A model generated the notes under the pieces. That model did no database searches. It saw only the letters and a program-made list of their open reading frames with translations, and was not told where the DNA came from. Shown piece by piece: positions 1 through 64,000 of a DNA stretch of 64,000 bases (the first letter of the stretch is position 1; every line of letters starts with the position of its first letter). Source of the DNA: Microglena sp. YARC (Eukaryota; Chlorophyta; Chlorophyceae; Chlamydomonadales; Chlamydomonadaceae); NCBI GenBank assembly GCA_022414725.1, contig CM039462.1, forward strand, positions 72,849,803 to 72,913,802, read 5' to 3'. The position numbers were made by a program, and so were the translations under genes.

Positions 1-204
1 TGGGAATCAGCTGTTAGCCTAGCTGATTTCTGCCCGCTTCAAAATCAAAGAATACTGGCACACTGTCCCCGCGGACAAGTGGCCCTCAGTAGCTCTTCCA
101 TTTGAAGCACCCGCCGCCTCTCAAGGTGATCGAGTCAACGGACAAGATCCACTCAGACGGAGTGCCAGACTTCAGGGGAAGCCTGGGTCTTGAGAGGGGG
201 GAAG
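1..204 (+). mobile_element. 3' end of an LTR retrotransposon internal region
   Basis: The stretch before the LTR has discontinuous coding-like segments. One contains WESAVSLADF near the left edge, reminiscent of the tail of Ty3/gypsy integrase/chromodomain regions. Another ends in a stop just at the LTR. A polypurine tract (GAGAGGGGGGAAG, 192-204) lies immediately before the LTR, where plus-strand priming is expected. The element is cut by the window start, so its family is only inferred; the frame changes suggest decay. Confidence 0.45.
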
Positions 205-536
205 TGTGAGCAGCGAGCTCACCCACAGTTCGGTCTAACCACACGGTGGTGGGTAGGGTATCCCGGATACCTTAGACCCGACTGAACTGTACGAACCCTA
301 GACTGTTGCCTTGCAACGACAGGCCCTTTGGATCCGTGGATAGGACCAGAGGGCAGCTAGGGCCGGGTACCTTGTAACACAAGGCAGGATGTCCTTACTG
401 AGCTGACGAGCCAAGTAACCTGCCGAGGTGTTGTTGACAGTTGTTATCCTGACAGCTATTAACACTGGGCTCATCCCCAGCATCAAGGTTGATTGCATTA
501 GTTAAGCCTCGTTAGTACGTTCTATTATTGCTTACA
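205..536 (+). mobile_element. Probable 3' LTR (332 bp)
   Basis: It begins TGTGAGCAG directly after a polypurine tract and ends TTGCTTACA, so the two ends are near-perfect short inverted repeats with TG...CA termini, as LTRs have. The matching 5' LTR would lie outside the window. The boundary was chosen from the polypurine tract and terminal inverted repeat and not from comparison with a second LTR. Confidence 0.6.
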
Positions 537-540
537 GTTT

Positions 541-1350
541 GGTCGCGAGGGGCTCTACTTCCCTAAATTAGGGGTCCTTGCTGGTGGGGGGTCACTACCC
601 CCTAAATTAGTAGGTGCTTGCTGGTGGGGGATAACTACCCACTAAATTAGTTGTTCGTTGTTGGTGGGGGGTGACTAATTGACTACCCCCTAAATTATTG
701 GGTGGTTGTTGGTGGGGGGTAACTACCCCCTAAATTAGGGGGTGGTTGCTCGTGGAGGGTCACTACCCACTAAATTAGTTGTTGGTTGCTGGTGGGAGGT
801 AACTACCCCCTAAATTAGTGGGTGCTTGCTGGTGAGGGGTCACTGCCCCTTAAATTAGTGGGTGGTTGCTGGTGGGGGGTAACTACCCCCTAAATTAGTG
901 GGTGGTGTTGGTGGCGGGTCACTAACCCCTAAATTAGTTGTTGCTTGCTGGTGGGGGGTAACTACCCCCTAAATTAGTTGTTGCTTGCTGGTGGGGGGTA
1001 ACTACTCCCTAAATTAGTGACTGCTTGTTGGTGGGCGGTAACTACCCCCTAAATTAGTGGGTGGTTGCTGGTGGGGGGTAACTACCCCCTAAATTAGTGG
1101 GTGCTTGCTGGTGAGGGGTCACTACCCCCTAAATTAGTGGGTGGTTGCTGGTGGGGGGTCACTATCCCCTAAATTAGTGGGTGCTTGTTGGTGGGGGGAA
1201 CTACCCTCTAAATTAGTTGTTGGTTGCTGGCGAAGGGTCTCTACCCACTAAATTTGTGGGTGGTTGCTGGTCGAGGTGCCCTGCCCACCAAATTGTCCTG
1301 CGATTTCAGAACTACTAAATTTGTGGGTAGAATTCCAGAACTACTAAATT
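541..1350. repeat. Minisatellite, unit about 41 bp, about 20 copies
   Basis: Head-to-tail units contain ACCCCCTAAATTAGTGGGTG followed by GTTGCTGGTGGGGGGT. Units diverge at a few positions and the last ones are more degenerate. It starts right after the LTR. No convincing coding sequence runs through it. Confidence 0.9.
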
Positions 1351-1760
1351 TGTGGGTAGCTTATCGAACAACCTAGTTGGTTACGCAATTTTCACGATAG
1401 GGTGCAGTCAAACAAACGTGTCAGTGTGGCATTGTGTGTGTATGACAAGAAATCATAACTTCTTACTACTGTTTCTTTTGGGGGGCTGCGCTTTACAGCT
1501 TCTAGGCAACCCCCTTTCCCCATTTTATGTCAACCAGTGTCAACCCATAATAGTTCTCACTCAGTCAATCACTCGGGTGGCGACGAATGTGAAGCAGGTC
1601 CGTATGTGAAGCACTCCCCTGATGTGAAGACCCAGACGTCCCCCTGATGTGGGCCTGTCTCAAGGATTCGGAGACAGACGAAATTAGGCCCCGCTGGTCG
1701 AAATGCAAGATTTCAGTACGAAACTTGCTGTGGGCTCGCACCCCCTCGGCCTGGAAAAAC
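1351..1760. other. Non-coding, with a decayed foldback fragment
   Basis: No gene is supported. CAGCTTCTAGGCAACCCC near 1497-1514 is a remnant of the family-1 foldback arm found throughout the window. Confidence 0.5.
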
Positions 1761-2093
1761 TTAGCCGTTCACCCTAGATGGTAGGCTCAATGCCAGCGCG
1801 ACAGAGTGCGCACAGCGGAATATCTTCCTAGTCCTCGTTCGAATTTTTACATTCACTGCGCGATTTTTGAAAGCAGCAGCTATGGAACCAATCGATGGTG
1901 TCGCTGACCTGCTCACTGGCGCAGCCCTGGGCTTCAGGCAATCGTACCTTGAGCTCCTCAGGCTGCCGAGCGAGTGCTGCAGCGGAGTCAGAATGCTTGG
2001 CTCTATTAACAGCGTTAATGGAGGAAACTGCATGCCATTTCTTTAGATAAGAGGGGTGGGCACAATGTTGGTTGCGGGGAGACAAGGTTGCGT

Positions 2094-2162
2094 GTGGTGT
2101 ATCATACGGATATAACCATGAGATTCCCCAATCGGACAACACGTTTTCCTCATACACCACAT
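2094..2162. repeat. Hairpin-ended direct repeat, copy 1
   Basis: A 69-bp unit starting GTGGTGTATCATACGG and ending CCTCATACACCACAT; its ends are complementary (GTGGTGTAT/ATACACCAC). An almost identical copy lies at 2344-2412. Confidence 0.8.
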
Positions 2163-2170
2163 TTGGTTTC

Positions 2171-2340
2171 GAGCTTGGTCGAGTGGATCGACTGGACGGA
2201 AATTGGGGCCTTCACCAGTACCACGCGGGTTTGATCCCGGGCTGGCGCATGATGGAAACCTTCGCTAGGATGGGGCTGGCTCGGCCGGACGTGCACATCT
2301 CAGATAGGAGGTGGGCGTCGGACCTTCGAAAGGGGGGTGA
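2171..2340 (+). mobile_element. tRNA-like (SINE-type) segment
   Basis: It carries an A-box-like TGGTCGAGTGG (2176-2186) and a B-box-like GGGTTTGATCCC (2227-2238) at tRNA-like spacing. It lacks a paired acceptor stem, so it is not a functional tRNA. It sits between the two copies of the hairpin-ended repeat. Confidence 0.4.
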
Positions 2341-2343
2341 GTT

Positions 2344-2412
2344 GTGGTGTATCATACGGATATAACCATGAGATTCCCCAATTGGACAACACGTTTTCCT
2401 CATACACCACAT
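2344..2412. repeat. Hairpin-ended direct repeat, copy 2
   Basis: Near-identical to the unit at 2094-2162; one visible substitution is ATTGG against ATCGG. Confidence 0.8.
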
Positions 2413-2639
2413 TGCGGGGGAGGGACTTCAAAATATTTGGGGGAGATGAAGGGAGGGACCGGGAGCTCCCGCGGGAGGCGCGGGAGGGACTTCGAAGATC
2501 CTCTGTTCCGAAGATATTCCGCTGTTCGCGCTCTGTCGCGCTGGCATTGAGCCTGCCAGCGCTGGCACTGCGCCTGCTATGGCCTGCTTCCTGTGTTCAC
2601 CCGGAGAACGCGGGTGAACGGTTAGGTTTTCCATGGGTA

Positions 2640-3233
2640 GCGAGCCAGTAGGTTAGGTGATTCACCCATGGGCAGTGGAATCATCATCAGCGAATGCAAT
2701 CCGTTTAGCTCTTCCGCGACATTTTGTTCACCGACATAGTAACACGGTGTTATCATCACGCACAGCTGTGCTTAAGCCAAGAGGACGAAGTGATCTGCCG
2801 TCAAAGCAGCTGGCCATCCGAAGAGGAGGTGAGTTGACAAGAAACTCCGCTTTTCTGGTGCCGTCCAGCACGCCATAATATGTCCTTTCATCCTGCCACT
2901 GACTTGCTGCTCGCTTGCCACCGACCTGCCGCTCGATGCCGCTCGAGGCTTTCCCTAAATCCTTCACCTGCCCCGCGGCCAGACGTTTCCCCTACTTTCT
3001 TCAACACCCAACAACCTATAGCCTACCGGCTGGAGTTCCATTTGTCCTGCCGCACCAACGCTCCCATGTCGAGTTCTGCCAATTCTCCCTCGTTCTGTTT
3101 CTGGCTTGGGGATCTCTCTCCCACATCGTCGGAGACTAAAGATCTGCCGTCCATGTATATTACCTACGCAGGTCCTTTCTGGCGCCGTTGACGGCCTTTG
3201 CGCAAGCTTTGAACGAGCAAGTCGCATCCCAGC
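2640..3233 (+). other. Upstream region of gene A
   Basis: No supported exon. Short overlapping open frames on both strands contradict each other. This is where the gene A promoter and 5' UTR should lie; I recognise no TATA-like box at a convincing distance. Confidence 0.4.
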
Positions 3234-3284
3234 ATGGATCCAAGCCTTGAATCCATTAAGAACCTCTTGGGGGATAGCACGGAG
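3234..3284 (+). CDS. Gene A exon 1
   Basis: Seventeen codons from ATG to a strong donor (GAG|GTAAGT), phase 0. It occupies the same place as gene B exon 1 (23 codons, also phase 0). Both encode a short acidic helix beginning MD. Confidence 0.7.
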
Positions 3285-6200
3285 GTAAGTGCCACGTTTA
3301 GCGGGAGGACAGGAGCAGCGGAATCGTGGCTGGATGGATTTACATGACGCGAAAATTTGACGATTCGATCATTTGGCGTTGTCGCGGTGAAGGGGTGGGC
3401 AAAGGCTTATGCGGAATCGAAGCCGAGTCTATTGGTGCGACAGGGGGGGTGGGGTGGGGGGAGGCCGCCTGTCAATTGTCGGTCCAGGATTTACTTTACC
3501 GGCGAATCGCATCGCTTCGAAAGGCGAACGTCAAATTGTCAAACCGTTAAATTTGTGTGTCAGTACGGTTTTTATGCTTGGTTCATTGAAGAGTGGGTGC
3601 ATTCATGGGTGCCCAAGTGGATTCATGGTACTTAGATCATGAGGTGGGGGATTCTTAGGTCAAGAAGTCAGTATAGGTTGCAGCTCAGGGCTAAGTCAAG
3701 CATATGTGTCTCATCGTCGCTATGCTAGCAATTGTAACATCCTAATCGTCTGAATGGTCAAAGTGGTTTTTAAATTGTGAGACGTCAGACTTTTGTAGCG
3801 ACTCAAGTAGCACATCGTTGCCCATTACAGTGCTCAATCTTGCACCCTTGGACATTCAACATACTTGAAGGGCTTGAACCATCACAAGCACCTCAGTTTC
3901 CCTCTTTCATGATGCTAGGTTGCCTAGAAATCATGCCTTTCTCACAATAGGAAGCTGTCATGGGTATACCACAGGGACAGCTAGGGCCAATCACTTTTTA
4001 TTGACCCAAGATTACCTTGAGATATTCATTCATTGCATTGTCATAGGCAGGCTATTGTTGACCCAAGACAAGCCTGCTCCACACATCCAGGGGGATATGA
4101 ATTCGTGTTTTTCTTTTCAGCTATGAGCAGCAGCTTCTAGGCAGCTCCCCTAACTGGCTATTCAGCCAAACCTGGCGAATCCTCGAGCACCTTGAAGCTG
4201 GCACATAATCAGCTGTCCAGAACTGTTGAAAACGTTTGCTGCTGCCCAGTGGCCGGCTCAGGGAACTGCAAAGAAGCTGCTATGAAAATCCAAAAAGAAA
4301 AACCCTGATATGAATATGGGGGATATGAAGAGACACCTATTTGTATCCACCTTTATCGCACAATTCTGGATCCGAATCCTAGTGTCAAGGTTTTATTCAC
4401 ATCGCTACTTTGTAACAGAGACTCATCTCCTGCACCTTTCCCTCTGCCCCACCCCTCCGCATCACAGTTTTACACACATTGCTACTTTGTTCAGTTTTTT
4501 CTGTCCATTTAAAAGCAGCAGCTTCTAGGCAGCTCCCCTGACTGGCTATTCAGCCAAAGCTAATGCAACCTAGTGTGACTGGAAGCTGACAGAATCCACT
4601 GGCCAGAACTGTCAGAATCTTGGGGCTTAGCCCAGTGGCTGGCTCAGGGAGTTGCCTAGAAGCTGCTGCTCGTAGCTGAAAAGAAAAACTTTGACTTAGT
4701 TACACATACTCAACTCATTGCACCTATCCCTCTGTCCCCCCTCTGCAGCTAGCGCTGAAGAAATACTGAACTCATTGCACCTATCCCTCTGTCCCCCGTC
4801 TGCAGCTAGCGCTGACAAAAAACTGAACTCATTGCACCTATCCCTCTGTCCCCCCTCTGCAGCTAGCGCTGACAAAATTTATCAGCAACCTGGGTATCCT
4901 CAACCATGACAGACAAATGGACATGCAGCAGAGGAATCTGCTGAAGTTTGGCATCTTGAATGTTGTCAGCAGTGTGCAGCGAGCTTTCGATCTAGCAGTC
5001 CAGAGGGAGATCAACCCGCTGCTGTCTTCTTCACGCCCACCCCACTATTCATCAGGCCAAATCTTACCACAATTTTCCTCGGGCCAGTTTAGGAGCCCAC
5101 ACCAGCCGACCTCTCAGCAGCCCCTGCAGTACATAGGTGGAGACGTGGCCAACATGCAGCAAATGGTTGGCAATCCTTTGCAGTCTAAGCTTCCCGCCGC
5201 TCAGCACCGGAATCCGAATTTTGGCCTCTGGCCTAATGGTAGCAATATTTTGCAGCAGCAGATAGATCCAGACTCTTGCTACCGCATGGCGAATGACTCA
5301 GACAACACAGATCTGGCAGCCATGCTCTCCGCAGCAGTTAATGGCACTCAGAGCAATGCACGCACGCCCGATATCATGTCCCAGCATTTCAGCCAGCATG
5401 ATTCATTTCACTCCAATAGCAGCTCTATCCATAGCGCGCCCAATAATCCTGGGGCCCTGGAGGCTATTTGCCACATACCCTATAATGAGCTACCCCTGTC
5501 TTCTGTCTCTTCCTACGTGACACCTTACTGCTCTCAAATGATGGCAACCGACCAGGCCACCCAACTTCAAAATAACCAGGCCTTCCGCCTCCAAGATCAT
5601 GACGTACTACAGATGATGGAGGCTTCCGTTGAAAGCTTCCGCCGAATGAGTATGTACGGATCTAGCATGGTTGGCGGGCAACACATGAGCGGCGCCAGCC
5701 TGGCCGACCTGTCTCAATCCCAGCTGCAAACCACCGGCATGCTCATGGGGGACAATGGCGTTCCGGAAGGCGGTGCCACCATGTTAGGCGGAGCGCGACA
5801 TAGCCAGCAGAGCCAGCGTTTCACAGTCCATCCAGGAGAGATCATCCCTCCTCATTTCGGCGTCCTGCCTACGACAGTGCAGATAAAGATTGTACTGTTC
5901 TGCAGATCAAATCCTGGATTGAAGTAAGTTATCCCCACTTTATCCCACCCCCACCTCACCCCACCACCCCACTCCACCCCACCCACCATGAGGAAAAGGT
6001 TGCGGGGGGAGGAGTAGGCGTTTGTGTGTCCAGTGCCCTAGAGATACCTAAATAGGCTGAAGGTGGACTTGCACATCCCAAATTTGCAGCGGTACACAGG
6101 GGGCATTGGGGTCCTGGGATGTGAAGTAAGAAGCAGTACTGAGTGGGGTGTGCTGGTGTGGGCCGACTTGACAGCACCCAGAGCTGGGATGGAGGTGCTG

Positions 6201-9200
6201 CGAACACGGCTTATTTAGGGGGTCTTCAAAACCCTTTTATTTGGCTTGAAAGGGTGCTGAAAACTTACACCACCAACACCGTCGCAGTGCCACTTACACT
6301 ACCAACACCATCCATACAGAATAGGCAAGATCTGAGCCACGAGTTAGACTACAGGAAATCAAAGGGCGTTTATTGTCCCACCCACACTTACACACACACA
6401 CACCCACACTCACCCACACACACGCCCACACACCCAAATACCCACCCACCCAAACACCCAAACACCCAAACACCCAAACACCCGCCCACCCAAACACCTA
6501 CATATATATACATATATAAAGGATACTGGCTCCTAGCTCCATGCCAAAGGGGGACTAGCGATCTATTCAAAATTGGCAAGAACTGAGCCATGAGACAGGC
6601 GTAGCAGTTTCCAGGCAGCTCCCTTTCCCCATGTAGATAGGCCTAAGGTAGATTTGCTTATGTATACAGGCTAGGCCTTATTGATACGTTCCCCTTGGGC
6701 GCATAGCTGCTGTGTTCATTCTGCCTGTTGCAACCTACCATCTAGATGTATGCAGGCTAGGCGAGAACTGAGTCAAGAGTTAGGCTCTGGGTAGAATAAT
6801 CTGGATGCCTAATGTACCGCCCGGTACCTCTCGACTCGGGGCAATCCATCCCGCAGGGGACTTGTATCGGGGCTACGGCGCAGATTGTTTGGTTTGTCGG
6901 TGACACCTCGAGATCGAAAGGCGAAGATAATGATAACGCCTGGTGGGGCGTGGTGTTAAGGGAACCCGTCATACGCGGGCAGAGGACGGTCTACCACCTC
7001 GACTGGACAAGCTACCATCGCGGTTGACAACGATCTGCAACGCTAAGGATGGCCGTAGGGGGAATCGAACCCCTGACCCCGCTTCGTTTCAGCGATTTGG
7101 TGTACCATTAGACCAATCTTATTTCTAAAACGGGCTTATCGAAAGGCAAGATAGTCGTAGTATTCAGGTCAAGCAGAGTTTTTCTTTTCGGCTACCAGCA
7201 GTAGCTTCTAGGCAGCTCCTTGAGCCAGCCACTGAGCGTAACCCAAATATTGCAGCAGTTCTGGACAGCTAATGGCTGAAAAGAAAAGCTGTGAGGTCAT
7301 TAAGCCAAGCCATAATTTGCAGTGTGTGCCCGCAGTTCCCTGACAGACTGCTCTGCTGAACTAGTGCCAAACCTTATACAATCCATTTTGTCATCTTTAT
7401 CACTTGTTGATCTGTCCACTGAAAGGTAACATTACCTCAGACCTAAAACCACACCTGTGACCTGACACCTGTACATCTAAACCTGTAGCCTGCAGTTGTC
7501 AGACTTTGATGACAAGGTTGTCTACAAAGAACCCCGAACCCTGAACCCTTGTTCTCACATCCTGAGTCCTGAAACCTGTACATCTAAACCTGTAGCCTGC
7601 AGTTGTCAGACTTTGATGACGAGGTTGTCTACAATGGGCCCTGAACCCTAAAACCTTGCGCCCACACCATAAGTCCTAAAAACCATACACCGAAACCTGC
7701 AGCCTGCAGCTGGCTGACTTTGATGACAAGGCTGTCTACAATGAACTCTGAACCCTTGTGCTCACATCCTGAGTTCTGTAACCCGTTCACCAAAACCTGC
7801 AGGCTGCAGTTGTCAGACTTTGTTGACAAGATTGTCTACAGTGAAACCTGAACCCTAAACCCTGAAACCTTGTGCTCACACCCTGAATCCTGAAACCCGT
7901 TCACCGAAACCTGCAGCCTGCAGCTGGCTGACTTTGATGACAAGGTTGTCTACAAGCTTGCGTACATGAGTGAGTGCTATGGAGAACAAGAATGCATCAA
8001 CATGCTAGAGAAGCTCGGTGCTCGACTGCGAACGAAGCAGGTAGGTGGCTTTGGGTCTGGTGAGTGGTATTGCACAAGTAGGTAGCTGTTCAGCTGGGTG
8101 TTGCTACTCTTTCTTCCCCAACATGCTGGATAAGCTCAGTGCTGGGCTGCGTACAAAGCAGATAGGTGGCTTTGGGTCTGGTGAGTGGTGTTGCACCAGT
8201 AGGTAGCTGTCCGGCTGGGTGTTGCAACTGATGCTTCCCCAACATGCTAGATACGCTCAGTGCTAGGCTGCGTATGGAGCAGGTAGGTGGCTTTGGGTCT
8301 GTTGAGAGGTGTTGCACAAAATCACCAAGCTGGAGAAGCTCATTGCTCGACTGCGTACAAAGCAGGTAGGTGGCTTTGGGTCTGGTGAGTGGTGTTGCAC
8401 CAGTAGGTAGCTGTCCTGCCAGGTGTTGCTACTGATGCTTCCCCAACATGCTGGAGCAGCTCACTGCTTGGGGGCGAAGCAAAGCAGCGTCTAGGCAGCT
8501 CCTTACCCCCATTCAGCAATCAACTGGGAGACCTTGTATTCTTGGTTTTATAGGTTTTCCGGGCTTGGTATTTTGCATTGGCTTGCCTCTCCTGCACACA
8601 CGTCTCCACGGCACCCCAGCCACACTTTCCCACCCACCCCCATGAGCCTTACTACGGTCAGCAATCATCTGTGAGACCTCCAATATCAGGTTCTCCAGGC
8701 TTTGACATTTGCGATGGCGTGCCCTTCCTACATGCATGTCTCCACAGGACCCCAGTCTCACTTTCCCCCCCCCTTCACCCCCCATCCCTTTCTCACCCCC
8801 CCACCCCCCTTTCCCACTCACCTTCTGTGTACCCACTCCCCACCCCCCCCCCCCCCCCCCTCCATCCCTTTCTCACCCCCCCCCACCCCCTTTCTCACCC
8901 CCCTCCCCCCCACCCCCATCCTTTTCTCACCCCCCACCCCCTTTCCCACTCACCTTCTGTGTACCCACTCACCCACCCACCACCCTTTCTGTGTAGACGT
9001 TGATAAAGAACGGCGCTGGTTACCTAGACGTCGCTATGACCTGCCACCTCGACATGCTCAAGGTAGGCAGTGGTGTTCTCTCTTTGTGGTGGTGAGGTGG
9101 TGACATAGATGGTGGCGACACACAGATGGCGACACAGTTGATTGAGGTAGTGGCGTTCTCCCGTTCTGGTGTTGAGGTGGTGACACAGATGGTGGTGACA

Positions 9201-11662
9201 AGCGGATATGGCTGACACACAGATGGTGACACAGTTGATTGAGGTAGTGGCGTTCTCCCGTTGTGGTGTTGAGGTGGTAACATAGATGGTGGTGACACGC
9301 GGGTGGTGGTGACACACAGATGGTGACATAGTTAATTGAGGTAGTGGTGTTCTCCCGTTCTGGTGTTGAGGTGGTGACACAGATGGTGGGGACACACGGA
9401 TATGGCTGACGTACGGATGATGACTCAGTTGGTTGAGGTAGTGGTGTTCTCCCGTTCTGGTGTTGAGGTGGTGACACATGGATGGTGGTGACGCATTAAT
9501 GGTGATACAGTTGATTGAGGTAGTGGTGTTCTCCCGTTGTGGTGGTGATGTGGTGACATAGATGGTGGTGACACAGTTGATTGAGATAGTGGTGTTCTCC
9601 CGTTGTGGTGTTCTTTGGTTGTGCTGTTCTTTCTTTGTTCTGTTCTCTCGATGTGAATACCAAATTGTTTTGAACACCTTGTTACAAAGCGTGAGGCTGA
9701 GGGGGCCAGCCCGTTTGCTTGCACCCACTAGGGCCACCCCCCAATGTGTGGGTGGGTGGGGGGTGGGGGTGGGGGTGGGGGGGGGCGTCAACCCCCTGTT
9801 CTCTCTTTGTGCTCTAATCAGCTCGTCTCCTCCAGACTAAACGGAGCCAACCAAACAAAATTAAACCAAGCAAACCAAGCAAACCAAACCAATACAACAC
9901 AATATAAAATCTACAAGGCAAGGTACTACAAGACAATAAAGTTTAGTGTACAAGGCTAAGCATGGCAGTACAGTGAATTGTGATACAAATAACGCAGTAC
10001 AAAACAACACAACACTACGATGCAATGAAGTACAATACAATACTGAACCCAGCCATCTAACCCAACCCAACCCAACCAAAACAGGCAGATCCATCGGGGC
10101 AGCCGGCTGCTATATCAGATTATGCTCGCCTCACCCTCCCTGAGGGATCTTACACGGAGCTGTGCAAGGCAGTAGAGAGCAGCCATTGGCTGGCTTGGGA
10201 GCACTTTGACCAGGTGTGTGTTCCTTGCTGCAATCTTGCTTGCCTGCTGCAATCTTGCTTGCTTACTGCAATCTTGCTTGCTTGCTGCAATATTGCCTGT
10301 CTAATTTTGAGGGTAAGTTGGAAGACCCCTCCCGGATGTTGTGGAGCGGGCTTGTCTCGGGTCAACAATGGCCTGTTGAAGACAATGTAATAGAATGTAA
10401 TGTTTTGAATTTGAGTGTATGTAGGGCAGCCCAGTGGTTTTCAAATGAGGGACTTTTCAATTGATGATGATGACGAATAAATAAACTGTATGTCTTATTA
10501 CGAGGCTTGAGGTTGAGGGGACCAGCCGGTTAACTTGCACTGGGGGCAGCCGCCAATAGGGGGGGGGGGGGGGGGGGATGATTACATTTTTTCTTGGGCC
10601 CTGCTTGACTCCAAATGTGCCCACGGCCTGATGGAGTCAAGAGGGGCTTGAATGTAACCATTTGTAAGGAACGGCGACATGATATCATATGATAGTATGT
10701 CATCATATGATATCATGAAATGACGGCGGTCTAGCTAGGCCCAAGTTGCCACTCATATATGACGTCAGATAATATCATACTCCCCTTTGGTCAACATCGT
10801 ATGATATCATACTCCCCTTTGGTCAACATCATATGATATCATACTCGCCTTTGGTCAACATCATATGATATCATGCTCGCCTTTGGTCAACATCATATGA
10901 TATGCCGGTCCCTAACCATGTGTATTCTGCCAGTATTTGATTGTTTGTAGTTTAAACTGGTGGTAAGCAAGTTGGGGACTTGCCCACCACAAAATTTTGA
11001 TTGTTTGTAGTTTAAACTTTTGATTGTTTGTAGTTTAAACTGGTGGTAAGCAAAATTTTGATTGTTTGTAGTTTAAACTGGTGGTAAGCAAGTTGGGAAC
11101 TTGCCCACCACAAAATGACAACTTCTTGTTGCCGGCACATGATTGTTTGTGGTTGTAGAGGATTGTTAGTAGTTCTACCTGGTGGTAAGCAAATAGGGGA
11201 CTTGCTATCCGAAATATGTCCATTTGTGTATTGCCATTAGTTGAGTGTTTGTACTTCAGACGGGTAGTATGCAAATTGGCAACTTGCCCATCGCAGTGTG
11301 GCCATTTGTGTACTGCCAGTTCAACATTGTTTGTCCTTCAACCTGTTGGTATGCAAATCAGCAACTTTCCCACTGCAAGATGACCATTTGTTTATTGCTG
11401 GTATATGATTGTTTGTGGTTGTCGAGGATTGTTTGTAGTTAAGCCTAGTTGTGTCTAAATAGGGAACTTGCCCACCGCAATATGACAATTTTTTTGTTTC
11501 CGGTGCATTATTGTTTGTGGTTGCAGACGATTGTTTGTAGTACAGCCTAGTTGTGTCCAGATAGGGGACTTGCCCACCGGAAGCAGGGGGGGAAATAACA
11601 ACTTCCTGTGATGCGGTCTGGCAACTTTATTTTTGCCCCCCCCCCCCCCCCCCCCCCCCCCC

Positions 11663-11704
<42 letters not shown>

Positions 11705-13953
11705 ATTGTTTGTACGGTAGTTGGAGATGAGTGTTGGTACTTCAGCCCGGAAGTGGCCAGACATGGTAAAGTTCAGGTTTTAGGGTTTACGGTAGTTGGA
11801 GATGAGTGTTGGTACTTCAGCCCGGAAGTAGCCAGGTATGTTGTAGGGTGAAGAAAGCCATCCATGCGAGCTGTCTATAAGTTGTGAGGTGCATTATAGC
11901 TAGGGAACGGCAATATGATATCATGTCATATCATGTCATATGATGCCGCCGGCAGTCTGGCTAGGCTAAAGTTACCAGTTATATACAAAATCGTTTGGTG
12001 AAATTTGTATGATATCATACTCGCTTTTGGTCGACATCATATGATGTGCCGGTCCCTAATTAAAGCAGCCTATGGAAACAATGGCTTTATCCCTTCAATC
12101 CCCCCCCCCCCCCCCCCCCCCCCCCCTCTCACCCCACTTGTATCCTTCTCATCCCCCCTCTAGTGTTCTCATCCCCCCCTCTAGTGTTCTCACCCACCCC
12201 CTACTCCTCTATCCTCCTTATGCAACTCCCTGTCCCCGTCCTCTGTCCCCGTCCAACCTCCACTCTACCCCCTGCCCCCAGTGACCTCCTGTCACTCACC
12301 CAACCCCCACCCAGCCTCTACACTATGCCCTGCCCCTACCTTAACCCCTGTCACTCACCCACCCCCCTGTCCCCTTCCATTTTACCCGTAGGGCATCGTG
12401 CATTTGCTAAAGAAGCTGCCGGAGGAGGTGGTTGCCCAGAAGCTGCAGGATCTGTCCAATAGGACCCTGCACAATGTTCGCAACATCACAGGTATGGCTG
12501 AAAATTCAAACGCCTTGCCACGGGGTGTGAGATTGAAGGAACCGTCCCGTTCGCTTGCACTGGGTAATAGTTACTAAGTTGGGTTTGGTTCAGTTATGCA
12601 GACCACTCATGTGCATCACAGTTATGATTCACAGCTTGGAATGCTTGTTCTTATTAGCTCTTCTTATCAACCCCTCATGGCTCGGAGTGCAAGTTTTTTT
12701 TTGTCGAGTCCCCCTTCAGTGGGAGCCCCCAGGTTCATTATGTACCCATTGTCTATCTTTCTGTCTGCCCCTTTGTTCCTCCGTCCCTCAGCCGTCTGTC
12801 TGCCCCTCTGTCCAACTGTCTGTTTGTCTGCTCCTCTGTCCCTCAGTCTGCCTGCCTGCCCCTCTTTACCTCTGTCTGTTTGTCTGTCCCTCTATCTCTC
12901 CGCCCCTCAGTCTGACTGTCTGCCCCTCTGTCTGTATGTTTGTCTGCCTCTCTGCCCCTCTGTCCCTCAGTCTGTCTGTCTGCCTCTCAGTCTGTCTGTT
13001 TGTCTACCCCTCTGTCCTTTTGCCCTCAGTCTGTCTGTCCCTATTTCCCTAGCTCCCTAGCTCCAAGCTAAACTCTGGCTTCGGCAACAAATCAAGTCAG
13101 GCCACCTGTCGCTTTGGCAGCTGTGTCCTCCGTGGCGCCTCTCCCTGTTATTCACGACACCCATCTTTTGTTTCGCTTGTGACGCGCCGAGGAAAAGCTA
13201 TGTGCCCCTCATGACTGAACGTGTTTGTTTCGGGGGGGCCTTCTGACAATCTAGAATTTATCGTACTTGGAAATTATTCAAGGTTGGTCTTGTTCCTTGA
13301 GCCTTCTTTGCTACCGTTGGACAGTAGCGCGTGTGCATTCATGCATGGTGGTGTCCAAGGGTATCCACAATTTCTACACCTGATTTCTGCACAAATTTCA
13401 AATTTTATACAAATTTCAATTTCTACGTCAATCTCTACCGACTGATTTCTGCACCAATTTCAATTTTTGTACACCAATCTTTACTCATGATTTCTACACC
13501 TGATTTCAACACCAATTCCAATTTATGCACCAATTTATACCCCTGATTCATACACCAATTTCAATTTCTACACCAATTTGTACTCATGATTTATACTTTT
13601 TATTTCTACATCCTGAGGAACATCCTCCATGTCAGGATGTATCATGATCACTGTAAGCTCCAAGGTTGTCTACACTGTATATACCTGCTGTACATCCTCC
13701 ACTTCAGAGATACCCTTTCTCCCCTCCCTCAACAATGTTACCCCCAACCTTTTCCCACCTCAGGATGGATCATGAGCACTGTAAGCTCCAAGGTTGTCTA
13801 CACTGTATACACCTGCTGTACATCCTCCACTTCAGTGCGACCCTTTCTCCCCTCCCTAAACTACTCAACCAATGTTACTTCCCAACCTTTCCCACCTTAG
13901 GATGCATCATGAGCATCTTGAGCTCCAAAGGGAAGAGCACAAACAAGGCCTAG
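3234..13953 (+). CDS. Gene A: low-complexity N-terminal region plus two hnRNP-Q-acidic-domain-like repeats
   Basis: Seven exons: 3234-3284, 4863-5923, 7924-8040, 8997-9062, 10085-10213, 12392-12491, 13901-13953. All introns are GT-AG and phases agree throughout except one missing base in exon 2. The start ATG gives MDPSLESIKNLLGDSTE, followed by a conserved helical segment, then a long Ser/Gln/Asn/His/Met-rich region of about 290 residues. The C-terminal half has two related modules, one with DFDDKVVYK...NGAGYLDVA, the other with GIVHLLKKLPEE...NVRNITG. The second resembles the acidic N-terminal domain of hnRNP Q/R. Gene B is a paralogue with the same exon order. A role in RNA binding or regulation is inference only. 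Predicted length is about 525 residues once the exon 2 break is allowed for. The break could be an assembly error or inactivation. Confidence 0.8.
3352..3575. repeat. Dispersed repeat family F
   Basis: AATTTGACGATTCGATCATT left; CGTCAAATTGTCAAACCG right; G-rich centre. Paired with the copy at 47418. Located in gene A intron 1. Confidence 0.65.
4108..4305. mobile_element. Family-1 foldback element
   Basis: The left arm reads TTTTTCTTTTCAGCTATGAG and then CAGCAGCTTCTAGGCAGCTC. The right arm is a degenerate complement ending in AAAAAGAAAAA. It lies in intron 1 of gene A. Confidence 0.75.
4494..4688. mobile_element. Family-1 foldback element
   Basis: Left arm GCAGCAGCTTCTAGGCAGCT, right arm complementary and ending GTAGCTGAAAAGAAAAA. 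The interior closely matches the copy at 47949. It lies in gene A intron 1. Confidence 0.85.
4711..4862 (+). repeat. Three tandem copies of the gene A exon 2 acceptor (57-bp unit)
   Basis: Acceptor AGs end at 4748, 4805 and 4862, exactly 57 bp apart. Each is preceded by CTATCCCTCTGTCCCCC and followed by CTAGCGCTGA. The spacing keeps frame, but the first two copies reach TGA within seven codons; only the third continues into the exon. The copies therefore act as potential decoy acceptors. Confidence 0.85.
4863..5923 (+). CDS. Gene A exon 2 (contains one apparent missing base)
   Basis: It starts LALTKFISNLGILN and aligns with gene B exon 2 (LKHVLTQSGVLDLD), so coding begins upstream of the in-frame ATG at 4917. 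A long low-complexity region rich in Ser, Gln, Asn and Met follows. Near the end the frame gives FGVLPTTVQ, matching GVLPPAVQ of gene B, then reaches TAA at 5925. Shifting by one base after that point gives KDCTVLQIKSWIE up to the GAA|GTAAGT donor, with exactly the gene B segment length. Exon length 1061 is one short of a multiple of three, although both borders are phase 0 in gene B. One base is probably missing near 5880-5884. Confidence 0.75.
6385..6500. repeat. CACACCCA / AAACACCC minisatellite
   Basis: Short imperfect units of CACACCCA and AACACCC. Open frames here come from the repeat. Confidence 0.85.
6920..7125 (-). mobile_element. tRNA-derived SINE, head type X
   Basis: On the minus strand it has an A-box-like GGTCTAATGGTACACC and a B-box GGTTCGATTCC, then a body ending CCACCAGGCGTTATCATTA. 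The T-arm pairs well (AGGGG/CCCCT) but the acceptor stem does not pair, so it is not a tRNA gene. Related copies lie at 16570 and 49970. Confidence 0.75.
7181..7293. mobile_element. Family-1 foldback element, short
   Basis: Left arm TTTTTCTTTTCGGCTACCAG with CTTCTAGGCAGCTCC; right end GGCTGAAAAGAAAAGC. Its interior is shortened. Confidence 0.7.
7420..7923 (+). repeat. Five tandem copies of the gene A exon 3 acceptor
   Basis: AGs end at 7495, 7612, 7709, 7809 and 7923. Each is followed by a copy of the exon start (TTGTCAGACTTTGATGACAA or CTGGCTGACTTTGATGAC). Units are 97-117 bp and contain telomere-like CCCTGAACCCTAAACC text. Copies 2-4 reach a stop within about 15 codons; the fifth is the functional exon. 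Confidence 0.85.
7924..8040 (+). CDS. Gene A exon 3
   Basis: Thirty-nine codons, LADFDDKVVYKL through LGARLRTKQ, both ends phase 0. Gene B exon 5 has the same length and reads VSDFDEKVVKKM through LALRMRSKS. It forms the first half of helical repeat 1. Confidence 0.85.
8010..8465 (+). repeat. Tandem copies of the gene A exon 3 donor end
   Basis: The exon end (ACATGCTAGAGAAGCTC to AAGCAG) and following intron start recur with junctions at 8040, 8161, 8282 and 8365, plus a truncated copy at 8440-8465. The junction at 8161 is ruined (CAG|ATAGGT), while those at 8282 and 8365 keep GTAGGT. Reading through from 8040 meets a stop within 15 codons. The last copy runs into a foldback arm remnant. Confidence 0.8.
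8560..8996 (+). repeat. Duplicated segment and poly-C-rich tract before exon 4
   Basis: Two roughly 130-bp copies share TCCAGGCTTTGACATTTGCG-type text (8560 and 8690). A C-rich tract follows, with TTCTGTGTA-CCCACTC repeats. The real acceptor TTTCTGTGTAG lies at the end. Confidence 0.65.
8997..9062 (+). CDS. Gene A exon 4
   Basis: Twenty-two codons, including IKNGAGYLDVAMTCHLDML, phase 0 at both ends. Gene B exon 6 is also 66 nt and shares KNGAGYLDVA and HLDML. Confidence 0.85.
9063..9600 (+). repeat. Minisatellite starting at the gene A exon 4 donor
   Basis: About seven units of 65-98 bp, each with GAGGTAGTGGYGTTCTCCCG and GGTGTTGAGGTGGTGACA. The first unit is the donor itself (AAG|GTAGGCAGTGG). 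The GTAGTGG of later units resembles a donor. Long frames on the opposite strand come from the repeat. Confidence 0.8.
9675..9740. repeat. Dispersed repeat family D
   Basis: GTGAGGCTGAGGGGGCCAGC followed by TTGCTTGCAC. Related text lies at 10498, 12524, 18832, 18930, 19000 and 50224. Confidence 0.6.
10085..10213 (+). CDS. Gene A exon 5
   Basis: Forty-three codons ending SSHWLAWEHFDQ, phase 0. It matches the first part of gene B exon 7 (TNPWLQWDHMDQ). The following intron is absent from gene B. Confidence 0.8.
10214..10305 (+). repeat. Short tandem repeat at the exon 5 donor
   Basis: Four units of TGCTGCAATCTTGCTTGC begin about 15 bp after the donor GTGTGT. Confidence 0.75.
10665..10914. mobile_element. 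Family-2 element (ATGATATCAT ends)
   Basis: Ends are inverted: TAAGGAACGGCGACATGATA and ATGATATGCCGGTCCCTAA. The interior has TCTAGCTAGGCCCAAGTTGCC and several TATCATACTCSCCTTTGGTC units, here amplified. It is a non-autonomous element with no coding capacity. Confidence 0.75.
10925..11600. repeat. Degenerate tandem repeat
   Basis: Units contain TTGATTGTTTGTAGTTTAAAC, GGTGGTAAGCAA and ACTTGCCCACC, about 75-110 bp each. It lies in gene A intron 5. Confidence 0.75.
11634..11833. repeat. Poly-C, (TA)n and a 45-bp direct repeat
   Basis: A run of about 25 C is followed by about 19 TA units, then two copies of GGTAGTTGGAGATGAGTGTT...CCCGGAAGT. Homopolymer lengths are probably unreliable. Confidence 0.85.
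11901..12058. mobile_element. Family-2 element
   Basis: Left end TAGGGAACGGCAATATGATA, right end ATGATGTGCCGGTCCCTA. It is a compact copy showing the likely unexpanded structure of the family. Confidence 0.8.
12392..12491 (+). CDS. Gene A exon 6
   Basis: GIVHLLKKLPEEVVAQKLQD and on to NVRNIT, ending in phase 1 at ACAG|GTATGG. It corresponds to the second part of gene B exon 7. It encodes the core of helical repeat 2, the piece most like the hnRNP Q acidic domain. Confidence 0.85.
12765..13055. repeat. CTGTCTGCCCCTCTGTCCCTCAG minisatellite
   Basis: Pyrimidine-rich units of about 24 bp, many ending in CAG. It lies in intron 6 of gene A, so each unit resembles a polypyrimidine tract plus acceptor. 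Confidence 0.85.
13370..13610. repeat. Tandem repeat of TGATTTCTACACCAATTTCA type
   Basis: AT-rich units of 25-35 bp in intron 6 of gene A. Confidence 0.8.
13630..13900 (+). repeat. Two upstream copies of the gene A terminal exon
   Basis: Acceptor AGs end at 13635, 13763 and 13900, each followed by GATGNATCATGAKCA. The first two copies stay open for about 45 residues (sharing VSSKVVYTVYTCC), so they could serve as alternative last exons. The third encodes CIMSILSSKGKSTNKA and best matches gene B (CIASILNPRNK). Confidence 0.8.
13901..13953 (+). CDS. Gene A exon 7 (terminal)
   Basis: It completes the split Gly codon and ends CIMSILSSKGKSTNKA then TAG. It was chosen over two upstream near-copies because it matches the gene B C-terminus best. 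Confidence 0.75.
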
Positions 13954-14698
13954 CAATGCTTAGGCTACAGTACTACATTTCTTGGCCGTAGACTGTGTGG
14001 GCAGCTTCTACCCAGCTGCTTGGGCCATTCTTCAGGCCAACGTTGATCAGTCAGCCCCACACCCTGAACTGTAGACTGTGTGGGCAGCTTCTATCCAGCT
14101 CCTTGAACCAGTCTTAAGGCCAGGGGGGGGTGACATGCCACGAAAGCCGCATTGTTGAACGCTAACCACTGTTTTGTGCGACGCGTCGCCATTCCGTCGC
14201 TGCATGGCATGGGTAAGGCTAAAATAGTCAGAAATGCCCCCCCCCAACCCCCCAAGGGGCTCCGCGGGGTTCGGGAGGCAACAAGTCTCACTGGAGTTGC
14301 ACCAAGTTTCTCAATTTGCGACGTGGCACACACAAAACAGCTGCATATAACGAGCCCTTGTGTATAACATAAACACACGGGTACACACACAGCTGCCAAC
14401 ATATGAACACGGTGTGCAACAAGAAGAGTTTTTTTGTTTCAGAAAGGGGTCTTCTGGTAGCAATCAGGTATTTGGTGTCTTTCCAGGTGCTCCTGGCAGC
14501 TTTTGGGTAGACGGCCCTTCGGGCCGGCCGGGGGGGTTCAGGGAGCGGGGCTGAGATTAGAGTCTCATGGTAGCAGAAGGTTTGGCCGAAACAGGGTCCC
14601 AGGTAGCGATTGCTACTGGTAGTGGATAAAAAGGCACTGGCAACAAAGCCCTCCTAGTGTGCTGTGCGTGCCTCCTCAGCCGCCTTCTTGAAATCATA
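13954..14698. other. Intergenic, dispersed repeats
   Basis: It contains decayed foldback arms (CAGCTTCTACCCAGCTGC near 14003 and a second near 14083) and a family-C repeat (14140-14325). No exon is supported. Confidence 0.5.
14140..14325. repeat. Dispersed repeat family C
   Basis: Shares GCATGGC...GGCTAAA...TCAGAAAT, CCAAGGGGCTCCGCG and TCTCAATTTGCGACG with 19330, 39040, 41590, 48360 and 62690. Confidence 0.65.
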
Positions 14699-14873
14699 GC
14701 TTTTCTTTTCAGCTACGAGCAGCAGCTTCTAGGCAGCTCCATGTTCTCTCTCTTCACCCAAACCTTGAGCACATCTGGGAGCTTATATTGCCAGCTTTCC
14801 AAGTCTCCTGGGTTAGGCCCAGTGTCAGGCTCAGGGAGCTGCGTAGAAGCTGCTGCTGGTAGCTGAAAATAAA
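14699..14873. mobile_element. Family-1 foldback element
   Basis: Both arms are well kept: CTTTTCAGCTACGAGCAGCA on the left, GCTGCTGCTGGTAGCTGAAA on the right. Confidence 0.9.
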
Positions 14874-15039
14874 AAACCTGCTTGAAACGGAAGGCACACA
14901 TGCCCCCACATATTAACGCGTTGAAACGCGTTAGATCTTGAAAATGTTGAAAACATTGAAGGCTTTGAAGAGTGTGAGATAACAGGGACTCAGATTTTAG
15001 ATTTATTCTTCTCTGCGTGGACCATCCATATGAAGACGG

Positions 15040-15250
15040 AAATTGTTCCTTTTGGGGGGCTACGCATGGCAGCTTCCAGCAAGCCCCAATACCCAGCCAC
15101 TGCGTCGAGTCCAAAGCTTTCAGGTTCATAGGAATGCGCATCATGTCAGCTGCCAGCTGTGCGCATCATGTCAGCTGCGGCTGCCAAAAGCTCTACCTAG
15201 TTCAATGTCTGGCCCATAAATCGTGGTTTTGGGGCTGCCTAGAAGCTGCT
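15040..15250. mobile_element. Family-1 variant foldback element
   Basis: A diverged arm, GGGGGGCTACGCATGGCAGC, is paired with GCTGCCTAGAAGCTGCTA. It abuts the next copy. Confidence 0.6.
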
Positions 15251-15261
15251 ATACGTTGTCC

Positions 15262-15439
15262 TAATAAGAAACAGCTTCTAGGCAGCTCCTTTCCCCCGTC
15301 CTTGGGCCAAACCTGAAGCTAGCTAGTGTGTCTGAAAGCTGACATGACAGGCTTTCCAATGCAGCTGGAAGCTTGGGCTTGACGCAGTGGCTGGCTAAGG
15401 GAGCTGCCTAGAGGCTGCTGCTCGTAGCTGGAAGAAAAC
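15262..15439. mobile_element. Family-1 foldback element
   Basis: Left arm AACAGCTTCTAGGCAGCTCC, right arm GGGAGCTGCCTAGAGGCTGC then GCTCGTAGCTGGAAGAAAA. Confidence 0.8.
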
Positions 15440-15714
15440 TATGGCATGCCCCCTAAACCAACAAAGTCTTGTGGCAAAATAATTAGACATGGTAACATGA
15501 CCAGGCAACAAGTTTACTCAGGTGCCGAGCCTTGGATTGGATTGTTACATGGTTTTTCAGCCAACTCTGGGCTGCTCACCGTCTTCCAGTCCAAAGTAGA
15601 AATAAAAAATAAGGAATGGAAGAGGGTTCTTCTGGTAGCTTTCAGGGATTGTGTATTTCCAAGAGTGGTGTCCAGGTAGTGATTTGGGTAGGGCAGCCCG
15701 AAGGGCTGTCATAG

Positions 15715-15742
15715 GGGGGGGGGGGGGGGGGGGGGGGGGGGG
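15715..15742. repeat. Poly-G run
   Basis: About 28 G; the length is probably unreliable. Confidence 0.8.
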
Positions 15743-15892
15743 TCAGGGAGTGTAGCGGAAATTTGGCCAAAACGATTCTGTAGCGATCGCGGGGGGAATA
15801 TAGGCAGCGGGGGGAGATCCCTGCTCAGGCGCATTACTCTGTAGGATGTTGACAGGCGAGTGACCGGGGGTTATTTAAGGCGCTATGCAGCG

Positions 15893-16030
15893 CTGCAAGC
15901 GATGCTACAAATTGGCGGAGAGTGTTGGCAACAGTGCGACAGGTGGCAAGGAAAGCCAGTTAGTTATTAGACTGTTAGCTGACGTGTCAGGCTTTGTCTT
16001 GGTCAGACGGTCAGATGGACAAATGGGCAA
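15893..16030. repeat. Dispersed repeat family G
   Basis: TTGGCGGAGAGTGTTGGCAA, GACAGGTGGCAAGG and GTTAGCTGACGTGTC recur at 19800-19960. Confidence 0.65.
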
Positions 16031-16307
16031 ATGTCCACTGTCTCCCTCAACCCGAGTCCGAGACAGCGATCCCTATAGGTAGCGGTATCCCTGCTCAGGC
16101 GCATTACTCCGTAGGGTGTAGACAGGCGAGCGACAAGGGTTTCTTGAAGGTGCTGCTTGCCAGTCCACTGTCTCCCTCAACCCCTCAACCCAACATAAAC
16201 AAGCAGACAAGTCAACAATGTTAATAGTCTCCCTCAACCCATCAACCCCCCACTCACATTCTGAGACCCTGGCCTCAGGTGGTGCAATGGGAGGTGAGGG
16301 AAGCGTA

Positions 16308-16503
16308 GTTATGATAACGCCGGGCGGGGTGTGGTATTGAGGGAGTCCTGTCTTGCGGCGGTAGGGAACGGGCCGCTACTTTACCTGGACAAAGCTACCA
16401 TGGCAGTTGACAGCGACCGCGAACACTAAAGCGCGTTCGCAGGCATTCGAACCCTGCACCTCATCGATTTAACGAGCTCTATCATTGAGCCATTCGTCGA
16501 AAC
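16308..16503 (-). mobile_element. tRNA-derived SINE, head type Y
   Basis: On the minus strand the head reads GAATGGCTCAATGATAGAGC with B box GGTTCGAATGCC. The body shares the tail ending in the GGCGTTATCAT motif. The head differs from type X while the body is shared. It lies head to head with the next copy. Confidence 0.7.
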
Positions 16504-16569
16504 AGGATGGAAGCGTAGCACAAGTGCTAAGTTATGTTCCTGCATTCTGTCTTACGGGCAGTAGCCCGG

Positions 16570-16770
16570 TTCAGTGATACGATTGGTCTAATGGTACACC
16601 AAATTGCTGAAGCGGGGTCGTGGGTTCGATTCCCCCTACAGTCACCCTGAGCGATGCAGGTCGTTGTCAACCGCGGTGGTTGATTGTCCAGTCGACGTGG
16701 TAGACCGTTCTCTGCCCGCGTACGACAGTTTCCCTTAATACCACGCCCCGCCAGGCGTTATCATTACTTT
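16570..16770 (+). mobile_element. tRNA-derived SINE, head type X
   Basis: GGTCTAATGGTACACCAAAT, then GGGTTCGATTCCCCCTAC, then body GTCGTTGTCAACCGCGGTGG to CGCCAGGCGTTATCATTAC. Confidence 0.75.
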
Positions 16771-17215
16771 TACGGGCAGTGCCAAGTTACCATAAATGTC
16801 CCTGTTTTTAGCTCTCATCACTATGAAATTCCCCTATTTTCTGGGGGAGTTCGTGACCATAGAGCTTCCCGTTGTTAGCTCCCCATTATCATAGAATTCC
16901 CTGTTTTTTACGGGCAGTGCTACGTTACCTATAAAATCCCTGTGTTAAGCTCCCACTACCATGGAACTCCCCTATTTACGGGGGGAGTTAGTGACCATAG
17001 AGCTCCCCGTTGTCAGCTCCCCATTATCATAGAATTCCCCGTTTTTTACGGACAGTGCTAAGTTATCTATAAAGGTCCCTGTGTTGAGCTTCCATTAACT
17101 TGGAACTCCCCTATTTCCGGGGGAGTTAGTGACCATAGAGCTCCCCGTGTTTAGCTCCCCATTATCATAGAGCTCCCCGTTTTTAGCTCCCCCGTTATCA
17201 CAGGATTTATTTTTC
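16771..17215. repeat. Tandem repeat, unit about 130 bp
   Basis: Three or more units with TTTACGGGCAGTGCTAAGTT, ACCATGGAACTCCCCTATTT and GTGACCATAGAGCTCCCCGT. Confidence 0.8.
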
Positions 17216-17896
17216 AAATCTGAAAGTGCTTTTGTCTAGCTTCATGGTTTTAGACCTCCTCCATAGACAGCGTCCCTATAGCTATTTCCAGGGGGCAGTG
17301 CCCCGAGCTGGGGGGGTGGGGGGGCGCAGCCCCCCGATAATGTTTTGGGGGGGGTTCATGGGGAATGATACATCTTTGCATTTTTCTCTAAATCTTCGCC
17401 TTCTTGGGAACAGGCGAGTTTTGAGGCGGCATGCTCGAGAAATTCAAACACATAGGATGACCAAACCATGAAGCTAGCTATTGATGTACGGTCGAGATCA
17501 AGGGTTTGAGGACTCGAGAAATTTGAGTGGAGGTTGAGACGTTGAATGAGAAAAATAAGCTATAAAGTGGGTCATAGTTACTCCTGGTTATTTTTGTCAG
17601 GTTTTAGAGATTATGGTGACCTGCCACCTAAGCCTTTCCTGGGCTCAGAAGTACTGGGGGTACAGCGGTGTAGAAAATAGTGTCAAATTGAGTTCTTTGG
17701 AAAGATTTGTGACGAATTGAGTTCTTTGGAGCGATTTGGGTCTGAGTGCAGGAATCTTGAATCGGATCTCGTACAGCCATAATTTTAAAAGAGGGTCAAA
17801 AGTAGCGATTACTATATATAACGAGGAAAACGATCCCTGCATTACCATAGAACTCCCTGTTTTCCACGGGCCATATAGCCATTTGGGGTAGCTTTA

Positions 17897-18105
17897 GGTG
17901 GCCAAAAGGTTGCTAGTAGCACTGAAAAGGCTGCTAGTAGCACCAAAAAGACTGCTAGTAGCACTGAAAGGCTGCTAGTAGCATCATAAAGGCTGCTAGT
18001 AGCACTGAAAGGCTGCTAGTAGCACTGAAAAGGCTGCTAGTAGCACCAAAAAGGCTGCTAATAGCACTAACAAGGCTGCTAATAGCACTGAAAAGGCTAC
18101 TTGGA
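17897..18105. repeat. 21-bp minisatellite
   Basis: About eleven units of GGCTGCTAGTAGCACTGAAAA. The short open frame across it is a product of the 21-bp unit. Confidence 0.9.
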
Positions 18106-18209
18106 GCATCATGGTGATACGCAAAGGCGCTTTTTCCTTTCCTTCACAAAAAAAGCTTGTGTAAACAGGCGAGCGGCATAACTTGGGTGAGGGGTTTAGG
18201 CATAGGTCC

Positions 18210-18335
18210 ATAGGACGAACACAATCAGTGCAATCCCCCTTGCGATACTGTTTGCTTGCGGGTCAGGGGCTTGGAGATAGGACGTACACAATCAGTGCAA
18301 TCCCCCTTGCGATACTGTTTGCTTGGGGGTGAGGG
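18210..18335. repeat. Direct duplication of about 70 bp
   Basis: CACAATCAGTGCAATCCCCC and TTGCGATACTGTTTGCTTG occur twice. Confidence 0.8.
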
Positions 18336-18831
18336 GTTAAGGGATAGGGCATAATTTGATAGATTGTATGAAGCCAAATAGGATGATGGGGACCTCACCA
18401 TCCCAATGTGTTGAAAACGGTGGCTAGTGGTGGTGGTGACCAGAAGGAAGGGTCCCTTGCGTCGCATGACGCAGGCTATACAATTGGTTGTGTCTCAGGC
18501 AGCATAGCTGGGGGCCCTCCTGAAGTACCCTAGTTGCACCATACAACCATCTGATCACCATCACTTACAACAGAATGTTGCTCCTATTATGACATTACTC
18601 AGAGGTTCCCACACATGAATTTTGACCTAGTCCTGATCAAGATTCCGCAAAAAGTGACCACCTCTGTTCTACCCCGCGCACCATTCCGTCGGCCGAGAAA
18701 CTCACCACAGAACCTATTACGAATCAAACCGCAACACAATTCACTCATCATCAAGGAGATTGGTTGTGCAAGAGCCAGGGCGAATGTATGTTCCAGTCCA
18801 GGGGTAAATACATAAATTAATAGTACGACTT

Positions 18832-19045
18832 ATTACGAGGCGTGAGGTTGAGGAGGCCTGACCGCTTGCTTGCACTGGGGCCAACCACCAAATAATAATA
18901 ATGTTAATAAATAAATGTCACCCGTTATGACGAGGCGTGGGGTTGAGGGGGCCAACCAGCAACAGTCCAGGGGTAAAAACATAAATAAATAGTACGCCTT
19001 GTTACAAGGTGTGAGGTTGAGGGGGCCAACCAGCCAACCAACCAA
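18832..19045. repeat. Three copies of dispersed family D
   Basis: Each has GAGGCGTGAGGTTGAGG or a close variant followed by GGGGCCAACC. Confidence 0.65.
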
Positions 19046-19329
19046 ACAACCAACAATCAAGGGGTAGTTAAATAGGTTAATGGGGCAAGACCCAGGGTGC
19101 TGTGCTCGTGATGTTGTGGTATTGTGCTCTTTCAGGCCTTTTGCAGGCTATTTCAGGCTGCTGTAGGCTATTGATAGGCTATTTCGGGCTACTTCAGGCT
19201 ATTGTTCGGTTATTTCTGATTGTATTGTGCCTATACTGAGGTAGTGGGCCTGCTGCTGAATGCCCCGCACCATGCTGCCCTTGCTGATTGCAGAGATGGA
19301 AATGCTTTGGTGCAAGGGCACGCAGTTTG

Positions 19330-19545
19330 TTTTACGATCGTGTCGCTGCATGGCGACTCATGGATCTGGCTAAACCAGTCAGAAATAGTCCGAGGGGCAG
19401 TGCGTTGCACTGGGTTCCCACCAAGTTGCACAATTTGCGACGCGTTGCCAAAATCAAATGTGCAACTAGGGTTTGGGAGGCAGTGCGTCGCACTGGGTTC
19501 ACACCAAGTCGCTCAATTAGCGACGCGTTGCAAACAATCGAAAGG
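19330..19545. repeat. Dispersed repeat family C, two internal units
   Basis: GTGCGTTGCACTGGGTTCCC and GTGCGTCGCACTGGGTTCAC, each followed by AATTNGCGACGCGTTGC. Confidence 0.65.
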
Positions 19546-19611
19546 GCACATCTTTGTATTGCGTTGGTGCACTGGTCCTTTTCGTTGACGGCAAGACCTT
19601 GCTTGACCCTG

Positions 19612-19805
19612 GTGGGTGATATTTGGGTTAATAGTGGCAGCTTCCCGCCAGCTCCAGTAGCCAGCCACTGGGTAAAACCCAATGCTTGAACTCGCATTGA
19701 AATGCTTGTCGTATCAGCTTTCAGACTCACAAGCTTGCATCATGTTTGGCTCAAGGTCGGGGAAAGGTAGCTGCCAGGAAGCTGCCGTGTGTAGCCCAAA
19801 CAAGT
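19612..19805. mobile_element. Family-1 variant foldback element
   Basis: GGCAGCTTCCCGCCAGCTCC on the left, GCTGCCAGGAAGCTGCCGTG on the right, ending in GTAGCCCAAAC. Confidence 0.65.
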
Positions 19806-20351
19806 TCTAAGCAGCGTCGCCTGCGACGCTAAAAAATGGCGGAGAGTGATCGCGAGGGAGCGACAGGTGGCAACGGAAGCGAGTTAGTTACGAGACCGTT
19901 GGCTGACGTGTCGGGCTTCATCACGGTCAGACGGATGGACGAACGGACAAATGGGTAACACTGGGGGCTCCAGTTACCCAGAAGGGGGGGCTCCCCCCAA
20001 AAGAAACAGTGCTCACCATGGTGGATGCTATTTGACCAAGAGAATGGGTTGAAATGGTTCCTGTCGCTTAAATCATTGCTATGTCAAATGTGTTCCGGAC
20101 CTTCACACTATCCCCTTGCACATGTGTTTTCACACATTCCAGTATGAATGCTATCCGTCAGCTGTGTTGCAGACTCTCATCCTGCCTGCTTGCACATGCT
20201 TCTTCACACATGCCTGTGTGTGTGTGTTTACACACGTCAGTATGTGTTGTGCTTCTTTCGACTGTGTTCGGGACCTTCACCCTGGCTGAGCTTCCTGTGT
20301 GCCACTGCATTAGATACGACCCTCATATCCAACATCATGTGGGCCGTGCTT

Positions 20352-20541
20352 CTCTTTTAGGCTTTGAGCAGCAGCTTCTAGGCAGCTCCCTGAGCCAGCC
20401 ACTCCACTAATCCCGAAGACTTTGGGAATTCTGAAATACTGACAGTGTCAGCTTCAAGGTGCACTAGCTTGCTTCAGGTTTGGGCTGAATTATTAAGCAG
20501 GAGAGCTGCCTAGAAGCTGCTGCTTGTAGCTGTAAACAGAA
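20352..20541. mobile_element. Family-1 foldback element
   Basis: GAGCAGCAGCTTCTAGGCAG left and CTGCCTAGAAGCTGCTGCTT right, ending GTAGCTGTAAACAGAAG. Confidence 0.85.
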
Positions 20542-20548
20542 GTAGATC

Positions 20549-20800
20549 ATGCAGGGTCAGCAGAGGGGTGGAGCAGGGTACTACATGTTGTCAAATTGGT
20601 CAGCGCTTAAAGTGCACAAACATCAAATTGGTCAGCGCTTGGTAGTGCAAAAAGCGCAAAAACTGCGCGCTGCGCCAGGGGTACAAAAACTGCGCGAAAT
20701 GCGCTGTGGGGCTCAAAATGCGTGCGCGAAATCGCGCTGCCGCGCGCGCTTTGTAGTACCCTGGTGGGACTTGGTCGGGTGGAGGAGGATTATGCTGCTC
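20549..20800. other. CpG-rich intergenic segment
   Basis: Dense GCGC dinucleotides, AAATTGGTCAGCGCTT twice and GGTACTACATGTTG/TTTGTAGTACCC at its edges. The edges are partly complementary (GGGTACTACA/TGTAGTACCC), so this may be another inverted-repeat insertion. Confidence 0.45.
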
Positions 20801-20937
20801 CACTAAATGCTGTGTAGATCAGCATTGGGTATTATCACTGTCTGATAAGTGATATTGCCAATTTGTTTATAAGTGGTCCAATAAGTGGTTAAGTTGTAGC
20901 TTTTATCTGTCTTGGTAGGTACACAATTCACAGCAAT

Positions 20938-21132
20938 GCAGTCACTGTTTATTTTCGGGGCTAAACATAGCAGCACATCAGCTCCATTAGCCAGCATTGG
21001 GCCAAGGCCAAGCTTGGCAACTGCATTGGATGCATGTCCATGTCAGCATTCAGGCACACTAGCTAGCTTGAGGTTTGGCCCAAGGGCAAGGAAAGGGAGC
21101 TGCCTAGAAGCTGCTACCCGTAGCCCAAAAAA
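20938..21132. mobile_element. Family-1 variant foldback element
   Basis: GGGGCTAAACATAGCAGC left, GCTGCCTAGAAGCTGCTACC right. Confidence 0.7.
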
Positions 21133-22555
21133 TAAACAAAGAATTCTGGCATTTTCCAGGGTTGGATAGGTTTCATGGTACCGGCATATCAGCCTTCAGG
21201 CTGCTAATTGTCTGCTGGCAAAGTAACCATGTACCTCCCAGTCAAGAGAGTTGTGTTGAGCCCCACGAAGCTTGAATCTCGCGCAGCTTGACAGCATCGA
21301 TCACATGCGTCATTTGATCGCTCTGCAACATCAATTGTTTTTTACCCGATAGTTCACTGGAACAAAATTGACTGATAATCTTAGTCGTTGATGGCTTGGT
21401 GGACAAGGCTCTCACAGAGCAAGTTCATAAATCATACTAGGACAGTATTAAATGTTAGTCCAATTAGGCAATTACTACCATTCTGAAAGTAATAATAATA
21501 ATCATATGTCCAGTTGTGCCAGTGAGAGACGATTGTTCGTTCTGCTAGTATAGTCAGGGTCTATCCATGGGTTTACCATCGTCTCAGTCTGCCCTCGGTG
21601 AAAAAAAATGTAATCGCTTTTGAAGTATCCTTAAGTGATGTAAAATCCTGTCATATTCATCACCCCAGTGCCCCTTAGTAATTCCGCTGTGGTCGAGGTT
21701 CCGCAGACCTTTCCTAAGCACCACAGTCTAATCGCCTACCTTGTCTGGTTATTGCCTACCTTGTCTGGTTTTGGGGGGGGGGGGGGGGGGGGTCTGGTTA
21801 TCGCCTACGGATGGTTACGGGGCGGGGTCGGTTATCGCCTAAGTTGTCTGGTTATGGGCTCATCCTCTGGAGCTGTAGAAGAGTGCAGAATCTGATGTAT
21901 TATGGTTATATTCTTTCGGTTACATCAGTGCAGGATACCAGAGGCATCTACAGAGCGTTCAGATCGGCAAAGCTAGCAGGAAGAAGTGAGGGATTTAATG
22001 GATGGAGCATGGAGCGCAGGCAGGGTTGTTCAGGAGAAGGAGCTCATTTGCAGTTAGATGTCCTAGCTCCCATGCCTTTTAGGTGGGACTAGAAGGTACT
22101 ACTGGCTGTCGAGGTCGCTGGAACTAGATCTACAGGCCCACGTCCAGCATGTCCAGTTCTTGATTCTAATTTTATATACGATTGTTTGCCATCTGTTGGC
22201 CTTGCCTCGGTTTTTTTTTTTAATACAATAGCATTACGGTACGTTGTAAGTTCGCCACACAGCACGATATATTGAGTCATATGGCAAGTCACGTCGAGTC
22301 AAGTCCGCCGGCCATCAATCACTACGGCAGCTGGTACAGGGATCGGACAATTTGAATTTTCGGCAATTTCACGAAAACCACGAAAAACAGCAAAATCGCC
22401 AGATCGCCGTGCGTTGTCGAATGCGTAGGCTTCGCCTAGTCGGGTCAACCAAATAACATACAAATGTACCGCTTTTTTATAAGGAGGTCTCCGGAAGGCC
22501 CGAATCCTAGATCCCTTTCTTTACACGTCGCCCGACGTCGCCTCTGTAAGCGTAC
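21133..22555. other. Intergenic, no gene recognised
   Basis: It contains a poly-G run at 21772-21792 with GTCTGGTTATCGCCTA repeats on both sides. Short open frames lack supporting splice sites or protein-like composition. Confidence 0.4.
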
Positions 22556-22975
22556 CCTACCCTTGTGTCAAGTTAATCGGTTGTTCTCGCATTCCACGAG
22601 TTCTGGGAAGGTCCGTTGAAGATTTGTCACAGTTAGGGAAATGCCAGTCGTCAACCGTTGGAAGCCGCTTCAACGCGCAAACCGTTTGCAAATCGCCGTG
22701 CGGGTGCACTCGAGAGTGTCAGGAATCACCTGCGTGTCAGTTTTCCGAGGCGAAATGAAAGCGGGACAGTACTACCGACAGGCGGGGCTTTCGATGCGAA
22801 ATCCCTCGAAAATTACCGTGTGTGTAGGGTACCAATTTTCAACAATTAGCCCCGAATTAGCCCTGCTTTCGACAGTTACGGCGCACGCTTTCATTTTCGC
22901 CTCGGAAAATTGACACGAGCGCGTCCCTTGTATCAACTTAATCGGACGAACTTCAATCGGGACGAACTCCATACC
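22556..22975 (-). repeat. Dispersed repeat family H interrupted by an insertion
   Basis: It matches 32814-33013 in inverted orientation (GGTCCGTTGAAGATTTGTCA, GGGAAATGCCAGTCGTCAAC, GTATCAACTTAATCGGACGA). The copy here is split by a 185-bp element. Confidence 0.75.
22733..22917. mobile_element. 185-bp MITE with 31-bp terminal inverted repeats
   Basis: CGTGTCAGTTTTCCGAGG at the left and its complement at the right differ by one substitution and one 1-bp gap over about 31 bp, ending TGAAAGCG inward. It is inserted into a family-H repeat whose uninterrupted copy is at 32814-33013. No coding capacity. Confidence 0.85.
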
Positions 22976-23774
22976 CTATCCTGACAGCGTGGAGTTAACG
23001 TAAGCATATCTAAATCGCCCAGCCTGTCTTCTTTTCTTGGAGATGTTGTAGCATTCGAGGAGCTGCTATACATCATCACTCACATGTGCAAGAGCACCCG
23101 TATAGTATAGTAGCCAATAGCAAGTGACCCAGCGCGAACGCTATTTCTGCGACCGCTATTTATTACCACACTTCGCCGACCTATCCTTGCTTGCTTGCTT
23201 TTGAACTCATGATTCGGCATCTTTTTGTTAATCTCATATTCATATCCTCTCATTCTTCTCTATTTTGCTTATGTCCTCGACTCCTCTCCCTCGAAACCGA
23301 TCATTCAGATCCAAACATGCCAGAAACCAGAGCCGTAAAAGATCCCTAGAGTGCCTATAACAACAGGCTGCGGCGAGGCCGCGCCTACGCAAGTGCCTGA
23401 GGCTAGTAGGAGGCGGGGTATTAGTATACAATCAGATTGCTCACTTATGATTCACTACATTTTTCTGTTTGATCAGAAACCGCAGACCAGGGAACAACAA
23501 TACATTTGTCTGCTTGCCGTCAAAATTTGTAGTACGTCACCCAAGTGTTACTATGCCATCCCTACCTGATTGATTATTGATAAGACTGCATTGGTTTTCT
23601 TATATTCAGCCTTTCATGAACAGCACTTTCTATGCAGCTCCCCTGGAATTTTAGATTTTGAATTGGTACATGGTTATTCTGTCAACTCTTGACCGCTCCC
23701 CTCCTACCAATTCAAGTCCCACTGTGCGATACCCACGAGAACATGGAGCACACTAAACAAATTAGATAGTTTAA

Positions 23775-25620
23775 TTGTCTTGTCCAGGTTCTGGTAGTCC
23801 TCCCACAGTGAAGGATGATGTAACATGACATGTAATAGCAGGGCTGCTGTATTTAGTATGAGACAAGGCATGCTTAACAAATTTCAGCGCTTACTGATTC
23901 AGCGGCGAAGGATGATGTAAAACCTGCCTCTTATAGCAGGGCTGCAGTAAATAGAATGAGAGACAAGGCTTAGCATTTCAGTGCCTACTGATTCAGCAGC
24001 GATGGATGATGTAACTTGACCACTAATGCAGGGTTGCAGTCAATAGCATGAGGGACTAGACTTGGCATTTCTGTGGTCCCTGATTCAGTCGGCAAAGGAT
24101 GATGTAACCTGACTCAAATTGCAGGCTGCAGTCGTTTATAGAATGAGAGACCATGCTAAGCATTTCAGCGCTTACTGATTTAATAGCGAAGGATGATGTA
24201 ACATGACCTCTTACTATGAGAGACAAGGGTTGACATTTCAGTGCTTACTGATTCAGCGACGAAGAATGGTTTAATATAACATGACCTGTAATGGCAGGGC
24301 TGCAGTCAATAGTTTTAGAGACCAGGCTTAGCATGTTAGCGCTTACTGATTCAGCGGCCGAGGAAGATGTAACATGCCCCTTATGGCAGGGCTGCAGTAA
24401 ATAGAATGAGAGGCTAGGCTTAGCATCAGTGCCTACTAATTCAGTGACAAAGTATGATGTAACCTGACCTCAAATTGGAGGAATGCAGTTTATGAATGGA
24501 AGACCATGGCTAAGCATTTCAGCGCTATCAATTGATATTCAGCGGTGAAGGATGATGTTACATGACCTTTGATGGCAGAGCTGCAGTCAATAGTACGAGG
24601 GGTGAAACCAGGCTTAGCATTTTAGCGCTTACTCATTCTGCAACTAAGGATTTTTTTGATTGTAACATGACCTCTAAGTATGACACAAAGGGTGACATTT
24701 CTGTGCTTACTGATTCGCGACGACGAAGATGGTTTAATGTAACATGACCTCTAATGCAGGGCTGCGTCATAGTATGAGAGACAAGGGTTAGCATGTCAGC
24801 GCTTACTGATTCAGCGGCGAAGGATGATGTAACATGCCTCTTATGTCCGGGGCTCCGGGCTGCAGTAAATAGAATGAGAGACTAGGCTGGGCATTTCTGT
24901 GGTTCCTGATTCAGCGATGAAGGATGATGTTACATGAACTCTTAAGACAAAGCTGCAGTCAATAGTATGAGAGACAATGGTTGACATTTCAGTGCCTACG
25001 GATTCATTGACGAAGAATGGTGTAACATGGCCTCTAATGGCAGGGCTGCAGTAAATATAATGAGAGACCAGGCTTAACATGTCAGCGCTTACTAATTTAG
25101 CGGCGAAGGATGATGGAACATCACCTATAATGGCAGGGCTGCAGTCAATAGTATGAGAACCAGGCTTAGAATTTCAGCGCTTACTCGTTCAGCGACGAAG
25201 GATGATGTAACATGACCTCTTAGTATATATCAGAGACAATGGTTGACATTTCAGTGCCTACTGATTCATCGACGAAGAAGGGTGTAACATGACCTGTAAT
25301 GGCAGGGCTGCAGTAAATAGAATGAGAGTCCAGGCTTAACATGTCAGCGCTTACTTATTCAGCGGTGAAGGATGATGTAAGTATGTCACAGGACCTATAA
25401 TGGCAGGGCTGCAGTCAATAGTTTGAGAAAACAGGCTTAGAATTTCAGCACTTACTGATTCAGCGACGAAGAATGATGTAACATGACCTGTAAAGGCAAG
25501 GCTGCAGTATTTAGAATGAGAGACCAGGGTTGACATTTCAGTGCTTTCTGATTTAGCGTCGAAGAATGGTGTAACATGACCTCCAATGGCAGGGCTGCAA
25601 TTTTCAATGTTGGAGTGTTG
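23775..25620. repeat. Satellite, unit about 100-125 bp, about 16 copies
   Basis: Units share AGCGCTTACTGATTCAGCGG, GAAGGATGATGTAACATGAC, GGCAGGGCTGCAGTCAATAG and GAGAGACCAGGCTTAGCAT. Copies vary in length and several lack the CTGCAGTC part. Open frames on the minus strand across it are repeat products. Confidence 0.9.
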
Positions 25621-25689
25621 AGAAGGGAATAGATGCAAGTATTACAAGGTGGGCAATCAGCCTAGGCGCTGATTGATGAAAGGAAGCGA

Positions 25690-26225
25690 CAGTGTACGTA
25701 CAGTACATCAGTACATCAGTGAATGGCAGTACATTAGTGCATGTACAGTACATCAGTGCACGCACTGTACATCAGTACATCAGTGCACACACAGAACATT
25801 AGTATATAAGTGTATGTACAGTACACCAGTACATAATTGCACGCACAGTACATCAGTGCACGCACAATATGTACGTGGCGCACAGTACATCAGTACATCA
25901 GTGCATATACAGTACATCAGTAAATCAGTGAATGGCAGTACATCAGTGCATGTACAGTACATCAGTGCACGCACAGGACATTAGTACATCAGTGCATGTG
26001 CAGTACATCTGTACATCATAGCAAACACAATACATCAGTGCACGCAAAGTACATCAGTGCACGCACAGTACTACAGTACATCAGTACATCATTGCATGCA
26101 CTGTACATCAGTGCACGCACAGTACATCAGTACATATGTGCATGTACAGCAATGCATGTACATTAGTGCAATTACATCAGTGCACGCACAGCACATCTGT
26201 GCATGTACAGTACATCAGGCAGGGA
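25690..26225. repeat. GTACATCAGTGCACGCACA minisatellite, block 1
   Basis: Units of about 19 bp alternating ACATCAGTGCACGCACAGT and ACATCAGTGCATGTACAGT. The flank (AAGCTGAATCTGTCACCTTC to AGGCACTGCCATTTGAGGT) is repeated after block 2. Confidence 0.9.
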
Positions 26226-26455
26226 CATGGTGGGAAGCTGAATCTGTCACCTTCAAAATGAACTCGGTTGATTTGGCTGAATAGCCAGTCAGGGGAGCTT
26301 CCAGACCTGGACAAGTCATTGAACTATATCATTTGCTTAGTGTGCTCCCTGGTTCCCGTGGGTATCGCACGGTGGGACTTTGAATTGGCAGACGGGCACC
26401 AGCCCTACCTCTAAAAACGTGGTAGGCATGCTTATCAAGGCACTGCCATTTGAGG
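26226..26455. repeat. Unique-type spacer of the higher-order duplication, copy 1
   Basis: The text from GACATGGTGGGAAGCTGAAT to CCATTTGAGGT recurs at 26812-27030 with few changes, so the array and its spacer were duplicated together (about 590 bp). Confidence 0.8.
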
Positions 26456-26811
26456 TCAGTGCACGCACAGTACATCAGTGCATGTGCAGTACATAGTACA
26501 TCAGTGGAATGGCAGTACATCAGTGCAATGCACAGTACATCAGTGCTCGCACAGTACATCTGTACAATCAGTGCACGCACAGTAACATTTAGTACATCAG
26601 TGCATGTGCAGTACATCTGCACATCATTGCACACACAATACATCAGTGCACACACAGTACATCAGTGCACGCACAGTACTACAGTACATCAGTACATCAT
26701 TGCACGCACTGTACATCAGTACATATGTGCATGTACAGCAATGCATGTACATTAGTGCAATTACATCAGTGCACGCACAGCACATCAGTGCATGTACAGT
26801 ACATCAGACAG
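26456..26811. repeat. GTACATCAGTGCACGCACA minisatellite, block 2
   Basis: Same unit as block 1. The stretch 26660-26811 is nearly identical to 26057-26225. Confidence 0.9.
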
Positions 26812-27064
26812 GGACATAGTGGGAAGCTGAATCTGTCACCTTCAAAATGAACTCAGTTGCTTTTGGCTGAATAGGGGAGCTTCCAGACCTGGACAAGTCA
26901 TTGAACTATATAATTTGCTTAGTGTGCTCCCTGGTTCCCGTGGGTATCGCACGGTGGGACTTTAAATTGGCAGACGGGCACCAGCCCTACCTCTAAAAAC
27001 GTAACTTATCAAGGTACTGCCATTTGAGGTGTTACAACTATCTATCTATCTATCTATTTATCTA

Positions 27065-27104
27065 TTTCAGGCATGCCCTAGTGGTTACTAGGGCATGCCT
27101 GAAA
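27065..27104. promoter_or_regulatory. Perfect 18-bp-arm hairpin over the gene C end
   Basis: Arms 27065-27082 and 27087-27104 are perfect reverse complements (CAGGCATGCCCTAGT core) around the loop GGTT. The stop codon of the longer gene C reading frame (27078-27080) falls inside it. A 3'-end RNA structure or the scar of a foldback element are both possible. Confidence 0.7.
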
Positions 27105-28046
27105 TTGTGAACCTCGCAAGGGTTCGAACAGCACACGTGTTTGGCTATATTCTACTTCCCCATTCAGACAGAGGTTGATTCTATCTTTCTTGTCGTAAAA
27201 CTTAGCCATCTCTTGAGTCTCCCTCTTTGACAGTTCTTGGGCCCGTGCAGCAAGTTGTGCTGGCTGAAGGTGAGCCAGGCTCTGCACAGCCATAGGAAGA
27301 TTCTGGTAGGTAGTGTGAGGGGGGTGCAAATGTGCAGCCCCTATCTGACCAACATTGGGCACTTGCAACATGTATTCTGGTGCTGGCTGCGCATGATACG
27401 ACAACTGTGTTGCCTGGAGCAACTGAGGCTGGGGTTGCAGAGAAGGGTATACAATCTGGGGAGCAGACGTTTGGTTAAAGTAATCATGCAATGCCGATGA
27501 GTGTGACTGCAGAGGCTGGAACATGGATGACTGTGGCTGCTGTTGTTGCTGATACAGCTGCTGCTGTTGTTGCTGCAGCTGCTGTTGTCGTTGTTGCAGC
27601 TGCTGTTGCAGTTGTACATGCAGTTGCTGTTCACAATGCTGTTGCTGTTCATGTTGCTGTAGCAGAAGTTGGAGTTGGAGTTCAACTTGTTGTTGCTGAC
27701 GCTGATGTTGCTGCTGTACCTGTTCTTGTTGCTGTTCATGTTGCTCCTGCATTAGGTGTAGCTGCTTCTGTCGCTTCTCCTCTTGCTCTTGTTCCTTCAC
27801 CTGAGGCCCAGCCCTTTTCTTGGGCTTAGCTGGGGGCTTAGGCTTAGGGGGTAAGCCTATGCTTGACTTGTTGTGCTGGGGCGGCTTGCAAGTGCCCCTT
27901 GTTGGGCAGTCAGTCAAACAGTAATTGCACTTTGGGTTGTTGGGTAGCTTCTCTATGCATGCAGGGGTGGCACAGACGTCTCGGTCACCATTCGCACGTT
28001 TTGCATACTTGGAATATCCACCTGCCCACTCTCCTGGCTGTGGTAT
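27078..28046 (-). CDS. Gene C, Cys-cluster and Gln-rich C-terminal reading frame
   Basis: Open for about 320 codons. It begins with GGYSKYAKRANGDRDVC, then Cys spaced C-x4-C-x9-C-x2-C-x3-C-x5-C (to PTRGTC), which looks like a zinc-binding cluster. It continues with PPKPKPPAKPKKR, then about 100 residues dominated by Gln (with Leu, His and Glu), then a Gln/Pro/His-rich tail ending in TAG. It overlaps the end of the upstream exon 4 frame by about 90 bases in a different frame. It is reached either by one missing base or by a 71-nt GT-AG intron starting after GGGCAG; the intron would remove the first two Cys. Confidence 0.6.
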   Translation of the reverse strand: MPQPGEWAGGYSKYAKRANGDRDVCATPACIEKLPNNPKCNYCLTDCPTRGTCKPPQHNKSSIGLPPKPKPPAKPKKRAGPQVKEQEQEEKRQKQLHLMQEQHEQQQEQVQQQHQRQQQQVELQLQLLLQQHEQQQHCEQQLHVQLQQQLQQRQQQLQQQQQQLYQQQQQPQSSMFQPLQSHSSALHDYFNQTSAPQIVYPSLQPQPQLLQATQLSYHAQPAPEYMLQVPNVGQIGAAHLHPPHTTYQNLPMAVQSLAHLQPAQLAARAQELSKRETQEMAKFYDKKDRINLCLNGEVEYSQTRVLFEPLRGSQFQACPSNH

Positions 28047-31000
28047 GTCATATGGACCAGCTCATGCCGCTCAGCATCCCCGTTGAGTAGCTGGCCATTG
28101 TCCATATTTTCTTGACGCACCAGGTCGCCAAGAGCACGGCGATCTTCAAGGGCACTTGCCTGGTCCTCCATGCCTGGAGCGTTGATGCGTGTCCTCTCAG
28201 CTAAGTCGTTCTTGTGTTTCTCTGCTCGCCTTCCAACACATGCATATAAGCGGTCAGTCTTTGGCCTACACAAGGAAGTGGCATGCATACATACGGTTGG
28301 AAAATGTTTAAACAAGTAGTTTATCAGAATGCAGCTGAGCTTTTGGAGACACCACACATTTGGGAATATAGCTGATAATTGCAGGCAGTTGTACGGTTGT
28401 TGATACCATAAAATGTTTTTGACAGTGTTAGAATATGCTAAATGTCAAAGAATTGGTACGCTGCATATATATGACATACTCACCATAGCTTTTCTTTTCA
28501 GCTACGAGCATAAGCTTCAATGCAGCTCCCCTAGGCAGTCGCTATGCTAAGCCTTAAGAATTGAAAAAGAAAGGAAAGCTGGTTTTATCTGATGCACTAT
28601 GTTGCTATACGTTTGGGTGTGTAGCAAGCCTGGGGAGCTGCCTAGAAGCTGATGCTCGTCTGATTTTTGCCTTTTAACTACCAAGTTAAATCATCCACAT
28701 ACTTTGGTAGTTACATAAGTAATACTTCTTACATGGTTAATTCCCCAACCCAAACCTGTAATTTGAGCAAGCATGTCTTACCTTCCTGTCTTTCCCAGCC
28801 AAACGGAGAATTTACTTCGGTCCCTGATATCTGCCCCATCTAGGTAAGCCGCCATAGACGTGGGCTTGGAGCTGAGAACATACACATTCTTGTCTGCGTT
28901 GTTGGTTCCTTCAGCACGGGCTGTGGATCTACAAGGGCACAATAAAACATGTTAGAGGTCTGGATACCGTTATGTGCAATACGTACAAATATGTACAAAT
29001 ACAAATGATTACCAAGTTAGCCTTAAGCCCGTCAACGCACGTGGAGGCTGTACTTTCTCATGTTTTGCCCCCAAGTAATCGATGCTAACGCATAACTAGA
29101 TTATACGGATGACAGGCTTTGAGAATCATCTTCACCTCTACCGAAGTTTCTACGCGCTGTTTCCCGACATCACTAACTAAAACTAAAGGTAACCCTTTAC
29201 ACTGCCTTGCATGCTATGACATATTCTATCACTATCCACATACACATAACACACTGTTGGCTTCAAGACTTACTATCGACATACAGCCACTACTGCTATA
29301 AAGCAGTTCTGACATGTGATACCACATGCAAACCATACAATAAGATGCTCCCCACATTACCCGGCATTATTACATGTTCATATTTTGCCACCAAGGAATT
29401 GGTTCAGATCCGACACACTTCAACGCCAACCCCTTCAACCCCCCCCCTCGTGCCCGCATTCGCACAATCCGTGCGTCCTTAGGACCCTGGTAGGGCACAC
29501 CAGACTCTAATTTAGGGGATGGGACCTTTAGTGACCATAAACATTACCCAAAAGCTTCTCATACATAACACTTTCATCCACAGTGGCCAATTTTACTTTT
29601 CCAGCTATGTGCATGCCAACCCCTTCACCCCCCCCCCCCCTCTTGCCCGCATTTGCACAATACGTGCGTCCTTAGGACCCAGGTAGGGCACAGCAGACTC
29701 AAATTTGGGGGATGGGACTTTATATGACCATAAACATTCCCCAAAAGCTTCTCATACATACCACTTTCATCTACATTGGCCAATTTTACTTTTCCAGCTA
29801 TGTGCATGCCAACCCCTTCAACCCCCCCCCCCCCCCCCTCGTGCCCGCATTCGCACAATCCGTGCGTCCTTAGGACCCAGGTAGGGCACAGCAGACTCAA
29901 ATTTGGGGGATGGGACTTAATATGACCATAAACATTACCCAAAAGCTTCTCATACATACCACTTTCATCTACATTGGCCAATTTTACTTTTCCAGCTATG
30001 TGCATGCCAACTCCTTCAACCCCCCCCCTCGTGCCTGCATTCGCACAATCCATGCGTACTTAGGACCCAGGTCGGGCACACCAGACTCTAATTTAAGGGA
30101 TGGGATTTCAGTGACCATAAACATTACTTAAAAGCTTCTCATTCATACCACTTTCATCCACAGTGGCCAATTTTACTTTTCCAGCTATGTGCATGCCAAC
30201 CCCTTCACCCCCCCCCCCTCGTGCCCGCATTCGCACAATATGTGCGTCCTTAGGACCCAGGTAGGGCACAGCAGACTCAAATTTGGGGGATGGGACTTTA
30301 AAGGACCATAAACATTCCCCAAAAGCTTCTCATACATACCACATTCATCCACAGTGGCCAATTTTACTTTTCCAGCTATGTGCATGCCAACCCCTTCAAC
30401 CCCCCCCCTCGTGCCCGCATTCGCACAATCCGTGTGTACTTAGGACCCTGGCACCCATGATCTACATTACTATTGAAGGTGTGAGCGGAGACAAACCAGA
30501 CACACGCTCTCCAAAAGCTAAAGAATCTAAATTAGCATGGAGATGCTAATAGTTACCTCCCATCAAATAATGCCATGTAGAAATATCAGTTTTAACTTGC
30601 AGAGTTGGGGCGTCCATAGACACCATTTTTTTCATAGGTTAACAAGTAAGACAGAACAAGTAGGACAGAATTTTTGGGGGGGGAATGGGACTTACAATGC
30701 TATTACAGATTTTTAACTTCCTAACTCAGCCATACCACTTTCAGTCATCATCACATTGCTTTTAAGGCTTGCTGTTTATAAAATAATTATCGCACCATTC
30801 CCCCGCGGGTGTCGATGTACAGGGGCCGACGGTGGTTCTTGCAGCTGCGCATATATCTGATAAGATAGCTATTGCGCATGCGCAAAATTGACCACTCATC
30901 CATGCCATCATCGTTGATGTGTGGTGTATCCCCTAACAAGATCCTGAACTGTAGGCTACCCTCAGGTGTGTTTGCCCTGTCGGCTGCTTCACCCTTGGTC

Positions 31001-32450
31001 TTCCGTTTTTGGGCTGAGTGGAGCTGATCATCATCGAAGCAGCTATTCTGTCTTTCTTGATATAGTGCTTGACAGAGGACATGGGGATTTGAGCCAGTGT
31101 GGGAGACTAGGTTGTCAAGTTGCTGGGATGGGCTTCGCTGCAAAGTGGCGTTAGCATGTGTTTGAGCTGGCGCTCTTCCGACATTTGCCCCGAGCAATTC
31201 AGTCCTATCCGCACTCCGTAGCTGTCCAACAGCTGACCCATCAGAGTCGTGCTCGCAATCTCCATTAAATATCACAAGTAAGGACTCATGGTCACCACAT
31301 GCAGATCTTGGACGCATGAGCACACCCCTCCCTCCACATTTTTGCTTCATCATAGTGCAAGAGAAGTACATGTACCATTGTGCTGGTTCATGCACAGTTC
31401 CCTTTTCCCCAGCCCTCTTCTTGCTGTAGTGTCTGGAACTTCCAATTGGCCAAGCAAGTCCTGGCTCCACAATCGAGGGAGCTGCTGGCTCAGCATGAGC
31501 CCCCGTCGACAGTGGGGCTCCAGCATCCCCAGCGGCGGGGGCTAGTGCCCTTGGCATCCCCCCTGAGGCAGACATGACTTCTGCAGATTGGGCAGTTGGC
31601 CCCAACTCATCCACATTGATGCCCTCTTCATCTTCACTGTCAGGCTTGCATGACGTAGAACTAGTGCCGAAGGAGTGAGTTTTCTTCAGTTCTTTCTGGC
31701 AAGGCCAACATATCTTGAAGTGATCTGCAAGGTGATCAGAAACAACTAAGCATGCATTCCAAATGATTGGGAATCAAAACATGACAATAGACACATGTAA
31801 ATGGAAACAATTAATTGAATACAAGAAAATTGAAGCATGGCTAACACCGGGCTACTAGACTTATTTAAAACAAAATATCTCATGTCCTAATTCTCATCAA
31901 CTCGAAACCGTAATCATCTGAGCTCTAGAGCTAAAACGCATGCTTGCTCTTCTTGTGTCTCGTTGTCCTCTTTTGGTCCGTACCTGGTATGTGCATGAGT
32001 GTATATGTATAATATGTGGGTGTATGTGCATGTGTGTGTGTCTATGTATGTACCCTTGAGTATGTGTGTGTGTGTGTGTGTGTATGTGTGCGTGTGTGTG
32101 TGTGTGCGTGCATGTGTGTGTGTATGTACCCGTGTGTGTGCGTGTGTGTGTGGATTCAGCCAAGTTGTCTTACCTAGCAGGCCAGCAGCCTTGATGAGGG
32201 CTTCTGCTGCTACGCTAGATGTGGATTTGAAGAGAACCTTTCCTTTAGCTGAACAACGACTTGGATCCACTATGTACTCCCTGACATACTCTTCATCAAC
32301 AGGTATGCGACCAGTGTTTCCGCCAGCTGGGTAGCAAGTTAATCCGCTATTCAAACTTATAGTAATGTTCTTGTTCGGAACAACTCGCGGGCCATGGGTT
32401 TCCGGTATTTGATGGAATTGGAACTGCAGGCGCCGCAGATCAGCTTCCAT
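27078..32450 (-). CDS. Gene C: uncharacterised multi-exon protein with polyglutamine C-terminal part
   Basis: Read on the minus strand: exon 1 32450-32174, exon 2 31724 to about 30821, exon 3 28928-28782, exon 4 28265 to 27953 or 27078. Junctions 1/2 and 3/4 are GT-AG and phase-consistent. The 2/3 junction is uncertain: exon 2 has an in-frame stop at 30787, and the donor at 30821 was chosen because it gives the phase exon 3 needs. ATG at 32450 starts MEADLRRLQFQFHQIPE. Exon 2 has a CxxC pair (KICWPCQKEL), an acidic stretch and basic patches. The first frame of exon 4 ends at 27953. The overlapping frame below has a six-Cys cluster, a proline/lysine stretch and a long Gln-rich region. No domain recognised with confidence; a nuclear regulatory role is only a guess from composition. 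Confidence 0.65.
27953..28265 (-). CDS. Gene C exon 4, first frame
   Basis: It follows acceptor CCTTGTGTAG and completes the split Arg codon, giving RPKTDRLYACVGRRAEKHKN. Charged sequence with ERTRINAPGMEDQASALEDR follows. It runs to TAG unless the frame switches near 28010. Confidence 0.65.
28490..28672. mobile_element. Family-1 foldback element in gene C intron
   Basis: Left arm TTTTCTTTTCAGCTACGAGC, right arm GGGGAGCTGCCTAGAAGCTG with GATGCTCGTCTGA. Confidence 0.8.
28782..28928 (-). CDS. Gene C exon 3
   Basis: Flanked by acceptor TGCCCTTGTAG and donor AAG|GTAAGA. It encodes STARAEGTNNADKNVYVLSS and on to DRSKFSVWLGKTG. Phase 2 at both ends, matching exon 4. Confidence 0.75.
29425..30460. 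repeat. Tandem array, unit about 190 bp, five to six copies, in gene C intron 2
   Basis: Units run from CCAACCCCTTCAACCCCCC through TGCGTCCTTAGGACC, CAAATTTGGGGGATGGGAC and AAAAGCTTCTCATACATACC to CCAGCTATGTGCATG. On the minus strand each unit encodes a conserved GKVKLANVDESGMYEKLLG preceded by CATAG. In two copies GGGTAATG gives a donor-like end. The segment could be a duplicated exon of gene C, since phases can fit exon 3, or simply a satellite. Confidence 0.8.
30821..31724 (-). CDS. Gene C exon 2
   Basis: Acceptor TCACCTTGCAG completes a split Asp codon, giving DHFKICWPCQKELKK. An acidic DSEDEEG, Ala/Pro-rich linkers, RHYSKKRAGEKG and QKRKTKGEAADR follow. The 3' boundary is the weakest part of the gene model: the frame stays open to 30787. 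Confidence 0.6.
31990..32158. repeat. (TG)n-rich microsatellite in gene C intron 1
   Basis: GTGTGTGTGT mixed with TATGTG and GTGCGTG. His/Thr-rich frames across it are repeat products. Confidence 0.9.
32174..32450 (-). CDS. Gene C exon 1
   Basis: From ATG (MEADLRRLQFQFHQIPE) to the donor CTAG|GTAAGA, 92 codons plus one base. Contains NKNITISLNSGLTCYPAGGN and a C-terminal helix AAEALIKAAGLL. The open frame extends upstream without another good ATG. Confidence 0.7.
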
Positions 32451-33821
32451 ACAACTCCCACCCTCCCACCCTCTGACCCTCCCACAGCGGTATGAGAGAG
32501 AACTGCAAACCAGAAGACCCAAGCAACGAAGGTAATAGAAAGGACCTGAACCAAGAAAATGCGAACGCCGTTGCAGAAATTTGACAGCGCACTCAAATTA
32601 GAAAGCAAGAAGTAGGCTCGTAAGCAAGAAGGTGTCGGTGGAGAAAGATATGCCGTGCAGCGAATTAGTGGAAGAAGTTTTTTCTGAAGCACTACAAGTC
32701 GCTACAACTCGCGCTGCCAAGAGTGCAAGTTGAAGCAGCTACGCGAATTCTACACGTTGGTTACATGCGTCACATCAGATACGGCTGCCTACAACTACAC
32801 GCTGTACAGGGTTTGGAATAATTTTCGTCCGATTGAAGTTCGTCCGATTAAGTTGATACAAGGCGCAGGTCCGATTCCTGACTCTCGTAAGTGCATCTGC
32901 ACGGCGATTTGCAAACAGTTTGGGCTCAGAAGCGGCTTCCAACGGTTGACGAATGGCATTTCCCTAACTGTGACAAATCTTCAACGGACCTCCCCAGACG
33001 AACTCGTGGGAAAAGGTCCCTGTCAGGCTTGAGTTACCTGCTCGCTCGCAGAAGGGGGTGGAAGCGGGTGGAGGCCCGGGGTGGAGCAGGGGGGTGGAGG
33101 GGCATGCCAACTCGGGAGCATTGGAAGAGTGAATATTGGTGTCACTGGGTTCTGGGAGAAGGTTTCAGGTCGTCAAGACCCATGGACGTCAAGACCCATG
33201 CCAGTAAGGATTTTCGAGGCATGGAAAGGTCCACATGGCAGATAGAACAAACATCAAAAGAAGCTGAAAGTTGGGCGAGGTGGATTGCAGCGGTAGATCG
33301 GAAAGTGTCGTTCTCTAACCTGTCGCTACCGGCTTAGCCGCGAAAACGAATTCCCTGGCACACCTATCTTGCCGCAATTTGTGGCCATTGCCTTGCATTG
33401 CTTGAAGGCTACATTCGTACCTGAAATCAGAGGACAAGGTGGGGTTTTGAGAGAGTGATCTAGAAACCTACGACAACGACACCAAGACATGGCACGAAAC
33501 ATGCCACGCGGGTGCCGTACTGCCGCCTGAACAAATTGCCGTGCCACCATATACCCTTCCCTTTTTTCTGGCCCTTCACCTTTCCCCCCTTTTTTAGATT
33601 ACTGCTGTACCAAGCCACCAGCACCAGGCGCAGGTGTCAACTTCTTTCTTTCTACAGCGATTCTTTTTCACTGTTGTTTCTATTGCTTCTACAGCACTTT
33701 TCGTTCCTCCTGAAGCGACGCCACTTTCATCTGTTTTGAGCGTTCCGTCTTCCGCATTCTATCTACCTCCCGTTCACTTGTCCTCCGCTCTCAGTTGGCT
33801 CGCACGATTCCTTGACGAGGA
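32451..33821. promoter_or_regulatory. Divergent intergenic region between genes C and B
   Basis: About 1.37 kb separates the two start codons, so promoters of both genes should lie here. It contains a family-H repeat (32814-33013). The last 280 bases before gene B are pyrimidine-rich. No specific promoter motif is called. Confidence 0.45.
32814..33013 (+). repeat. Dispersed repeat family H, uninterrupted copy
   Basis: It matches 22556-22975 in reverse and lacks the 185-bp insertion, serving as the empty-site reference. Confidence 0.75.
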
Positions 33822-33890
33822 ATGGACTATCCGACCTTGGACGAGGAAGCACTTAAAGCAGTTTGCTCAGAGCTGTTTGACATAGCTCAG
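33822..33890 (+). CDS. Gene B exon 1
   Basis: Twenty-three codons from ATG, MDYPTLDEEALKAVCSELFD then IAQ, donor CAG|GTTCGT, phase 0. A poly-C run follows the donor by 10 bases. Confidence 0.75.
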
Positions 33891-36800
33891 GTTCGTCCCC
33901 CCCCCCCCCCCCCCCCCCCCCCCTCCAATTGCTCTGCTAGCTGCTCTATTGTGCTTCGTTTCTTGGGATACTGTGCTTGCACCGATTGCCATTATCGCGG
34001 GAGATGGTGACAAACTCTATCATATTCGCGGATATTACGTACAACTCTGCGCTCCCTTCAGTCCTCGTTCCTCCACTGCTCAGTAGTAGATCGATTTGGC
34101 GCGCGGCTTTCTCTATTCTAGACCTCAGCTAGACCTCAGCTATACCGTGAGCACTGCCCCGTCCATAACATGCTATGTGGAAGCATTGGTCGAACGGCTG
34201 GTGAACTGCCCTCTCCCCCACCCCCACCCCACCCCCTCCCAACACCAACTTCCATTGTCAACACTCTTCCCATTGTTTACTCTTGCCTTGTCCCTTCGCG
34301 ATCCGTCGATAATGCAGATATACAGCCTGGGTTTCCTTGTCCCACCTACGTGAAGTGAAACCTTCCGCCTTCACTTTCTTCAGATATCTTTCATTCCCCC
34401 CAATCTTGGGTCGCGCGTTGCTGTCCTAAGGCAGGCTCTATCTCCCTTCATGCGCGAGTAGTGTGATATGCTCCTGGCCTCCACCTGTGCCTTGTAGGAG
34501 CCGCACAACGCAATTTGTTGCCACGTATAGCCTGCTCGACATCGTCTGGAATGGGCTTCGTCCTCTTCATTCCACCATGTCTCGCCAAGCTGCTGGTACA
34601 TTTGAGCCCCCTAGGGCACCAGGATAATGTTACCATCCTCATCATCTATTACAACAAGCACCAGAGTCACCATATTCAGATTCATCATCATCGTAATTAG
34701 GAGTACGAGACAAATTGTCGATTAAATCGCTATCGGCCTAGTCGTTCGCATACATTCCGACACCTTAGCTGGACGCATGTGGAGGACGCGAACTCCTGAA
34801 GCGTCCAGCCGATAAGCGCTTTGCTTATTTTGCCCTCTCATACTCTAACCGTCCGTCTTGAGTGTGAGAGATAGATCACAACATACCATTTATTTATCCT
34901 TGTATATTCTGTGCTGGATTTACCCTAGAGATATATCTCACAGATTGATCCCACAGTTTGATTTCGCAAATGGGTCCTGTAGATTGATCCCACTTATTGA
35001 TCCCATGGTTTGATTCCACAGGTTGATCCCACTATTGATCCCACACATTGATCTCACTGATTGATCCAGCTGATTGATCCAACATATTGATCCTGCTGAT
35101 TGCCAGCATATATTGATCTTGTATTTTGATCCTGCTGATTGATCCCAAGGATTGATCCCATGGTTTGATTCCATTGAGAGATCCTGTAGATGGATCCCAT
35201 GGTTTGATTTCACAAACAGGTCCTGTAGATAGACCCCATGGTTTGATTCCACAGGTTGGTCCTGCTGATTGATCCCTCTGATTGATCTTGCTGATTGATC
35301 CCAAAGATTGATCTCATAGATTAATCCCGTAGTTTAATTCCACAGATTTATCCCTCAGACCGTTCTCTCAGATTGATCCCACAGATTGTTTCCACAGAGT
35401 TATAGCACTGATCGATCCCATGTATTGAACACTCCCTCAATTGATGCCTCGTATTTTTCTAACTGATTTATCCCACTGATTGATCCCCCAGATTGATCCC
35501 ACTGATTTATCTCATAGTGTTATCCCACAGTTTTATCCCCACTAGCTCAACCCCACCTCACCCCGCACTCCCCTCTGACTGGGCCATATATTTAATGCTT
35601 TCAACAACTACATACCTTACCTAAACTCAGTCTCTCTCTCTCTCTCTCTCTCTCTCTGTTCAGAATGGTCTCAAGCATGTGTTGACTCAGTCAGGTGTCC
35701 TTGACTTAGATGGAGGGGTGTCAGCCTTCCAGATGCAGAGGATGCAGGAAGTTATCAGCATGACCGCGAGAAAGGTGCAGCGATCTTTTCTGCTGTCAGT
35801 TGAGGCAGATGTATGCCCTGAAATTGAGAGGTAGGTGGAGGTTCACCCGTTGGTTTAACAGTTTCCTCTTCAGTGATTGTTCATACAGGTGCTACACACA
35901 GTTGGTATGCAGGAAGGGTGGTCCTGCAACAAGAAGCAAGCCTGATAAAGGACCATGTCTAGTTATCATGTCCTCCTTGAGTTCAGCCGTGGGCACATTT
36001 GAATTCAAATAGGGCACCATCATCATGATGATGATCATCATCATCATCATCATTGTCATCATCAATAACATCATGCTGAAGTAGATTTCGATTCAAACCA
36101 GGCATAAGGGGAGCACCACCCCTCTTCGGAAACCTGGTCATAGTCATTGACATTGCCACCACAATCACAATCATCAAGGCCATCATGACCATCGCCATCA
36201 TCATTGTCACCAACTAACCTGGAGATCCATCATCCATGCAACAGGATTCGACTGGATTCCTTTCGTACTTCCCACCACGTGGACTTGGAAGATCAGCTGC
36301 AACGAAGCTCTGCAAACTCGCAAAAGGTAGACTCCAGCATGTCAAGCCACAGCTCATTGTCTCTGGGCCAACATTCCTACCAGGTAAATGATGTCATGTG
36401 TTTGTTTGCCAGTTTCGTTGGTTATCTGTTAGGATGTTATGTTATTTGTTGGAATGCTCGATAGGTTGATAATAGAGCTGAGGCAGAATGTTTATCGTGC
36501 TTCGCTGGCTCCTTTCCAAGAGGCCTGCTGGATGGCCCGAGCTTGATGTCTCTGAGCCAGCATTCTTCCCTGGTAGATCCCAGAAGTCTTGTATTGGTTT
36601 GTTTACTTTTTTTGTGGCTGGGGGATTAATCGGTTGATGCATGTAGGATCTTAATTTTGTTTGGAGGCCCAAGTTAGGGGGGACCGCTGGAACATAGCCA
36701 TAAGCGCTTGGTTCCTGGGTGTGACTCTTTGGAGTCTTAAATAGTAGTGTTGATAGCAGATTACTTCGAGTGTATGGCAGAGTACTTTATCCTCATTCAG

Positions 36801-39800
36801 CCTTATTCAGCCTTATTCTCTGTCCTCCCCCCCGACCCCCTCCCTCCCTTCCTTGGCTGTAACCAAGACCTACTCCAGCTTAGTACAAATAGTTTGTGTT
36901 GTGCCTGGCTTACTTCTGCCCCCCTCTACCACAGCACTTATTCCCCTTGCCCCCCCCCCCCCCCCCCCCCCCTACCCTCCCTCCTCCCTCACCATCTGAA
37001 ACGACCATGTCTAGCTCAACACTGGTCAGGTGACACGGGGTCAGGTGGCACCTTTCCAGCAAACCCAGCAGGGCCTTATTTTCATGAGCAACTATGATAT
37101 GATGATGTCGACCTCCGAGGAACTGAGCTCTGGCAACGTTGAACTAGGAGTGGATGCATCATCCGCTCTCTTTTATAGCAGCACGGGACACAATTGCACC
37201 AGTGAGAATGGATCCCATGGATCCCATGGGTCCCCCAGCAGCAGCGGCAACCTGTACAGTCTGGCTGGGGGTGGGGATGGCTTCAGTTCTCTGGACGGAC
37301 CCCAGGGAGTGCACCAATCAACTCAAGGCTCTAACTCGAGGCTGAAGGCGCAAGAGATTGAGCGCATTATGAAGGCTGCCTCGATGCGGGTGTCCTTATC
37401 CATGCAAGGATCTTCCATCCATCCAGACAACAGGGATCTTGACATTGACCTCGCCGGCCTGCTCAACTCCAACTGCAACATCATGGGCCAGGTAGCTCCG
37501 CAAGGACCCCCTATAACTGCAGCTGATCTGCCTCACCTCACCGACATGGCGCAATATGTCCCCAACACCCGCCCGCCGCGGGCCAATCTAGGCATGATGA
37601 CACGCCAGAGCAACGGACCCCATGGTAATGTGCACTACCAGCACCGATCCCCTCAGTCCCTCCCGCTTGACACCATGCTGATGCCAGGTGGTCATTACAA
37701 CGTGGGACCCTCAGAATTCCCAATCCCACTTTCTATGTCTGTTTCTCATTTATCTTCGAATTCGAACGTTGGTACATCTGATGAGCCCTCGGCCAGCTGG
37801 AGTGGCAAAGGAGTACTGCATAACACAAGGCTGGGGGTGTTGCCCCCTGCAGTACAGTCTCGCGTGTTGGAGGTGGCGCAGGCCCTCACTATCATCCAGG
37901 TGAATGCTTCATGTGGTTGGTGGTGGGTGGTTGATGGTGGGTGGGTGTCGGGTGCTGATGGGAGGATGGTGGATGGCGAGTTATCGCATAATTTCCATCT
38001 TGTGGGGGGTGAGGGGGGATGATGTGAATGAGAGTGTTTCTGTGTGGTGATGGTGGTGGTGGTTAGGGCGATTGTTTTAGTCTTGCTGGCCTGATCCGTA
38101 TGTTGGGCTTGCTATTTCTTGGTTATCATCTTCATATGATTGGCTCCACATTACCTGTGGTCCCTTCCCGCCACTCCACCACCACCTCTGCCACTGATCG
38201 GGTTGAATACTGCTGATTTCACTTGATCAAATTAGAATGTTACATGTTTCTGACTAGTTTAGCCAGACCCATGCCTTGCCATGTAGCGACAGGATGGGGA
38301 TGCAATGGCGACTTGTCGTCGGAAAATAAACAGTGAACCAGGGAGGAATGTCAGCGGATGATGCACAGAGTTGTCCAGTTTTCAGCTTTCACTTGATTGC
38401 ATCTGACAAAACATCTGATCCCTTCCCTACAGCTTCAGTAGTGATTAAAAAAATGACCCTATTCATTTTTTTCGTTGTAAAATAATTTGAACTGATAACA
38501 AATTACTTGTTTGTTCTACATAATATTTTGTGATATCTTAATTATAGGCTGAACCAAACCAGAGTGAATGTCAACCTGAGCCTGTGCCTGATGCTTCATT
38601 TCAAGGTTTCTGATTTTGATGAGAAAGTTGTGAAGAAGATGTGCTTCCTATCTGAGACCTACGGCCTGGCTGAGTGCTTGAAGATGCTTGATAAGTTGGC
38701 CCTGAGAATGAGGAGCAAGAGCGTGAGTTTCACTGGGTTTTTTGTGTGCTATGTGTGCTGTGTGTGAGAAAGTTTCACTGGGTTTTTTGTGCAATGAGTG
38801 CTGTGTGTGTGTGAGAGAGTTACTCTGGGTTTTTTGTGCAAATAGTGCTGTGTGTGTGAGAGAGTTTCACTGGGTTTTTTGTGCAATTAGTGCTGTGTGT
38901 GTGTGAGAGAGTTTCACTGGGGGTTATGTGTGCAACGAGTGCTGTATGTGTTCGAGTTTCACTGGTTTTTTTGTGTGCAATGAGTGCTGTGTGTGTGAGA
39001 GAGAGTTTCACTGGGTTTTTTCTGCAATTCATCGCAAATTCAACCACTCGGTGCGACCTCAGTGCGACGCGCTGCCTCCCTTACCTCGCAGAGCGCATAA
39101 GTGCTGAGCCTGGGGTGGGGGAATGGGGGGGGGGCGTTCCTGACTAGTTTAGCTGGGCCCATGCGTGGCCATGCAGCAACGGATTTGTATTTCATTTGGC
39201 TTGGCTTGACCCATGCGAGGGCATGGAGTGTCGGAATGACGATGCGTTGCACAAAAAGACAGTTGGCTCCATGCTTTCATCCAGTAACTGGCGCATGTGG
39301 TCGGGAATGCCGGTATGGTTTTGTATGGTTTGGTTTAGTTACATGGTATATCAGCCATCCTTTTGACAATTGGGTCAATTGTAGAGCATATCAAAACAAG
39401 AAGTGGTGGGGGTTGAATCCCTACGGAGGCGCTTCAGTGTCCGCGGTCCCTGTCAACCGCCATGGTAGCTTTGTCCACGTAAAGTAGCAGCCCGTTCTGT
39501 ACTGTCGTAAGACGGGGCTTCCTTAATTCCACGCCCCACCAGGCATTATCATTACCTTTTTGTGTAAATCTGCCTCTCGAGGCTGGTACAGGCAGGCAGG
39601 GACGTACCGTACGTAGGGTGCAAAAAAATAATGCGAAACTGCCGAGGCAGTAAACTATTTTCCTGTCCCAAAACCCGCTGTCCTTAACGACTGCGGGATA
39701 TGGGAGTCTCTGGGTATCGCACTTTGAGAGTAACGCCATGTTTCAACTACCATGGAATATACTGACGCAGCCCAAAAATAGCCCTACAACACCCTAGGGT

Positions 39801-42178
39801 AGCCTGGAATAGCATAAACATAGCCTGGAACAGCATGTAACAATATGGAAAACATTTGCCCGAAAGGGACTGAAATAGTCGTACTCACTAATGTGACATA
39901 TCGGACAATATCGGACAAGATGCTGGGAGCTGTACCTTTCAATCATCTAACTCAGTGATCTAGTGAACAAGGTTACTACTAACACTACCAATCGGAATGC
40001 TAGCCTGTTTGTCAGTGAGGCTAGCACTTATGCCGCAATCATGCTTGACTTCAGATCCCATCGGCTCACATATAGGTCCAGCAATACAATTCAGAAAGAG
40101 TTGAAAGCTTAGGTTTACGAACAGAAATAAGAAGACACTTAAAATAGGCATATGAGTAGTGAACGGTGATATGATATCATATGATATTATGTCATCAGTC
40201 TGGCTAGGTTAAAGTTACCAGTTGTATACAAGATCATATTATGCAATTTGTATGATATATGATTAGGGATCGGCAATATGATATCATATGATATCATATG
40301 ATGCCGGCAGTCTGACTAGATAACTTTGGCCTGGGGCATCATATCATATGATATTAAATCATATGATATCAAACACGTCTTTGGTCAACATCATATGATT
40401 TGCCGTTCCCTATGTATGATATCATACTCGCCTTTGGTCTATATCATTTGATATGCCGGTCCCTTCATATGACCACCCACTCACAAGCTTGTGTGCTCTC
40501 CCCTTGCAGTCTGTTATGAAGAATGGTGCCGGCTACCTTGATGTTGCCGTCAGCAGCCATCTGGACATGCTCATGGTAAGTTGCTGTGATTTCTGCACTG
40601 ACACAAAAATGCAACGCATTCAAAATTTGACGTTGGTCTTTGGATGCGACGCGATTCCCCGGTAAAGTGAATTTGGGGCTGATGAACCGGCAGGTGGCAT
40701 TTCCCCCCCCATGTTGAACCTATGAACTGTGGGATTGTTCGATTCTGCTGAACTCCCTGCCGACCCCATCTTAAAACGTGTGGTGCTCCAATCTTGCAAC
40801 CATTACACTATGGACACCCTAGCCTCTTGTATTCGAACACATATCCTATGCATAGCTATTCTTTTCAGCTACGATCTGCTGCTTCTGGGTAGCTCCATGG
40901 GCTAGCCACTGGGCCAAGCCCCAATATTTCAGTTTTATTAGGAACGTGATTCCGCTAGCCTCAAGATGCACTACGTTGCTATACTTCTCGCTGGAAATCA
41001 GGCCAGGGGAGCTGTCAAGAAGCTACTGCTGGTAGCTGGAAAAAAAGCTGTGGCATACCCTGTATAACCAAACCTCCCTCAGGCACAACCTGACTCACTC
41101 TGTCCCACTCCCTCATGCACACACTGACTCACTCTAGCATACCCTGACTCACTCTGTCCCGCTCCCTCAGGCACACCGCACCAGCTTTGGCACCAGCAGC
41201 ATTGAAGAGTACGCGAAGAAGATGCTGAGCCCGATGGTGCTTGACAGACTGACCAAAAGCATCAACACCAACCCGTGGCTTCAATGGGATCACATGGACC
41301 AGGGCATCATCCAGCTACTGACCAAGCTTCCTGAGCAGGGTGCCCTTATGCGCCTGCAAGAGGTCGCTTCTAGAAGCTTCAGAGGGGTTGAGAATGTGAC
41401 TGGTGAGTCCGAGGTAGTGTTTGTTGTGTGGTGCAGAAGCTTCTAATGCTTCTGAGGGGTTGAGAATGTGACTAGTGAGTCAGAGGTAGGTTTTTTTTAG
41501 CGGTGCAAAAACAGTGGTGGGGGGCAGGAGTTGGGGGGGTAACAGAAATAGTGGCGGGAATTGGGTTGGGGGGGGGGGATGGGGTCAAAATCAGATCGAG
41601 CGACTCGGTGCGGCCCTTGTGCAACGCACTGCCCCCCAAACCCCAGGGGCTTGGTGCAGGGGGTTGCAGGGGCATTTCTGTCTAGTTCAACCAGACCCAC
41701 GCAGTGACAGAATGGCGACGGAGCGGCGAGGCGTCCGCGGAAAAAAAGTAGAGTCCGAAGCAAGGAACACAGTCTTGGTCCTCTCTCCCTCCTCACCCTT
41801 CCCACCCTCCTTTTCTGCCTCCCTCCAGCCTCCAAGTCCTTTCAACCTATCTGGCTATCCCTGGACAGTAACACACACATACACACACACATGCATTAGT
41901 GCCCACCACCCACACAGTAGCGCTCTTCGCCTGGCCCCCCTCCCATTTGCATGATGCACAGCCACCCTAAACCCTAATGCTTGCAAGATGCACCGCCAGC
42001 CTCAACCCCAAACCTTTAGGATTGCAGGATGCATTGTCAGTCGAAACCTAAACCCCTAACATGCTTCCATCTTCTCCCCCTCCGGCTTGCAGGTTGCATT
42101 GCCAGCATTCTGAATCCTAGGAACAAGTGCTCGCCACAGGAGGGAGGAGGACCTGCCGCTCCACCAAAGCAGGCCTGA
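33822..42178 (+). CDS. Gene B: paralogue of gene A with two hnRNP-Q-acidic-domain-like repeats
   Basis: Eight exons: 33822-33890, 35664-35830, 36245-36383, 37045-37899, 38606-38722, 40510-40575, 41171-41402, 42093-42178. All introns are GT-AG and phases match throughout, giving 576 residues. The N-terminal helical segment (MDYPTLDEEALKAVCSELFD, then an AFQMQRMQEVISM region) is followed by a Ser/Gly/Asn/His-rich region of about 330 residues. Repeat 1 has VSDFDEKVVKKM and NGAGYLDVAVSSHLDML. Repeat 2 has GIIQLLTKLPEQGALMRLQE and FRGVENVTGCIASIL. Repeat 2 resembles the hnRNP Q/R acidic domain, where a GALAVLQQF-like core is followed by HVQN. No RRM is present. Molecular function is unknown. It is intact, unlike gene A. 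Exon 7 is one exon where gene A has two. Confidence 0.85.
34935..35545. repeat. GATTGATCC tandem repeat in gene B intron 1
   Basis: Degenerate units of about 15 bp, GATTGATCCCACTGATT. Asp/Gln-poor minus-strand frames here are products of the repeat. Confidence 0.9.
35664..35830 (+). CDS. Gene B exon 2
   Basis: It follows a (TC)n tract and TTCAG. It encodes NGLKHVLTQSGVLDLDGG and VQRSFLLSVEADVCPEIE. The donor AG|GTAGGT leaves phase 2. It aligns with the start of gene A exon 2 (VQRAFDLAVQREIN). Confidence 0.8.
36020..36220. repeat. CAT trinucleotide-rich tract
   Basis: CATCATCATCAT units, partly degenerate, in gene B intron 2. Confidence 0.8.
36245..36383 (+). CDS. Gene B exon 3
   Basis: Acceptor CATGCAACAG; it completes the split Arg codon, then IRLDSFRTSHHVDLEDQLQR and a Ser-rich tail ending GQHSYQ. 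Gene A has no separate exon here; the equivalent region lies within its exon 2. Confidence 0.7.
37045..37899 (+). CDS. Gene B exon 4
   Basis: It encodes VAPFQQTQQGLIFMSNYDMM, then a low-complexity region, ending GVLPPAVQSRVLEVAQALTI then IQ. An in-frame alternative acceptor lies 15 bp upstream (GGTCAG at 37024-37029), which would add five residues. Confidence 0.8.
38606..38722 (+). CDS. Gene B exon 5
   Basis: VSDFDEKVVKKMCFLSETYG and on to LALRMRSKS, 39 codons. The acceptor TTCATTTCAAG was chosen because it restores phase 0 and matches gene A exon 3. An earlier AG at 38548 leads to a stop. Confidence 0.85.
38723..39030 (+). repeat. Minisatellite starting exactly at the gene B exon 5 donor
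   Basis: Seven units of 40-55 bp with GAGTTTCACTGGGTTTTTTG and GTGCTGTGTGTGTGAGA. The first begins with the donor GTGAGTTTCACTGGG. Later units read GAGAGTTTCACTGGG, so the donor GT is mostly lost. Confidence 0.85.
39040..39250. repeat. Dispersed repeat family C
   Basis: ACTCGGTGCGACCTCAGTGC, GACGCGCTGCCTCCC and GACTAGTTTAGCTGGGCCC. Confidence 0.65.
39345..39562 (+). mobile_element. tRNA-derived SINE, diverged head
   Basis: Head TTGGGTCAATTGTAGAGC with B-box-like GGGGTTGAATCCC; body GTCAACCGCCATGGTAGC to CCACCAGGCATTATCATTAC. Confidence 0.65.
40156..40465. mobile_element. Family-2 element, outer copy split by an inner copy
   Basis: The left part begins GTGAACGGTGATATGATATC and stops after TTTGTATGATATATGAT. 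The right part resumes TGTATGATATCATACTCGCC and ends ATGCCGGTCCCTT. An inner element of the same family separates them. Confidence 0.75.
40264..40412. mobile_element. Family-2 element, inner (nested) copy
   Basis: TAGGGATCGGCAATATGATA left and ATGATTTGCCGTTCCCTA right. It is flanked by repeats of TGTATGATAT, compatible with a target-site duplication, though the AT-rich context makes this ambiguous. Confidence 0.75.
40510..40575 (+). CDS. Gene B exon 6
   Basis: SVMKNGAGYLDVAVSSHLDM then LM, 22 codons, acceptor CCCTTGCAG and donor ATG|GTAAGT, phase 0. Confidence 0.85.
40858..41047. mobile_element. Family-1 foldback element
   Basis: TTCTTTTCAGCTACGATCTG left, GAGCTGTCAAGAAGCTACTG right with GGTAGCTGGAAAAAAAG. 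Located in gene B intron 6. Confidence 0.8.
41070..41170 (+). repeat. Three tandem copies of the gene B exon 7 acceptor
   Basis: CCTGACTCACTCTGTCCC and CTCCCTCAGGCACA recur. The AG at 41082 is followed by exon-like GCACAACCTG but reaches TGA within about 15 codons. The middle copy has lost its AG (CTCATGCACA). Confidence 0.8.
41171..41402 (+). CDS. Gene B exon 7
   Basis: AHRTSFGTSSIEEYAKKMLS, TNPWLQWDHMDQGIIQLLTK and SRSFRGVENVTG, ending in phase 1 at ACTG|GTGAGT. It combines the content of gene A exons 5 and 6 with no intron at the Gln-Gly junction. Confidence 0.85.
41362..41500 (+). repeat. Duplicated gene B exon 7 donor end
   Basis: GAGGGGTTGAGAATGTGACT followed by GGTGAGTCCGAGGTAG occurs again about 66 bp downstream as GACTAGTGAGTCAGAGGTAG. 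Confidence 0.8.
41590..41745. repeat. Dispersed repeat family C
   Basis: GAGCGACTCGGTGCGGCCC, CAACGCACTGCCCCCC and TCTAGTTCAACCAGACCCAC. Confidence 0.65.
41945..42092 (+). repeat. Upstream copies of the gene B terminal exon acceptor
   Basis: TTTGCATGATGCACAGCCAC, CTTGCAAGATGCACCGCCAG and ATTGCAGGATGCATTGTCAG precede the real CTTGCAGGTTGCATTGCCAG. Spacing is about 35-75 bp. Only the third decoy keeps the CAG. Confidence 0.8.
42093..42178 (+). CDS. Gene B exon 8 (terminal)
   Basis: It completes the split Gly, then CIASILNPRNKCSPQEGGGP, ending in TGA. Matches the gene A terminal exon at CI-SIL. Confidence 0.85.
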
Positions 42179-42857
42179 TCTGCTTGTATTCCCTATACTG
42201 CCCCGGCCGTCTGTCCTGGGGCAAGGGCGCATGGGGTGCGATGCTTTGACGCTTATTGCGGCGCCTCTTGACTTGGTTCAGATCAATATGTCAGTGCGAA
42301 ATACCCCTATGGCACATTGTCTGTTGTGGGGCAGAGTCGCATGGGGTGCGGTGCCCAGACCTTGGTTGGGTCAGTGCTTCCGTCCCCTTGCCCTGGTTCA
42401 GATTGCAGTTACAGAAACAGGGGTGTTGCGCAGTGTTTGCAGCTGGCGGTTTCAATTTGGCTCCACGTTGAGGTTCCTGGTGATTTCAATTTGGCTCCAC
42501 CTGGCTCCACTCCACTTGCCTGGACCTGCAACGCCAACAGGAATTGGTTCTACCAACAAGGGTTGGTGGGCTTGTCTTGGGGCGTGTGTGGGTCAAGTTC
42601 CGAAACGTGTGCTACATAAACAATATAAATAAAGGTCAAAGTGTGCGTCCTATGTGGACTTGGTTGTGGCATTTGCATCCACTCCACCTCTCCCAATATT
42701 TGGGATCCAAACTGTCAGAGTCCTCTTGATGCAGCCGTTCTGCATCGCTGTGTACGGCACCACAAACGCACACTTTGTTTTTCCTTGGTTTCATTTACTC
42801 ATTGTGTTTTAGGCTGTGGTGCCTTGGTTGTGGTCTGCATGTATATCACATAACTGC
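42179..42857. other. Downstream region of gene B
   Basis: Contains AATAAA at 42628-42633, 450 bases after the stop, a possible but unproven polyadenylation signal. No exon is supported. Confidence 0.4.
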
Positions 42858-43000
42858 TTTATTTTCAGCTATTAACAGCAGCTTCTAGACGGCTCCCCTG
42901 GCAGGCTATCCAGTGCTGGAAGCAAACACGATAAGCTTTCCAGCTCTGCAGAGGTCTTCGGGTGAAGCCCAGGGAGCTGGCAAGAAAAGCTGAGGAGAAA
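42858..43000. mobile_element. Family-1 foldback element, shortened
   Basis: TTATTTTCAGCTATTAACAG and CAGCTTCTAGACGGCTCCCC left; GGGAGCTGGCAAGAAAAGCT right. Confidence 0.7.
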
Positions 43001-43103
43001 GCCATGCACCACTGCATCTTGAGTTAAGTTATTGCTTGCATTACGTCACCTTGGGTTGTGAAGTCCCTGCTCGCATGTCTGCATCATTGAGTTATGTCCA
43101 GCG

Positions 43104-43272
43104 TTTTTCTTTTCAGCTACGAGCAGGAGCTTCTAGGCAGCTCCCTGAATCATCCACTGTCTAAGCACGGAGAGTTCAACAGGTGTAGAATACTGATGAG
43201 ATCAGCGCCCAGGTGCAGTAGACTGCAATAGGTTTGGCTGGATAGGCAGCTGCGGCTCGTAGGTGAAAGGAA
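43104..43272. mobile_element. Family-1 foldback element
   Basis: TTTTTCTTTTCAGCTACGAG left; GGCAGCTGCGGCTCGTAGGT right. A poly-C run of about 40 follows. Confidence 0.8.
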
Positions 43273-43285
43273 ATACGCTTAACAT

Positions 43286-43321
<36 letters not shown>

Positions 43322-43599
43322 TGGATATGTGGAGCAGACTTGTCTTGGGTCAACGATAGCCTGCCCATTACGATGCCATGAATGCATATCCAGGGTAATC
43401 TTGATCAATACAAAGCGTATGACCCTAGGTGTCTATGCTTGCATCACTGTGCCACATTAAGCCTTGGTTCATGTTCAGTCTTGCATCACTGTGCCACATT
43501 AAGCCTTGGTTCATGTTCAGTACATGGCTTGCAATGGATGTTTGTCTTGAATTCCTTCAATGGAACGAGTGTATGAATAGATTTTGCCTTGGATGCCCT

Positions 43600-45170
43600 G
43601 AATGGGTATGCCTATCTAGCTGAATAGGTATGCCTGGCTGGCTGAGGGGGTATGTCTGGCTGGCTGAACGGGTTTGCCTATCTACTGAAAGGGTTTGCCT
43701 GGCTGTCTGAATGGGTATGCCCATCTAGCTAAAAGGGTATGCCTATCTAGCTTAATGGGTATGCCTATCTAGCTTAATGGGTATGCCTATCTAGCTTAAT
43801 GGGTATGCCTACCTAGCTAAAGGGGTATTCCTATCTACCTGAATGGGTATGTCTATCTAGCTGAATGGGTATTCCTATCTACCTGAATGGGTATGCCTAT
43901 CTAGCTGGAAGGGTATGCCTATCTAGCTGAACAGGTTTGCCTATGTACTGAAAGGGTTTGCCTGGCTTTCTGAATGGGTTTGCCTATCTAGCTGAACAGG
44001 GCCTATCTACCTGAATGGGTATGCCTATCTAGCTGACTGGGTATGCCTATCTAGCTGAACAGGGCCTATCTACCTGAATGGGTATGCCTATCTAGCTGAA
44101 TGGGTATGCCTATGTACCTGAATGGGTATGTCTATTTAGCTCAATGGGTATGTCTATCTAGCTAGATGAATATGCCTATCTAGGTGAATGGCTATGCCTA
44201 TCTAGCTGGATGGGTATGCCTATGTACCTGAATGGGTTTGCCTATGTACCTGAATGGGTTTGCCTATGTACCTGAATGGGTATGCCTATCTACCTGGATG
44301 GGTATGCCTATCTAGCAGAATGGGTATGCCTATCTACCTGAATGGGTATGCCTATGTACCTGAATGGGTATTCCTATCTACCTGAATGGGTATGCCTATC
44401 TAGCATAATGGGTATGCGTATCTAGCATAATGGGTATGCCTATCTACCTAAATGGGTTTGCCTATGTACCTGAATGGGTATGGCTATCTACCTGAATGGG
44501 TATGCCTATTTACCAGAATGGGTTTGCCTATCTAGCTGAATGGCTATGCCTATCTAGCTGAATGGCTATGCCTATCTAGCAGAATGGGTATGCCTATCTA
44601 CCTGAATGGGTTTGCCTATGTACCTGCATGGGTATTCCTATCTACCTGAATGGGTATGCCTATCTACCTGAATGGGTATGCCTATCTAGCAGAATGGGTA
44701 TGCCTATGTACCTGAATGGGTTTGCCTATGTACCTGAATGGGTATGCCTATCTACCTGAATGGGTATGCCCATCTACCTGAATGGGTATGCCTATCTACC
44801 TGAATGGGTTTGCCTATGTACCTGAATGGGTATGCCTATCTACCTGAATGGGTATGCCTATCTACCTGAATGGGTATGTCTATCTACCTGAATGGGTATG
44901 CCTATCTACCTGAATGGGTATGCCTATGTACCTGAATGGGTTTGCCTATCTACCTGAATGGGTATGCCTATCTACCAGAATGGGTTTGCCTATGTACCTG
45001 AATGGGTATGCCTATCTACCTGAATGGGTATGCCTATCTACCAGAATGGGTATGCCTATCTACCAGAATGGGTATGCCTATCTTGCTGAATGGCTATGCC
45101 TATCTGGCTGAATGGCTATGCCTATCTACCTGAACGGGTATGCCTATCTACCAGAATGGGTATGCATGGC
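43600..45170. repeat. 22-bp minisatellite, about 70 copies
   Basis: Unit TGAATGGGTATGCCTATCTA plus CC. Variants alternate CTAGCTGAAT and CTACCTGAAT, and GGGTATG and GGGTTTG. The unit length is not a multiple of three, so the open frame at 44914-45111 is not a gene. Confidence 0.95.
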
Positions 45171-45174
45171 TGTC

Positions 45175-46255
45175 TAACCGTTGCCTGCAGTACCTGTGTA
45201 CTGCATGGTGAGACTTGGGAATCCAATTAGGCACGCTGGGTATGCATGGCTACCTAACCGTTGCCTGCGGTACCTCTGCACTGCTTGGCAAGACTTGGGA
45301 AGGCAATATGGAAATAGCACGGAAACAAGAATCACGCAGTGACTGTCCAACTGAATTATGATGGATAGGCCCTGCACACAGGGCACTCAATCAATTACAG
45401 AGACTTAGGGATGCAATATGGATATAGGTCAGCAAAATATTAAAGGCAATTCTACCCAACTGAGAAGGTAATGATAAAGCCTGGTTGGGTGAGGTATCAA
45501 GGGAGCCCTGTCTACCGGCAGTAGGGAACGACCTGCTACTACTACCTGGACAAAGCTAATATGGTGGTTGACAGCGACCGCCAACACTCAAGCGCACCCA
45601 TAGGGATTCAAACCCCGCACCTTCATCATTTCAACGAGCTCTAATATTGAGCCATTCGTCAAAACGGGATCTAAAGTATGGGAGACAGACTCTGCGTTTA
45701 GTACTATCGGCCACCTACATAGACTTGAGGAAGCAATACGGATATAGGACGACCACGCGCAATACACAATTGCTACCTAACTTAAGTAAGGTGGACAGAC
45801 CCTGCATTAAGCCCTCTCGGCCAGCTACAAAGACCCAGGAAGGCAATACGGATATAGAACGACTGCGACAACGCGTAATACACAATTGCTACCTAACTTA
45901 AGTATGGAGGACAGAGCTTGTGTTTAGCGCACTCGTCCAGCTACAAAGACTTAGGAAGGCAATACAGATATAGGACGACAACGCGTAATACACAATTGCT
46001 ACCTAACTTATGTATGGTGGACAGACCCTGCATTAAGCACTCTTGACCAGCTATAAAGACTTACGAAGGTAATACATATATAGGACAAAAACGCGTAATA
46101 CACAATTGCTACCTAACTGAAGTATGGTGGACAGACCCTGCATGAAGCCCACTCGGCCGTGGGCCGAGTCTTGGGAAAGCAATACGGACACAGGATAAAC
46201 ACAAACAAGTGGCAGTTTCTACCTGATTGAATTATGGTGGACAGACCCTGAGTTT
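45175..46255. repeat. Degenerate tandem repeat, unit about 120-130 bp, interrupted by a SINE
   Basis: Units share GGTGGACAGACCCTGCATTA, AGGCAATACGGATATAGGAC and GTAATACACAATTGCTACC. A SINE (45463-45668) splits the array. Confidence 0.85.
45463..45668 (-). mobile_element. tRNA-derived SINE, head type Y
   Basis: Minus strand: GAATGGCTCAATATTAGAGC head and B-box-like GGTTTGAATCCC; its tail has CAACCAGGCTTTATCATTAC. It is inserted in the tandem array. Confidence 0.7.
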
Positions 46256-46755
46256 AGGCCACTCTACCCTGGATACATGGGACGCCCCTTCTGCCTTCCT
46301 TGAAGTGATGTAGGTTCAAATCCTAGTCGCCAGTTTTAGCGGAGCAAGCAAATCAAGAATTAATGGACTTCAATTATTTGTTTGATACGATTACCGAGAA
46401 ATGTGTATAAACATGTTCAAAGCAGAACATGTTTGTACACATTGTTCATTCCATGCATGTTTGTTTCGAAGCCACCTGCAGAGACATGGGAGTGCACTCA
46501 GAATTGGGCGGCATGGATATATACAGGATATCAACACACACTAGCAGTAGTTGGCTTACAGAATATCAACAATCACTAATAGCAGTTGGCTGATAGGACA
46601 TCAACAAACAATAGCAGCAGTTGGCTTACAGGATATCAACAGTCACTCACAGTAGATGGCTTATAGGACATTAACACACAGCATACATTAAGGACAGCAC
46701 AAACTTAACAAACAGCAAACGTATAGAGCAGCACCAACAGCAGTCGGCTTACAGG

Positions 46756-46912
46756 TAGGGAACGGCAATATGACATAATCTGATATCGTGTCATCATATG
46801 ATATCATGTTATCGTATGATATCATATGATGCCGGCAGTCTGGCTAGGCTTAAGTTACCATTTACATATACATTACCATATGATGCAAGTTGTATGATAT
46901 TGTATGATCTGT
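46756..46912. mobile_element. Family-2 element, truncated at one end
   Basis: TAGGGAACGGCAATATGACA left; CCGGCAGTCTGGCTAGGC inside; the right terminal GCCGGTCCCTA is missing. Confidence 0.7.
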
Positions 46913-47417
46913 CTACACCACGACTACTCCTGTCCTTGGCCTAATCTGCACCAGGGTAACTACTAGGGTTTCGACCAGGGTTTCTATTAGGGTTTCTGGC
47001 TAGCTACACGCAATTGCCTTCTTTTGACCTTTTGGGTCTCCGCAGGGTTCCTATCAGGGATTCTGGCTAGCTGCAAGCTACTTGAACTTGAACTAGCTAA
47101 CATAGCGTCAGCTAGCAATTAGGCTGCTCGCCGTCTTCTGGAGTAAAAAAATATGCTGCAAGCTAACGTTGGCTGTGTCCTTGGGTCTGTTCTAGGGTCT
47201 AAAGTAGGGTTTCTGGTCCTAATGGTGCCTGGTCCTGGTTTCGGGTCCTTGGGTTTTCTGTCTCCAGCACTGAGCAGCAGCTTCTGGCCCATCCCTCCTA
47301 CCAGTTGCCTTCTCACTGTCACAATTTTGGCTTGGAACTGGGGATCTGGGTATGGCCTGACCGAATTGGGATGTTGAATACTATGAATATAATATAATAT
47401 ATATAATACAACTTGAT

Positions 47418-47494
47418 GGTGTGATCATTTGACGGTTTAGCAGCAAAGAGGGCGGCCAAGGGTTCTGCGGAATCAAACCCAAGTAAATCGGTGC

Positions 47495-47555
<61 letters not shown>

Positions 47556-47640
47556 GAGACGCCTTAACCTTGAATTGTGTCACGTCCAAAGAGGAACGTT
47601 AAACCGTCAAATTTCCGTGTTGGTACGGTTGTAAAGGGAA
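47418..47640. repeat. Dispersed repeat family F with a 56-base poly-G
   Basis: GATCATTTGACGGTTTAG and AACCGTCAAATTTCCGTGTT match 3352-3575. The poly-G (47499-47554) replaces a shorter G-rich stretch in the other copy. Both copies have complementary ends (TTTGACG/CGTCAAA). Confidence 0.65.
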
Positions 47641-47948
47641 TTGTGTCCTAATGACGTCTGTATGTCTTGTGTTGTCAGTGTGTTAGAGTCAGACTAGAGC
47701 GCTTCCTGTTTTGGCCTAGTAGAAATATGCTTCCATGTCTCCTACTTGGGAGCGATGAGCTCTCAAGGAAACGTTTGATTTGCTAGATTCTATCCGATGG
47801 GGGGGGTCATTCGCTTGTCTGGCTTAAACTAGGTCTGAGGCCTGAGATCTGGCAGAGACTAGTTCTGAGATCTGAGGTCTGGCAGAGCAGTTGCATGAAG
47901 CAGTGAAGGCGCCTTGGTAGATTCTAGCCCTACTGCTGGGATCCACAG

Positions 47949-48144
47949 TTTTTCTTTTCAGATGAAAGCAGCAGCTTCTATGCAGCTCCCCTGACTGGTT
48001 ATTCAGCCAAATCTAATGCAACCTAGTGTTCTGGAAGCTGACAGAATCCGCTCTTCAGAAATGTCAAAATCTTGGGGCTTAGCCCAGCGGCTGGCCCAGG
48101 GAGCTGCCTAGAAACTGCTGCTCGTAGCTGAAAAGAAAAACTAT
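47949..48144. mobile_element. Family-1 foldback element
   Basis: TTTTTCTTTTCAGATGAAAG left and GCTCGTAGCTGAAAAGAAAA right. The interior is nearly identical to the copy at 4494. A damaged version is at the start of the second duplicate (62397). Confidence 0.85.
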
Positions 48145-49626
48145 GCTGGGCTCCCAACTTGAACATGGCTCCATAGCTCCAGCCAGCCATTTGACTCCAG
48201 CCAGCAGTTTGGCTCCAGCCAGAAAGCTGGCCCCAGCCAGCAATTTGGGATCCCTTAGTGGTGGTACCTTGGCATAGTGCACTTCTGTATTCTAATTGCA
48301 GCTTGATAGCTCAGCCTGATCGCATCAGTCTGGTGGTCTCAAGCTGTTGGGCCCATTCTGATGGGGTCATAGTGATAGCAAAAGTCTGGTGGCTTTGTCC
48401 ACTTTTCTGTTCTTGTGCCACGCGTCGCAAATTGAGCGACACGGTGCGACCCAGTGGGACGCGCTGCTCCCCAATCCCCCCGGGGCTCCGCGCTCTGCCC
48501 GTGCTACCCAGCAATCCTGGAATCAAGCTTGCGTCGAAACTTTTGATATACAACTGGGCATGCAGAGAGCTGAAGAAGAAAATAAAATTGCCCCCCGGCC
48601 TCCTTCACCCTATGGCAGCCTACAACCTGTTCATGTACATCACCTGTTTATGTACATCAATGGTTAAACATTGTTGTTGAACAAGTTGTTGTACACCATG
48701 TTCAACAACCTGGGCAGGGTGCACAACAGCCTAACTTTTTTGCACCGTGAACACCTGCTTAACAACCTGGACAGGATGCAGGCTGCCATAGGGTCAGTGC
48801 AAAGGGTGCTGTGAAGCCGGGACAAGAACAAAAATGGGAGTGGAGAGGCACATTTGGAATCAATTGAATGAAAGAAAGGGAAAACGTGATTGTGTGTCAC
48901 GATTGTATGGCAGTAAGCTATGTCAAATGTCACTAAACACCACCCGCGATGGTATGGGAGGAAGCAGTGTGACATGTCACGAAAGTCATTTGATTGCATG
49001 GCAGGAGAAGGTGTGACGTGTCAACTCCGCCCACAATTGTATGGAAGCATTGTAACACATCTCTCAACACCACGCACGGTTGCCTGGCAGTAGGAAGTGT
49101 GACATGTCACCCATCTCCTTCCATGATTGCCGGCAGGGGAGGGTGTGACATGTCACTCATCTGCTTCCATGATTGCCAGCAGGAGAAGGTGTGACATGTA
49201 ACTTATCTCCTTCCATAAGTGCCGTCAGGAGAAGGTGTGACATGTCACTCATCTCCTTCCATGATTGCCGGCAGGAGAAGGTGTGACATGTTACTCATCT
49301 CCTTCCAAGATTGCTGGCAGGAGAAGGTGTGATATGTCACGATTGTACGCTTGGAGAAGGTGTGGCCACACCTCTACCGCCTCGAATCTGCTCTGGTAGC
49401 CAAAAAATAATAAGAGTGAGTCACTCCCTACATGTCCCGCTTCGATAGAGTGGCAGATATGATACATTTGCAAATATGAGCGGGTACAGCTGGCCAGGTA
49501 AAAATTTACCTTCAAATAGACCCTTGCGACGTATTGCGAACGGGGTCACCTTCTAATTAGACCCTTGGGCTCCTACTGCTTACGTTTAAGTTGTGCACCT
49601 GCTCCATCATAGCTTGCTCCAGGCTT
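47951..49626. repeat. Segmental duplicate, copy 1
   Basis: Matches 62397-64000 over its length, including a family-C repeat and a 45-bp minisatellite. Copy 1 reads cleanly; copy 2 has many one-base indels. Confidence 0.9.
49080..49345. repeat. 45-bp minisatellite
   Basis: Units CATCTCCTTCCATGATTGCC and GGCAGGAGAAGGTGTGACAT, about six copies. Confidence 0.9.
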
Positions 49627-49969
49627 GGCTTGCTCTATTGATATCGTTTGCCAACAGGCACACTAGTTACCGCCCTCAATGTAGCAGTTAGTCCACTGTT
49701 CCAGCCGTCTGCCGAGAGAGATTAGGTTAATAACCCTTATGTATACCAATTAAACCTTAGGGTTTGACTTGGACCGAAGCCTTCGTATCACGCCACCCAA
49801 GAATGCCAGATGGCCGTTTCCGCCACGCCGCCCCCAATCATGCCACCGCAAGCCCACAAATCGCAACCACCCTAAGCCATCTGGCGTCAGAATAGGGCGG
49901 TCAGGTTTGTAAGTGATTTTAAGCCATTGTAAACAGGATATCATGGAGCATTTATTACAGGACCTCTTT

Positions 49970-50170
49970 AGCAATTACAATGGTCTAGTGGTAGACCAGG
50001 TTGCTAATGAATGAGGGGTCGGGGGTTCGACTCCCCCTTTGGTCGCTCTTGGCGTTGCAGGTCGTCGTCAACCGCTATGGTAGCTTGTCCAGTTGAGGTA
50101 GGAGACCGCTCCCCACCCGCGTACGACGGGCTCCCTTAACGCCACGCCCCACCAGGCGTTATCATTACTT
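49970..50170 (+). mobile_element. tRNA-derived SINE, head type X
   Basis: AATGGTCTAGTGGTAGACCA head, GGGGGTTCGACTCCCCCTTT T-arm, body GTCGTCGTCAACCGCTATGG to CCACCAGGCGTTATCATTAC. The T-stem pairs perfectly (GGGGG/CCCCC), making this the best-kept head. Confidence 0.75.
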
Positions 50171-50616
50171 ATTTCAGGACTGCATGACACTGCTGAGTGA
50201 AAAAGAAAAAATATAGTGTGCCATATTACGAGCTGGGAGGTTGAGGGGGCAGCCCCTTAGCTTGTTCTGAGGCCAACCGCCAAGCTGAGTGCAATCACAT
50301 GTGTTGATGTGTGTGGACAGTTTGAAGACGTGTCCAGTCACTCAGTTCTGTGCACAAGTGGGTTAAGCTGCCTCTAGAGGAATAATTGTCATGAGGTTAT
50401 ACAGCTGCCTCAAGGTGCTTGTCATTATAATGTTGTGGAAAGGGCTTGTCTTGTGTCAAGTATGGGCCTATGGCCTGTACATGACTACGTAGTGTAATGT
50501 AATGTTGTACTCTAGTGCAAAAGGAATCTCGGTCCCTGCCAGACTCATCTCTCTCAACTGCTGAGCTCTCTCAGCTCCTCATAATCTCGGCTGCACAGAC
50601 TCCAGCTCAGACTCAC

Positions 50617-50733
50617 TTGCAAGGTCGTCCTCATACTCCTCCTCACCGATGGCGGTGGGGTCGTCGAACGAAGGAACGACAATCTGATGCACTGCATTAA
50701 GCAGCTGCTGGATGTTCGTCGTCCCTGCTAGCC
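50617..50733 (-). CDS. Isolated candidate internal exon
   Basis: Minus strand, acceptor CAACTCCAG and donor GCAA|GTGAGT. Encodes LAGTTNIQQLLNAVHQIVVP followed by an acidic SFDDPTAIGEEEYEDDLA. Protein-like composition and good splice sites support it, but neighbouring exons were not found. The family is not recognised. Confidence 0.45.
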
Positions 50734-51054
50734 CTGGAGTTGATGAAATGATGACCCCCCCCCCCCCCCCCCCCCCCCTTCCCCAGGAAAACCGATAGAG
50801 GGAGGGAAGAGCTTCCATCTTCCTCTCCCAGTCAAGGGCAGGTGTTGGGAAGGTCAAGCGAGAAATTGATAATGAAATTGTTACATCCGTGTAATGCAGT
50901 CACTCACAGGACGTGAAATTAAGGACACCACAGCGTAAGCCAGAGCTAGCAGTTGTCATCGTAGGACCTCATTATAAAAAGATATACGGTGCCACGGCCC
51001 TAAAGCCCCCGGGGTTAGGGTTTGGCACTAAATGATTCCGGTTTAGGGTTTGGC

Positions 51055-51185
51055 ACTACATGATGCCGGTAGTCTGACTAGGCCCAAGTTACCATTTATA
51101 TATTATATGATGCAAGCAAAGTTGTATGATATCATGTGATATCATACTCGCCTTTGGTCCACATCATATGATATGCCGATCCCTA
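51055..51185. mobile_element. Family-2 element, left-truncated
   Basis: It begins inside the element (ATGATGCCGGTAGTCTGAC) and keeps the right end ATGATATGCCGATCCCTA. Confidence 0.7.
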
Positions 51186-53020
51186 GTAGTATTGAAAAAG
51201 TACCTAAATGCTAGAAGAGTCCATGTGTCATGACTAGGGGTCGGCTATGTGCCTATGTTAAATAATATACGATAATAAAATAATAATATATAATATAATT
51301 CGGACGAGCCGTCCCACTAGAATTATGAATTTATTTAAAAAAACTAATATTATTGTAACACCGGGTGGATGGCAAAACGGAAAATATCTGGTACCCGTGA
51401 GTATTAAAAACAAAAGTGGGGGACTCCTATCCCTAAAAAACCTGATGAAAAACCTCCACTGCGCGCTTCGAGGAGCTCCATGGCGCGCAATGATCTAAAC
51501 GCGTTATTTAAAGTCATTTCTGATGGCTGCTAGCCGCTTGCCACTGCTAGGAGACGAAGATCCAGTACTTGGGAAAGTACGAATCCCCTCTTGCGGTGGA
51601 ATTCGTAGTGGTGCGAGGCCTAATTTTCGCGCTGCGACTACCTTTAAGGCCTATCTGAAGCATGGTGGTCCACTGTCAGGACCTGTTTCGCCGAGTTCGG
51701 AGGCTAGGAACCGACCTTGTACCACAACTGCCAACCTTGGACCTTGGCGCGAGCCCATGTGGCCATGTAGCATATATGTTCGTACGTCTGACTGTACTGG
51801 CTCTGCCTATTGTATCTCAAAACTGCATGGCCCGATCGGCCAAATTTTTTTGACAGCTTTTTGGTGATCACCTAACGGAGGTATCCAAGCATTCAAAAAA
51901 CAGTCCTGGCCCATACCGTATAGCTTGATCTTGGTGGGCAATATGGGTGTCTAAAAGCATGAAATTTAGTGTACTGTGCGCCCCATTTGTAATAAACACT
52001 CCCAATAGGCATCACAGGGTACTCGTATATGTATGGGGCATTGGTCTTCCCAAGTGGCCGAGGAGCTGGTCGCAAATTAGATGCGGCTTATAGATTATTG
52101 CTGTGTTTTTTTTAGGGTATTAAAACGGCCGCTAGATCTGAAATCCAAAGAGGAGCTTTGTAAATGTTCGTCAAAAAAATCTACCAAATTTGGGCCGTAT
52201 CATAGTAATATGCAGTAAAACAGTACCAGGTTTGATCTGTGCGTCATAGAGGCAAAACAACTGTGTTGTAAGTCCAATTACGCCATTTGGGGGCATTTAG
52301 GGCCAAAACCTTCTTTCAGACCTCATAAACCAGGTTTGGCCCTGTAGGACGATTGTGGCAATACCTCAATGGGCCCACAGATCAGTAACATGTAATAAAA
52401 AGCTGCCTAGGGAATTTTCAAGGCACTCTATCATACCAGATGCTGCTTTCATAGGCCCCATTGGGCAATTTTCTAGGCCATTTGAGCCTCCCACAGTTGA
52501 AAAACTTGTTTTACTCCATTTCCAATTCTGAGTCGAATTGTCGACCGAACTTCGTAAAAAAAAAAAAAAAAATCCTGCAAAAACAAGTGGCCCCCTTTTT
52601 TTGACCATGTTTGGGGGCCTAGATGAGGGTTTGGTCCACTCCTCTCGAAACTTTTCAGCATAGTCAGACCTTGATATACATATAAATATTCATCCTACAT
52701 AAAAATTTAGAGACGAGAGGAGTGGATGTACCCTCCTCCCGGCCATCCCCGTATAAGGGTTTTGGCTGTGGTGCAGCCCCCCTCATAGCCCCCCCCATTA
52801 AATACTAATACCCCTTTTTTGAACAACTTAGATATGGATTCTGGGGTTTTACAACATGGCGCACATAATGGCATCCTCGGAATTCCCACACAGGGCTGGG
52901 CCATAGCACCCACACTTACTCATTTAGCCACCCAATCACCCATTAATTCACCCAGCTCCCACCCATTCACCCACCCAAGGGGGTAGATACTTATTTAGGG
53001 CTGTTCAAGCTTTATATCGC
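51186..53020. other. Intergenic, no gene recognised
   Basis: AT-rich with scattered A/T runs. The frame at 51523-51867 lacks splice sites or recognisable motifs and I do not call it. Confidence 0.4.
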
Positions 53021-53315
53021 CGGTATTTATTTTACCGTGTACCGTACGATATATCGTACGGTACTAAAGTTCCGATATTTTTTGGGATTACCGTACGATA
53101 TATCGTCTTTACCTTACGATATCTCGCGTTTTTATCGTATCCTGTGGTCCTGTGGTCTACGAAAATATCTTACCCACGGCAGGTCGGCGGTTCGATTCTC
53201 GTCAGGAGCACCTGAGTCTGGGCCAGGGAATTTAGTATACCGCCTTATACCGTACGGTATATCACGATATATTGTACGTTAATTGAAAATACCGTACGGT
53301 ATTGACAGCCCTAAC
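53020..53315. repeat. CCGTACGATATATCGTACGG palindromes around a tRNA-like core
   Basis: The outer parts contain palindromes (ACCGTACGATATATCGTACG, ATACCGTACGGTAT). The centre (about 53135-53212) holds GGTCCTGTGGTCTACG and GGCGGTTCGATTCTC, with a 3' CAGGAGC that pairs with most of TATCCTG. The T-stem is poor, so a functional tRNA is unlikely. Confidence 0.55.
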
Positions 53316-53524
53316 TTATTGGCACGAATTCCAAAGTGGTGCCAATTAACTACCTTGCCAAGGCTACTACTCATGGGTGCCTGCCAATTGAGATGAAACC
53401 TAGCCTATGTTGTGGCAAATAATCTCCTTTAGTACCCTGCATTAAAACCCTGAGAATGTTAGTGGAATATTTTTTCACACGGCCTGAACACGATTACAAA
53501 TTATTATAGTATGCAACCTAGATA

Positions 53525-53783
53525 TCTCAATATTTCAGCTTCCTGGAGCCTCCTGATAGTTCTTTTCCTTCCCTCAATATCCTTTATAAGTGACTTGCCC
53601 AGTATTGGCATGAAAACTGCATGGGATTGCTACATGAATCCCACAAAAGGTATAAATGTGACGTCCACCTGCGCCCACCATCATTATGTCAGCTTCAAGG
53701 TGCGCTAGCTCGCTATAGTTTGGGCTGAATTGCCAGCCAGGGAATCTGCCTAGAAGCTGCTGCCTGTAGCCTACAATAAAAGC
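53525..53783. mobile_element. Diverged family-1 foldback element
   Basis: The right arm is clear (CTGCCTAGAAGCTGCTGCCT then GTAGCCTACAATAAAAG). The left end (ATTTCAGCTTCCTGGAGCC) is decayed. Confidence 0.55.
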
Positions 53784-53878
53784 TATGTCTCGAACCGTTG
53801 TATGGGTTTGTATGGGTTCATAAATTGCTATAATCTGAAGACACACCAATAAGCGTTTATTAGGTTGGTTAGACCCTG

Positions 53879-54400
53879 TCAGCCCTTCAACTTGCTCTGG
53901 TCCCCAACATGCACACCAGACAAGAAAGTATAGTCGAGGCTGTCCAGTTCCGGATGCCAGAAATCACTTTCTTGTACGGCAACTCAGCGCAAGAAGAGCA
54001 ACACAAGGCATCCCGGGCAAGTAGTACAGTTTGCAAGCATCTGAGACGGTCAAGAAACCCTTTGTAGTGGCACTCCAAGACACCCTTGGTTACACGATGG
54101 GCCTCAGTAGGACGGTGAACCTGGAAGGGGTAGCTCTAACAGAAAGGTTGAGGCCACTCCACAAGTCCACAGCCTTCCAGCCTTGGCAAATAGTTTGCTG
54201 GGGCTCAGCATTTGCATTTGCATCATCTCCATCAAGGGCTGTGGCTGGGACTCAGCACTAGCAGTCACATCATCTCCATCAAGGGGCTGTGTTTGGGGCT
54301 CAGCACTTGCAGTTGCATCATCTCCATCAAGGGGCTGCAGCTGTGGCTGTGGCTGGGCTGGTTTGACTCCAAAGAACTTGCTGATTTCAGATGTTCAGGA
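53879..54400 (-). pseudogene. Frameshifted 3' part of an unrecognised gene
   Basis: On the minus strand consecutive protein-like blocks lie in different frames: FFGVKPAQPQPQLQ with three PLDGDDATASAE-type repeats, then a block with GWKAVDLWSGLNLSV, then ECHYKGFLDRLRCLQTVLLA with a Cys-rich end, then SDFWHPELDSLDYTFLSGVH and a TGA at 53879. The first break is explained by one missing base: two repeat copies have CCCC and the third CCC (plus strand near 54235). Either a decayed gene or uncorrected sequence errors. The family is not recognised. Confidence 0.55.
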
Positions 54401-54599
54401 AGGGGTTCAAGGCTTTGTACACTTTGGTGACACTGTAATAATATTAGTTAATATTAGTTTTTCAAACATTAATATCAGTTGCCGTTCACTAGTCATGGTT
54501 ATTACCTATAATACAGATCTCATTGCAAGCACAGAAAAAGGATACGGCTTCATATGCATAGGTGCATGCCAAAGCAAGTTCTTCTTATCTTAGTGCTCG

Positions 54600-55659
54600 C
54601 CTAACTGATCAAGGTATCGACCCACTTTGAGCACCCCCGCCCCCATCACATAAGCCCACCGTGGTGAGCCCCCCTCCCCCACCCACCCCACCCATACAAT
54701 ACACACACATACACCACCACACATTGAGCCACCGGTCCTGAGACCCCAAGGCATGCCAGAGCAAACAGATCAACCAAGGTAGTTTGATTTCCTAGAGGCT
54801 GGTGTAGTACATCAAAGCAGATGCGTCTTCAAATCATGGTGCGTCCATAATCGTACAACTATAGGGATCAAAAGTTCATATCATCTGGGTGTGTGTCTGA
54901 GAGTATGGTGGAGAGCATAAGTTCCATGGGAAGATGAGGGGATAACTGCGGTATACATATTGGAGCACAGCATCAGCTTTAATAGCTTTCACTTGTTTAT
55001 TTGTTATTAACACAGCCCCTTTTTTTATTCACCATGGCGGAAGCCAACTGATCTGCCCCTTTCAACTCACTGCCCTTTCAACACATCCAAAACGCTAAGA
55101 GGTAAGATCTACATGCGTTCCCTTCAATCGTCGAACACAGGTGTCGACTAACGCCGATGCTGACGGCGATCGCAACAATGCATCTTAGTCAAAAAGGGTC
55201 ATGAGCAGTTGCTGGCCTCCCGTTGGTACCGGTTGATGGTCCGGCATCGTCCTGGCTGCTGAAGTCCTCACCGATCCCGCATACATTCAAGCAACAAGAA
55301 GACCTGTTGAACAGTTGGTGGGTGACATGCTCTTCCGTCCTGGACACGCATACACTACGCATGCATGAATGCATACAACACTCGACCATCAGGTGTGTGT
55401 GGTGTGAGTGAGTGTATGTATGTGTGCGGGTGGTGCCGCGGGTGTGCGTGTGGGGTGGGGGTGGGGGTGGGGTGGGGGTGGGGGTGGGGGTGGGGTGGGG
55501 GGTGGGGTGGGGGGGGGCAGAGAAGGCAGGGAGCATGCATGTTATTGTATGTATGGACCACGAAGAGATCCAGAAACCACGAGCCGAGACATAACTTCGA
55601 GAAACATTTGACGTGTTAGTTTTATAGCAGAATACCCCTTCACTTGATGTTAGCACTGT
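54600..55659. other. Intergenic, G-rich tract at 55430-55520
   Basis: The tract of GGGGTGGGGGTGGGGGT repeats could form G-quadruplexes. Gly- and Pro-rich frames over it are artefacts of composition. No gene supported. Confidence 0.5.
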
Positions 55660-55865
55660 TTTTCTTTCGGCTACCAGCACCAAGCTTCTAGGCAGCTCCC
55701 TGAGACTGCCATTGGTCCAAACCCAAAGATACACAGGAGCACTAGATAAGCTTGCGTAATTAAAATAACAGCTTCCATGTACCTTGCTTGCTTCAGGTTT
55801 GGATGGAGAGAAGCCCATGGGAGCTGGCCTAGAAGCTGCTGCACATTGCTGACAAGAAAAAAGGA
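55660..55865. mobile_element. Family-1 foldback element
   Basis: TTTTTCTTTCGGCTACCAGC left; GGGAGCTGGCCTAGAAGCTG and GCACATTGCTGACAAGAAAA right. Confidence 0.8.
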
Positions 55866-56579
55866 AAACTATGGATGTTAGGTGGGGCTAGTCAAAACGA
55901 AACAGTAGGCATGAGACATCAAACTTTCGCCGCCAAATGGAAACTGGCCCAAGGTAACCATAAAGCAAGGCTCTTGTCACACAGGGCTGCACGTTTATTA
56001 TCACCTGATGGCTAATCCGTTGGTTTGCTTGTAAAACCCGAGCAGCCGAGGGTTGCCCAACGCGCAAATTCCTAACCACAGATACCCAGGAAGCGCTAGG
56101 GACGGAGGCAAATGAATGCGCGTAACCAACCTGGACAAAGCCGCGCGGCCAGTTGCTTGTGCCCAAGGAGAAAGCCGAGAGTGGGGTAGAAACGTGCGTG
56201 CAGCTGTATGCACCTTCCTCCGATGCTATGAAGTAGGTTAAATTGGAATGCTTGAGCATTTTTAGATGGCGCTCGGGGCGTTATACGAGGTCGAAGATTT
56301 GACAAAAGGTCCCGGATTTGCATGTCCGGAAATTCCGGGATTGATGGTCAGTCGCAGAATATTTATTATCTGCTCCCATCCTCAGATGTCGCAATTGGCT
56401 CATTGGCATTCTAAACTAGCTGCGAAGCGTGAGCGGTTGGGGGGGGGGGGGGGAAATTGACTGAACAGTTGATAGAACCACGACATCCAAAGCATACCCT
56501 GGATTTGTTGTACCATTCAAGACGCCGGTATCCAACAAACCTCATAAGCGGTTGTGCCAGTCTCTAAACCTATTTATTC

Positions 56580-57435
56580 CAATTAAAAAGCCAGAGTTTT
56601 GTTTTTATTCGAATCTCTGTCAATGACAAATGTCATGTCTTCAGCGCTTTCAAAGACATTGCGTAAAAAATTCGATCTAATGTACATGTTATATGAATCG
56701 TATAAACCCGCATTTGAATGAACTGGTTTTTTGTTTCGCCTGAACAGAGGATGTTTCCAAAAACACGTCCAAGGCCTGGATGGGGTTGTCGTACCCATGC
56801 CCAATTTAGTCCACCCCTAGTTATAGTCATGCGTTTTGGTCAGAGGATCCGAAAACCCATCATTTCCATTGTGTTTTGAAATGGAGAGACCCTGAGAATT
56901 TCCTGGTTCCGTTCTTTCAAAAACAATGGCTGCTCCGGGTGAATGGGATTGGTTGAGAGATCTGATAAATGTATTCACACACCCTTCTAAACTCTTCCGG
57001 TTCCAATAGAATAATATGCCATTCATTTGAATAATCAACATTGAGCTGGCGTCCGATATATATATATCATTCGAGCGATATCATATTTAATGCAAACGAA
57101 CCGACACCCACTTTTTTCAAACGTATACAAACCAATGAATTTTTAAAGCCATGTATGTATAGGTATTAATTGGGAGATTTATCAAATCGGAATATTTTCC
57201 CGAAAAAAGCGGTTGGCTTGTCTGTGATATCGTCCCACGAACTAAATGTTCTACAATTGCATACGCAATAATTCGACAGACTAACAATGTTATTACTGTT
57301 GGAAACAGACTGGTTACTTGCATAAACTGCAGCATTAGATGAAAAGGTAATCTTGGGATACATGTAATTTGAATTATTTGTTGAATAGATTAGACGAATA
57401 ATCACCGATTGGATACAGATGTTAGAAAGAGACAC
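56580..57435 (-). pseudogene. Broken virion-fibre-like coding region
   Basis: Minus-strand frames are interrupted by small shifts. One segment has FSSWDDITDKPTAFF, and in the next frame GKYSDLINLP. The W-x-D-I-x-D-K-P motif is common in tail-fibre and other surface proteins of phages and large algal viruses. Downstream blocks have VFESAEDMTFVIDRDSNKNK, also fibre-like. I take it as a decayed or error-ridden remnant of viral origin; the assignment rests on these motifs only. Confidence 0.4.
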
Positions 57436-57830
57436 ATATGTCGTTAGAATTACAAACTGCTAAATTGGAACGAATACAATACCATTTGTGTTTGAATAAC
57501 CTGGGATGAAATTACACCTAGTGATATCTGATTAGCAGTTGCTAGGTTTTGGCAAATAACGCAACATCATTAGCCATCCGTTTATACTATTCTGAACCCT
57601 CTTGGTATTTTGTGGCTGCCCCAATATATATTGACTGGAATACATTAAATTTAGAAACATATGTTATAACAATATGAGAACAAGGAAAGTTGTAAAAAGA
57701 CGTAAATAATAAGTCCAATCACATCAAACTATTAGGCCAAGAGGTAGGAATATTACTCACGAGCTATCATCATAAACATTAAATGACCAGTTGACAGGAG
57801 TCAGCCTAAATGCTAGGGTATAATCCATAA

Positions 57831-58233
57831 GAGTACGCTATAAAGATTTCTGCACAAGCCGCCAACAGTGAATATCATCAGATTGTTAACCAACATTCAG
57901 CTGTGGAAACACTGGGTCAAACTTCTGTTCAACAGAACAACAGAAACAACAGCCAAACAGGAAAACATCAACTGGGCCGCGCGTGGTTTAACAGACGAAG
58001 AGAACAGAAATCTTTTTCAATAAACGTCCTAAAGAAAGACATGGATTCTGCTTTTGGATCATCAACACCAAATGTGTCCTGATTCAGAAAATCCCGGCGA
58101 AGCGTCAGGCTCCAGAACAAGTCTTAGAAAAAACATAGATGATCTTCAACAGAAATTAAACATGTTTAATTCCAAACATAAAAAAGTTGGAAATTCTGCA
58201 CAATCAAAACTAGATATACCGTATGCGCCTTAA
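57831..58233 (+). pseudogene. Coding-like remnant with one frame break
   Basis: Open from a stop before 57831 to 58082 (with SAQAANSEYHQIVNQHSAVE and an RRREQKSFSINVLKKDMD stretch). After one extra base near 58078-58080 it continues as SLRKNIDDLQQKLNMFNSKH to a TAA at 58231. Charged, Gln/Asn-rich, coiled-coil-like near the end. No ATG near the start. Family unknown; its compact style fits the viral-remnant idea for this block. Confidence 0.4.
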
Positions 58234-58344
58234 TATGGCAAACGGTTTTGGCAAACGACCCTTTGCAAACCGGGGTTAGGGATACAGCTTGAGACCACCT
58301 CCAGGTAGTTGGCCTTTGCCAAGTTTACGGTTACCATCATGGTA

Positions 58345-58612
58345 GCTATGGTCTACTAAGCCTAGCAAAGTTTAATGGTTCTAAATTGAATTGCTACATG
58401 GTTTTATTTTTCCAGAAAGCTTGGGCGGCAGACTACTTTGTAAACATGTACTTTCACCTTGAACTTGGTTACAATGGCTCCGTCAGAATTTGGCTGGCTG
58501 AGCCATGTAACCGGTCTGGCTACTAAGCCTAGAGTTTAATGCTCCTGCTTTGAATTGTTTACATGGGTTTTAATACAGCAAGCTTGGGGCAGACTACTTG
58601 GTGAACATGTAA
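58345..58612. repeat. Diverged direct duplication of about 100 bp
   Basis: CTACTAAGCCTAG...AGTTTAATG...GGCAGACTACTT occurs at 58350-58448 and 58520-58610 with many small indels. Confidence 0.65.
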
Positions 58613-59747
58613 TAGGAAAATGTAACAATAACATAAGACCCTTGCCAACGTGGATTTCAAGTCTGAGCCTTGAGACAGTCAAAGCCATTAGAACCCTTTG
58701 CCAAGTTAGTTTTGCCATGCTTTTCTGAGACCAACTTTTAGGGGGAATGACATTTGCCAATTACTTATCTTGGCCAATACTTAAGGCCGCATACGGTCAA
58801 TAACTATTGCTACCGAATGGCAAGGCAGGACAATGAATCCGCATTGAAATCCTTTGATATCGGCCAGTAGTATCTCATCATTACAAAACATTTACAATTA
58901 TCTGAATGGGTAAATAAAACATTTTTTATTATTTTCAACAACAATACTTATGCAAGCACTTCCATGTCGCTTATCCAAGAACCTGCATGATTTGGTCCGA
59001 AAAATACAGAATTATTTCAAGGGCTACCAAAAAGACTCTCATCAACGCTGATTCACGACTGCAAAATATCGGTGTGATAACCGTAGAACCTTGCCGAGTA
59101 CTGCTTTGGTCGATAGTGATACTTTGAGTTATGCACTTCAATGGGAAAACAGATAGGGTGGCGGTTTTGCAAGAAACATAGAGTCGATAATTTCCCGAGT
59201 GGATCTTGAGGTGAATGGAATGGTGGTGTCGGGTTAACTCAAATTACAATCAGCTATGGAAATATCATGCTGATCCAGTTTTGGGGAGGAGCGGCATAAT
59301 CGCAGGAAAATCGTACAAGGAGGAGGGGATGCTTCAGCCTGGTGCATCTGCTGAAGCAGCATATTCAACATCTATCTGGTTGATTAACAGCTTTCAAACC
59401 GTCTATACTTGACAACTTTAAGCTTATTGGGACAGGTCCCGACTACGGAATCCAACTGACGGTCCTAACTGGTCTAGTCGAGGTGGAACCTTCACAACTG
59501 TCAGAACATTTTCATTGCAGTGTCGACACAATCTCGATTGATGACGGGATTTTGATTCCTGCATAAATCTTGGCCCTGAATTTCTTTCTAAATGTCAATC
59601 CACCGATCGGGTGTCGAGCACGGTGTGATACGCGCGTATCTAACAAAATCCGCATGTAACATCTATAACACAAATCTAAATTCGGATCTATCTAAAACTG
59701 TCCTGTCACGGGGGCGAATTTTGGTTTGTTAGCGGCGCTTGAATGAG

Positions 59748-60747
59748 NNNNNNNNNNNNNNNNNNNNNNNNNNNNNNNNNNNNNNNNNNNNNNNNNNNNN
59801 NNNNNNNNNNNNNNNNNNNNNNNNNNNNNNNNNNNNNNNNNNNNNNNNNNNNNNNNNNNNNNNNNNNNNNNNNNNNNNNNNNNNNNNNNNNNNNNNNNNN
59901 NNNNNNNNNNNNNNNNNNNNNNNNNNNNNNNNNNNNNNNNNNNNNNNNNNNNNNNNNNNNNNNNNNNNNNNNNNNNNNNNNNNNNNNNNNNNNNNNNNNN
60001 NNNNNNNNNNNNNNNNNNNNNNNNNNNNNNNNNNNNNNNNNNNNNNNNNNNNNNNNNNNNNNNNNNNNNNNNNNNNNNNNNNNNNNNNNNNNNNNNNNNN
60101 NNNNNNNNNNNNNNNNNNNNNNNNNNNNNNNNNNNNNNNNNNNNNNNNNNNNNNNNNNNNNNNNNNNNNNNNNNNNNNNNNNNNNNNNNNNNNNNNNNNN
60201 NNNNNNNNNNNNNNNNNNNNNNNNNNNNNNNNNNNNNNNNNNNNNNNNNNNNNNNNNNNNNNNNNNNNNNNNNNNNNNNNNNNNNNNNNNNNNNNNNNNN
60301 NNNNNNNNNNNNNNNNNNNNNNNNNNNNNNNNNNNNNNNNNNNNNNNNNNNNNNNNNNNNNNNNNNNNNNNNNNNNNNNNNNNNNNNNNNNNNNNNNNNN
60401 NNNNNNNNNNNNNNNNNNNNNNNNNNNNNNNNNNNNNNNNNNNNNNNNNNNNNNNNNNNNNNNNNNNNNNNNNNNNNNNNNNNNNNNNNNNNNNNNNNNN
60501 NNNNNNNNNNNNNNNNNNNNNNNNNNNNNNNNNNNNNNNNNNNNNNNNNNNNNNNNNNNNNNNNNNNNNNNNNNNNNNNNNNNNNNNNNNNNNNNNNNNN
60601 NNNNNNNNNNNNNNNNNNNNNNNNNNNNNNNNNNNNNNNNNNNNNNNNNNNNNNNNNNNNNNNNNNNNNNNNNNNNNNNNNNNNNNNNNNNNNNNNNNNN
60701 NNNNNNNNNNNNNNNNNNNNNNNNNNNNNNNNNNNNNNNNNNNNNNN
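59748..60747. other. Assembly gap, exactly 1000 N
   Basis: A round-number gap of unknown true size. All open frames crossing it are artefacts. Confidence 0.99.
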
Positions 60748-61575
60748 CGCACGATGCACAGATATGATTTGAGGAATTCATTGTCTTTCTTACTACATGT
60801 ACCCCCGGGACCGGGATGATGTAATACAGAACATTCATAGGTTCGAGGATATCACGGCGTAGCTTAAATTCAACGGACCTATAGCATACAAAAAATTGGT
60901 CGGTGCATTGTTGATGCAGGGTCCGACGCAACCGCATTTACTCAAACGAAACGCCGTGTGTATCAGCAGGCTTGGAAATGGAAACGTTGCACGGTGCATG
61001 AGCTCAACCTACCGTGCGAGAGATTTAGCTTCCCGTAATAGGCATTGATCGATACAGGAATATACAAGAACTGCCACGAAAAACATAACAGCAAGCAGCT
61101 CCATAATGCCCTTCCTTGAGCGGAAGATACCCGAATAGCCTTACGTAATCGTCCATGTATTCCCCACGTTTATTTGCCGTGTACGTCTTTCTCCTCTACA
61201 ATTCTTCTTCAACGAGCCAGCATTCTGGTCGTACTCAATTTTGGCACCAGATAATAGCGTGGATTGTCGATGCCGTCAAACGTTGAACATAGTCTTATGC
61301 ATCACTTCGATGTACGCCTGAAGTAGAATGTCTCTTGTACAGGTTTCGAGTCATTTACTTTAACATTTCTGGCGTCATTCCTCATTAATCGAATACCCAC
61401 CGCTTTCCATGAAAATAAATTTTTTGCTCCTGTCATTCCACGTACTGCCTTGAAACTGTGATAAACACACCACTACATGCTTGCTATTCCAACTTCTTGA
61501 AGTTATCCATTGTTGCTGTTTTACACAGAAAGATAGGCGTGCGCAAAAGCAATATACTAGACATAGTCTTGATTT
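60748..61575. other. No gene recognised
   Basis: AT-rich sequence after the gap. A short minus-strand frame (60761-60937) runs into the gap and cannot be judged. Confidence 0.4.
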
Positions 61576-62257
61576 TTATACTGTGAACAAATAAACATCG
61601 GTATCATTCTCATCAAGACAGGTGTCTGCCAGGCTGTAGCCAAGTCTGCGGTGTAGCGTCTGATAGACATCTTGGACAGATGACACACAAAGCACACGAC
61701 CTGTCATTGTCAGAGTGGTAAGTAGTGGGATACACTCAAACGGAACATATAAATGAAAAACGTCTCTCGTGTACGGCCACACGCCATGCTATTACTAAGC
61801 CATACAGTCCGGCGGAAACAGTATCGTTTGTCAGAACTGCCTTTCATTTGTTTAATGCACACAATATAAAGCATGGACTTTCACTAAATACATTCACCAG
61901 CTCAGCTAGCTTCATCATCGCGACAGGGAGGCCACACGGCTGCTTGGCTGCACTTGAAGTCCAAACTGCCCTGAGCGAGCTCCTTTGCGCCCGCCTGCCG
62001 CGCCTCTGGCGGGATCCGCCCTGTTGAACTCCGCCTGCTGTCGACTCACAGACCCCTCCTCTCACGCCACTCAATAAGTTCGCCTCAACGCATCTCCACC
62101 TACCCCACTCCCTCTCGTGCACACACGAGATAGACTCCACTAAATGCTTAGACGCCCTGCAAGTGTTCAACAAGTGTGCCACGCCGCCTTCTGGTGCAGG
62201 GAGATTAGGAAGGCAGGCATGCCGCACCTCGTCATGGAGTTGTAATGATAATTGCAC
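61576..62257 (-). CDS. Candidate minus-strand coding region, broken into frames
   Basis: Minus-strand blocks in successive frames: one with WTSSAAKQPCGLPVAMMKLA and ELVNVFSESPC, one with KGSSDKRYCFRRTVWLSNSM, and a terminal VQDVYQTLHRRLGYSLADTC with DENDTDVYLFTV and a stop at 61576. Frame changes occur near 61850 and 61780. Not recognised; it could be a real gene in low-quality sequence. Confidence 0.3.
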
Positions 62258-62396
62258 TCACACCACCAGCAATGCGTAACTCTCACGGAGAGGAGACAGA
62301 TTCCGAAAACACACACTAGTCACATATTAATCCGTGTATAGAAAACGTTCGAAATCATTATGTAAAGATGGTACAACCACACCTCACCTCCACAGT

Positions 62397-64000
62397 CCTT
62401 TCAGATGAAAAGCAGAGCTTCACACCCTGAAAAAAACGCAACAAATAAAATTAGAAAATGTCAAAATCTTGGGGCTATAGCAGGGAATTACTGTGCTGAC
62501 TGAAAAGAAAACTATGCTGGGCTCCATGAAACTTATAAATCTACTCAAACGTTGGCTCCAGCCCAGAAAGTGCCCAGCCAGCAATTGGATTATGGTATTA
62601 GTGACTTCTGTATTCTTAATGCAGCTTGATAGCTCAGCCTGATCGCATCAGTTGTGGTCTCAAGCTGTTGCGGCCCATTCTGATGGGGTCATAGTGATAG
62701 CAAAAAAGTCTGTGGCTTTGGTCCACTTTCTGTTCTTGTGCCACGCTCGCTTAAAGTTGAGCGACACGTGCGAACCCAGTGGGACGCGCTGCTCCCCAAT
62801 CCCCCCGGGGCTCCGCGCTTCTGCCCGTGCTACAGCAGATCCTGGAATCAAGCTGCGTCGAAACTTTTGATATACAACTGGGCATGCAGAGAGCTGAAGA
62901 AGAAAAATAAAATTGCCCCCCGGCCTCCTTCACCCTATGGCAGCCTACAACCTGTTCATGTACATCACCTGTTTATGTACATCAATGGTTAAACATTGTT
63001 TGTTGAACAAGTTGTTGTTACACCATGTTCAACAACCTGGGCAGGGTGCACAACAGCCTAACTTTTTTGCACCGTGAACACCTGCTTAACAACCTGGACA
63101 GGATGCAGGCTGCCATAGGGTCAGTGAAAAGGGTTGCTGTGAAGCCGGGAACAACAAAAACGGGAGTGGAGAGGCACATTTGGAATCAATTGAATGAAAG
63201 AAAGGGAAAAACGTGATTGTTGTGTCACGATTGTATGGCAGTAAGCTATGTCAAATGTCACTAAAACACCACCCGCGATGGTATGGGAGGAAGCAGTGTG
63301 ACATGTCACGAAAGTCATTTGATTGCATGGCAGGAGAAGGTGTGACGTGTCAACTCCGCCCACAATTGTATGGAAGCATTGTAACACATCTCTCAACACC
63401 ACGCACGGTTGCCTGGCAGTAGGAAGTGTGACATGTCACCCATCTCCTTCCATGATTGCCGGCAGGGGAGGGTGTGACATGTCACTCATCTGCTTCCATG
63501 ATTGCCAGCAGGAGAAGGTGTGACATGTAACTTATCTCCTTCCATAAGTGCCGTCAGGAGAAGGTGTGGCATGTCACTCATCTCCTTCCATGAATGCGGG
63601 CAGGAGAAGGTGTGACATGTCACTCATCTCCTTCCATGATTGCCGGCAGGAGAAGGTGTGACATGTTACTCATCTCCTTCCAAGATTGCTGGCAGGAGAA
63701 GGTGTGATATGTCACGATTGTACGCTTGGAGAAGGTGTGGCCACACCTCTACCGCCTCGAATCTGCTCTGGTAGCCAAAAATAATAAGAGTGAGTCACTC
63801 CCTACATGTCCCGCTTCGATAGAGTGGCAGATATGATACATTTGCAAATATGAGCGGGTACAGCTGGCCAGGTAAAAATTTACCTTCAAATAGACCCTTG
63901 CGACGTATTGCGAACGGGGTCACCTTCTAATTAGACCCTTGGGCTCCTACTGCTTACGTTTAAGTTGTGCACCTGCTCCATCATAGCTTGCTCCAGGCTT
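62397..64000. repeat. Segmental duplicate, copy 2 (indel-rich)
   Basis: It corresponds to 47951-49626 and runs off the window end. The first 700 bases carry many single-base gains and losses and the foldback interior is missing; the last 500 bases are almost identical. It has one more 45-bp minisatellite unit (about 63565-63610) than copy 1. Confidence 0.9.

What the first reader, a model, noticed from the sequence alone, without database searches (positions are those of the whole stretch)
4711..42178. Splice junctions of both paralogues are bordered by tandem copies of the junction itself
Around most junctions of genes A and B the exon edge plus splice site is repeated several times on the intron side: acceptors at 4748/4805/4862, at 7495/7612/7709/7809/7923, at 13635/13763/13900, at 41082-41170 and at 41947-42092; donors at 8040/8161/8282/8365, at 9063-9585, at 38723-39030 and at 41402/41468. 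Copies carry exon sequence, not only intron sequence, so the duplications cross the splice site. Nearly all upstream acceptors and downstream donors lead to stops, or have lost GT or AG. This happens independently at different junctions of two paralogues, so it looks like a recurrent process (slippage at exon edges, or duplication linked to AGGT-type sites as proposed for intron gain) and not one event. It could provide a pool of decoy splice sites that produce transcripts subject to nonsense-mediated decay.
Basis: seen in the sequence. Interest (0 to 1): 0.88.

Follow-up and report, generated by a model that had tools for sequence, protein, structure and literature searches.

The report
Duplicated splice junctions in algal introns
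In this green alga roughly three in ten of the splice junctions examined have extra tandem copies of the junction itself in the neighbouring intron, most with intact splice signals; this looks like a tolerated by-product of very active tandem duplication in introns, and it offers a natural test of how cells pick one splice site among closely similar copies.

Summary
Partly confirmed. Five window junctions (four in gene A, one in gene B) are clearly crossed by tandem copies carrying 15-45 bp of exon. Two more (41171, 42093) are marginal. Two listed donors (9062, 38722) are not crossed. The claim that decoys mostly lost GT or AG is wrong: 10 of 11 window decoys and 89 of 97 in the larger set keep it. 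Decoy use would usually give a stop (77 of 97). The phenomenon is wider: 46 of 141 junctions in A, B and 19 dynein regions, 7 of 27 in three CCT genes, plus kinesin genes and a third paralogue. Direct copies sit on the intron side (46 of 141 junctions; exon side 1, inverted 1). But introns are saturated with tandem duplications: 22% of intron points after copy-number correction against 33% of junctions (ratio 1.47, 1.12-1.83). About 1.2-fold of that is expected detection bias, and there is no AG|GT preference. Best explanation: neutral tandem duplication, tolerated because the exon-proximal site is used (exon definition; inferred). Junction targeting is at most weak. No RNA was available.

The parts
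4706..4878 (+). Acceptor array of gene A: three copies of a 57-bp unit; true acceptor ends at 4862, decoy acceptors at 4748 and 4805; 15 bp of exon in each copy
4863..5923 (+). Gene A exon (LALTKFISNLG...); the donor at 5923 is inferred from GT and reading phase
   Evidence: not covered by a gene model
7450..7955 (+). Acceptor array of gene A: five copies, units about 100-117 bp; true acceptor ends at 7916 (or 7923); decoys at 7488, 7595, 7702, 7802 (all keep AG)
7917..8040 (+). Gene A exon (..LADFDDKVVYK...RTKQ)
   Evidence: spliced alignment to P0001 and P0003
7998..8405 (+). Donor array of gene A: true donor at 8040, copies at 8161 (GT lost), 8282, 8365; 43-45 bp exon
8997..9062 (+). Gene A exon (TLIKNGAGYLDVAMTCHLDMLK)
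9065..9614 (+). Intronic minisatellite next to donor 9062; begins 2-3 bp inside the intron, no exon sequence, so not junction-crossing
10089..10213 (+). Gene A exon; the intron after it (10214-12391) is absent from gene B
12392..12491 (+). Gene A exon
13620..13928 (+). Acceptor array of gene A: true acceptor ends at 13900; copy at 13763 (AG kept) and a further one ending at 13635; 26-28 bp exon
35664..35830 (+). Gene B exon; the following exons are 36245-36383, 37015-37899, 38606-38722, 40510-40575, 41171-41402 and 42093 to about 42178
   Evidence: as in deposited model P0001
38725..39028 (+). Intronic minisatellite next to donor 38722; no exon sequence in the copies, not junction-crossing
41083..41176 (+). 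Marginal acceptor array of gene B: copies share 6 bp of exon; one decoy has lost AG
41366..41510 (+). Donor array of gene B: true donor 41402, decoy donor 41474 (GT kept), 37 bp exon, 72-bp shift
41940..42110 (+). Degenerate acceptor copies before exon 42093; seen by eye, below threshold
   Evidence: sequence; negative

Best explanation
The introns of this alga are being enlarged by frequent local tandem duplication (periods mostly about 25-220 bp, two to some tens of copies). The process ignores exon borders. A duplication inside coding sequence is removed by selection. One that spans a border is tolerated, because the copy joined to the full exon keeps working and the extra copies (exon edge plus splice site plus some intron) end up inside the intron. 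Cells are inferred to use the exon-proximal site, as expected under exon definition with introns of several hundred bases: every decoy would lengthen the exon. Decoys then decay roughly neutrally. Shown: the arrays, their direction, their spread over unrelated genes, intact decoy splice dinucleotides that decay no faster than comparable sites. Inferred: proximal-site use, tolerance by exon definition, the DNA-level mechanism of duplication.
For: Junction crossing in 46 of 141 junctions of A, B and 19 dynein regions and 7 of 27 in three CCT genes; seen also in kinesins and paralogue C. Direct copies lie on the intron side at 46 of 141 junctions, on the other side at 1, inverted at 1. Intron points are themselves 47% duplicated raw (6884 of 14715) and 22% after correction for copy number; exon interior 4.4% (608 of 13930). 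The raw profile runs smoothly from about 45-50% deep in introns to 34% at the border and about 20% at 75 bp beyond it, with no spike. No AG|GT preference; donors and acceptors equal. Splice dinucleotides of decoys change no faster than constrained codon positions (ratio 0.60, 0.28-1.00). Median intron 662 bp, 70 introns; exon definition is reported to favour sites closest across the exon when introns are long (PMC9225289, abstract). The gene B model uses the proximal sites at its arrays.
Against: Junctions are crossed 1.47 times as often as copy-corrected intron points (1.12-1.83; 1.07-1.89 without R1 and R2). Placement tests give 44 crossing components against 23-32 expected, ratio 1.4-1.9. 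Detection bias explains only about 1.2 of this, so a modest true excess may remain. Decoy-to-decoy differences are higher at third codon positions (90 of 803 against 48 of 801 and 51 of 798; decoy-private 51 against 26 and 35, p=0.014), which strictly neutral copies should not show; repeated copying from the evolving exon could explain it, but this was not shown. Prevalence differs between gene families (no clear case among 136 kinase matches; one among 64 CCT matches; by tables that see only long copies). Proximal-site use rests on one gene model, not on RNA; another model, P0124, does not end its exon at the proximal donor of its array.
Confidence: 0.7

Rival explanations
1. A duplication process aimed at exon edges or splice sites (slippage at borders, AGGT-linked duplication, or damage coupled to splicing or transcription).
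For: Junction excess 1.47 over copy-corrected intron points and 1.4-1.9 in placement tests. Introns of gene A, dyneins and CCT genes (18%, 27%, 21%) are richer in duplications than window stretches outside A and B (2-9%).
Against: No AG|GT association (23 of 46 against 51 of 95); donors and acceptors equal; smooth profile without a spike; about 1.2-fold of the excess expected from detection bias; gene B introns only 4% and kinase flanks 0-14% (eight loci).
Confidence: 0.15
2. The decoy arrays are functional: they divert part of the transcripts into nonsense-mediated decay and so set expression levels.
For: 89 of 97 decoys keep GT or AG; 77 of 97 would give a stop; third-position excess among decoy differences.
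Against: Stops are what random intron read-through of this length is expected to give (reasoned, not simulated); splice dinucleotides are at most slightly better kept than constrained codon positions (ratio 0.60, 0.28-1.00); at the one junction compared between A, B and C the arrays have different units and B has none.
Confidence: 0.07
3. [quoted passage not shown]
For: Duplications crossing an intron-exon boundary have been reported to create an intron in potato (PMC4974935, abstract). Gene A has one intron (10214-12391) that gene B lacks.
Against: In gene B the copy lies wholly inside an intron and the model shows no extra intron there. The intron that A has and B lacks has no crossing array, and exon breaks of paralogue C suggest that C has it too. 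No AG|GT link.
Confidence: 0.04
4. Assembly artefact: collapsed or falsely repeated stretches.
For: Long tandem arrays are error-prone in assembly (general knowledge).
Against: Copies have diverged (median identity 0.89 at 46 junctions), differ individually, and occur at dozens of junctions on several large contigs.
Confidence: 0.03

Closest known systems
[quoted passage not shown] Drosophila near intron pairs, PMC2891723)
   Same: A short tandem duplication, in potato one that crosses an intron-exon boundary and carries the splice signals (abstracts read).
   Different: There a new intron arises; here, as far as tested, the copies stay inside the old intron. Here crossed junctions exist in two to seven copies and make up about three in ten of those sampled.
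Intronic minisatellites (VNTR-type tandem repeats)
   Same: Local, direct, head-to-tail, variable number of diverging copies.
   Different: The copies include 15-145 bp of coding exon and a complete splice site, and such arrays are frequent here.
Splice-site proximity rule under exon definition (PMC9225289, abstract)
   Same: Geometry: the inferred used site is the one closest across the exon, beside introns of several hundred bases.
   Different: There: alternative sites collected in a database of usage, and tests in cells. Here: natural copies of one junction; use not measured.
Dual-specific splice sites in tandem-repeat genes such as UBC (PMC10809524, abstract)
   Same: Splice sites multiplied by tandem repetition.
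   Different: UBC sites delimit whole coding repeats and act as donor and acceptor; here the copies are mostly partial exons in introns and AG|GT is not enriched.
Introners (PMC9860276, seen only in the search listing)
   Same: Repetitive sequence associated with introns.
   Different: Introners are described as elements copied into many genes; here each array consists of local copies of its own junction.

Membership tests
Intronic minisatellite / local tandem duplication | Direct copies within a short distance | tested here: met
   46 of 141 junctions with direct copies on the intron side, 1 with an inverted copy, 1 with a direct copy on the other side
Intronic minisatellite / local tandem duplication | Copy-number polymorphism between individuals | not testable with these tools
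   One assembly only
[quoted passage not shown]
   Gene B model P0001 has no extra intron at the 41402 array. Three borders of the conserved exons are shared by A and B; A has one further intron (10214-12391), without a crossing array. Tested at this gene pair only
[quoted passage not shown]
   AG|GT at 23 of 46 crossed and 51 of 95 uncrossed junctions, p=0.72
Exon-definition choice of the proximal site | Flanking introns longer than a few hundred bases | tested here: met
   70 introns, median 662 bp, range 59-2179
Exon-definition choice of the proximal site | Proximal site used in transcripts | not testable with these tools
   No RNA; gene model P0001 agrees at its arrays, while model P0124 drops 24 residues at one
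Regulated decoys with nonsense-mediated decay | Decoy splice sites under selection | tested here: inconclusive
   Ratio of change at splice dinucleotides to codon positions 1+2 is 0.60 (0.28-1.00)
Introners | Dispersed near-identical copies creating introns | not tested
   Dispersal of array units over the genome was not searched
Dual-specific splice-site arrays | Each repeat border used as donor and acceptor | not testable with these tools
   Needs RNA

The most novel reading that the evidence does not exclude
Tandem duplication in this genome is coupled to transcription or splicing, so that introns and their borders are duplicated more than other DNA, and the resulting arrays of intact decoy junctions are held in check by strict exon-proximal splice-site choice. 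This would make it a genome that runs, in many genes, the classical duplicated-splice-site experiment.
Probability: 0.17. Interest if true: 0.85.

Novelty: new variant of a known kind. Interest (0 to 1): 0.6.

Why it matters
How a cell picks one of several equally good splice sites is usually studied with constructs. Here nature has placed closely similar complete junctions, about 50 to several hundred bases apart, next to about three in ten sampled exon borders, donors and acceptors alike. RNA from this alga would show directly whether distance across the exon decides. The arrays also show how introns grow, and they may mislead annotation: the deposited model for CCT zeta lacks 24 conserved residues exactly at such an array.

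Tried and rejected
AGGT-linked origin: no association. Junction hot spot: only a 1.2- to 1.5-fold excess remains (1.4-1.9 before correction for detection). Loss of decoy sites by selection: not seen. Inverted or wrong-side copies, which would point to other mechanisms: 1 of 141 junctions each. Chance similarity: rejected. Coding function of decoys: decoy differences lean to third positions; I did not take this as function, because repeated copying from an evolving exon gives the same pattern. One search had minus-strand loci in the wrong orientation; corrected, which printed its results and then failed on saving; repeated. One search aligned copies to themselves and was replaced. The protein search scored only 16 of 381 candidates. 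Microhomology at unit ends was looked at only informally and supports no claim.

Rows dropped: of 90 introns found in the 19 dynein regions, 59 were kept (both exons at least 60 bp, GT-AG, under 6 kb); one junction (R17, 4293) was dropped as low-complexity. In the CCT genes 27 junctions were chosen by hand, mostly those consistent between alignments to different reference proteins; no low-complexity filter was applied to them. Regions R1 and R2 were fetched because copies had been seen there, and T3 had one visible copy; figures without R1 and R2 are given, and without T3 the CCT count is 4 of 20.

Full report
What the window is. The window is G000:C1:72849803-72913802 of a 568-Mb genome in 2390 contigs. 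Gene B is identical to a deposited protein model, P0001 (EukProt gene18160-24590_t). The nearest named relative is from Chlamydomonas sp. UWO 241 (P0003). A second model of the same naming style, P0124, matches another locus of this genome at 100% over 97% of the stretch searched. The organism is therefore inferred to be a chlamydomonadalean green alga. Chlamydomonas sp. ICE-L (532-542 Mb; passages of PMC11228838 and PMC9580922) is likely but not shown. Genes A and B belong to a multi-copy family: the gene B product passes the Pfam cut-off for hnRNP_Q_AcD (30.1 against 26 bits), and one search shows 31 related exon matches at many loci.

The observation. Self-alignment of each junction against its intron shows true crossing at A acceptors 4863, 7917 and 13901, A donor 8040 and B donor 41402. 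B acceptor 41171 is marginal (6 bp of exon). The arrays beside donors 9062 and 38722 start 2-3 bp inside the intron and carry no exon. Acceptor 42093 has degenerate copies seen by eye only. With one fixed criterion (40-bp junction window, at least 30 of 40 identical, at least 13 of 20 on each side, copy on the intron side within 1.5 kb) 5 of 24 window junctions are crossed: A 4 of 11, B 1 of 13. Of the 11 decoys of these five junctions, 10 keep GT or AG, and reading on from each of the 11 meets a stop codon.

Not confined to these genes. A search with the dynein domain PF12774 (66 matches) showed strings of partial exon matches ending at the same profile position, for example seven matches of about positions 63-68 to 107-108 after the exon at C1:61043188. 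Spliced alignment to dynein proteins (P0004-P0123) gave exon borders in 19 regions. Together with A and B, 46 of 141 junctions are crossed (22 of 69 donors, 24 of 72 acceptors). Without R1 and R2, which were fetched because copies had been seen there, it is 34 of 117. Regions vary: R9, R13 and R19 have 0 of 6 each. In three CCT genes 7 of 27 hand-chosen junctions are crossed, 4 of 20 without T3. The kinesin table shows the same pattern at about seven junctions (my reading of the 128 matches); two were read at DNA level, a donor in three copies and an acceptor in three copies. The CCT table shows one (64 matches) and the kinase table no clear case (136 matches), so prevalence may differ between gene families; such tables see only copies with some 30 or more exon residues. 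At the 46 crossed junctions the nearest copy carries a median of 61.5 bp of exon (15-145) at median identity 0.89, and the junction exists in two to seven copies. Two of the 46 copies span at least the whole of a short exon of the model (R15), where the model may be wrong.

Paralogue C. A third family member, P0002, lies at C2:33394031-33404983. The acceptor homologous to A's 7917 is present there in five copies, spaced 95, 136, 136 and 136 bp. A's intron matches this stretch only at the exon piece and at most about 23 bp beside it. B has no copy at this junction. The same border was thus probably multiplied twice independently.

Direction. Direct copies on the intron side occur at 46 of 141 junctions, direct copies on the other side at 1, inverted copies at 1. 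This is the signature of local tandem duplication.

Is the junction special? Introns themselves are saturated. By the same criterion 47% of intron points are duplicated (6884 of 14715). Weighting each point by one over its copy number gives 22%; exon interior points give 4.4% (608 of 13930). The raw profile falls smoothly from about 45-50% in the intron to 34% at the border and about 20% at 75 bp beyond it, and stays at 18-20% to 150 bp, where the bins already run past short exons. The junction fraction divided by the corrected intron fraction is 1.47 (bootstrap over regions 1.12-1.83; 1.07-1.89 without R1 and R2). By group: dyneins 41 of 117 against 27%, A 4 of 11 against 18%, B 1 of 13 against 4%, CCT 7 of 27 against 21%. 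Random placement of repeat units gives 44 observed against 23-32 expected, depending on how fragments are merged and unit length is taken. A simulation shows that constraint on the parent exon makes junction copies 1.14-1.23 times easier to detect. AG|GT is not enriched at crossed junctions (23 of 46 against 51 of 95). So a true excess, if any, is small. Duplication density differs between stretches: 2-9% in window stretches outside A and B, 0-14% in the flanks of eight kinase loci. That leaves room for a link to transcription, which was not tested.

What decoys would do. Of 97 decoys, 8 have lost the dinucleotide, 77 would give a stop, 10 a frameshift and 2 a clean insertion. The splice dinucleotides differ in 8 of 194 positions, against 88 of 1289 at codon positions 1 and 2 and 227 of 1358 on the intron side. 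Decoys are thus not purged and not clearly maintained. Differences between neighbouring decoys are higher at third codon positions (90 of 803 against 48 of 801 and 51 of 798), and decoy-private changes too (51 against 26 and 35; p=0.014). Repeated copying from an exon that itself evolves would give this; it is the main observation that does not follow from simple neutral decay.

Intron positions. A and B share three borders of their conserved exons; A has one further intron (10214-12391) that B lacks. Exon breaks of paralogue C suggest the same intron there. Neither of its borders is crossed. So nothing here points to an intron made by these duplications.

Mechanism. Every decoy lies on the side that would lengthen the exon. 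With introns of median 662 bp and the reported preference for sites closest across the exon when introns are long (PMC9225289, abstract), exon-proximal choice would make the copies nearly harmless. The gene B model agrees. The CCT zeta model P0124 lacks 24 conserved residues at the end of the exon whose donor has three decoy copies; this looks like an annotation error caused by the array, though altered splicing cannot be excluded.

Known work. Tandem duplications giving a new intron, in potato one crossing an intron-exon border, are known (PMC4974935, abstract; PMC2891723, abstract), and splice sites multiplied in tandem-repeat genes are known (PMC10809524, abstract). In the rows shown, the literature searches listed no report of junction-crossing arrays at this frequency; most of these listings were capped (for example 12 of 69 and 12 of 76 papers). 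The library lacks most subscription papers; the original ICE-L genome paper did not appear in the rows. I recall, without a call, experiments of the 1980s with artificially duplicated splice sites.

Verdict.

Noticed in passing
window, 31 sites, e.g. 4131-4148 (+) with 4262-4279 (-), 4519-4536 (+) with 4648-4665 (-), 20372-20389 (+) with 20502-20519 (-): A motif in inverted pairs (CAGCTTCTAGGCAGCTCC at up to 3 mismatches, 31 matches against 0.06 expected), many pairs spanning about 130-150 bp, in introns of A and B and elsewhere in the window; looks like a MITE-type element whose end resembles a splice acceptor (TTTTCTTTTCAG).
   Followed up: partly
L068:4042-4206 and P0124: The deposited CCT zeta model of this species lacks 24 conserved residues exactly at an exon end whose donor has three decoy copies.
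   Followed up: partly
window 48625-49340 and 62950-63715: The same 17-bp and 46-bp tandem units occur at both places in the same order, suggesting a segmental duplication about 14 kb apart.
   Followed up: no
window 59748-60747: A run of 1000 N, assembly gap or withheld stretch, within an AT-rich part.
   Followed up: no
R9, G000:C2:34698059-34710639: One dynein heavy-chain gene has very long open exons, few introns and no crossed junction (0 of 6), unlike most of its relatives.
   Followed up: no
window 10214-12391: Gene A has an intron here that paralogue B lacks; paralogue C seems to have it, so B probably lost it.
   Followed up: partly
crossed junctions: Decoy copies differ from each other more at third codon positions than strict neutrality predicts.
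   Followed up: partly
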